NCBI GenBank assembly: GCA_944368215.1
Contig: CALVWX010000015.1
Span: 1-34,534 of the forward strand
Direction: 5' to 3'
DNA length: 34,534 nt
Origin: an uncultured Clostridia bacterium
GTDB taxonomy: Bacteria > Bacillota > Clostridia > Christensenellales > Borkfalkiaceae
Both the position numbers and the translations under genes were made by a program. The notes below the pieces were generated by a model. That model searched no databases, was not told where the DNA came from, and worked only from the letters and a program-made list of their open reading frames with translations. Positions 1 through 34,534 of this stretch are shown in pieces (position 1 is the stretch's first letter; each line of letters starts with the position of its first letter).

Positions 1-1497
1 GCTTCGCAGAAGCTCGACCCCTACATAAATATCGACCCCGGCACGATGAGTCCCTATCAGCACGGCGAAGTTTTCGTCACCGACGACGGCGCGGAAACCG
101 ACCTCGACCTCGGCCACTACGAGCGTTTCATCGACGAAAATTTAAATAAGTACTCCAACCTCACCACGGGCAAAGTGTACTGGAATGTGCTCAACAAGGA
201 GCGCAACGGCGAATACCTCGGCCAGACCGTTCAGGTAATCCCCCACATAACCAACGAAATAAAGTCGTTTATTTACACCGTGGCCAGCTCGACCTCGGCT
301 GACGTCGTAATCACCGAAATCGGCGGCACGATAGGCGATATCGAAAGCCAGCCCTTTATCGAAGCCATCCGTCAGGTCTCGCGTGAAGTGGGCAGGGAAA
401 ACTGCTGTTTTATCCACGTTTCCCTCGTGCCCTATATTTCGGGTTCGGAAGAATTCAAATCCAAGCCCACCCAGCACTCCGTAAAGGAACTGCAGGGCAT
501 GGGCATCACTCCCGACATAATCATCGCACGCGTCGACGCACACATGCCAAAGGACGTAAAGGATAAAATAGCCATGTTCTGCAACGTCGAACCCGAATGC
601 TGCATAGAGAACATGACCCTGCCCGTCCTGTATCAATGCCCCATAATGCTGGAGGAGAGCAATTTTTCCTCCATCGTATGCAAGATATTAAACCTCGATC
701 CCCGCGAAATAGACCTTACCGAGTGGAAAAACATGCTCGCCCGCATCGAAGCGCGCGACAAAACGGTTAAAATCGCGCTCTGCGGCAAGTATGTACAGCT
801 CCACGACGCATATCTTTCCGTCGCCGAAGCGCTCGCGCATGCGGGTTACGAAAACGGCGCAAAGATAGATATCGACTGGGTCGACACCGAAACAATAACT
901 CCCGAAAACGTGGCCTCTCTTTTAGGCGGCGCGGACGGTATTTTGGTCCCCGGTGGATTCGGCAACCGCGGCATAGAGGGCAAAATTCTCTGCGCGCAGT
1001 ACGCCCGCGAACACAACGTTCCCTACCTCGGCATCTGCCTCGGCATGCAGACGGCGGTCATTGAATACGCCCGCAACGTCCTCGGCTATGCCGACGCAAA
1101 CTCGTCCGAATTCGACCCCGAAAGCAAGCATCCTGTAATCGACCTCATGCCCGACCAGCACGGCGTCAAGATGGGCGGAACCATGCGCCTCGGCGCATAT
1201 CCCTGTCTTGTAATCGGCCCCAGAATGACCGAAGCTTACAAGACGGACATCATCTCCGAGCGTCACCGCCACAGATATGAATTCAACAACGCCTTCCGCA
1301 AGCAGATAGAGGACGCGGGTATGATTATTGCCGGCACTTCGCCCAACGGCATGCTGGTGGAGGCGGTGGAAGTCCCCGCAAACGACTTCTATCTCGGCGT
1401 TCAGTTCCACCCCGAATTCAAGTCCCGTCCCCAGCACGCGCACCCCGTGTTCAGGGAGTTCATAAAGCACGCCGTCTCTTATTCAAAGAAAAAGTAA
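1..1497 (+). CDS. pyrG: CTP synthase, 5' end cut off by the window
   Basis: Glutamine-hydrolysing CTP synthase makes CTP from UTP, ATP and glutamine in the cytoplasm, the last step of de novo pyrimidine nucleotide synthesis. The reading frame is open from base 1 and begins within the synthetase domain ([38 protein letters not shown]). By comparison with the E. coli protein about 36 N-terminal residues lie outside the window. The C-terminal class I glutamine amidotransferase domain shows the oxyanion stretch PGGFGNRG, the nucleophile Cys in GICLGMQ (about residue 346 of this fragment) and the His/Glu pair in QFHPEF. It ends at TAA and is followed by a strong intrinsic terminator, so it closes its transcription unit. 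An internal ATG at 46 is not the real start, because conserved sequence continues upstream of it. Identification is certain. Confidence 0.97.
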
Positions 1498-1541
1498 GGC
1501 GATAATAAATTATTTTCAAAACGCCGCGCCTGCGTGCGGCA

Positions 1542-1575
1542 TGCGCGCAGGGCAAGCCTTGCGCGCACTTTTTTT
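1542..1575 (+). terminator. Rho-independent terminator after pyrG
   Basis: An 11-12 bp stem (1542-1553 pairing with 1556-1567, one G-U pair) with a very short loop is followed by a run of seven T at 1569-1575. It sits 45 bases after the pyrG stop and separates pyrG from dapL. Confidence 0.85.
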
Positions 1576-1616
1576 CAGTTTAAAATATTCGAACAGCAGG
1601 AGCTTTTATTTAAATA

Positions 1617-2804
1617 ATGCACTTCAACACACACTTCAACGACATAGCCCAAAGCTATCTTTTTTCAACCGTCGCTAAAAAGGTCGCGGCATATTCCGCG
1701 GCCAATCCCTCAAAAAGCATACTCCGCCTCGGCATAGGCGACGTGACTTTGCCCCTCGCGCCCGCAGTGATCGACGCCCTCCACAAGGCCGTCGACGACA
1801 TGGCCAAAAAGGAGACCTTCCACGGCTACGGTCCCGAACAGGGTTACGACTTTTTAAAGGAATCCATCCGCGGCTACTATAAGTCCAACGGCGTCGAGCT
1901 CGAAGCCGACGAAATTTTTATCTCCGACGGCGCAAAGTCCGACCTCGGCAACATACTCGATATCTTCGCGGGCGATAACGTCGTTCTCGTCCCCGACCCC
2001 GTATATCCCGTATATGTCGATACCAATATAATGGCGGCCCGCAAAGTAATTTATATGAACGCCACCGAGGCAAACGGCTTTCTGCCCATGCCCGACTATT
2101 CTGTAAACGCAGATATAGTTTATCTCTGCTCGCCCAACAACCCCACGGGCGCGGCATATTCCAAATCACAGCTCAAAGAATGGGTTGATTACGCCAACGC
2201 AAAGGGAGCCGTCATCTTGTACGACGCCGCTTACGAATGCTTCGTCACCCAAGACAACCTTGCCCGTTCAATTTTTCAGGTGGAGGGCGCAAAGACGTGC
2301 GCGATAGAGTTCTGCTCGTTCTCAAAAACGGCAGGCTTCACGGGCACGCGCTGCGGCTACACCGTCGTTCCCATGGCTCTCGTTAAGGACGGCATGTCCG
2401 CCAATAAAATGTGGCTCAGGCGCCAGACGACCAAGTTCAACGGCGTTCCCTATATTGTCCAGCGCGGCGCGGCGGCAGTATTCACGCCCGAAGGACAAAA
2501 GCAGATTAAGGAGAATATAGCATACTATCAGGAGAACGCCAAAATCATAGCCGACTGCATGGACGAACTCGGCATATGGTACACGGGCGGCAAAAATTCG
2601 CCCTATATCTGGCTCAAGTGCCCCGGCGGCATGGACAGCTGGCAGTTCTTCGATTACCTTCTCGAAGAAATTCAGGTCGTCGGCACGCCCGGCGCCGGCT
2701 TCGGAGCCAACGGCGAAGGCTTCTTCCGCCTTACCGCCTTCGGCAGCCGCGAAGTTACCGTTGAGGCGGTGGAGCGCATCAAAAAACTGCTCTCGCAAAA
2801 ATAA
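1617..2804 (+). CDS. dapL: LL-diaminopimelate aminotransferase
   Basis: PLP-dependent transaminase (fold type I) that converts tetrahydrodipicolinate directly to LL-diaminopimelate using glutamate, a short route to lysine and to the meso-DAP of peptidoglycan. At 395 aa it is close to the usual 400-410 aa. The N-terminal [11 protein letters not shown] and [27 protein letters not shown] blocks and [12 protein letters not shown] are characteristic of DapL rather than general aspartate aminotransferases. [12 protein letters not shown] is the class I substrate-binding block, and the PLP lysine lies in [17 protein letters not shown]. The ATG at 1617 has only a distant AGGAG (about 14 bases upstream). 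The gene stands between a terminator and malQ, which starts 68 bases downstream and may be co-transcribed. Confidence 0.95.
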
Positions 2805-2872
2805 TTCTGCAAGGCAAATGCTGCGTAAGTTGCAACCGCTTTGCTCAATTCAAGATATATATGAGGTGAAAA

Positions 2873-4381
2873 ATGGATAAATTTACTCCTCAGCGCGGCG
2901 CGGGAGTGCTGTGTCACATTTCCTCGCTGCCCAATAAATACGGAATAGGTTCGCTCGGCAAAGAGGCGTACGATTTTGTAGATACGCTCGCAAAGTGCGG
3001 CGCAAAGTACTGGCAGATTCTGCCTCTCCAGCAGACGGGATACGGCGATTCGCCCTACCAGTCGGTTTCGTGCACTTCCGGCAATCCCTATTTTATCGAC
3101 GTCGTCGGCCTGCGCAAGCAGGGCCTTATAGACAATGAAGAGCTTAAAGACGCCGAGCGCAAGCTTAAAAACGACATCGACTACGGCGATTTGTATCAAA
3201 GCCGCTATGCGCTGCTCCGCCGCGCGTTTGCGCGCTTCAATATAAAGGACGAAGGCTTCGTCGCCTTTGTCGAAAGCGGCGCGGCAGAAGAATATTCGCT
3301 CTTCATGTCTCTCAAATCGCGCTACGGCGGCACGTTCAACACCTTCCCCGACGCGTATAAGTACAACGAACACCTCGCAATGACCGAATTCAAAAATTCT
3401 GTCTACCGCGACGAATACTGCTTCTGGCAGTTCGTGCAGTACCAGTTTAATCTCCAGTGGCAGGCGTTAAAGTCCTACGCCAATTCCAAGGGCATATCCA
3501 TAATCGGCGATATTCCCTTATACGTTGCCTACGATTCGGCCGACGTATGGTCACATCCCGAGTTTTTTAAACTCGACGAAGACCTCAATCCAACGTCGGT
3601 TGCGGGCGTTCCCCCCGATTATTTTTCCAAGGACGGCCAGCTTTGGGGCAATCCCCTTTATAACTGGGACGCAATCAAAGCCGACGGCTATAACTGGTGG
3701 ATAAACCGCATCGCCCACGCTTCGCACATGTACGATATCGTGCGCATAGACCATTTCCGCGGTCTGGACAGGTATTATTCCATACCTGCCGGCGCGCAGA
3801 CGGCAAGGGAGGGCGAATGGCTCCCCGGACCCGGCATAGAACTGTTCGAAAAGGCTTACGAACGCCTCGGCCCGCTCAAAATCATCGCCGAAGACCTCGG
3901 CGTGATAGACGAAGGCGTTTTAAAACTGCTGGACGAAAGCGGCTTCCCTTCGATGAAAGTTATGATGTTTGCCTTCGACGGGGAAGAGGACAACGCCTAT
4001 CTTCCGCAGAACATAGACGAACATTCCGTCGTCTATACGGGCACGCACGATAACGATACGGCTTTGGGCTTCATGCTCAAAAAGACGGAAGAGGAGTTCT
4101 ATTCGCTCAAAAAGGAGCTACGCGCCGCAATCAGGTACGAGGGCGTATATACTCCCGTGGTAGACAGGGCGGACGCGGTAAGGGCGCTCGTGCTCTGCGC
4201 GCTCAACGCCAAATCCTCGGTTGCAGTAATTCCCGTGCAGGATATCCTCTGCCTCGACAACTGGTCGCGCATGAACACGCCGTCCACGGCTGAAGGCAAC
4301 TGGAAATTTCGTTTAACTTCGCAGCCCAACCGCAACGCAATGGCAAACTTCAAAAACGCCATAATCCGTGCGGGCAGATAA
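2873..4381 (+). CDS. malQ: 4-alpha-glucanotransferase (amylomaltase, GH77)
   Basis: Transfers alpha-1,4-glucan segments between malto-oligosaccharides, acting in cytoplasmic glycogen or maltodextrin metabolism. The 502 aa length is normal for bacterial MalQ. The start RGAGVLCHISSLPNKYGIGSLG and WQILPLQQTGYGDSPYQS are family signatures. The three GH77 catalytic carboxylates are visible: Asp293 in RIDHFRGL (nucleophile), Glu340 in IIAEDLG (acid/base) and Asp393 in TGTHDND (transition-state stabiliser). A GAGGTG Shine-Dalgarno lies six bases before the ATG. No other glycogen or maltose genes are in the window, so its physiological partner pathway cannot be read from context. A GC-rich hairpin follows 17 bases after the stop. 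Confidence 0.96.
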   Translation: MDKFTPQRGAGVLCHISSLPNKYGIGSLGKEAYDFVDTLAKCGAKYWQILPLQQTGYGDSPYQSVSCTSGNPYFIDVVGLRKQGLIDNEELKDAERKLKNDIDYGDLYQSRYALLRRAFARFNIKDEGFVAFVESGAAEEYSLFMSLKSRYGGTFNTFPDAYKYNEHLAMTEFKNSVYRDEYCFWQFVQYQFNLQWQALKSYANSKGISIIGDIPLYVAYDSADVWSHPEFFKLDEDLNPTSVAGVPPDYFSKDGQLWGNPLYNWDAIKADGYNWWINRIAHASHMYDIVRIDHFRGLDRYYSIPAGAQTAREGEWLPGPGIELFEKAYERLGPLKIIAEDLGVIDEGVLKLLDESGFPSMKVMMFAFDGEEDNAYLPQNIDEHSVVYTGTHDNDTALGFMLKKTEEEFYSLKKELRAAIRYEGVYTPVVDRADAVRALVLCALNAKSSVAVIPVQDILCLDNWSRMNTPSTAEGNWKFRLTSQPNRNAMANFKNAIIRAGR

Positions 4382-4397
4382 ATTAAAATATAATACG

Positions 4398-4425
4398 TCC
4401 CCGCCGCCCTCAAGGGCGGCGGGGA
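4398..4425 (+). terminator. GC-rich hairpin after malQ, weak terminator candidate
   Basis: A perfect 12 bp stem (4398-4409 with 4414-4425) and a TCAA loop lie between malQ and the lipoprotein gene. The T-run afterwards is poor (only GGCTTAAAAA), so this may be an attenuator or 3'-end stabiliser rather than an efficient terminator. Confidence 0.45.
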
Positions 4426-4469
4426 CGGCTTAAAAACGCGCCGCAGCCGGCGCTTATAAGGAAAATCCC

Positions 4470-5306
4470 ATGAAAAAAATTCTTACAGGCATTTTTTCTG
4501 CAATAATAATATTCAGCTGTGCATTTGCCGCCGCGTGTGGCGGTGAAGGCGGGCATAACGACGGCCCCGCCGAAGGCGAAGTCACTTACACCATTACCGT
4601 GCAGGCCCAAAACGGCCGCCCCGTGGAGGACGTGCGCGTCTATGCCATGCTGGACGGCTCCCGCCGCGACCTCGACGACACCGACGAAAACGGCCAGGTC
4701 GTCTTCAACCTCGCCCCCGACGAATATTCTATAGAAATCGACGCCTCGCGCCTCCCCGCGGGCTACACCCTTTCGCAGACGAGCTATACAACCGCCGCCG
4801 AAAGTCAGGAAATTACCATAACTTTAAACACGGCCTTAATGTCGGGCAGCGCGCCTTCAAACACCAGATACACAGTCGGCAGCGTCATGTACGACTATAC
4901 CTTTACCGATGTAGAAAGCAGCGAAGAATTTTCCCTCTCCGAACTCCTCGGCGAAAAGGAAATGATAATGCTAAATTTCTACTATAACAGTTGCGTTCCC
5001 TGCCGTCAGGAATTTCCGCTTATGATAGAAGCTTACAACGATTATGCCGATAAAATCGCCATAGTGGTTATAAATTATCAGGATTCCTCCGCGGACACTT
5101 TATCGTATAAGCAGGAACATAATCTGCCTTTTTATGTGTGTGCCGATTCAAGGTTGGCAACATATTTCGGAGTTGATGCGGCTCCCACCAGTTTTATTAT
5201 TGACCGCTACGGAATGGTCTGCATGTCGCACCGCGGCGGCGTAACCGAAGCCGACACCTTCCGCTCCTGGTTCGACCAATACGTCGGCGCAGATTACGGC
5301 GCATAG
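4470..5306 (+). CDS. Thioredoxin-fold (TlpA/ResA-like) lipoprotein with N-terminal beta-sandwich domain
   Basis: Predicted membrane-anchored lipoprotein of 278 aa acting outside the cytoplasm. Residues 1-23 are a lipoprotein signal (MKKILTG, hydrophobic core, lipobox ending AAAC with Cys23). Residues about 38-125 resemble a carboxypeptidase-regulatory or collagen-binding-B beta-sandwich (VTYTITVQAQNGRPVEDVRVYA...DENGQVVFNL). Residues about 135-275 are a TlpA/ResA/AhpC-type redoxin: LNFYYNSCVPCRQEFP carries a CXXC active site, and APTSFIIDRYG carries the cis-Pro and following strand. It is probably a disulfide reductase, but substrates are unknown and no cytochrome-maturation genes are nearby. 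The start has a GGA a few bases upstream (ATAAGGAAAATCCC). A strong terminator follows. Confidence 0.85.
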   Translation: MKKILTGIFSAIIIFSCAFAAACGGEGGHNDGPAEGEVTYTITVQAQNGRPVEDVRVYAMLDGSRRDLDDTDENGQVVFNLAPDEYSIEIDASRLPAGYTLSQTSYTTAAESQEITITLNTALMSGSAPSNTRYTVGSVMYDYTFTDVESSEEFSLSELLGEKEMIMLNFYYNSCVPCRQEFPLMIEAYNDYADKIAIVVINYQDSSADTLSYKQEHNLPFYVCADSRLATYFGVDAAPTSFIIDRYGMVCMSHRGGVTEADTFRSWFDQYVGADYGA

Positions 5307-5376
5307 AAATGTCCGTAAAAGTGCCGTTCGCTGCGGCATATATTCGGGGCAATTAAAATTTGCTATGTAATTGTAA

Positions 5377-5413
5377 GTGCGGGCGCAACTCAAGTTGCGC
5401 CCGCGCTTTTTTT
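5377..5413 (+). terminator. Rho-independent terminator after the redoxin lipoprotein
   Basis: An 11 bp perfect stem (5379-5389 with 5394-5404), extendable to 13 bp through a G-U pair, has a TCAA loop and is followed by seven T at 5407-5413. It lies about 70 bases after the lipoprotein stop. Confidence 0.9.
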
Positions 5414-5432
5414 ATGCAAATTTTCTCCATAT

Positions 5433-5547
5433 TGTCATACTGAGCAGAGCGGTCGAAGGCCGCGCAGTCGAATGTATCCTGCATGGTGTGGAACCGGACA
5501 AGATCTTTCGGCTTCGTTCGCGTTTGCTCGCTTTGCTCAAGATGACA
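5433..5547. repeat. Dispersed palindromic repeat, TGTCATACTGAGC family, copy 1
   Basis: The unit is bounded by TGTCATACTGAGC on the left and GCTCAAGATGACA on the right, which are imperfect terminal inverted repeats. Inside are GTCGAATGTATC and ACAAGATCTTTCGGCTTCG, also imperfect inverted relatives of each other. With copy 2 it fills most of the 410-base gene-free stretch 5307-5716. Very similar TGTCATnCTGAGCG repeats are widespread in bacterial genomes. No coding function is likely; the ORF running through it is in the repeat. Confidence 0.8.
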
Positions 5548-5586
5548 GGGGGGCCCTCAAGGCCGCACAATGTGGAAGCTTCTCTG

Positions 5587-5704
5587 TGTCATACTGAGCG
5601 GAGCGAGGAGGGCCTTTGCCCGACGAGCGCAGTCGAATGTATCTTGCTCGGCATAACATCGTGCAAGATCTTTCGACTGCGCCTTGGCTTCGCTCAAGAT
5701 GACA
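5587..5704. repeat. Dispersed palindromic repeat, TGTCATACTGAGC family, copy 2
   Basis: Second full unit, starting TGTCATACTGAGCGGAGC and ending TTCGCTCAAGATGACA, separated from copy 1 by 39 bases. It contains GTCGAATGTATCTTGC and GCAAGATCTTTCGACTGC, which can pair to form a long hairpin. It lies just beyond the 3' end of spoIIE, in a convergent gene spacer. Confidence 0.8.
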
Positions 5705-5716
5705 GGGAGGGAAAGG

Positions 5717-8017
5717 TCACTGCAGTTTTTTGCGGGAAAATATCCTCACAGCCAGTATGGTCATGTCGTCCGGGGCTTTGCCCCGGGCGGCTTTTTTTGC
5801 GCCCGCAAGTATTTGGTCGGCTAAATTTTGCGGATTGAGCGGCTTCAATTTTTCCAAAAAGGCATACAAATCGGTGGCGGAGGGGAAGGCGGAAGATATG
5901 CCGTCGCTCATGAATACGACTATATCGTCCTCTTCCAGCCGCTCTTCGCATACGGTGGGGTGAATGCTGTCGAGTATGCCGAGCGGCAGGGAGTTGCTCT
6001 CCATAACCTTTATGCCGTCTTTTTTTATTATTATGCCCGCGGGCGAGCCTATCTTTATAAACCCTGCGGATAAAGTGTTCAAATCTATCGCCGCAACGTC
6101 AAGGCAGGTGAATGTTTCGTCGCGGTTGAAACTCATAAGTTTGTTTATGGTCTCCAGCACGGTGGAGGCAGGCATCTCCGCCCTGAAAAACGCTTCGATA
6201 AGCGAAATGGTTATGGACGAAACCTTTTTTGCCGCCTGTCCGCTGCCCATGCCGTCGCACAACGCCATTAAAAAGGAGTGTTCGTTTATCTTTATGACGG
6301 AATGGGTATCGCCCGAAGCTTTTTCGCCGTCCTTTATGGCGAACGCCACGCCGAAAGCAGCGTCATAGTCGGGCGGTTTTACAAATATGTAGCATGTCCT
6401 CTGTCCGTCGTAAGTTATCTTGTCTTTAAGGATAAAGGGCTTGCCGAGCGCCGCGCGCAGTCCCTCCTTAAGCGCGGCGGCCTTTACTTCTCCCGCAACG
6501 GTAAGGTAAACTTCGTTGCCGTCGTCGCCCGTAATTTTAATTTCGGTGCAGCAAATCCCGGCGGCGGCAAAGGTCTGTTCCACGCGCTTTTCGCGCTCCT
6601 CGTGCCGCACTCCGCCGCGGGCTATGTCCACGGCCGCGCTCTTTAAAACTTCGGCAATGCCCCGCGCCTGATTGGCTAAAAGCCTGCGCCCGTTGCTGGC
6701 GTTTTCGGCCTCGGCTGAAAGCCTTTTAAGCCGCCCAAGCGCGGCGTTTGTTTCGGCTATGACGTCGGCGGGGTGGGCGCAGTTTACCGTAATTTCGGCG
6801 GGCAAATCTACGAGGCTGACCTTGCCCTTGATGCGCCCGCTGTGCATAAGGCGGGCAAATCCGCTGTAAACGTCGCTCTTTGCGCACTTGTCCCTGCGTT
6901 CGCAGCGCGAACACAGCCGCGATTTTATCTCTCCCAGAACTCGGCCCTGCATGGCGTCGTCGCCCGGCGCTTCGTCCAGACTGTTGAAGGCCTTTTCAAT
7001 CTCGCGGAAAACCTGACTGGTGGCAAAAAGCTTGCCGCTCGTGCTCTCTCGCAGGCGCTCTTCAAACTGTTCGGGCACAACCTTTTTTACGTGCAGACTG
7101 TTTAAAAGGCCGGCCATCGCGCGGTCGGAAGGCAGGGCGGGCAGTATGCAGCAGATAAACAGTACCAGCCCGTTTATGACCGCCGCGGCCACCTCGCCGG
7201 TAAATGCGTCAATAAAATAAAAATACAGCGCGCCGCATGCCATAGCCACAGCCGATGGCGCGCCCCGCCCCGCGCTTAAAAAAAGCAGACACAGCGCGGC
7301 CAGCATGCAGAAGGCGGCCATATATTCTCCCGAAAAGGTCGTGCACAGCAGCGGAAGCCCCGCGGCGCAGGCTATGGCCAGCGCCGCGGGGCCGCGGTAA
7401 AGCCTTACGGCAAAAACTATCAGTCCGCCGCCCAAGGCCAGACAGACGTACAGCCCGCAGGCGTTATACAGCCCTATCCCCGCCACTGTGAACATGAGCG
7501 CAAGGCAGATTATCTCCTCGCTTTTAAGCTTGCATCTGCACAGCCTGTAAAACAGGGCGTATACGCCCTTTAAACAGAACAGCGAAAATACAATAACCGC
7601 CACGGCGGCCACGGCCTTTATTATGTAGGGATTGTCGGTGAAGTATAAATCTTCTATGCCGTCCCACGGAGAAAAAGCCACAAATGGCGCCAGAGCTATG
7701 GCAATATACGCTATGTATTCGTACTTTACGCGCCTGTGCGCGCGGCGGTAAATTGCCGTCACCGCGCAGAGGAATGCCCCTTCGAACAGCGCCAGCAGCA
7801 TTACCACCCAGTCGAGCGAAGGTATGGCCGCCAGCACGTAAATGACGGGCGTTGCAAATAAATTCGCCCCGCACGCAAGCATTGCAAAGCACAGCCCGAG
7901 CGAAAGCGGCGCTCCGCCCGCAGAATAATTTATGCATATGACGCATGCGGCATACAGCGCATACATAATAAGGCTTTTAACCTTTATTCTCACTCGCATG
8001 CCCACATTGTAAGCCAT
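5717..8017 (-). CDS. spoIIE: Stage II sporulation protein E (PP2C-type phosphatase)
   Basis: Membrane-bound serine phosphatase that dephosphorylates SpoIIAA in the forespore and so releases sigma-F; it also acts at the asymmetric septum. The 766 aa length fits the family. The first ~310 residues are a run of about ten hydrophobic segments. The central region (about 320-550) has the Cys-rich CSRCERRDKCAKSD typical of clostridial SpoIIE. The C-terminal 200 residues are a PP2C domain with LCDGMGSGQAA, a metal-binding motif, and the terminal MSDGISSAF and APDDMTILAV. The gene stands alone behind the mnmG terminator. The ATG at 8017 has no clear Shine-Dalgarno; an ATG six codons later is an alternative. 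No Spo0A box could be recognised in the short upstream spacer. Confidence 0.95.
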   Translation of the reverse strand: MAYNVGMRVRIKVKSLIMYALYAACVICINYSAGGAPLSLGLCFAMLACGANLFATPVIYVLAAIPSLDWVVMLLALFEGAFLCAVTAIYRRAHRRVKYEYIAYIAIALAPFVAFSPWDGIEDLYFTDNPYIIKAVAAVAVIVFSLFCLKGVYALFYRLCRCKLKSEEIICLALMFTVAGIGLYNACGLYVCLALGGGLIVFAVRLYRGPAALAIACAAGLPLLCTTFSGEYMAAFCMLAALCLLFLSAGRGAPSAVAMACGALYFYFIDAFTGEVAAAVINGLVLFICCILPALPSDRAMAGLLNSLHVKKVVPEQFEERLRESTSGKLFATSQVFREIEKAFNSLDEAPGDDAMQGRVLGEIKSRLCSRCERRDKCAKSDVYSGFARLMHSGRIKGKVSLVDLPAEITVNCAHPADVIAETNAALGRLKRLSAEAENASNGRRLLANQARGIAEVLKSAAVDIARGGVRHEEREKRVEQTFAAAGICCTEIKITGDDGNEVYLTVAGEVKAAALKEGLRAALGKPFILKDKITYDGQRTCYIFVKPPDYDAAFGVAFAIKDGEKASGDTHSVIKINEHSFLMALCDGMGSGQAAKKVSSITISLIEAFFRAEMPASTVLETINKLMSFNRDETFTCLDVAAIDLNTLSAGFIKIGSPAGIIIKKDGIKVMESNSLPLGILDSIHPTVCEERLEEDDIVVFMSDGISSAFPSATDLYAFLEKLKPLNPQNLADQILAGAKKAARGKAPDDMTILAVRIFSRKKLQ

Positions 8018-8073
8018 TCATACGCGTAAAAAAATTGTTTTTGCGCCGAAAAATGTCTTATGGGCTCGCATTC

Positions 8074-8111
8074 AAAAAAATAAATATCCCCGCGGGTTTG
8101 CGCGGGGATAT
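8074..8111 (-). terminator. Rho-independent terminator after mnmG
   Basis: On the minus strand an 11 bp perfect stem (8101-8111 with 8084-8094) begins 8 bases after the mnmG stop. A T-rich tract (seven T at 8080-8074, just after TTTA) follows. It separates mnmG from spoIIE. Confidence 0.85.
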
Positions 8112-8118
8112 GTTGCGG

Positions 8119-9987
8119 TCAATGATTGTAATTGAGCGAAAGGTATATCATAAGCACGGCTATGTCCGCAGGGTTTACGCCCGAAATTCTTCCGGCCTGA
8201 CCGAGCGAGCGGGGGCGTATCTTTTCCAGTTTTTCGCGCGCCTCCAGCCTCAAACCTTCAATCTTTGCGTAATTTATGTCGTCGGGCAGAAGCTTGTCCT
8301 CAAGCTTTTTGGCCCGCGCAATCTGTTCGCGGCCCTTCTTTAAGTATCCTTCGTATTTTATCTCTATTTCGGCGCTCTCCTTTACCGATTTGTCCGCCCA
8401 TTCCAGAACGGGCGACAAAGAGCATATATCCTTTAAGGTGACGCCGCGCTTTATGAGTTCAGCGGGCGAAAGCTTTTTGCCCGCGGGCTCAAGCCCCGCT
8501 CGTATTGCAATTTCATCGGCTTTATCTGCGGGCAGCTTTTCGTCGAGCTCTTTCAAAGCCCTTTCATAGTCGGCTTTGCGCTTAAGATAGCGCGCGTATC
8601 TCTCTTCGGTGACGAGGCCGCAGTCATATCCCTTTTGCGTCAGGCGGAAGTCGGCGTTGTCTTGCCTGAGTTCTATGCGGTACTCCGCGCGCGAAGTCAT
8701 CATGCGGTAGGGCTCTTCGGTGCCCTTGGTCACAAGGTCGTCGATGAGTACGCCTATATACGCCTCGTCGCGCCCCAATATAAGGGGGGCTTTGCCGCGC
8801 AGTTTGAGCGAGGCGTTGAGTCCCGCCATCAGCCCCTGCGCCGCCGCTTCCTCGTAGCCCGAAGTGCCGTTTATCTGCCCCGCTGTGTACAGGTTTTTAA
8901 CCTTCTTGAATTCGAGCGTGGGGTAGACGTCCAGCGTGTCTATGCAGTCGTATTCTATGGCGTAGGCGTAGCGCATTATGTCGCAGTGCTCCAGTCCCGC
9001 CACCGAGCGGTACATGTCGCGCTGAATGTCGTGGGGGAGGGAGGAGGACATGCCCTGAATGTAAGCCTCCAGCGTATCCGCGCCCTCGGGCTCGATGAAT
9101 ATCTGGTGCCTCTCCTTGTCCGAAAAGCGCACCACCTTTGTCTCGATTGAAGGGCAATACCTCGGCCCCGTGCTGCCTATCGTGCCGTTGTACAGGGGCG
9201 AACGGTCGAGGTTATTGAGTATTATGTTGTGCGTAACCGCGTTTGTGTAGGTCAGATAGCAGTCTGTCTGCGCGGGCGGCACGCTGTCGTGCATGAAGGA
9301 GAAGGGGTATACGCTCTCGTCGCCCTCCTGAACGGTGCATTTGTCAAGGTCAATCGTGCGGAAGTCAATCCTCGCGGGCGTGCCCGTCTTGAACCTGCGC
9401 ACGCTGTAGCCCAGCTCAATTAAATTTTTTGTCAGCTCGGTTGCGGGGGCGAACCCGTTGGGCCCGCTGTGCTTTATAACGTCGCCCGTAATTGTCTGCG
9501 CGTTGAGGTAAACGCCCGTGGCGAGAATAGCCGCGCGGCACTCAAAAATTCCGCCGTAAGTCGTTTCAACGCCGCATACCCCGCCGTCTTTGACCAGAAT
9601 GCGCGCCGCTTCGCCCTGAACTATGCGCAAATTTTGAGTGTGCTCCAAAACAGCTTTCATGCGCCTGTGATAGGCGTTTTTGTCGCTTTGGCACCTTAAG
9701 GACTGCACGGCCGCGCCCTTGCCCACGTTGAGCATTTTAAACTGCATGGCCGTCTCGTCCGCGTTTATGCCCATCTCGCCGCCCAGCGCGTCAATCTCGC
9801 GCACAAGGTGGCCCTTTGCAGTGCCGCCTATAGATGGATTGCACGCCATAAAGGCTATGCTGTCCAGATTTAGGGTCAGCATGGCCGTCTTAAGTCCCGT
9901 TCGCGCCGCCGCCAGAGCCGCTTCGCAGCCCGCATGGCCTGCGCCGATTACTACGATATCGAATTGTCCTTCAGTGAATTTTTGCAT
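8119..9987 (-). CDS. mnmG: tRNA uridine-5-carboxymethylaminomethyl modification enzyme MnmG (GidA)
   Basis: FAD-dependent enzyme that, with MnmE, installs the carboxymethylaminomethyl group on U34 of certain tRNAs and so supports accurate decoding. The 622 aa length is normal. The N-terminal dinucleotide-binding motif is VIGAGHAGCEAALAAAR, followed by MACNPSIGGTAKGHLVREIDALGG, a GidA signature. GTSGYEEAAAQGLMAGLNA and MTSRAEYRIELRQDNAD are further family blocks. The C-terminal helical part (about 550-620) is intact. It lies downstream of dnaA in the same direction but behind the dnaA terminator. MnmG near dnaA is a common origin-proximal arrangement. MnmE is not in the window. Confidence 0.97.
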   Translation of the reverse strand: MQKFTEGQFDIVVIGAGHAGCEAALAAARTGLKTAMLTLNLDSIAFMACNPSIGGTAKGHLVREIDALGGEMGINADETAMQFKMLNVGKGAAVQSLRCQSDKNAYHRRMKAVLEHTQNLRIVQGEAARILVKDGGVCGVETTYGGIFECRAAILATGVYLNAQTITGDVIKHSGPNGFAPATELTKNLIELGYSVRRFKTGTPARIDFRTIDLDKCTVQEGDESVYPFSFMHDSVPPAQTDCYLTYTNAVTHNIILNNLDRSPLYNGTIGSTGPRYCPSIETKVVRFSDKERHQIFIEPEGADTLEAYIQGMSSSLPHDIQRDMYRSVAGLEHCDIMRYAYAIEYDCIDTLDVYPTLEFKKVKNLYTAGQINGTSGYEEAAAQGLMAGLNASLKLRGKAPLILGRDEAYIGVLIDDLVTKGTEEPYRMMTSRAEYRIELRQDNADFRLTQKGYDCGLVTEERYARYLKRKADYERALKELDEKLPADKADEIAIRAGLEPAGKKLSPAELIKRGVTLKDICSLSPVLEWADKSVKESAEIEIKYEGYLKKGREQIARAKKLEDKLLPDDINYAKIEGLRLEAREKLEKIRPRSLGQAGRISGVNPADIAVLMIYLSLNYNH

Positions 9988-10020
9988 ATCTTTTTCTGTT
10001 TCGGGCGCACATCCCGCGCC

Positions 10021-10210
10021 TAAGTTATGATTTGCCTTACGGCAAAGTTATGAGTTATGAGCGGCAGCAGGCCGCGTTATGAGCCTGCGCTTTTTGCGCA
10101 GGCGTTAAGGTGATTTTATCCATAACGCGCGCGGCATAGCCGCACGCTCATAGTTTGCGCCCGAGGCGCAACCATAACTGTAAACGTTGCGCTCAAGCGC
10201 AACTCATAAC
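10021..10210. repeat. Nested inverted-repeat array between mnmG and dnaA
   Basis: Several short hairpins alternate with a small sequence word. The left half carries GTTATGAG at least three times and the right half its complements (CATAAC, GCTCATAG, CTCATAAC), so the block as a whole is self-complementary. Hairpins: 10061-10065/10071-10075, 10083-10090/10096-10103, 10131-10135/10139-10143, 10155-10161/10165-10171 and 10186-10192/10197-10203. It occupies most of the 275-base spacer upstream of mnmG. Confidence 0.7.
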
Positions 10211-10236
10211 TGTGCAAAGCGCGTCTTCCGATTTCC

Positions 10237-10271
10237 AAAAAATAATTGCCCTTTCGGGGCAATTATTTTTT
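10237..10271 (-). terminator. Rho-independent terminator overlapping the dnaA stop codon
   Basis: A perfect 15 bp inverted repeat (10237-10251 with 10257-10271) with a five-base loop. Read on the minus strand it ends in six T at 10242-10237. The dnaA stop codon (10263-10265) lies in the upstream arm. The A/T-rich flanks also allow termination on the plus strand. Confidence 0.88.
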
Positions 10272-11612
10272 AAGCACTATGTTCTTTATGTCGTCTATGT
10301 CCTTGGCTATGCGGTCGTTGACCTGACACATTTCCTCAACCTTGTTGCGCGAATATAAAATAGTCGTGTGGTTGCGGTTGCCGAGGGCCTTTCCTATGGC
10401 CATAAGGGGGAGAGACAAAAGCTCGCACATAAGATAACAGCAAATCTGCCTCGGCTGGACGAGCTCCTTTTTCTTGCACTTGCCCACAAGGTCGCCCTTG
10501 GTCACGCGGTAGTACGAGCACACGGCGTTTATTATCGAATCGGCCGTAATCTCTTCCTTGCCGTCCTCCGACACGGCCTCGTTGAGCGCGCTCGACGCAA
10601 GCGTCACGGTTATGGGCACTTCGTGCAGTTTGCTTGCAAAAATTACCTTTGTCAGCCTGCCCTCGAGCGTCCTAACGTCGTCGCCCGAATCCTGCGCGAG
10701 GAAGGTTAAAACTTCGTCGGGCACTATGCATTTCTTTTCAAACGCCTTGCGCTTTAAAATGGCGATTTTTGTCTCGAAGTTGGGGGGCAGAATGTCGAAC
10801 ACGAGTCCGCCCGAAAAGCGCGTCTTTAACCTCTCTTCAAGCGCGGTCAGCTCCTTGGGCGGCTGGTCTGAAGATATGATTATCTGCTTGCCTTTGGATA
10901 CCAGCTCGTTGAAGGTGTGGAAGAACTCTTCCTGCACGGCCTTTTTGTTGGCTATGAACTGAATGTCGTCTATAATCAGAACGTCGGCCGAGCGGTAGTG
11001 CTGTCTCAGCTTGTTTCCGCGGTCGCGCGCCTCGGGGCCGCGGCTGGTGAACATGGTATCGATTATTTCGTTTACAAACTGTTCGCACGTTACGTAAATT
11101 ACCTTAAGGTTGGGCTTTTCGGCGACTATTTTGTTGGCTATCGCCTGCATTAAGTGGGTCTTGCCCAGACCCGTTCCGCCGTAAATGAACAGGGGGTTGT
11201 ATGTCCCCGCGGGGTCCTCGGCGACGTTTAATGCGGCGGCGTAAACAAACTCGTTGTTCTTGCCGACGACGAACGAATCGAAGGTGTACTTTTTGTCGAG
11301 GTTTGAAGGGGGAGTGTAGCTCTCCTCCGAAGGCGGGTTATATGCATATTCGTGGCTGCCCGCAACGACTAAGCGGAAGTCCGAAACTCCCACGTCGGCC
11401 TTTATTATGGCTTCACGCATTTTGTCGGCGAGCGTGCCGGTGATGTACTGGGCAAAGTTTTCGTTGGGCGTTTCAAGCACGATATAACGCCCGTCGTAGT
11501 CGACGGGTTTTAATTTTTCGATATACGTAATGTAGGTAATGTGGGTCAGCGTTTCCCGCATTTTTTCCTTTATAGGTTCGTAAATAAAATCGAAGTTCGC
11601 GCTTTCGGCCAT
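10263..11612 (-). CDS. dnaA: Chromosomal replication initiator DnaA
   Basis: AAA+ ATPase that binds DnaA boxes and melts the origin. At 449 aa all four domains are present: N-terminal domain I (about 1-80), a short linker, the AAA+ domain from YTFDSFVVGKNNEFVYAAA with Walker A GGTGLGKTHL and Walker B LIIDDIQF, and C-terminal domain IV with the DnaA signature around ALGNRNHTTILYS. The ATG at 11612 has an AAAGGGA about 12 bases upstream. It is divergent from recF across 110 bases, and no dnaN follows it, unlike the usual dnaA-dnaN-recF order. A perfect TATAAT on the minus strand (11683-11678) could be its -10 but has no good -35. Confidence 0.98.
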   Translation of the reverse strand: MAESANFDFIYEPIKEKMRETLTHITYITYIEKLKPVDYDGRYIVLETPNENFAQYITGTLADKMREAIIKADVGVSDFRLVVAGSHEYAYNPPSEESYTPPSNLDKKYTFDSFVVGKNNEFVYAAALNVAEDPAGTYNPLFIYGGTGLGKTHLMQAIANKIVAEKPNLKVIYVTCEQFVNEIIDTMFTSRGPEARDRGNKLRQHYRSADVLIIDDIQFIANKKAVQEEFFHTFNELVSKGKQIIISSDQPPKELTALEERLKTRFSGGLVFDILPPNFETKIAILKRKAFEKKCIVPDEVLTFLAQDSGDDVRTLEGRLTKVIFASKLHEVPITVTLASSALNEAVSEDGKEEITADSIINAVCSYYRVTKGDLVGKCKKKELVQPRQICCYLMCELLSLPLMAIGKALGNRNHTTILYSRNKVEEMCQVNDRIAKDIDDIKNIVLKK

Positions 11613-11629
11613 AACTGTGATAAATCCCT

Positions 11630-11658
11630 TTGTGTTTTGCGATAATTTGTGCTAAAAT
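11630..11658 (+). promoter_or_regulatory. Candidate promoter for recF
   Basis: -35 TTGTGT at 11630-11635, a 17-base spacer, and an extended -10 TGCTAAAAT with TAAAAT at 11653-11658. It lies in the AT-rich 110-base divergent spacer between dnaA and recF and would give a leader of about 58 bases. The -35 is only a partial match. Confidence 0.5.
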
Positions 11659-11677
11659 AGTAGAGTAATTTTCTATC

Positions 11678-11683
11678 ATTATA
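11678..11683 (-). promoter_or_regulatory. Candidate -10 box for dnaA
   Basis: A perfect TATAAT on the minus strand in the divergent dnaA-recF spacer. It would start a transcript about 60 bases before dnaA. No convincing -35 sits 16-18 bases upstream, so this is tentative. Confidence 0.35.
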
Positions 11684-11722
11684 GTACAATTTGCTTTCAA
11701 AGTACAGTAATTTGGCAAAAAA

Positions 11723-12808
11723 ATGCGCATAAAAAATTTGTTGTTAAAAAATTTCAGAAATTATTCCGCCGAGCAGTTCGAGTTTTCCGACGGCCTCAAT
11801 ATCTTAACGGGCCGCAACGCACAGGGTAAAACCAACTGTGCGGAGGCGGTGTTCTATCTGTGCACGGGCACTTCGCCCCGCGCGCGGCGCGATAAACAGC
11901 TCATAAAATACGGGGAAACCTGCGCCGAAATTTCGGCCTCCTGCCTCGGCAGGTACGGCGATATCTCTCTTTCCGCCGCCATACGCGAAAACGCAAGGGA
12001 GATTAAGGTCAACGGCAATAAAATAACGCGCAACGCAGACCTTTTGGGCAATCTTTACGCCGTGTTCTTCTCCCCACAGGAGCTCCGTCTTATTCAGGAC
12101 GGCCCCGACGAGCGGCGTCGCTTTTTAAATATTTCGCTCTCCCAGCTTTCGCGGCCCTATTACGTGGCTCTCTCGCGCTATAACCGCATACTCGAACAGC
12201 GCAACAATCTTTTAAAAAATAAGGATTTGTCGCTGGTGTTCGACACGCTGCCCGTGTGGGACGAACAGCTCTGCGTTTATGCCGCCACCGTGGCGCGCCG
12301 CAGGGCCGAATATATCGCGCAGCTTTCGCCCCTCGCCACCGAGGCGCACGCTTTTCTGACCGACGGCAAAGAGGAGCTGGAAATTTCGCCCGAAAAGAAG
12401 TATAAGGGCGACGAGGGCGAGTTGAAGGCCCGCCTGTACGACGAGCTCAAAAACAACTACGACCGCGACATCCGCCTCGGCTACACGGCGTCGGGCCCCC
12501 ACCGCGACGATATCGACATAAAGATAGACGGCGAGGACGCCAAAACCTACGCCTCGCAGGGCCAGACGCGCACGGCCGCGCTCGCCATAAAACTCGCCGA
12601 GGTTGAAATTTTCAAGTCGGTCAGCGGCGAATATCCCGTATTGATTTTAGACGACGTATTGTCCGAACTCGACCTTGCGCGCCGCAAAAAGCTCGTCGCC
12701 CGCACGGAGGGCTTGCAGACAATTTTAACCTGCACGCACGCCGAAAGGGTGCTGGCGGGCAGGCAGACTACGCGCATAAGGATAGAAGGGGGTGCGATAA
12801 AGAGATGA
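11723..12808 (+). CDS. recF: DNA replication and repair protein RecF
   Basis: SMC-like ATPase that with RecO and RecR loads RecA at gapped DNA. At 361 aa it is normal in length. It starts MRIKNLLLKNFRNYSAEQFEFSDGLNILTGRNAQGKTNCAEAVFYL, with Walker A GRNAQGKT at about 30-37. The ABC signature region SGPHRDDI and ASQGQTRTAALAIKLAE and the Walker B PVLILDDVLSELD are in the C-terminal third. The ATG follows an A-rich stretch without a clear Shine-Dalgarno. Its stop overlaps the start of the PHP gene by four bases (ATGA), so the two are translationally coupled. Confidence 0.96.
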   Translation: MRIKNLLLKNFRNYSAEQFEFSDGLNILTGRNAQGKTNCAEAVFYLCTGTSPRARRDKQLIKYGETCAEISASCLGRYGDISLSAAIRENAREIKVNGNKITRNADLLGNLYAVFFSPQELRLIQDGPDERRRFLNISLSQLSRPYYVALSRYNRILEQRNNLLKNKDLSLVFDTLPVWDEQLCVYAATVARRRAEYIAQLSPLATEAHAFLTDGKEELEISPEKKYKGDEGELKARLYDELKNNYDRDIRLGYTASGPHRDDIDIKIDGEDAKTYASQGQTRTAALAIKLAEVEIFKSVSGEYPVLILDDVLSELDLARRKKLVARTEGLQTILTCTHAERVLAGRQTTRIRIEGGAIKR

Positions 12809-13635
12809 TCCGTGCAGACATGCACATACACACATATTATTCGGACGGAACCCAGTCCCCCGCCGACGTAATCGCGGCGGCGCGCAAAGCAGGGCTCGGC
12901 CTCGTCTGCGTTACCGACCACGACACGATGGGCGGCAGCGGCGAGGTCAGAAAACTCGCGGCGGACGCCGGCATCCGCGCCGTCGACGGCATCGAAATTT
13001 CCGCCTATGCCGAGGTAAAAGTGCATACGCTCGGCTACGGGCTGGACAGGGATTGCGCCGCTTTCAAAAAATATTACAAGCAGGCGGTCGAAGGCTCTTA
13101 CGCCCGCTGCGAAGATACATTGAAAAAGCTTAAAGAGCGGGGTATAGAGGTGCCTTTAACGGCCGTACTGGCCGAAAGGACGGTGGAAAGCACGCCCGTT
13201 CATTCCATGTTCATCTGCCGCGCGGCGGCAAAACTGGGGTATGCAAAGAGCGCGGGGCAGTTTTATCTTTCCTGCCTCGCCGACGGCAAGTTCGCCCACT
13301 CGCGCGTGGGGCGCCTTACGCCTGAACAGGCGGTGGAGACCATAAACGCCTGCGGCGGCTGGGCTTCGCTCGCCCACCCCGGCCGCATAACGCTCGACGA
13401 AGGGATAAAGGAAAAGCTCATATCCCGCCTCAAAGACCTCGGCCTGCGCGGCATAGAGGCCGTCTATTCGGGGCATACTGTTAAGGAGACGGCTTACTAC
13501 AAGGAGATTGCGCGCAAATACGGACTTTTGGTCACGGGCGGCTCGGACACGCATTTTTCAGGCGGTCCGCGCGCGGTCGGCACGCCCGAATTTTACCCCG
13601 ACGAAGCCCTGCTTGACGCGCTGAAAAACTATTGA
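12805..13635 (+). CDS. PHP-domain metal-dependent phosphoesterase
   Basis: A 276 aa polymerase-and-histidinol-phosphatase (PHP) domain protein. The metal ligands are visible: ADMHIHTYYSDG (HxH near residues 7-9), VTDHDTMGG near 37-40, the Glu of DGIEISA near 72, SLAHPGR near 190 and GGSDTHF near 247. Related proteins hydrolyse 3',5'-nucleoside bisphosphates or 5' nucleotides from RNA ends (YciV/RNase AM-like), so a role in nucleotide or oligoribonucleotide turnover is plausible but not shown. It overlaps recF by 4 bp upstream and the VanW gene by 4 bp downstream, so the three form a tightly packed operon. Confidence 0.88.
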   Translation: MIRADMHIHTYYSDGTQSPADVIAAARKAGLGLVCVTDHDTMGGSGEVRKLAADAGIRAVDGIEISAYAEVKVHTLGYGLDRDCAAFKKYYKQAVEGSYARCEDTLKKLKERGIEVPLTAVLAERTVESTPVHSMFICRAAAKLGYAKSAGQFYLSCLADGKFAHSRVGRLTPEQAVETINACGGWASLAHPGRITLDEGIKEKLISRLKDLGLRGIEAVYSGHTVKETAYYKEIARKYGLLVTGGSDTHFSGGPRAVGTPEFYPDEALLDALKNY

Positions 13636-14951
13636 AAAAATCAATTAAAGCACTTGCGGTACTCACGCTCGCCGTGGGTGCCTTTTTAATTTTCGGGGCG
13701 TGGCTGTTCGGCTTGCCGCGCGGCACGTTTATCGACGGCGTGGACGTCGGCGGCATGTCGCGCGCGGCGGCCGTCGCCGCCGCGCGCGATAAAAAAATTG
13801 AATACTTAAAGTCCAAAGAGCTGGTAATATGCGCCGGCCAATGCGTTTATAAGTTCACCTATCCCGAATTCAATTTTTCAGACGACCTTCCCGAAGTCCT
13901 TTCGTCGGTGCGCAAAAAAGGCAGGTATTTTTCGCATACGCAAATCTATCTCAACGGTGCGGAGCGCATCGCGGAAAATATCTGCGCGTCGCTCGGCCGT
14001 CCCGCCGTCGAACCATACGCAACGTTCAACAAAGCGGGTCAACCGTTTACCTATTTCGAGGGCAGCGACGGGATAGCGGCCGACAAGGCGGCCCTTTTAA
14101 AGGATATTTCGCTGTCGCTCAACGGCGATTTTTGTGCGGTTGACGTCCGCACGGAGGTTATCGCGCGCAAAAAGTCGATCGAGGGCGTAAAACGTGAAAC
14201 ATCGCAGCTGTGTAAGTTCTCTACGGTATTCGATTGCTCCAACGCCGCGCGCTCTTCAAACATAGTCCTCGCCTGCTCCAAAATCAACGGTTCGGTAATC
14301 GGCGCGGGACAAACTTTTTCCTTCAATGACGTCGTCGGCGCGCGCACGGCCGCAAACGGCTTCCTTCCGGCAAAAATAATTTCGGGCGGCCGCTTCGTCG
14401 AAGGCGTGGGGGGAGGGGTGTGCCAGGTTTCAACCACGCTATACAACGCCGCCGTGCTCTCTGGGCTTAAGATAGACGAATACCATCCGCATTCCCTGCG
14501 CGTCTCTTACGTCGCGCCCTCGCGCGACGCCATGGTCAGCGGAACTTACTTCGATTTAAAGTTTACAAACACGCGCTCCACCCCCGTATATGTCCGCATG
14601 AGCGCCTCGCGCGGGTCGCTCGTCTGCACGCTCTACGGCGCGGACGACGGCGTTAAAAGGAGCTTTATATCCAGCATAGTAGGCACCCTTCCCCAGCCGG
14701 AGGACGTAATCATGGATGGCGAAGCGGGCATAATTTCGCATGGGCGCGAGGGCACTCTGAGCGAAGGATACCTCGTTGAAGAGAGGGAGGGCGGCACGAC
14801 GCGCACGCTCATCCGCAAAGATAAATATGCCGCAACCCCCACAGTGCGCGGCGCATGCGCGGAGGATGAACAGGACGGCGTAGGCTGCACGCCGGAGGAC
14901 GGCGGTAATCCCGATGGCGGACAGAAGCCGGCCGCGCAACCGCAAAATTAA
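13632..14951 (+). CDS. VanW family protein with putative peptidoglycan-binding domain
   Basis: A 439 aa envelope protein. Residues about 7-27 are one N-terminal membrane segment. Residues about 35-200 resemble the PG_binding_4 (YkuD-associated) domain that precedes VanW in many Firmicutes (GTFIDGVDVGGMSRAAA). Residues about 215-340 are the VanW domain, with NIVLACSKINGSVIGAGQTFSFNDVVG, GGGVCQVSTTLYNAAVLSGL and YFDLKFTN. The C-terminus is Gly/Pro/Gln-rich and disordered. The function is not established; VanW occurs beside glycopeptide-resistance genes but also, as here, alone in susceptible anaerobes. The start is TTG at 13632, overlapping the PHP stop as TTGA; the first ATG would delete the membrane segment. 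Confidence 0.85.
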   Translation: MKKSIKALAVLTLAVGAFLIFGAWLFGLPRGTFIDGVDVGGMSRAAAVAAARDKKIEYLKSKELVICAGQCVYKFTYPEFNFSDDLPEVLSSVRKKGRYFSHTQIYLNGAERIAENICASLGRPAVEPYATFNKAGQPFTYFEGSDGIAADKAALLKDISLSLNGDFCAVDVRTEVIARKKSIEGVKRETSQLCKFSTVFDCSNAARSSNIVLACSKINGSVIGAGQTFSFNDVVGARTAANGFLPAKIISGGRFVEGVGGGVCQVSTTLYNAAVLSGLKIDEYHPHSLRVSYVAPSRDAMVSGTYFDLKFTNTRSTPVYVRMSASRGSLVCTLYGADDGVKRSFISSIVGTLPQPEDVIMDGEAGIISHGREGTLSEGYLVEEREGGTTRTLIRKDKYAATPTVRGACAEDEQDGVGCTPEDGGNPDGGQKPAAQPQN

Positions 14952-14978
14952 CGCAGCTACAATAATTGGTAAAATTAT

Positions 14979-15007
14979 TTGTCTTTTGCGCTGTTATATG
15001 ATATAAT
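14979..15007 (+). promoter_or_regulatory. Sigma-A-type promoter for plsX-rnc
   Basis: -35 TTGTCT at 14979-14984, a 17-base spacer, and a perfect -10 TATAAT at 15002-15007. The start of transcription would be near 15014, giving a leader of about 70 bases that holds a GC-rich stretch before plsX. Confidence 0.8.
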
Positions 15008-15085
15008 CATATAAGTGGAGTATTTTTGCAGCCGCACGGCGCGGCGCTCCGCGCACGTAAAAGCAAATAATTACGGGGGTCACTC

Positions 15086-16117
15086 ATGGATAAAATCATA
15101 GTAGACGGAATGGGCGGCGACAACGCGCCCGCAAGCACTTGCGAAGGCGTAGCCCGCGCGCTCAACGAAGATAAAAATTTATACGTAATACTCACGGGCA
15201 GAAAGGCCGAACTCGAAAACTGCCTCAAAAACTACAGCTATCCCGCCGACAGGCTGGAAATTGTCGACTGCCCCGACGTCGTCGACATGAACGACATTCC
15301 CACCGAGGCGGTCAAAAAGAAAAATTCCTCGCTGATGCAGGCTTTTTGGATGCTCAAAAAGAACGACGACATCGCCGGCCTCGTCACCGCCGGCTCCACC
15401 GGCGCAACCATTGTCGGCGGCCAGCTCATACTCGGCAGAATACGCGGCATAAAAAGGCCCGCGCTCACTCCCGCCGTGCCCAACGTCAACGGCAAAATGG
15501 TCGTCCTTTGCGACTGCGGCGCCAATGCCGAGTGCAAGCCCTCCATGCTCTGCCAGTTCGCGCTGCTCGGCAGCGCCTATTCAACCGTAGGCCTCGGCGT
15601 AAAAAATCCCAAGGTCGGCCTTCTGAACAACGGCACCGAAGAGCACAAAGGCGACCCCCTGCACCAGCAGACATATCAGTACTTAAAGCAGATGAAGGGC
15701 ATAAACTTCATCGGCAATATAGAAGGCCGCGACATCAACACCGCCGACGTCGACATCGTCGTCTCCGACGGTTTTTCGGGCAATATCGCCTTAAAGACCA
15801 TGGAAGGCACGGCCAAGATGATACTCAAGACCATGAAAAAACAGCTCATGGCCGACACTCGCTCCAAAATAGGCGCGCTTCTCTGCAAAAAGGCGATAAA
15901 GCGCATGCGCGCGGACCTCGATTTCGAAGCCGCTGGCGGCGCAATGCTTTTGGGCGTTAAAAAGGTAGTAGTAAAAAACCACGGCTCGTCCACGGGCATA
16001 TCCATATGCAACGCCGTTCACAAGGCGGCCGAACTCTACCGTTCCGGCCTCATAGAGAAGGTTGAAAGCCTGCTCGAACAGGCCGATTTAAGTTCGGTGA
16101 TTGCGCAGGAAGAATGA
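15086..16117 (+). CDS. plsX: Phosphate acyltransferase PlsX
   Basis: Converts acyl-ACP to acyl-phosphate, the donor for PlsY in phosphatidic acid synthesis at the membrane surface. At 343 aa it is of normal length. Family blocks are IVDGMGGDNAP at the start, GLVTAGSTGATIVGGQLILGRIRGIKRPAL, GLLNNGTEEHKGDPL and VSDGFSGNIALKTMEGTA. A GGGGGTCACTC stretch just before the ATG may serve for ribosome binding. The stop overlaps the rnc start by four bases (ATGA). The usual fabD, fabG and acpP genes between plsX and rnc are absent. No FapR-type operator was recognised. Confidence 0.96.
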   Translation: MDKIIVDGMGGDNAPASTCEGVARALNEDKNLYVILTGRKAELENCLKNYSYPADRLEIVDCPDVVDMNDIPTEAVKKKNSSLMQAFWMLKKNDDIAGLVTAGSTGATIVGGQLILGRIRGIKRPALTPAVPNVNGKMVVLCDCGANAECKPSMLCQFALLGSAYSTVGLGVKNPKVGLLNNGTEEHKGDPLHQQTYQYLKQMKGINFIGNIEGRDINTADVDIVVSDGFSGNIALKTMEGTAKMILKTMKKQLMADTRSKIGALLCKKAIKRMRADLDFEAAGGAMLLGVKKVVVKNHGSSTGISICNAVHKAAELYRSGLIEKVESLLEQADLSSVIAQEE

Positions 16118-16755
16118 AAGATATCAGCCTTAAAGACATTCAGCGCGCGCTCGGCTATACATTCCGCGACGAAAGTCTTTTACGCCGCGCCCTGACGTTG
16201 AAGGGCGCCGACGAACATTTCAACAACGAAAGTTTAGAATGCCTCGGCGATTCTTTAATAGGCTTCGTCGCCGCGGAAAAGTTTTATCTCGAAGGTCTTG
16301 ACGAAGGCGGCATCACCTCTCGCAAAAAGGGAGTGGTAAACGACCGCGCCTTAACGCGCGTTTCGCTTTCTCTCGGGCTGGATAAAGCGCTCGTCAGGCC
16401 AAAGGGCGGCGAGGGCAACAAAAAGGCGATTCCCTCCGCGTACGAAGCCGTTGCCGCGGCAATATATCTCGACGGCGGCATGGACGCGGCCAAAAATTTC
16501 ATCTCGCGCACCGTCGATTTTTCGCGGCGAGAAAACGATTATATCGCCATGCTGCAGGAGGCCCTTCAGGCCGGAAGGCGACCCCTGCCCGAATACAGTC
16601 ACGGCCTGGATGAAGGCGGGGACGGCGGGCACAGTTTTGTCGTCACCGTTACCGTCGGGGAGCGCACTTTCTGCGGCCGCGGCGGCAACACGGCCGAAGC
16701 AAAGCGCGACGCCGCAAGGCAGGCGTATTCAGCGTTATTCAACTGCGTTGAATAA
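16114..16755 (+). CDS. rnc: Ribonuclease III, with one catalytic Asp replaced
   Basis: Double-strand-specific endoribonuclease that processes rRNA precursors and structured mRNAs. At 213 aa it has an RNase III domain (about 1-140) and a C-terminal double-stranded RNA-binding domain (about 142-211, PLPEYSHGLDEGG...FVVTVTVGERTFCGRGGNTAEAKRDAARQAY). The signature reads NNESLECLGDSLI, so the first acidic pair (Glu42, Asp46) is present. The second block reads IPSAYEAVAAAIYLDGG: Glu111 is kept, but the usual Asp three residues before it (Asp107 in Aquifex, Asp114 in E. coli) is Ser108. The HPS motif before the signature is also absent. It overlaps plsX by 4 bp and lies upstream of smc, the normal place for rnc, so orthology is likely even if catalysis is altered. 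Confidence 0.88.
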   Translation: MKDISLKDIQRALGYTFRDESLLRRALTLKGADEHFNNESLECLGDSLIGFVAAEKFYLEGLDEGGITSRKKGVVNDRALTRVSLSLGLDKALVRPKGGEGNKKAIPSAYEAVAAAIYLDGGMDAAKNFISRTVDFSRRENDYIAMLQEALQAGRRPLPEYSHGLDEGGDGGHSFVVTVTVGERTFCGRGGNTAEAKRDAARQAYSALFNCVE

Positions 16756-16783
16756 CGCCAATGAATTGCATAGTGCAAACCGC

Positions 16784-16857
16784 CGTCGAATGTATTACAC
16801 ATGGGCTAAGGCGAACAAGATCTTTCGACTTCGCCTTCGGCTTTGCTCAAGATGACA
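16784..16857. repeat. Dispersed palindromic repeat, TGTCATACTGAGC family, truncated copy 3
   Basis: Matches the right part of the family: GTCGAATGTATTACAC, then ACAAGATCTTTCGACTTCG and GCTCAAGATGACA. The left TGTCATACTGAGC arm is missing. It lies in the 343-base rnc-smc spacer directly before structured element A. Confidence 0.7.
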
Positions 16858-16900
16858 GAGGCTCTCGCCCGCCCACCAACTCATCCATGCGCCTTCGGCG

Positions 16901-17089
16901 CATAATTATGTTTTGACCCGAAACCGCGCTTTCGGGTCAAAGGCCACGATTTGCGAACCCTTTCGCCTGAGCGGGGTGAATGGGCGCAATTAAGAAAATG
17001 TAGGGCGAAATAGGATTGCGCCCAAAGGGGCGGCGCCCCTTAAATAACGGCAAGTTGGTGCATGTCCCCTAATGCACAACTTGCGTTAA
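16901..17089 (+). repeat. Structured element, copy A, upstream of smc
   Basis: In order: an 11 bp hairpin (16913-16923/16930-16940); the core CACGATTTGCGAACCC, holding a 5 bp hairpin (16953-16957/16962-16966); a 10 bp helix (16981-16990/17015-17024) capped by a long loop; a short hairpin (17027-17031/17035-17039); and a terminal helix (17045-17055/17079-17088) with a bulged G. The helix strand ends directly in the smc Shine-Dalgarno (AAGAGG, 17088-17093). The pairing is kept relative to the other four copies although many helix bases differ. Unknown family. Confidence 0.8.
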
Positions 17090-17098
17090 GAGGATATT

Positions 17099-20000
17099 AT
17101 GATTCAATTTAAATCCATCAAACTCGTCGGCTTCAAATCGTTTGCCGACCCCACGGAAATCAATCTTTCGGACGGCGTAACCTGTATCGTCGGCCCCAAC
17201 GGCTGCGGAAAAAGCAACGTTGCCGACGCCATACGCTGGGTTCTCGGCGAACAGTCGGCAAAGCAGATGCGCGGCACGCAGATGATGGACGTCATCTTCA
17301 ACGGCACTGAAAAGCGCAAAAAGATGTCGTTTTGCGAGGTTACTTTAACCTTCGACAACACTAACCGCATCTTCGATATCGACTGCGACGAGGTAGAAAT
17401 GACCCGCCGCCTTTACCGCGACGGCGAAAGCGAATATGTTTTAAACCGCCAGCCCTCGAGAATGAAGGTGTTAACCGCCCTTTTGCACGGCGCGGGCGCC
17501 GCAAAGGAAGGCTATTCAATCATCGGTCAGGGCCGTATCGCGCAGATAATGAACTCCCGCCCCGAAGAGCGCCGCTCGATATTCGAGGAAGCTACGGGTA
17601 TCATAGTTTTCAAGGACAGAAAGGCCGACGCCGAGCGCAAGCTCGCCGCCGCGCGCGACAATCTTTTTGTCTTTGTGCAGAGGATGCAGGAGGTAGAGCG
17701 CCAGCTCAACCCCCTCGCCAAGGCCGCCGAAAACGCCTTAAAATACCGCGAACTTTACTCCTCGCTCCGCCATCACGAGGTCAACACCTACATATACCGC
17801 CACGACACGGCAGAGGGCGAGCGCAGCAAGATAAACAATAAAATTTCTGCCTTCACCGACGAGATTAACAAGCTCGCCGAACAGTCGTCGTCACTCTTGA
17901 AGGAATACGACGAATGCCGCAGTCTGTTATCTTCGGCGGACGCCAAGCTCAAAACGCTGTACGACAAGCGGGTAAGCTACTCCGTCGGCATAGCCGAAAC
18001 CTCGGGCGAAAGCAAGGTGTTCAAGGAAAAAGCCAACGCAGTAAAGGCCAAGCTTCAGCAGGCGCAGGAAGACATTGCTTACTCCGCCAAGCGCATAGGC
18101 GAGATAGACAAGGAGGTGAAGAGGACGGAGGACTACGCAGGCAAAAACAACGCCCGCATACAAAACCTTACCTCCGCCTGCGACAAACTGCGCGAGGATA
18201 TAAAATCCCTCTCCGAAAGCATATCCGGCTACGAGTATATGACGGGAGAACACCGCAAAAAGGTAATGGATACCTTTAAAGACCTCTCCGACATAAAGGA
18301 GAGCATGGGTTCGCTGTCGGCCAAAAAGGAACTCATCCGCGAGCGTATAGACGAGGTGGAAGAGGCCATGGCCCGCATAAGGGAGGAGCACGCCGCGCTC
18401 AAGGCGCAGTACGACGAGGCCCTCGCCGAACAGAACAGGCTCAACGATTTGCTCGGCAGCGAAAATACCCTCGTCGCCGAAGCCGACGCCAAGGTAAAGG
18501 ACGCCGAAGAAAAGCTTCAGCACCTCATCTCCGAAATTTATTCCATACGCGCGGCCATAAATTCGCTGGGCGAAACTTTAAAGACCTATCAGGCCCTGCG
18601 CGACAGGTTTGAAGGCTACATATATTCCGTCAAGCGCCTCATGTCGGACGCGCGGGGCAACCCCGAATTAAGCAAAAAGATAATGGGCCTCATCGCCGAC
18701 GTCGTCTCCACCGACCAGCAGTACGAAGTGGCTATAGAAACGGCCTTCGGCGGCGCCATGCAGAACGTCATCACCGCCACGCGCGAAGACGCCCAGTCGC
18801 TCATATTATATCTTAAAAACAACCGCGCGGGCCAGGTCACCTTCCTGCCCGTAGACGCGCTCCGCCCCCGCTACGAAAACGAGCAGATAAAATCCGCCCG
18901 CCGCGAGCCGGGCGCCGTAGGCTTCGCCATAGACCTCGTTACCTACGATAAAAAGTTCGAAAACGTCATTCACAACCTTCTCGGCAACACGCTCATCTGC
19001 GACGATATCCGCAGCGCAACGGCAATCGCGCGCAAATATCCCCGCGCGTTCAAAATCGTCACGCTCGACGGCGACGTCATCTCAACCACGGGTTCGATGA
19101 CGGGCGGTTCGCGCAGGGAAAATTCCGCCAACCTTCTCGCCAACGAGCGCAACTTAAAGGAAATAGAAGAGCAGATAGAACAAAAGCGCTCGGCGCTCTC
19201 CCGCGCGGAGGGCAGAAAGGACGCGGCTCAGGCCGAAAAGGACAAGGCCGTCGCCGACCGCGAACAGCTGCGCGAGCGGCTTCAGAGCGCCGGCAACGAG
19301 CTGGCCGCCTGCACCCAGAAGGGCACGGGGCTTTTAGTCAACGTCACCGATAAAGAGAGCGAATACGCGGCATATTCCCAGTCCAAACGCGCGCTCGAGA
19401 GCAAGCTCGCCGAACTCGACGACCAGTTCTCGTCCACGTCCGCGGGCGCAAGTTCGCTTTCCGAACAGTCTGACAAGGCCTCTTCCGAGATGGACGATTT
19501 GTCCGTTAAATACGAAAAACTCGTCGAAGAGCGCAACGAAAAGATAGAAAAGTTAAACAACTACCAGATAGAAATGGCCTCTTTGCAGTCGGCCGTAAAG
19601 AGCAGCGGCGAAAGCGTAACCCGCCTTTCCGCCGAACGCACCGACTTAATCTCCAAAGTGGCCTCGCTCGAAGCGTTGCTGCCCAAAATGCAGTCCGAGT
19701 TCGACGACTTTTCCGATAAGGCCGCCCGCGCCGCCCTCTCCAAGGACGACCAGGCCGAACTCGACAAAATCTTAAAGTCTATCGAAGAGCTCGAGGAGAC
19801 CAAGCGCACTTTGAACGAGCGCACCGAACAGGTCAACACCGCCCGCTTAAAGACGTACGAGGACAGCGAAAAGTGCAAGGAAAAACTGCACGCAGCCGAA
19901 CTCCAGATGCAGAAAATCGACTCCGAGCTCGAAAATCTCCAGACGCGCATTTCGGAGGAATACAACCTCGATTACGAAGGCTGCCTGCAGTATAAGGAGG

Positions 20001-20698
20001 AAGGTTACGATATTTCGGGCTCTGCAAACGCCATAGCCAATTTCAAGCGTCAGCTCACCATGCTCGGCCCCGTCAACCACAACGCGGTTGAGGAGTACGA
20101 GGAAGTTTCGGCGCGCTACAACAAAATGTGTCAGGATAAGGCCGACCTTGAAAAGGGCATCGAAGATTTAACCGTCGCATTGAATGAAATACGCGACGAA
20201 ATGCTCAAAATTTTCAACGAAGGCTTCAACACCATCAACGAAAATTTCCAGCGCACATTCAAGGAACTTTTCGGCGGCGGCAGGGCGGAACTTCAGCTCG
20301 ATTACACCGACTGCGACGATCCTCTGAATGCCGGCGTTGAAATCATCGCCTCGCCCCCCGGCAAAAAGCTTTCAAAAATTTCCCTGCTTTCGGGCGGCGA
20401 ACAGGCGCTTACGGCCATCGCCATCCTCTTTGCAATAATAGCCATGCGCCCCATGCCCTTCTGCGTGCTCGACGAAATCGAAGCCGCGCTGGACGAAGCC
20501 AACGTAGGCAGGTACGCGCGCTATTTAAAGAGGTTTGCCGAAAAAACCCAGTTCATAGTCATCACCCACCGCAAGCCCACCATGGAAAATGCCGACGTTC
20601 TCTTCGGCGTAACCATGGAAGAAAAGGGCGTTTCCAAGATAGTTTCGGTCAAGATTTCCGAAGTCGAATCGAGGCTGGGCGGAGATACAGTGGCCTGA
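17099..20698 (+). CDS. smc: Chromosome segregation protein SMC
   Basis: Condensin ATPase of 1199 aa that folds and segregates the chromosome with ScpA and ScpB. The N-terminal head carries IKLVGFKSFADPTEI and Walker A GPNGCGKSN (about 32-40). Two long coiled coils flank the hinge (about 500-680, GLIADVVSTDQQYEVAIETAFGGAMQNVI...TGSMTGGSRRE). The C-terminal head has the ABC signature LLSGGEQALTAIAILFAI and Walker B PFCVLDEIEAALDEANV. The ATG has AAGAGG five bases upstream, at the tip of structured element A. ScpA and ScpB are not in the window. The order rnc-smc-ftsY is the conserved Firmicutes arrangement, here interrupted by repeat-filled spacers on both sides of smc. Confidence 0.98.
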   Translation: MIQFKSIKLVGFKSFADPTEINLSDGVTCIVGPNGCGKSNVADAIRWVLGEQSAKQMRGTQMMDVIFNGTEKRKKMSFCEVTLTFDNTNRIFDIDCDEVEMTRRLYRDGESEYVLNRQPSRMKVLTALLHGAGAAKEGYSIIGQGRIAQIMNSRPEERRSIFEEATGIIVFKDRKADAERKLAAARDNLFVFVQRMQEVERQLNPLAKAAENALKYRELYSSLRHHEVNTYIYRHDTAEGERSKINNKISAFTDEINKLAEQSSSLLKEYDECRSLLSSADAKLKTLYDKRVSYSVGIAETSGESKVFKEKANAVKAKLQQAQEDIAYSAKRIGEIDKEVKRTEDYAGKNNARIQNLTSACDKLREDIKSLSESISGYEYMTGEHRKKVMDTFKDLSDIKESMGSLSAKKELIRERIDEVEEAMARIREEHAALKAQYDEALAEQNRLNDLLGSENTLVAEADAKVKDAEEKLQHLISEIYSIRAAINSLGETLKTYQALRDRFEGYIYSVKRLMSDARGNPELSKKIMGLIADVVSTDQQYEVAIETAFGGAMQNVITATREDAQSLILYLKNNRAGQVTFLPVDALRPRYENEQIKSARREPGAVGFAIDLVTYDKKFENVIHNLLGNTLICDDIRSATAIARKYPRAFKIVTLDGDVISTTGSMTGGSRRENSANLLANERNLKEIEEQIEQKRSALSRAEGRKDAAQAEKDKAVADREQLRERLQSAGNELAACTQKGTGLLVNVTDKESEYAAYSQSKRALESKLAELDDQFSSTSAGASSLSEQSDKASSEMDDLSVKYEKLVEERNEKIEKLNNYQIEMASLQSAVKSSGESVTRLSAERTDLISKVASLEALLPKMQSEFDDFSDKAARAALSKDDQAELDKILKSIEELEETKRTLNERTEQVNTARLKTYEDSEKCKEKLHAAELQMQKIDSELENLQTRISEEYNLDYEGCLQYKEEGYDISGSANAIANFKRQLTMLGPVNHNAVEEYEEVSARYNKMCQDKADLEKGIEDLTVALNEIRDEMLKIFNEGFNTINENFQRTFKELFGGGRAELQLDYTDCDDPLNAGVEIIASPPGKKLSKISLLSGGEQALTAIAILFAIIAMRPMPFCVLDEIEAALDEANVGRYARYLKRFAEKTQFIVITHRKPTMENADVLFGVTMEEKGVSKIVSVKISEVESRLGGDTVA

Positions 20699-20701
20699 AG
20701 A

Positions 20702-20890
20702 TTAACGCAAGTCTTGGCTGGCGACGCCTGCGACTTGCCGTTAGTTTTGGAGGCCAGCCTCCATTGCCGCGATATTTTAAGCGCCCACGATTATATAATC
20801 GCGGCAATTTCCTCCGCTGAGGCGAAAGGATTCGCAAATTGGGTCTGCTGCGGGGAAATGAATTCCCCTTGCATCGCAATTAATAAAATC
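20702..20890 (-). repeat. Structured element, copy B, just after smc
   Basis: Inverted copy whose 3' end (TTAACGC on the plus strand) begins three bases after the smc stop. Plus-strand coordinates of the helices: terminal helix 20703-20712/20733-20743 with the bulged G, variable hairpin 20749-20753/20758-20762, long helix 20763-20773/20798-20808, core hairpin 20822-20826/20831-20835, and 5' hairpin 20852-20857/20863-20868. If read through from smc it would be transcribed as the antisense. Confidence 0.8.
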
Positions 20891-21116
20891 GCTCGCGTCG
20901 TGCGGTAGCGCTCCGCGCAGCGAAGGTAATTCTGTCGGGCAACGCTTAACGGCAGAAGTCAATTCCGCCTGCGTTGCCTCGGCGTTATTTATGCGCTTGC
21001 GCAGAATGAGACTTTTTCTTTTGTCATACTGAGCGTAGTCGAATGTATCTGGCGGGGCGATTGCCACGCCGACAAAAGAAAAAGACAAGTTATTGTTTAA
21101 GCAAGCTATTGTAATA
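20891..21116. other. Gene-free stretch between elements B and C
   Basis: Part of a 729-base gene-free region (20699-21427). I see no protein gene here. At 20948-20955/20969-20975 there is an AACGGCAG...CTGCGTT hairpin with the same bulged G as the terminal helix of the structured elements, possibly a decayed sixth copy. A left-half TGTCATACTGAGC repeat lies at 21022-21050, inside a larger inverted repeat. Confidence 0.55.
21012..21084. repeat. 14 bp perfect inverted repeat enclosing a half TGTCATACTGAGC unit
   Basis: CTTTTTCTTTTGTC at 21012-21025 is the exact reverse complement of 21071-21084. The 45-base interval between the arms carries the rest of a left-half TGTCATACTGAGC repeat (21022-21050), whose first bases are shared with the left arm. 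Confidence 0.7.
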
Positions 21117-21417
21117 TAAATAATGTTTCCACCCGAAACTGCGTTTCGGGTGGAAGGCCCCCATTTGCGGACCCTTTCGTTCTCGGCGACCGCAATGAGG
21201 GCGGCCGCCTCGGTCACCGCATCGGACAATATGATGTCCTCGCTTACCTCGCAAGGCAAAACAGCACATTGTGCTGTTTTGAGAATACCTTGCTCGTCTC
21301 AGCGGGGCGAAGGCGCACAATTATATAATCGGGGGCCATTAAAAATTGTGCGCCGAGGGGCTGGCCCCTTAAATAACGGCAAGTGGATGGCTTCGGCCAA
21401 GACACCACTTGCGTTAA
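21117..21417 (+). repeat. Structured element, copy C, upstream of ftsY, with an internal insertion
   Basis: 5' hairpin 21127-21138/21144-21155 (12 bp), core CCCATTTGCGGACCC, then about 117 extra bases (21180-21296) where the other copies have the second arm of the core hairpin. The element resumes at CTCAGC with an 11 bp long helix (21312-21322/21344-21354), whose loop holds TATATAATCGGGGGCC. A variable hairpin follows (21357-21360/21365-21368), then the terminal helix (21374-21384/21407-21416) with bulged G. The ftsY Shine-Dalgarno starts in its last bases. Confidence 0.8.
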
Positions 21418-21421
21418 GGAG
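21416..21421 (+). promoter_or_regulatory. Ribosome binding site that fixes the ftsY TTG start
   Basis: AAGGAG at the end of structured element C, six bases before a TTG at 21428. The next in-frame start upstream (GTG at 21383) would place the element's terminal helix inside the protein. Confidence 0.8.
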
Positions 21422-21427
21422 TATCTT

Positions 21428-22324
21428 TTGGGTATATTTTCAAAAATAGCCGGTGCGCTCAAAAAAACGCGCGAAGCATTGGGCGGCGCGCTCGGCGCGC
21501 TGTTCGCAAAAAATAAAATAGGCGACGAATTTTACGAAGAACTCGAGGAAATTTTAATCTCCTCCGACATATCCCTCGGCACCGCCGAAGAGGTCGTCGA
21601 CGAAATCCGCGCCGAAGTCAAGCAGGAAAAATTAAAGGACAAGGACTACATAGTCGACCTTTTAAAGGACGTTCTTGAGGAAAAGCTGACCGAGGCCGAA
21701 GTGCCCAAGCTCGAATATCCCGCCGTCATAATGCTCGTCGGCGTAAACGGCGTCGGCAAAACTACAACCGTCGGCAAGCTGGCAAACTACTTTTTAAAAC
21801 AGCATAAGTCCGTAACGGTTGCCGCGGCCGATACCTTCCGCGCCGCCGCGAGCGACCAGCTGACCGTTTGGGCGGAAAGGGCAAAAGTGCGCATCGTCAA
21901 GCACGAGGAAGGCAGCGACCCTTCGGCCGTCGTCTTCGACGCGCTCTCGTCTGCCAGGGCGAGGGGCACCGACGTAGTCATAATCGATACGGCCGGCCGC
22001 CTTCACGTAAAGGCAAATTTAATGGAAGAGCTCAAAAAAATGGACCGCGTAGTCAGGCGCGAATGTCCTTCTGCGCACTTCTATAAGCTGCTCGTGCTCG
22101 ACGCGACGACGGGCCACAACGCCGTCAATCAGGCGCGCGTTTTCGACGAGGCAATCGAGCTCGACGGCATAGTTTTAACCAAGCTCGACGGCACCGCAAA
22201 GGGCGGCTTCGTAATTTCGCTCTGCTCCGAGCTCGGCATACCCGTTATGTTTGCGGGCGTGGGTGAAAAGCTTGAAGATATCGAGCTGTTCGACCCCGAA
22301 GAATTTATCGACAATATTTTCTGA
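21428..22324 (+). CDS. ftsY: Signal recognition particle receptor FtsY
   Basis: SRP-family GTPase that receives Ffh-nascent-chain complexes at the membrane. From the TTG at 21428 the product is 298 aa and starts MGIFSKIAGALKKTREALGGALGALF, the usual basic amphipathic FtsY N-terminus. The N domain is about 20-90 and the G domain follows: G1 GVNGVGKTTTVGKLA, the insertion-box region DTFRAAASDQL, G3 DTAGR and G4 TKLDGTAKGG, ending in the family's GVGEKLEDIELFDPEEFIDNIF. A longer reading from GTG at 21383 adds 15 residues encoded by a hairpin and is rejected. A DUF2500 gene follows after 10 bases. Confidence 0.96.
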   Translation: MGIFSKIAGALKKTREALGGALGALFAKNKIGDEFYEELEEILISSDISLGTAEEVVDEIRAEVKQEKLKDKDYIVDLLKDVLEEKLTEAEVPKLEYPAVIMLVGVNGVGKTTTVGKLANYFLKQHKSVTVAAADTFRAAASDQLTVWAERAKVRIVKHEEGSDPSAVVFDALSSARARGTDVVIIDTAGRLHVKANLMEELKKMDRVVRRECPSAHFYKLLVLDATTGHNAVNQARVFDEAIELDGIVLTKLDGTAKGGFVISLCSELGIPVMFAGVGEKLEDIELFDPEEFIDNIF

Positions 22325-22334
22325 TGAGGAGAGA

Positions 22335-22712
22335 ATGATGCCCGGCAATTTTGCAGTAATTTTTTATATTTTTATGGCGATTTTCATCGTCATGTTTCTC
22401 TTTATCGCGTCGGTTACCATTATTTCACTGCGCAGGGGAATAAAGGCTGAACGCAGAAACGATAAATCGCCCCGTCTTACCGTGCGGGCAAAGGTTGCGG
22501 CCAAGCGCGAACATGTATGGTATAACCGCCGCACTTCTTCGCGAATGTCCGGCAGGTCGGAGTACTTTGTTACGTTCGAAGTGGACAGCGGCGACAGAAT
22601 GGAACTTTCCGTCGACGGCGCGGAATACGGCATGCTGGTCGAAGGCGATTCAGGCAGCCTGACTTTTCAGGGAACACGCTTTCTCAATTTTGAAAGGGAT
22701 ATGCAAAAATGA
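22335..22712 (+). CDS. DUF2500 domain-containing membrane protein
   Basis: A 125 aa protein of unknown function. Residues about 5-32 form one membrane segment (FAVIFYIFMAIFIVMFLFIASVTIISL). The remainder is a soluble domain matching DUF2500: KSPRLTVRAKVAAKREHVWYN, YFVTFEVDSGDRMELSVDGAEYGMLVEGDSGSLTFQGTRFLNFER. The start is one of two tandem ATGs (22335 or 22338) after GAGGAGA. The end overlaps the acetyltransferase start by four bases (ATGA). It probably belongs to the ftsY transcription unit. Confidence 0.85.
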   Translation: MMPGNFAVIFYIFMAIFIVMFLFIASVTIISLRRGIKAERRNDKSPRLTVRAKVAAKREHVWYNRRTSSRMSGRSEYFVTFEVDSGDRMELSVDGAEYGMLVEGDSGSLTFQGTRFLNFERDMQK

Positions 22713-23263
22713 CAGAAAAGCAAAAAATGCTCGCGGGCGAGCTCTACTGCGGGTGCGACGACCCCGAGCTTGCAAGCATGCACAGGCGTGCAATCGAACT
22801 GTGCGAAAAACTCAATTACGGCAATCTTTCCGATGAGGAGCGCGATAGCGTCACGCGGCAACTTTTGGGCAAATGCGGGCATAAGGCCGTGTTGGGGCGC
22901 GGCTTCTGGTGCGATTACGGCGTCAATATTGAAGTCGGCGAAAATTTTTACGTCAATTACGGCGTAGTCATTCTGGACGTGTGCAAGGTCACCATAGGCA
23001 AAAACTGCCTTATTGCCCCGCAGGTCGGCATATACACCGCCTGCCACCCCTTGGAGGAAGACGTGCGCATTTCGGGACTGGAGATGGGCAAACCAATAAC
23101 CATAGGCGACAACTGCTGGATAGGCGGCCACGCCGTAATCAATCCGGGCGTCACCCTCGGCGACAACGTCGTTGTGGGCAGCGGCTCGGTGGTGACAAAA
23201 TCCTTTCCTTCGGATGTGGTTATTGCCGGCAACCCCGCGCGCATAATCAAATATCTTAAGTAA
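22709..23263 (+). CDS. Maltose/galactoside O-acetyltransferase family protein
   Basis: Left-handed beta-helix acetyltransferase of 184 aa that would transfer acetyl from acetyl-CoA to a sugar hydroxyl. The N-terminal Maa domain reads MTEKQKMLAGELYCGCDDPELASMHRRAIELCEKLN. Hexapeptide repeats run from about 75 to the end (VEVG-, ITIGDNCWIGGHAVINPGVTLGDNVVVGSGSVVTKSFPSDVVIAGNPARIIKYL). The catalytic His lies in YTACHPLEEDVR. The exact sugar cannot be told; maltose O-acetyltransferase is the usual database name. It overlaps DUF2500 by 4 bp and ends just before a small hairpin with a T-run. Confidence 0.9.
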   Translation: MTEKQKMLAGELYCGCDDPELASMHRRAIELCEKLNYGNLSDEERDSVTRQLLGKCGHKAVLGRGFWCDYGVNIEVGENFYVNYGVVILDVCKVTIGKNCLIAPQVGIYTACHPLEEDVRISGLEMGKPITIGDNCWIGGHAVINPGVTLGDNVVVGSGSVVTKSFPSDVVIAGNPARIIKYLK

Positions 23264-23270
23264 ACGGCAA

Positions 23271-23290
23271 AGGCGCAGGTTGCGCTTTTT
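23271..23290 (+). terminator. Weak terminator-like hairpin between the acetyltransferase and the NifX-like gene
   Basis: A 5 bp GC stem (23273-23277 with 23281-23285), extendable to 7 bp, has a three-base loop and is followed by TTTTT. It ends immediately before the AGGAGG of the next gene, so it may be partial or act as an attenuator. Confidence 0.45.
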
Positions 23291-23306
23291 GAATAGGAGG
23301 TATCAT

Positions 23307-23711
23307 ATGAAGATAGCGGTTACTTACGAAAACGGAAACGTGTTTCAGCACTTCGGCCATACCGAACAGTTCAAGGTATATGAAGTCGAAGGGGGAAAGG
23401 TAGTTTCCTCTCAGGTCATAGGAACAAACGGCACTGGCCACGGCGCGCTTGCAACTCTGCTTGCGGACCTCGGCGTGGATACGCTCATCTGCGGCGGAAT
23501 AGGCGGCGGCGCTCAGGCCGCCCTTGCGCAGGCGGGAATAAAACTCTACGGCGGTGTTTCGGGCAGTGCGGACGGCGCGGTGAAAGATTTGCTTTCGGGC
23601 GATCTCGGCTACGACCCCGACGTGCATTGCGACCATCACGGCGAAGGCCACGGTGAGGGACACTCCTGCGGCCACGGTCAATCCAAATGCGGCGGTCACA
23701 ACTGCAACTGA
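23307..23711 (+). CDS. NifX/NifB-type dinitrogenase cofactor-domain protein with His/Cys-rich tail
   Basis: A 134 aa protein. Residues 1-105 match the NifX/NifB (dinitrogenase iron-molybdenum cofactor) fold: MKIAVTYENGNVFQHFGHTEQFKVYEV, and GVDTLICGGIGGGAQAALAQAGIKLYGGVSG. The last ~25 residues are rich in His, Cys and Gly (CDHHGEGHGEGHSCGHGQ...CGGHNCN), a likely metal-binding tail. No nitrogenase genes are present; stand-alone members occur widely in anaerobes and are thought to carry iron-sulfur or other metal clusters. The start is ATG 23307, six bases after AGGAGG (23295-23300); a TTG at 23280 gives nine extra residues without ribosome binding support. Confidence 0.88.
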   Translation: MKIAVTYENGNVFQHFGHTEQFKVYEVEGGKVVSSQVIGTNGTGHGALATLLADLGVDTLICGGIGGGAQAALAQAGIKLYGGVSGSADGAVKDLLSGDLGYDPDVHCDHHGEGHGEGHSCGHGQSKCGGHNCN

Positions 23712-23730
23712 AAAACGGCAAAAAATAATT

Positions 23731-23761
23731 AAGCGGCGGCCCTTGCAAAGGGCCGCCGCTT
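23731..23761. terminator. Hairpin terminator between convergent genes
   Basis: A perfect 14 bp stem (23731-23744 with 23748-23761). On the minus strand it is followed by AATTATTTTTTG, a usable T-tract, so it would end the rubrerythrin operon. On the plus strand the tail is weaker (TCTGTTCC). Confidence 0.7.
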
Positions 23762-23797
23762 CTGTTCCTTACGCAAATTTTACGGTAAGGTATGTAA

Positions 23798-23831
23798 GGC
23801 GGCGACAAAAACGACAGTTTTTGTCGCCGCC
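23798..23831. repeat. Second long hairpin in the convergent spacer
   Basis: A perfect 14 bp inverted repeat (23798-23811 with 23818-23831) and a six-base loop. It is followed by a small GGCCCT/AGGGCC hairpin and an AT-rich inverted repeat (TAAATATTA/TAATATTTA), all within 163 bases. Confidence 0.65.
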
Positions 23832-23874
23832 CCGGCCCTCAGGGCCCTAAATATTAAAGATTTTTATTTAATAT

Positions 23875-23967
23875 TTAAAGGTCGTCGGCGTCCTGTACAG
23901 GCTTCTCGTGCGGGTCCGCACATACGCCTGTATAGCTGCCGAAGGGGTCGTAGCACTCAAAGCTCAT
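23875..23967 (-). CDS. 30-residue acidic small protein, third gene of the rubrerythrin operon
   Basis: Small ORF encoding MSFECYDPFGSYTGVCADP followed by HEKPVQDADDL. It starts one base beyond the stop of the 29-residue Cys-rich ORF upstream, on the same strand. There is no good Shine-Dalgarno, so coupling to the upstream gene is likely. The compact aromatic/Pro/Asp composition looks like real coding sequence rather than chance; I do not know a function. It is followed by the convergent-spacer hairpins. Confidence 0.5.
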   Translation of the reverse strand: MSFECYDPFGSYTGVCADPHEKPVQDADDL

Positions 23968-23968
23968 T

Positions 23969-24058
23969 TTATTTGCAGTCTTTGGTGCTTTTGGAACTGC
24001 AGCCGGACGTCTTCTTGCCCTGGCAGTTCTTGCTGTTGGAATTTTCGCTCTTTTTCAT
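23969..24058 (-). CDS. 29-residue Cys/Lys-rich small protein overlapping the rubrerythrin stop
   Basis: Small ORF rich in Lys, Ser, Asn and Cys (MKKSENSNSKNCQGKKTSGC and on to KDCK), with three Cys. Its ATG overlaps the rubrerythrin TGA (ATGA), and the AAGGAGAAG that encodes the end of rubrerythrin serves as its Shine-Dalgarno. Position and ribosome binding support translation. Cys spacing suggests metal or redox chemistry, but this is inference. Confidence 0.55.
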   Translation of the reverse strand: MKKSENSNSKNCQGKKTSGCSSKSTKDCK

Positions 24059-24654
24059 AACTTCTCCTTCTCGTAGGGAATATGCAGGTAAACCTCGCCC
24101 TGACTTGCCTTGCACAGCGGACAGATGTCCCAGGCCTGAGTCGCCGTCTGCATATAGCCGCAGTCGGCGCAGACGTATAAAATGGGGCTTTCGTTTTTAT
24201 AAAGCGTGCCCGTTTCAAACGCGTTGGCAAGATAATTAAAGACCTGCTGATGTCTCTTTTCAACGTTGGCCACAAGATTAAAAAGCGCGGCTACGTCGTT
24301 AAAACCTTCTTCTTTGGCGTCATTTGCAAAAGTTGAATAAATTCTTTCGTGCTCCTCGCGTTCATCGTTTGCGGCAAGTTTAAGCGCGCGTGCAATATCG
24401 CCCGTGTGGAAGGGGTATCCGGCATCGATGTCGATATTGTCAATGCAGTCGCCGCCGCGTTTTGTAAGTTCTTCAAAAAACCTGCGCGCGTGCACGGTTT
24501 CGTTTTTTGCAATGGTTTTGATAACGTTTGCAAGCTCTTCGTATCCCTGCTTTTTTGCCGCTCTGGCAATCAGCTGATAGCGCATTCCCGCCTGACTTTC
24601 GCCCGCAAAACTCCTTGCAAGGTTTTTATAAGTTTTGGTCTGGTCAAATTGCAT
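24055..24654 (-). CDS. Rubrerythrin
   Basis: Non-haem iron peroxidase that protects anaerobes from hydrogen peroxide. From ATG 24654 the protein is 199 aa. Residues about 1-145 are the ferritin-like four-helix diiron domain (SFAGESQAGMRYQLIARAAKKQGY, KNETVHARRFFEEL, NVEKRHQQVF carry the Glu/His ligands). Residues about 160-190 are a rubredoxin-like domain with two CxxC pairs (CADCGYMQ and CPLCKASQ). The start is chosen because GGAGG (minus strand, 24665-24661) lies six bases upstream; an ATG two codons earlier directly abuts the GGAGG. It heads a three-gene unit with two tiny ORFs and is divergent from the AbrB-type gene. Confidence 0.93.
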   Translation of the reverse strand: MQFDQTKTYKNLARSFAGESQAGMRYQLIARAAKKQGYEELANVIKTIAKNETVHARRFFEELTKRGGDCIDNIDIDAGYPFHTGDIARALKLAANDEREEHERIYSTFANDAKEEGFNDVAALFNLVANVEKRHQQVFNYLANAFETGTLYKNESPILYVCADCGYMQTATQAWDICPLCKASQGEVYLHIPYEKEKL

Positions 24655-24732
24655 ATTCATCCTCCGTAACAACTATGGTGGTTAAATTTCAAAAAATTTA
24701 TGCCTTTTCAGTCAGGAAATGTTTTCCTTTAC

Positions 24733-24760
24733 TTGACAAAATCCATAATTATGTTATAAT
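24733..24760 (+). promoter_or_regulatory. Consensus sigma-A promoter for the AbrB-type gene
   Basis: Perfect -35 TTGACA at 24733-24738, a 16-base spacer, and perfect -10 TATAAT at 24755-24760 with an extended TG. It gives a leader of about 50 bases. Confidence 0.88.
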
Positions 24761-24815
24761 GTAAGAAAAGTAAGGAATCTATTTTTCTTTTTTTCAATCT
24801 ACGGAGGATAAATAT

Positions 24816-25166
24816 ATGGAAATAGCAAAGCTGACTTCAAAAGGTCAGATAACCATCCCCAAGGCCGTGCGCGAAGAGCTCGGCGTGGATACGGGCGATA
24901 AACTTATATTCATACCCTGCGAAGGCGGTTTCCTCGTCTGCAACGGCGCAAACTTCAACGTGAACATGTCGGCAGAAGAAACGCTTTCAGATATCGGCGT
25001 TGCGCTGCCTGCAAAGGAATCGCGCCACGCATCTCCCCGCCCCGAAAGAAAGGCTGTCCCCGAATACGATTACGAGGACGAAGATGAGAGGGAGGAGAAG
25101 CCTAAAAAGGACAAAGACAAGGATAAGGATAAAGATAAAAAGAAGAAAAAGAAAAAGAAGAAGTAA
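24816..25166 (+). CDS. SpoVT/AbrB-family DNA-binding regulator with charged C-terminal tail
   Basis: A 116 aa protein. Residues 1-50 are a swapped-hairpin AbrB domain (MEIAKLTSKGQITIPKAVREELGVDTGDKLIFIPCEGGF). After a short linker the tail is acidic (about 84-93, DYEDEDEREE) and then a run of KD repeats ending in consecutive Lys. AbrB-type proteins are dimeric transition-state or antitoxin regulators; targets here are unknown. No toxin gene follows, so an antitoxin role is not supported. GGAGG lies eight bases before the ATG. It has its own consensus promoter and terminator, so it is a strong single-gene unit. Confidence 0.88.
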   Translation: MEIAKLTSKGQITIPKAVREELGVDTGDKLIFIPCEGGFLVCNGANFNVNMSAEETLSDIGVALPAKESRHASPRPERKAVPEYDYEDEDEREEKPKKDKDKDKDKDKKKKKKKKK

Positions 25167-25178
25167 TTTTAAAATTTG

Positions 25179-25207
25179 CGCGCGGGCATTATGCCCGCGC
25201 GTTTTTT
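25179..25207 (+). terminator. Rho-independent terminator after the AbrB-type gene
   Basis: A perfect 10 bp GC stem (25179-25188 with 25192-25201) with a three-base loop is followed by six T (25202-25207), 12 bases after the stop codon. Confidence 0.92.
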
Positions 25208-25268
25208 GTATCATTTCATCTTAAGTTTTGTGCGGTCTTTTTGTCCATGCCGATGCCGTCATTAAAGT

Positions 25269-25300
25269 AAAAAAGCGCGGCTGACATAAGTCAGCCGCGC
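25269..25300 (-). terminator. Rho-independent terminator after the cytidylate-kinase-like gene
   Basis: An 11 bp perfect stem (25290-25300 with 25275-25285) on the minus strand is followed by six T (25274-25269), ten bases after the stop. Confidence 0.9.
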
Positions 25301-25309
25301 GGCGAGAGG

Positions 25310-25915
25310 TTACATTGTTGCGCTTTTTATGTATTGGGCGAGCGCGGGAATAATGGATTTTATGTTTACGTTGGTGGTGTTAAGCATAAGCTCGTACCCG
25401 TTTTTATCTCCCCACGGCAGGGTGCCCAAAAGGTCGTGCAGCTTTTTTCTGCCGCCGTCTATTTCCTTGAAGCGCCTCAGCATCTGCTTGTCGGTGTAGT
25501 GTTCGCCGTCGTGCTCGCGGGCGCGGCAACGCGCAATTTTGCTGGCATTGTCGGCATATACGAATATGCGGAAGGGCTTCATTTCCTTTAAAATTACGTC
25601 TGCGGAGCGCCCGACTATAACGCAGTTGCCCTTGGCTCCCACGGCCTTGATAATTTTCTGCTGCGCCACAAGCACGTCGGTCACGGGTGCGGGCGTGGCT
25701 GAAACGAGAGGCATGCTCCTTCCGAATGTAAAGGCGTAATTGCGGAAGCCGCCGCTTTCCAGAACGGAGGAGACGTACCCTTCGTTCAGGTCGGTGTGTT
25801 CGGCGATTTCGGTCACCAGTTCTTTGTCATAATATTGCAGTCCCAGCTCGTCTGCAAGGCGTTTGCCAACTTCCCTGCCGCCGCTGCCGAACTGTCTCGA
25901 TACTGTTATAATCAT
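25310..25915 (-). CDS. Cytidylate-kinase-like family protein
   Basis: A 201 aa P-loop protein of the cytidylate-kinase-like group (PF13189 type). It starts MIITVSRQFGSGGREVGKRLADELGLQYYDKELV, a P-loop related to that of CMP kinase. GNCVIVGRSADVILKE and FRIFVYADNASKIARCRARE are the family's conserved second half. The true substrate is not established; these proteins are distinct from the Cmk of nucleotide synthesis. AAGGAG lies six bases before the ATG, and a near-consensus promoter is upstream. It is a monocistronic unit between its own promoter and terminator. Confidence 0.85.
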   Translation of the reverse strand: MIITVSRQFGSGGREVGKRLADELGLQYYDKELVTEIAEHTDLNEGYVSSVLESGGFRNYAFTFGRSMPLVSATPAPVTDVLVAQQKIIKAVGAKGNCVIVGRSADVILKEMKPFRIFVYADNASKIARCRAREHDGEHYTDKQMLRRFKEIDGGRKKLHDLLGTLPWGDKNGYELMLNTTNVNIKSIIPALAQYIKSATM

Positions 25916-25963
25916 CTTTTTCTCCTTATATGCATGCGCAAAAAACAGCGCTTATTCATTATT

Positions 25964-25991
25964 ATTATACCATCGATTTTGCGTTCGTCAA
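25964..25991 (-). promoter_or_regulatory. Promoter for the cytidylate-kinase-like gene
   Basis: On the minus strand: -35 TTGACG at 25991-25986, a 16-base spacer, and perfect -10 TATAAT at 25969-25964. Confidence 0.82.
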
Positions 25992-26013
25992 GGGGTCAGT
26001 TTTTATTTTCAGG

Positions 26014-26211
26014 TCATTGTTTGCGTAATAATTCATCGCAACTTATGCCAAAAAAATCGGCGAGTAATATTATATACGAAGCTTTGGGTTCATTTGTTCC
26101 GTGTTCCCAGTAATCTATTGCCTTTTGGCTTACACCTATTTCCTTTGCCAACTCTGCTTGTGTAAGTCCGCGCTCCAATCTCAGTTCCTTTATGTTTGCT
26201 CCTATATTCAT
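26014..26211 (-). CDS. XRE-family helix-turn-helix repressor
   Basis: A 65 aa single-domain regulator (MNIGANIKELRLERGLTQAELAKEIGVSQKAIDYWEHGTNEPK...). The helix-turn-helix is LTQAELAKEIGVSQKAIDYWE, typical of Cro/C1-type proteins, with no sensor domain. It is divergent from a lipoprotein gene, and the spacer between them holds three palindromic AAGAAG-N4-CTTCTT sites, the likely operators. There is no Shine-Dalgarno before the ATG; a TAAAAT on the minus strand at 26223-26218 could place the transcript start at or next to the ATG (leaderless), though the -35 is poor. This block is AT-richer than its surroundings. Confidence 0.88.
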   Translation of the reverse strand: MNIGANIKELRLERGLTQAELAKEIGVSQKAIDYWEHGTNEPKASYIILLADFFGISCDELLRKQ

Positions 26212-26222
26212 GCATATATTTT

Positions 26223-26298
26223 AGAAGAAATCTTCTGATATATCTTGACAAAGAAGAAAACTTCTTATATAATAATGTAAATAAGAAGTTAACTTCTT
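26223..26298. promoter_or_regulatory. Three-site operator array for the XRE repressor
   Basis: Palindromes AGAAG-AAAT-CTTCT at 26223-26236, AAGAAG-AAAA-CTTCTT at 26251-26266 and AAGAAG-TTAA-CTTCTT at 26283-26298, with centres 29 and 32 bases apart, about three helical turns. The first lies just upstream of the XRE start; the other two lie in and just after the lipoprotein promoter. Confidence 0.85.
26245..26273 (+). promoter_or_regulatory. Consensus promoter of the lipoprotein gene, overlapped by the operator
   Basis: Perfect -35 TTGACA (26245-26250), a 17-base spacer, and perfect -10 TATAAT (26268-26273). The second operator palindrome (26251-26266) fills the spacer almost exactly, so repressor binding would exclude RNA polymerase. 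Confidence 0.9.
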
Positions 26299-26319
26299 AA
26301 AAAATTCAGGAGGAAAAAT

Positions 26320-26796
26320 ATGAAAACAAAAAAATTTATTATTGCCATGATTTTGGCGATAGTAACAGCGCTTGTGTGTCCGGTTCTGGTTGCATGCAAC
26401 TCGTCGTCTGATGATACGGCCGTATATAAATATGAATCGTTGACATGCGATATGTCCGGACAATATTCGGTGATGCAGTCGCAGATGGAGTCTATGTATA
26501 AATCGCTCTATGGGGATAGCTTGGCTTACTTCAAAGATGGGATTTTTTACTGGGAGACATCGTCGGGTCAGGTAAATAAAACGGCTTACACAAAAAAGGG
26601 TGACAGATATCTACTCTCTGATACGGGTATGGAAGTGCCGTCAGAATCTGCGCAAATGACAGTTCGTGTCGAATCTTATGTTACGTACGATCAGTCATCT
26701 CTACAAATTGTTTGTACACAGTATGTAAACGATAGCGTATATATGGTTCTTACTGTTAACTATACTGTTCAGCAAGCTGAAGAAGGTGAGGTTTGA
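26320..26796 (+). CDS. Small lipoprotein of unknown function under XRE control
   Basis: A 158 aa predicted lipoprotein: signal MKTKKFIIAMILAIVTALVCPVLVAC with the lipid-modified Cys at 26, then a polar domain rich in Ser, Tyr, Thr and Val (GIFYWETSSGQVNKTAYTKKGDRYLLSDTGMEVP, LQIVCTQYVNDSVYMVLTVNYTVQQ), probably beta-rich. I do not recognise a family. AGGAGG lies six bases before the ATG. Codon usage is noticeably more AT-rich than in the surrounding genes, and with its divergent XRE regulator it looks like a recently acquired cassette. Confidence 0.75.
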   Translation: MKTKKFIIAMILAIVTALVCPVLVACNSSSDDTAVYKYESLTCDMSGQYSVMQSQMESMYKSLYGDSLAYFKDGIFYWETSSGQVNKTAYTKKGDRYLLSDTGMEVPSESAQMTVRVESYVTYDQSSLQIVCTQYVNDSVYMVLTVNYTVQQAEEGEV

Positions 26797-26805
26797 TAAT
26801 AATAA

Positions 26806-26840
26806 TAAAACAGCTGCCTCATATTGCGGCAGCTGTTTTA
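26806..26840. terminator. Bidirectional terminator between the lipoprotein gene and radA
   Basis: A 13 bp stem (26806-26818 with 26828-26840) with A-rich and T-rich flanks that can serve both convergent genes. Confidence 0.85.
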
Positions 26841-26858
26841 ATTTATTATGAAGGGTGC

Positions 26859-28229
26859 TCAGTTTTCGTTTTTGAACAGCATTTTTATCATGGAGTTGAC
26901 GTAAAGCACGGGCACAATGCTGATTTTGTCGGCGTATTTTGCCACCGACTTCATGTTTTTGGCGGGCAGGATTACGCGTTTGAATCCCATCTTCACGCAC
27001 TCCTGCACGCGCTTTTCGGCGTATGAAACGGCCCTTACTTCGCCCGTTAAGCCCACTTCGCCGAACACGGCCGTGTATTTGTCTATGGGTACGTCGCACT
27101 GCGCCGAAGCCAGCGCCGCGCATACGGCCAGGTCGCAGGCGGGTTCGTTTAATTTTATGCCGCCCATGACGTTTATGTATACGTCGGACGACCACAGGGG
27201 TACCGAGCAGCGCTTTTCCAGAACGGCTATTAAAAGCACGAGCTTGTTGTAGTCTATTCCCAGCGGCATTCTGCGCGGCTGGCCGAATGACGATTTGGAA
27301 ACGAGCGCCTGAACTTCCACGTTCATGCACCTGTTGCCCGTCTGCGCGGGCGTAACGGCGCAGCCGGCCTCCTGACCGCGGCTTTCGGAAAGGAATATCC
27401 CCGAATAATCAGTCACGGCTATAATGCCTTCGCCCGTCATCTCGAACACGCCCACTTCAGAAACATTGCCGAATCTGTTCTTTACGGCCCGCAGTATGCG
27501 GTAGTTTTCCTGATTTTCGCCCTCAAAGTACAGCACGGTGTCCATAATGTGTTCAAGCACTTTGGGGCCCGCCAGCGCGCCCTCTTTGGTGACGTGGCCG
27601 ACTATGAAAAAAGTAATTCCGCGGCTCTTCGCTATGCGCATAAGCTTGGTTGCGCACTCGCGCACCTGCCCGACGGAGCCTGCGGAAGAGGTTAAATCGT
27701 CCGTGTACACGGCCTGAATGGAGTCTATTATGCAGAACTTAACGCCGTCAAGCTCGTTTTCGAGGTTGTCGATGCACGTATCGTTGACAATCATAAAGTC
27801 CTCGCACTCGAGCTTTAACCTCTCGGCGCGCATTTTAACCTGCGAACAGCTCTCCTCGGCCGAAAAGTACAGAACGCGGTTATTAAGCGACAGGTGTGCG
27901 GCAATCTGCGTGAGGAGAGTCGATTTGCCAATGCCCGGGTCGCCGCCCAAAAGCACTAAAGAGCCCGCAACTATGCCTCCGCCGAGGACGGTGTCGAATT
28001 CCGAAATTCCGCTCGGCGTGCGGTCGTACCGCTCGAATCTGACGTCCTTAAGCTTTGTCGCGCGCGGCGCCGAATACACCGACGGGCGGGAGGAGGGAGC
28101 GGATTTTTCCTGTTTTACCGCCTCCTCGGCCATGGTATTGAATTTGCCGCACGAAGGGCACCTGCCCAGCCATCTCGGGCTGGTCGCGCCGCACTCCGCA
28201 CAGACGAAAATAGTACTGTTTTTTGGCAT
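26859..28229 (-). CDS. radA: DNA repair protein RadA (Sms)
   Basis: RecA-like helicase that promotes branch migration in recombination. At 456 aa it is of normal length. The N-terminal zinc finger has Cys10, Cys13, Cys24 and Cys27 (CAECGATSPRWLGRCPSC). Walker A is GGDPGIGKSTLL, the RadA-specific motif KNRFG is present (RAVKNRFGNVSEVGVFEM), and the C-terminal ~170 residues are the Lon-protease-like domain (VYINVMGGIKLNEPACDLAVCAALASA). The ATG at 28229 has a strong AGGAGG five bases upstream, which directly continues the 3' end of structured element D. Confidence 0.97.
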   Translation of the reverse strand: MPKNSTIFVCAECGATSPRWLGRCPSCGKFNTMAEEAVKQEKSAPSSRPSVYSAPRATKLKDVRFERYDRTPSGISEFDTVLGGGIVAGSLVLLGGDPGIGKSTLLTQIAAHLSLNNRVLYFSAEESCSQVKMRAERLKLECEDFMIVNDTCIDNLENELDGVKFCIIDSIQAVYTDDLTSSAGSVGQVRECATKLMRIAKSRGITFFIVGHVTKEGALAGPKVLEHIMDTVLYFEGENQENYRILRAVKNRFGNVSEVGVFEMTGEGIIAVTDYSGIFLSESRGQEAGCAVTPAQTGNRCMNVEVQALVSKSSFGQPRRMPLGIDYNKLVLLIAVLEKRCSVPLWSSDVYINVMGGIKLNEPACDLAVCAALASAQCDVPIDKYTAVFGEVGLTGEVRAVSYAEKRVQECVKMGFKRVILPAKNMKSVAKYADKISIVPVLYVNSMIKMLFKNEN

Positions 28230-28238
28230 AAAACCTCC

Positions 28239-28425
28239 TTAACGCACGTTGGTGCGTTGGCGGCAACGCACCAACGTGCCGTTATTTGAGCGCCATGCGC
28301 TCTTGCCGCGATTTGTTTTGGCCCTCGATTAAATAATCGCGGCAATTCACTATGCTGAGGCGAAAGGGTTCGCAAATTGTGGCTTGCTGCGCGAAGGCGC
28401 GACTTCGCTTGCAACGTATTTTAAT
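28239..28425 (-). repeat. Structured element, copy D, between ispDF and radA
   Basis: Fills the radA-ispDF spacer on the minus strand, so it would be the radA leader. Plus-strand coordinates: terminal helix 28240-28249/28274-28284 with bulged G, extended inward by a further GTTGGTGCGTTG pairing; variable hairpin 28288-28293/28297-28302; long helix 28303-28312/28336-28345; core hairpin 28360-28364/28369-28373; 5' hairpin 28391-28396/28403-28408. The 3' end runs straight into the radA Shine-Dalgarno. Confidence 0.82.
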
Positions 28426-28442
28426 GCGCCGTTGGCGCGAAT

Positions 28443-29582
28443 TTATAGCTTTTCCAACAGCACAACAGCCAAAGCTTCAATGCCCAGTCCGCGGCCTACA
28501 AATCCCAGTTTTTCGCATGTGCCCGCGCTCACGCCTACGCGGTTCGTTTCCACGCCCAGCGCGGAGGCGAGGGTGGCCTGCATTTTGTCTATGTGCGGCG
28601 CAAGCCGGGGCTTTTCTGCGCGTATGGTCACGCCGGCGTTTACAGGCGCATATCCGCGCTCCTTTATAAGATGGACAACCCTTTCAAGCAGCTTCATGCT
28701 GTCCGCGCCGCAATATGCGGGGTCGGTGTCGGGGAAGTAGTGCCCTATGTCCTTGAGTCCCGCCGCCGAAAGCAGCGCGTCCATCAGGGCGTGCACGGGA
28801 ACGTCGCCGTCGCTGTGGGCTATAAGCCCGCAACTGTGCTCAATCTTCACGCCGCAAAGGGTGATAAACGGCTGTTCTTTTCCGAAGGCGTGAATGTCCG
28901 CGCCTATGCCAACGGCCTGGCCTTCCGCCGCGTTCAATGCGGGATATCCCCGCATGAAATCGCTTTTATAAGTAAGTTTAATGTTGTCGCGGCTGCCTTC
29001 GCATATTGCGGGCTGCCCAATATAACGGCGGTATACCGCGCTGTCGTCGGTAAAAGTTCCTCCGTCGCGCATCGCCTGCTCGTATGCTCGCAGGATATCC
29101 TGCGTAAAGAATGCCTGCGGCGTCTGCAGGGCGAAAAGGGCGGAGCGGTCGGGCACGCCGTCGATATTTCCGCCGTGCGACATTGCAATCGTGTCGGTTA
29201 CGGGCACGGCGCAGATGCCCGACCTGTTGCGTTCAACGCTGCATATACAGCCGTCAATGATCTCTTTGGTCACAAAGGGGCGCGCGCCGTCGTGTATGAG
29301 CGCTATGTCTCCCGTGCATGCCTTCAAGGCGTTATAAACGCTTTCGGTGCGCGTTTTTCCGCCCTCAACCGTCTTATATCCGAACGGCGCGCACAGCGCG
29401 GCAATTTCTTCGCGGTCGGCCTGCGAACAGGCCACTATAACTTCGTCAATTTCTGGCAGGTCGAACGCCTGCAGGGTATGAAAGAGCGCGGGGGCTCCGT
29501 AGAGGGGGGCGAGCAGTTTGTTTTTGGCAAAACCCGCTCTCTCGCCCCTGCCCGCCGCGCAGATTACAGCGCTTATTTTCAT
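28443..29582 (-). CDS. ispDF: Bifunctional IspD-IspF fusion enzyme
   Basis: Fusion of 2-C-methyl-D-erythritol 4-phosphate cytidylyltransferase (residues about 1-225) and 2-C-methyl-D-erythritol 2,4-cyclodiphosphate synthase (about 226-379), steps three and five of the non-mevalonate isoprenoid pathway. IspD motifs: ICAAGRGERAGFAKNKLL (nucleotide loop), GGKTRTESVYNAL, IHDGARPFVT, TPQAF. IspF motifs: GIGADIHAF (metal ligands D and H), LCGVKIEHSCGLIAHSDGDVPVHALMDALLSAAGLKDIGHYFPDTD, and the C-terminal EKLGFVGRGLGIEALAVVLL. Its start overlaps the end of the PII-like gene by 4 bp, so it is the last gene of the DUF1538 operon. Confidence 0.95.
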   Translation of the reverse strand: MKISAVICAAGRGERAGFAKNKLLAPLYGAPALFHTLQAFDLPEIDEVIVACSQADREEIAALCAPFGYKTVEGGKTRTESVYNALKACTGDIALIHDGARPFVTKEIIDGCICSVERNRSGICAVPVTDTIAMSHGGNIDGVPDRSALFALQTPQAFFTQDILRAYEQAMRDGGTFTDDSAVYRRYIGQPAICEGSRDNIKLTYKSDFMRGYPALNAAEGQAVGIGADIHAFGKEQPFITLCGVKIEHSCGLIAHSDGDVPVHALMDALLSAAGLKDIGHYFPDTDPAYCGADSMKLLERVVHLIKERGYAPVNAGVTIRAEKPRLAPHIDKMQATLASALGVETNRVGVSAGTCEKLGFVGRGLGIEALAVVLLEKL

Positions 29583-29953
29583 TGTGCGTCCTTGTTTTCC
29601 TGCGTCTGTTCTTCTGCGGCCGCATCGGCGGGAACGGGTGGAGTTGTTCCGCTCAGGCCGACGACGTCGTCCACCGCCATGGAAAAGGCTATGCCCTGGC
29701 CTTCGGTTTTAAGTCCCGCGTTGCGGTACAGCGCGTGTAAAACGGTGTCCTTTATGTCGGCGGGGACTAAAATCATCACAATTTCCTTTTCGGGCTGAAT
29801 GGTTATGTGGAAGAACTTTTCGGCCTCCTTGTTGGCCGTTCCGCGCGCATGTATAACCGTGCCGCCGCGCGCTCCCGCCTCCTTGGCTGCGTCCATTACC
29901 AAATCGGAAAAACCTGCGTTTACAATGCAGAATACTACCTCGTATGCGGACAT
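29579..29953 (-). CDS. PII-like signalling protein, second of a tandem pair
   Basis: A 124 aa protein with a ferredoxin-like PII fold: VVFCIVNAGFSDLVMDAAKEAGARGGTVIHARGT, FHITIQPEKEIVMILVPADIKDTVLHALY, GQGIAFSMAVDDVVGL. GARGGTVIHARG replaces the T-loop start of canonical GlnB, and no uridylylated Tyr is evident, so this is a divergent PII-like subgroup rather than GlnB. The C-terminal ~25 residues are acidic and disordered. It sits one base after the other PII-like gene and overlaps ispDF. The DUF1538 membrane protein upstream is the likely partner. Confidence 0.82.
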   Translation of the reverse strand: MSAYEVVFCIVNAGFSDLVMDAAKEAGARGGTVIHARGTANKEAEKFFHITIQPEKEIVMILVPADIKDTVLHALYRNAGLKTEGQGIAFSMAVDDVVGLSGTTPPVPADAAAEEQTQENKDAQ

Positions 29954-29954
29954 G

Positions 29955-30398
29955 TCACTTTTCCTCCTTTACTACCGATTTATTGTTGCTCAGAAATCCG
30001 AATATGAGCGCGCCTATCACGCTGGTAAGCGGAATGGTAAAGGCTATGCCTTTGCCGTCCTTAACCGTTTTGAACTTATTGTCGAGCACGTACAGCGCGT
30101 CGGGCAGCCTGTTTGACTGTACAACCGAAAGTATGACGCTCTTGCTCGTGTCCGTAAGGCCTAAATATTTAAGCATGTTTGCGTCCGCCGTGCCCTCGGC
30201 GAGCACCACGGCCTGCAGGTTGACGTCGAAAGACTGAATGAGGTCGGCGTAAAATTCCGTCTTGCTCCTGTTGACCACGGTAACCAGCAGTTTAAGCGGG
30301 TTTGCCGTAACTGTATTTGTCTTGGGCGAAGGCGCCGCCGCTTTGGAGCTCTTTGCAAGCCTGCGCTTCAGCCTGCCTTTTAACTGATTTTCTGCCAT
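29955..30398 (-). CDS. PII-like protein, first of a tandem pair, with basic N-terminal extension
   Basis: A 147 aa protein. Residues 1-33 are basic and disordered (LKGRLKRRLAKSSKAA). Residues about 34-135 resemble the PII fold (PLKLLVTVVNRSKTEFYADLIQSFDVNLQAVVLAEGTAD, KSVILSVVQSNRLPDALYVLDNKF, GKGIAFTIPLTSVIGALI) but are more diverged than the following gene product. It starts after TAAGGAGCG, 12 bases past the DUF1538 stop. A heterotrimer with the neighbouring PII-like protein is possible; that is inference. Confidence 0.7.
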   Translation of the reverse strand: MAENQLKGRLKRRLAKSSKAAAPSPKTNTVTANPLKLLVTVVNRSKTEFYADLIQSFDVNLQAVVLAEGTADANMLKYLGLTDTSKSVILSVVQSNRLPDALYVLDNKFKTVKDGKGIAFTIPLTSVIGALIFGFLSNNKSVVKEEK

Positions 30399-30410
30399 GT
30401 CTCGCGCTCC

Positions 30411-31961
30411 TTATTTAAAGTAAATAATCTGTTCGTCGTCCGCGGCGAGTATGCGCTTTAAGGTAATCTTTTCGCGCACTTTTGCCGCCGTCACGGCCTT
30501 GAAGCCGAGGAGCTGAATGGTTATAAGTGGGGTCATGGCCACCATCGCCACGACGCCGAATGCAAGGTTATATATGTTTGAATTTCCCGAGGCTACTTCG
30601 CACGCGCCCACCACAAGGGGGAGGATAAAACTCGAAGTCAGCGGGCCGCTGGCCACGCCGCCGGAGTCGAATGCTATCGCTGTGTATATCCTCGGCACGA
30701 AGAAGGAGAGGCCGAGCGATATCAGGTAACCGGGGATTAAATAGTACAGAATGGAGAACTGATATATTACCCTTATTATCGAAAGCCCTATGGATATGCC
30801 CACGGCAATCGAAAGCGCAAGCATCATCTCAAGCTTTTTTACTCCGCCGCCCGTAATCTCTTCAACCTGTTTGTTGAGGACGTGCACGGCGGGTTCGGCG
30901 AGTACTACGACAAGGCCGATTACAAAGCCGAAAACTATAGTCAGCGGCTGGCTGTATGAGGCCAGCTCTTCGCCTATCTTAAAGCCTATGGGCATGAATC
31001 CCGCCTCTACCGAGGTGAGGAATATTACAAGCCCCACGTATGTATAAGCTATGCCTATGGCAATCTGTATAAGCTTGCCCTTGGGCAGTTTTAGCATGGT
31101 AACCTGCAGTATTGTAAAGAATACCACTATCAGCCCGAGCGCAAGCGCAACGTCGCCTAATTTTCCCAAAAGCAGGTCGGCAAATCCGCTGCCGCTGAGC
31201 ACGTGCGAGATGTCGTAAATTGAAGTATCGTAAGTGGCGGGGTTGCCGTTGCCCATCAGCGCAAGTATCATGACTGCGATTATGGGGCCGACCGAGCAAA
31301 GCGCCACGAGGCCGAACGAGTTTTCGCTGGCGTTTCTGCCGCCCACCGTCGCCGCAATGCCCACGCCGAGCGCCATTATAAAGGGCACGGTTATGGGGCC
31401 CGTCGTAACGCCGCCGGAATCGAAGGAGAGGGGTATGAGCTCAAATTTTCCCTGCTCGGCCATCACCGCGCAAACGGCGAACAGCATGAGGTAAAAGAAC
31501 ATTATCAGCATCGAAAGTTCTTTGTGGAAAATTATTTTAAGGACGGCTATCACAAGGAATATTCCCACGCCCACGCCAACGGTGACGATAAGCAGCGTGC
31601 TGCCCACGTCGGCGCCGCCGGGCATAATGTCCTTCACCTGATTGGCAAGCACGGTGAGGTCGGGTTCGGCAATGGTGATGAATAAGCCCATTATAAAACA
31701 CACCGCCACGACTATCCACAACTTTTTGGACTTTGTCAGGCCCGAGCCCATCTGTTCGCCCATGGGCGTCATTGCAAGGTCAGCGCCGAGGTTGAACAGC
31801 GCAATGCCCACAATCAGCCCTATGGCCGAAATTATGAAGGCCGTCGTCTCCGTGCCGGTAAGGCTGGCCGCGGGCGTGAATGACAATATCAGCACGATAA
31901 GCGTCACGGGGGCGACCGAAATGACGGCCTCCTTGAGTTTTGAAAGTAAAATTTTAAGCAT
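30411..31961 (-). CDS. DUF1538 integral membrane protein
   Basis: A 516 aa polytopic membrane protein with about 12 hydrophobic segments. It is an internal duplication of two ~250-residue halves: the motif FDSGGVTTGPITVPFI near residue 180 recurs as FDSGGVASGPLTSSFI near 430, and the region around LFNLGADLAMTPMG also has a counterpart. Paired helix-breaking DSGG motifs are reminiscent of transporters or channels, but no substrate is established. It heads an operon with two PII-like genes and ispDF. PII proteins often gate transporters, so PII control of this protein is the simplest model. A weak AAGG precedes the ATG. Confidence 0.85.
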   Translation of the reverse strand: MLKILLSKLKEAVISVAPVTLIVLILSFTPAASLTGTETTAFIISAIGLIVGIALFNLGADLAMTPMGEQMGSGLTKSKKLWIVVAVCFIMGLFITIAEPDLTVLANQVKDIMPGGADVGSTLLIVTVGVGVGIFLVIAVLKIIFHKELSMLIMFFYLMLFAVCAVMAEQGKFELIPLSFDSGGVTTGPITVPFIMALGVGIAATVGGRNASENSFGLVALCSVGPIIAVMILALMGNGNPATYDTSIYDISHVLSGSGFADLLLGKLGDVALALGLIVVFFTILQVTMLKLPKGKLIQIAIGIAYTYVGLVIFLTSVEAGFMPIGFKIGEELASYSQPLTIVFGFVIGLVVVLAEPAVHVLNKQVEEITGGGVKKLEMMLALSIAVGISIGLSIIRVIYQFSILYYLIPGYLISLGLSFFVPRIYTAIAFDSGGVASGPLTSSFILPLVVGACEVASGNSNIYNLAFGVVAMVAMTPLITIQLLGFKAVTAAKVREKITLKRILAADDEQIIYFK

Positions 31962-32265
31962 ATTCGTTTACCTTATATGGTTAAGTTACTTAAATGATAT
32001 TGCGCTATGAATGGCGCTGCAACTTAAATGAATTGCGGCATATTGCCGCAATTCATTGCCTGTGCAACTTGCGATACAATAAAGAAAAATAACGTCGCAA
32101 GGGGAATTCATTTCCCCGCCAGCGGCCACAATTTGTTGCGGCCAGCAACCTCAGCGGTGGGAATTGCCACGACTATATTATAATAGGCTATATAAGGTCG
32201 CGGCAATGGCGGCAGAGCCGCCAAAAATAACGGCAAATCGCAGCCGCCTCAAGGCAAGATTTGCG
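31962..32265. other. Gene-free spacer upstream of the DUF1538 operon
   Basis: Holds a 13 bp hairpin (32028-32040 with 32044-32056, GAATTGCGGCA/TGCCGCAATTC) and structured element E. The DUF1538 promoter should lie here on the minus strand, but I see no clear match. Confidence 0.6.
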
Positions 32266-32269
32266 TTAA
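32089..32269 (+). repeat. Structured element, copy E, ending across the stop of the RqcP-like gene
   Basis: 5' hairpin 32101-32106/32112-32117; core CACAATTTG; core hairpin 32135-32139/32145-32149 (GTTGC/GCAAC, replacing GCGAA/TTCGC of other copies); long helix 32163-32173/32197-32207 (one A-C mismatch); variable hairpin 32208-32213/32217-32222; terminal helix 32228-32238/32259-32268 with bulged G. Its last TTA at 32266-32268 is the stop codon of the minus-strand RqcP-like gene. Confidence 0.8.
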
Positions 32270-32514
32270 ATTATCTCGTATAGCGACGCAGCTTCATCCT
32301 TTTTCGTCGTCTGTTTTACGGCTAAAACCCTGAATTTCAAAGTGCCCGTGGCGTAATTTATTTCCACCACGTCGCCCGCCTTCACCTGATGCGAAGGTTT
32401 TGCGTCCCTGCCGTTTACGGACACCTTTCCGCCCGCGCAGGCCTCCTGCGCAACCGTGCGCCTCTTTAAAATGCGCGAAACTTTTAAAAATTTATCTACC
32501 CTCATGCTGTCCAT
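32266..32514 (-). CDS. rqcP: S4-domain RNA-binding protein, RqcP (YabO)-like
   Basis: An 82 aa protein from ATG 32514 (MDSMRVDKFLKVSRILKRRTVAQEACAGGKVSVNGRDAKPSHQVKAGDVVEINY...LKQTTKKDEA type). It closely resembles RqcP/YabO, which works with RqcH in C-terminal alanine tailing of stalled nascent chains on 50S subunits. The S4 fold covers most of it. Of several ATGs (32583, 32520, 32514, 32505), 32514 is preferred because a GGACGGA lies nine bases upstream and the length then fits the family; 32505 is also possible. The stop codon is supplied by the end of structured element E. Confidence 0.85.
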   Translation of the reverse strand: MDSMRVDKFLKVSRILKRRTVAQEACAGGKVSVNGRDAKPSHQVKAGDVVEINYATGTLKFRVLAVKQTTKKDEAASLYEII

Positions 32515-32619
32515 AGCCATAAATCCGTCCAAAAAATAAAAAATCGCCGCCGTATCGTCCCTTTTAACGCCGCGCGGCGGCATATTTCAAAACCTTTTCA
32601 AAATAATTGCAGAATACGC

Positions 32620-32648
32620 TTGACTTTACTTTTAAAAGGCAATATAAT
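32620..32648 (+). promoter_or_regulatory. Near-consensus promoter far upstream of rpoB
   Basis: -35 TTGACT at 32620-32625, a 17-base spacer, and perfect -10 TATAAT at 32643-32648. The next gene on this strand is rpoB, so the transcript would have a leader of about 355 bases. Confidence 0.82.
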
Positions 32649-32655
32649 ACTATAA

Positions 32656-33011
32656 TGTATTACAATGCGCATTTTGCCACTTTTTCTGCATTTTTAACAA
32701 TTTTTGAGCGGCGTTCCTGCGCGTGACGAGCGGGCTTATCCGCCTGAATTTATAATTAATTATATACTATAAGTTCTCGTTTGTAAAGCCGTTGACCGCA
32801 AAAAAGTGTGCGCGCCGCGCCATTTTTTGTCTTGCATAAGTTTGTCAATAGGCAACTATAAAATTTTTTTATACCTCATAAAGATTTGTAAAACCTCGCT
32901 GCACGCCGCCTTTCGCGGCATGGGCGAACAGGCATTGTTTGCGGTGAAAAGATATATACGCATAATCGCCGACTGTGAAATAGAAAAAACTTAAAGGAGC
33001 ATCAAACTTTA
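32656..33011 (+). other. Long 5' leader region of rpoB
   Basis: No convincing protein gene. It is AT-rich with a TATAATTAATTATA palindrome near 32750, a small GCCGC/GCGGC hairpin near 32907-32921 and scattered T-runs. It ends in AAAGGAG about 12 bases before the rpoB ATG. No known leader family (such as the L10 leader) was recognised. Confidence 0.45.
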
Positions 33012-34534
33012 ATGAATTTACCCGTTCACAAGTATGGCAAAACGGAAAGGCGCAAATTCGGCAAAATCAACGAAGTCATCGACATTCCCGATCTCGTTGA
33101 AATTCAGAAGTCCAGCTATGCAACCTTCATAAACGAGGGCATATCGGAAGTTTTTGAAGATTTTTCGCCGATAACCGACTATTCCGACCACTACGAGCTC
33201 TATTTCCTTGACCACTGGTTTGACGACAAACCCAAGTACGACGAAAAAGAGTGCCGCAACCGCGACGCCACATACGCGCTGCCCATGCACGTAAAGGTAA
33301 GGCTGGTCAACAAAGTCAAGGACGAAGTCATCGATCAGGACGTATTCATGGGCGAATTCCCCCTCATGACCGATTCGGGCTCGTTCATAATCAACGGCGC
33401 CGAGCGCGTTATAGTCTCCCAGCTCGTGCGCTCGCCCGGCGTTTACAACGCGAAGGAAGTGGACAAGACGGGCAAGGAAATGTTCGGCACAACCGTCATT
33501 CCCAACCGCGGCGCATGGCTCGAATTCGAGCAGGACGCCCAGGGCGTTTTATGGGTTCACGTAGACAGGAAGCGCAAAATCTGCGCTACCGTCTTACTTC
33601 GCGCCCTCGGTTTCGGTTCCGACAGGGCAATACTCAATCTTTTCGCCGACGACAAGATGATTGAAAACACCATCGCCAAGGACACCACCAAGTCCGAAAG
33701 CGACGGCCTCATCGAACTTTACCGCCGTCTGCGCCCCGGTGAAGTTCCCACCGAAGCTTCGGTCAAGCAGCATCTCAATAACCTTTTCTTCGACCCCCGC
33801 AGGTACGACGTCGTAAAGGTCGGCAGGTACAAGTTCAACAAAAAGCTCAACCTCGCTTACCGCCTCCCCGGCTGCAAGATTGCCGAGGACGTCTTCAACC
33901 CCCAGACGGGCGAAGTCATGGCTCATGCGGGCGACGTCATCGGCGACGAACTCGCAGTCGAAATGCAGGACGCGGGCGTAAACGAAGTATTCGTCTGGGT
34001 CAACGACCCCGAACAGGGCCAGATCAAGCACAAGATAATTGCAAACAATACCGTAAACTTCAAGGCGGTCAGCGACAAGAACCCCAAAATGTTCGGCCTG
34101 CTGCCCACCATATATCTTCCCAACTTCCTCTTCATGAAGGAACTCGCCGCCGAGTGCGCAACGCAGACCTGCGAACAGGTTGCCGAAAAGTATCTCGACC
34201 GCATCAACGCCGTTTACTATTGCGAGGAAATCCCCGCTTCCGACGACGAAAAGCCCGAAGAGAAGAAGAACAGGGAGCGCCGCCGTGACCAGCGCGTAAA
34301 ATTCGTCGAAGCCTGCAAGGTCTTCAACATGCTTCTCGAAAGCGACAAGACCGAACTCGATAACGACGAAAGAAAGGCTATAAAGCCCGTCATCGAAAAG
34401 CTCAACCACAAGCACATTACCGTAGACGATATCGTCGCGGCTATTTCCACCAATATCGATTTACAGTACGGCATCGGCACGATAGACAACATCGACCACC
34501 TCGGCAACCGCCGCGTGCGCTCGGTGGGCGAACT
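33012..34534 (+). CDS. rpoB: RNA polymerase beta subunit, 5' part
   Basis: The frame opens at ATG 33012 (MNLPVHKYGKTERRKFGKIN) and runs to the window end, giving the first 507 residues. Recognisable blocks are IDIPDLVEIQKSSYATFINEGI, DQDVFMGEFPLMTDSGSFIINGAERVIVSQLVRSPGVY (fork-loop/lobe signature), and IDNIDHLGNRRVRSVGEL, which precedes the rifampicin-binding region (outside the window). Catalytic core subunit of transcription. It starts its own transcription unit; rplJ and rplL, usually directly upstream, are absent, and the neighbouring upstream gene is on the other strand. Confidence 0.97.
   Translation, partial: MNLPVHKYGKTERRKFGKINEVIDIPDLVEIQKSSYATFINEGISEVFEDFSPITDYSDHYELYFLDHWFDDKPKYDEKECRNRDATYALPMHVKVRLVNKVKDEVIDQDVFMGEFPLMTDSGSFIINGAERVIVSQLVRSPGVYNAKEVDKTGKEMFGTTVIPNRGAWLEFEQDAQGVLWVHVDRKRKICATVLLRALGFGSDRAILNLFADDKMIENTIAKDTTKSESDGLIELYRRLRPGEVPTEASVKQHLNNLFFDPRRYDVVKVGRYKFNKKLNLAYRLPGCKIAEDVFNPQTGEVMAHAGDVIGDELAVEMQDAGVNEVFVWVNDPEQGQIKHKIIANNTVNFKAVSDKNPKMFGLLPTIYLPNFLFMKELAAECATQTCEQVAEKYLDRINAVYYCEEIPASDDEKPEEKKNRERRRDQRVKFVEACKVFNMLLESDKTELDNDERKAIKPVIEKLNHKHITVDDIVAAISTNIDLQYGIGTIDNIDHLGNRRVRSVGE

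Follow-up and report, generated by a model that had tools for sequence, protein, structure and literature searches.

The five structured copies described here probably belong to a non-autonomous family of modular, hairpin-rich interspersed repeats (MITE/BOX-like), about 185 nt long and built of five helices (P1 to P5), for which gene edges are recurrent targets. They lie in a window of 34,534 nucleotides, i.e., the whole stretch of DNA analysed, from a contig of an uncultured Clostridia bacterium. The family occurs in a single genus-level group of relatives of uncultured Clostridia and, in more diverged form, in a sister genus. In six genomes of one genus, the P5 end is preferentially located at coding boundaries, and the left end anywhere. 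On the whole, the element looks like a small genomic parasite with a preference for gene edges, rather than a riboswitch.

All five copies show the same order of parts, i.e., a P1 hairpin, a conserved core, the small hairpin P2, the long helix P3, the GC hairpin P4, and the terminal helix P5 (Table 1). An initial annotation, made from the letters of the window, had already recognised five copies with a common helix order, and we recovered them at essentially the same places. Copies A, B, D, and E are seeds of our covariance model R1 and match it by construction; copy C is not a seed and was nevertheless recovered. This copy is 301 nt long because another repeat of about 115 nt sits in its P2 loop; the same insert is present in a second long form (locus L018), and a related sequence lies to the left of the copy L029. 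The right end of copy C is found 10 nt before the likely TTG start of ftsY at 21428. In copy E, the terminal TTAA holds the TAA stop codon (32266-32268, minus strand) of a converging gene (32266-32583). The core, which had been described as uniform, is present, but copy E has TTTGTTGCGGCCAGCAACCTCAGC where copy A has CCTGAGC, and the covarying hairpin P2 lies inside it. The terminal helix of copy E ends with TAACGGCAAAT/ATTTGCGTTA. The gene names used here (smc, TIGR02168; ftsY; radA; glmM) were assigned by NCBIfam, and labels in G and L designate genomes (G000 for the source genome) and element loci of G000, respectively.

Table 1. Copies of the element in the window, with the helices of copy A and the repeat nested in copy C.
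Feature	Position	Strand	Remarks
Copy A	16900..17089	+	Full element; R1 196.7 bits; seed; smc start codon 9 nt beyond the right end
Copy A, P1 hairpin	16912..16941	+	Long perfect class; alignment A1; inner six pairs in the pair count
Copy A, P2 small hairpin	16954..16965	+	Within the conserved core; alignment A1 and pair count
Copy A, P3 long helix	16981..17024	+	AT-rich apical region; both sides changed in 7 of its 10 pairs
Copy A, P4 GC hairpin	17025..17041	+	Read from alignment A1; length differs among copies; outside the pair counts
Copy A, P5 terminal helix	17045..17088	+	5' arm carries an additional G; helix marks the right end
Copy B	20702..20886	-	R1 163.4 bits; seed; right end 3 nt past the smc stop (TGA AGA|TTAACG)
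Copy C	21115..21417	+	Long form split by an insert; R1 matches 21115-21216 and 21266-21417; non-seed
Second repeat, about 115 nt	21180..~21296	+	Nested in the P2 loop of copy C; read by eye
Copy D	28239..28426	-	R1 179.7 bits; seed; right end adjoins the ribosome-binding site of radA, 9 nt upstream of the start codon
Copy E	32083..32269	+	R1 157.3 bits; seed

The number of copies is far larger than the five initially counted. In the source genome (1.67 Mb, 46 contigs, 92% complete), a blastn search using copy A as query gave 45 matches at E ≤ 0.001. R1 was built from 27 seed copies of this genome (alignment A1, which includes A, B, D, and E) and comprises 188 positions and 31 pairs; at E ≤ 0.001, it returned 75 matches in the genome, some of them fragments. 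Searched on 55 regions of the same genome (206,665 bases), it gave 72 matches, including the five copies of the window. The source genome contains about 60 of these small hairpin-rich repeats, scattered in intergenic regions. Forty-seven of the best 54 copies measure 175-200 nt, and the longer forms exceed 200 nt through inserts. Some copies are in tandem or back-to-back, and a head-to-tail arrangement is seen in some cases. In having many dispersed, non-coding copies of under about 200 nt, the family agrees with small interspersed repeats and MITEs.

The taxonomic range of these repeats is narrow. R1 matches were found in 38 of the 41 sampled genomes of the genus (the source genome counted), with 0 to at least 64 matches per genome, about 63 candidates being scored in each, and non-seed copies of other genomes match with E-values down to 2e-64. 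When 151 genomes of the order were searched, eight matched: all three from the same genus, four of the five from the sister genus with weak scores (best scores from 24.8 to 46 bits), and, weakly, one of the remaining 142 more distant genomes; the single genome of another genus of the same family gave no match. Using blastn and copy A alone, 21 of 61 relatives matched, all within the genus. In the GTDB collection, which may omit near relatives, three MAGs of uncultured Clostridia contain an exact 23-mer of the core; two carry the label 'Lapin'. A phage or plasmid origin was rejected, as no IMG/VR contig contained this 23-mer and blastn with copy A gave no match in phage and plasmid records. The initial annotation recognised no known family and proposed a covariance model and a search of Rfam and relatives as the check; the relatives gave the matches reported above, and no Rfam family fits. 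Indeed, the Rfam scan of the whole window at gathering threshold gave no match, and the only two matches obtained at E ≤ 1 on six loci, a tRNA and one below threshold, fall outside the elements. We did not find the family described in the literature that we searched for such repeats and related mechanisms, with subscription papers and supplementary tables outside reach; palindromic candidate RNAs are described for the human microbiome (PMC8040213). The R1 family is apparently an undescribed repeat family.

The position of the right end at stop codons and ribosome-binding sites is the strongest feature of the family, and was absent from the initial annotation. We measured distances for the best 58 hits of the source genome, which correspond to 56 elements (two long forms being split in two), relative to genes called by a small codon-usage script whose starts are approximate. 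None of these 58 hits lies within a called gene. The gene on the right is convergent for 25 hits, and in 23 of them its stop codon is located between -4 and +12 nt from the last base of the element; in ten cases the distance is exactly -4, i.e., the stop TAA is inside the last bases of the element. Among these 23 hits, two (L024 and L028) have P5 replaced by another palindrome. Of the two hits outside this range, L019 is the upstream member of a tandem pair and L021 is split by an insert. For the 31 hits with a co-directional gene on the right, 13 lie 8-28 nt before the called start (nine of them at 8-11 nt), and in most cases the element is immediately followed by GGAG or GAGG. The remaining 18 are 58-419 nt away from the called start; for at least five (L077, L078, L011, and the left halves of copy C and L018), the hit is split or truncated or the start is miscalled. 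The left end was found at 12 nt or less from a stop in only two of the 31 hits facing one, and from a start in one of 26. The comparison of the two ends at stops (23/25 vs. 2/31) gives a Fisher p of 2.5e-11.

The same polarity was observed in five other genomes of the genus. Pooling them, 43 of 45 hits were measured, taken from the best-scoring ones listed, and a left neighbour was found for 33 of the 43. The right end is at 12 nt or less from the stop in 19 of 26 convergent cases (108-640 nt in the other seven), and at 30 nt or less from the start in 11 of 16 co-directional ones. On the left, a stop was this close (12 nt or less) in one of 22 cases, which is an overlap artefact, and a start in none of 11; at stops, the right end again differs from the left (19/26 vs. 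1/22, p 1e-6). In these five genomes, the element often ends with ...GTGAA, which supplies no stop codon, and in all the 19 close convergent cases the gene's own stop is found 0-11 nt outside the element. Hence, the donation of a stop codon fails to explain the position.

Another source of information is the orthologous sites of relatives, in which the genes flanking copies A to E are syntenic. Between rnc and smc, where copy A lies, R1 matches were found in three of 14 relatives (two in G031, one each in G002 and G016), those of G002 and G016 being directly before smc; G027 keeps P5 alone, and the other ten have no match, G029 being read across a contig break. Between smc and ftsY (copies B and C), matches were found close to the ftsY start in G031 and G016; the interval between the two genes is free of them in G062, G029, G036, G026, and G028. 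Before radA (copy D), the element was found in none of seven relatives. At the copy E site, a copy of a different subtype, again in phase -4, is present in G029. The element is absent from G001 (ATA ATC TGA vs. ATA ATT TAA|CGC in the window) and from G062, and G036 has only a remnant (by eye).

We also searched 22 further boundaries in five relatives, which gave 73 matched places, of which 60 surrounding regions were scanned. Eight of the 22 boundaries (L013, L016, L027, L065, L066 twice, L067, and L068) are occupied in one or more relatives by a copy in the same orientation, and most of these eight lack a copy in another relative. Read by eye, the stop is at a position common to relatives for L003 and L023, and one codon earlier for L026. 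The same-site copy is the closest match in only one of 11 comparisons (identity over aligned columns, gaps omitted). A boundary can thus persist as a site while the body of the element is replaced, and this replacement can occur by a new insertion or by exchange between copies. Sequences ending with ...CGTTAA were also seen at or near the same stop without any R1 match, for example on G062:C43, G062:C1, and G029:C119. Of the two readings offered by the initial annotation, that of a mobile palindromic element is favored by the dispersed high copy number, the sites filled in only some species, the tandem and back-to-back copies, the nesting, and the narrow range; the movement itself is presumed from this distribution across one genome per species.

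The position of P5 directly at stops and ribosome-binding sites could also be explained by selection, if P5 were a hairpin module used by the host as a terminator or as an mRNA-stabilising or processing hairpin, as REP/BIME can be. Terminator-like sites listed for the window include the reverse strand of the P5 of copy D, and E. coli REPs located less than 16 nt from a stop are reported to lower translation in an earlier study cited in PMC12306157. We nonetheless consider such a host function unlikely, since orthologous genes in relatives often lack the element. Moreover, the mean number of T among the 8 bases following P5 on the reverse strand hardly differs between the 42 copies at stops (3.02), the 24 at starts (3.00), and the 32 elsewhere (3.09). 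This absence of T-tract difference among the classes of copies led us to reject terminator selection at stops.

The helices themselves are well supported and form almost perfect Watson-Crick palindromes. In alignment A1 (27 copies of the source genome), 96.3% of cells form standard pairs and both sides have changed in 22 of 30 pairs. The initial annotation had named the loss of helices in further homologues as contrary to a structured element. In alignment A3, i.e., 45 copies from G002, G006, G014, G016, and G062, which were found and aligned by R1 and are hence biased towards the model, 98.3% of cells are paired, with changes on both sides in 23 of 31 pairs. For both alignments, none of 500 shuffles reached the observed share of paired cells or the covariation score; of the five measures of pairing, the number of pair types did not exceed the shuffles in A3 (393 of 500 being as high). 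With E-values down to 2e-64 in genomes outside the model and 0/500 shuffles, the element and its helices are not due to chance.

On the other hand, wobble pairs are nearly absent. At the pairs picked by RNAalifold from copies of the source genome, the best 54 copies contain 801 G-C, 770 A-T, 19 G-T, 9 A-C, and 25 other combinations (50 gapped ones set aside). Wobble pairs therefore account for 19 of 1,590 pairs (1.2%) vs. 44 of 577 (7.6%) in the tRNAs of the same genome (Fisher p 4e-13), an imperfect control for which 30 of 32 tRNA matches were taken and 27 distinct tRNAs read, giving the 577 standard pairs. A single column pair, adjoining the extra G of P5, accounts for 29 of the 31 G-U cells in A3. 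As G-T and A-C mismatches are both rare, neither strand looks privileged. The near absence of wobble pairs despite paired changes suggests that the hairpins are kept as DNA rather than as regulatory RNA. Template switching is said to homogenise the arms of inverted repeats (PMC8604942), and between the arms of these hairpins it would explain paired changes without wobble steps. These nearly wobble-free paired changes look like a clean case of hairpin arms co-evolving as DNA, and they are a warning for the discovery of structured RNAs: covariation need not mean RNA.

The second reading of the initial annotation, a conserved regulatory RNA, is not supported by these results. In its classical form, it would be a riboswitch or cis-regulatory leader preceding smc, ftsY, radA, and other genes, and the location of A, C, and D directly before ribosome-binding sites, together with the strong covariation, fits this idea. 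However, the copies are found in both orientations relative to genes, B and E being antisense to their right neighbour, as are 25 of 56 hits overall; the neighbouring genes are unrelated, and the copies do not keep to the same strand upstream of a conserved gene set. Moreover, the element is absent at orthologous sites in many relatives, has no Rfam match, and almost lacks wobble pairs, which makes a leader highly improbable.

How the repeats move can be approached from their ends. Elements carry TAACG at the left in some copies and CGTTA at the right, and the foot of P5 is TAAC/GTTA or TCAC/GTGA. The foot of REPs is of the GTAG type, which is not that of the present family, and the Y1 transposase does not track these repeats. 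A repeat of 18-47 nt of the element's own right end was found to its left in six of 54 copies (L012, L026, L075, L070, L006, and L011), where it scores above the right ends of all other copies, by one point only for L075 and L006; in total, 11 of the 54 copies had their own right end as the best-scoring one, with scores of 12 or less in the remaining five. Some of these six flanking repeats are plain tandem duplications, and the other 48 copies have no such repeat. The glmM gene has its ribosome-binding site and GTG start codon within the right arm of P5 of L011, an element with a second copy of these 18 nt on its left. The intergenic sequence of relatives is too diverged to provide a clean empty site, so that a target duplication cannot be read directly. 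Crossing the classes of P1 with those of P5, both rough, gave mixed combinations.

Three families of candidate movers were considered, and none (Y1, reverse transcriptase, TnpB) could be linked to the element; nor was an autonomous copy seen among the copies examined. An element of the REP or IS200-IS605 type, mobilised by a Y1 (HUH) transposase, would account for the hairpin ends and for the extra base in the P5 stem, which we take to resemble that of IS605 hairpins, and an apparently intact Y1_Tnp gene is present in the source genome. This transposase does not track copy number, and we rejected it as the mover: Y1_Tnp occurs in 12 of the 41 genomes of the genus, but in only two (G000 and G028) of the 11 with at least 30 R1 matches. 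It is absent from G002, which has at least 63 R1 matches, and from G014, G016, G030, and G062, several of these being drafts in which the gene may be missed. We thus hold Y1 mobilisation to be very unlikely. RNA-based mobility in trans, by a group II intron, a retron, or another reverse transcriptase, would suit a structured unit and is barely conceivable, as RVT_1 is lacking in the source genome (so that reverse transcriptase was rejected as the mover) and is present in 15 of 41 genomes of the genus and in only two of the 11 copy-rich ones. TnpB was also rejected, since its domain gave weak matches in four of the 41 genomes and none over the cut-off.

The non-autonomous repeat family that we favor could work as follows. 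Copies would be moved or copied in trans by an enzyme acting on hairpin DNA, and P5 would be the joining end, making gene edges recurrent targets. The arms would stay identical through processing of the hairpins in single-stranded form or through correction by intrastrand template switching. Insertions would persist because P5 either brings its own stop codon or does no damage to the stop and the ribosome-binding site. Effects on expression as hairpins of 5' or 3' UTRs, if any, would be secondary. More tentatively, and with a rather low probability in our view, the joining end may be targeted to the edges of translated regions themselves, with P5 placed bases from natural stops or at ribosome-binding sites by a new mechanism of target choice, for example via exposed single-stranded DNA or RNA hybrids, one P5 arm pairing to the target or being copied from it.

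By their architecture and position as described in PMC3049150, the BOX elements of Streptococcus pneumoniae appear to be the closest known kind. They are likewise dispersed, modular, and strongly folded small repeats of narrow range, whose length varies by modules; the authors counted 125 in one genome and regard them as non-autonomous parasitic elements (PMC3049150). Among 58 CDSs overlapping a BOX, 36 do so at their extreme 3' end, the BOX encoding the stop, and truncation is described there as without strong evidence (PMC3049150). Unlike BOX, as far as this source describes it, the polarity reported here concerns one end and includes positions directly before ribosome-binding sites; moreover, BOX has reported terminal inverted repeats and target duplications, whereas flanking repeats were seen here in 6/54 copies only.

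The REP/BIME of enterobacteria, with their RAYT transposases, are also extragenic palindromes. In E. coli, 446 of 4,072 REPs lie within 15 nt of a stop, and in an earlier study cited in the same paper a significant proportion of them was located 1-20 nt downstream of the closest ORF (PMC12306157). REPs are palindromes of 20-40 bp (PMC3733652), whereas the present unit has five helices and about 185 nt, and its copy number is not tracked by a Y1 transposase. Like MITEs (ERIC, Correia, RUP; background partly in PMC3049150), the family is non-coding, palindromic, intergenic, and multi-copy; unlike them, it shows no clear pair of terminal inverted repeats with a target duplication, and no parent IS was found.

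Finally, the family resembles the attC sites of integrons by its terminal imperfect hairpin, its TAAC start and GTTA end, its extra base, and the head-to-tail arrangement of some copies; it differs from them in that its outer bases depart from the attC core consensus, and in that its copies are dispersed and not in an array. To our knowledge, palindromic repeats at stop codons have no settled cause. The phenomenon is sharper here than in BOX or REP, as it is tied to one end, extends to ribosome-binding sites as well as stops, and was observed in six genomes of the genus; this recurrence makes it testable with comparative data.

Gene signals, or sequences resembling them, lie within two copies of the element. 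In the copy at L011, an AAGGAGG ribosome-binding site lies within the right arm of P5, the helix forming the right end of the element, and the GTG start of glmM (L011:1685) is inside the same arm, 18 nt of which (AGGAGGCACTTTTGTGAA) are present again to the left of the element. In copy E, promoter-like hexamers (TTGCCG/TATAAT) point toward an UmpA/UmpB-like gene (30411-31961), whose NCBIfam scores fall below the cut-offs.

At two loci, elements are paired back to back, with their left ends 7-9 nt apart and their right ends outward. The genome also carries two IS200-type Y1 transposase genes, one apparently intact and one broken.

Coordinates of the features (R1, covariance model of the element)
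Feature	Location	Strand
Promoter-like hexamers, within copy E	window 32206-32177	minus
Right P5 arm with ribosome-binding site and glmM start	L011:1670-1689	
Back-to-back pairs	L008:1310-1685; L162:92-479	
IS200-type Y1 transposase genes, own genome	L045:812-1342; L046:1402-1854	
Nested repeat, ~115 nt	window 21180-21296	
Same, L018	between and across R1 matches 1052-1207 and 1254-1355	
Same, L029	left part of the copy, near 1431	
Direct repeats with GCGCAGTCGAATGTATC	window 5460-5516, 5625-5681, 21031-21058	

Other repeats are inserted in element copies. Long-form copies hold, nested in the P2 loop, a second repeat bearing the hairpin AAAACAGCAC..GTGCTGTTTT, and P4 of three copies (L021, L077, L078) is interrupted by another one, with GACGAACAA near its start. 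The direct repeats with GCGCAGTCGAATGTATC are a dispersed repeat separate from the element.

At L024, L028 and L104, a different palindrome family likewise adjoins stop codons, and its end, like TACGACTTGAGCGA, occupies the expected place of P5. Between genes at L084 (G062) and L085-L086 (G029), very short hairpins follow one another in runs, with spacers like GTGAAAT or AATTCATG between them, as if they were tiny iterated palindromes.
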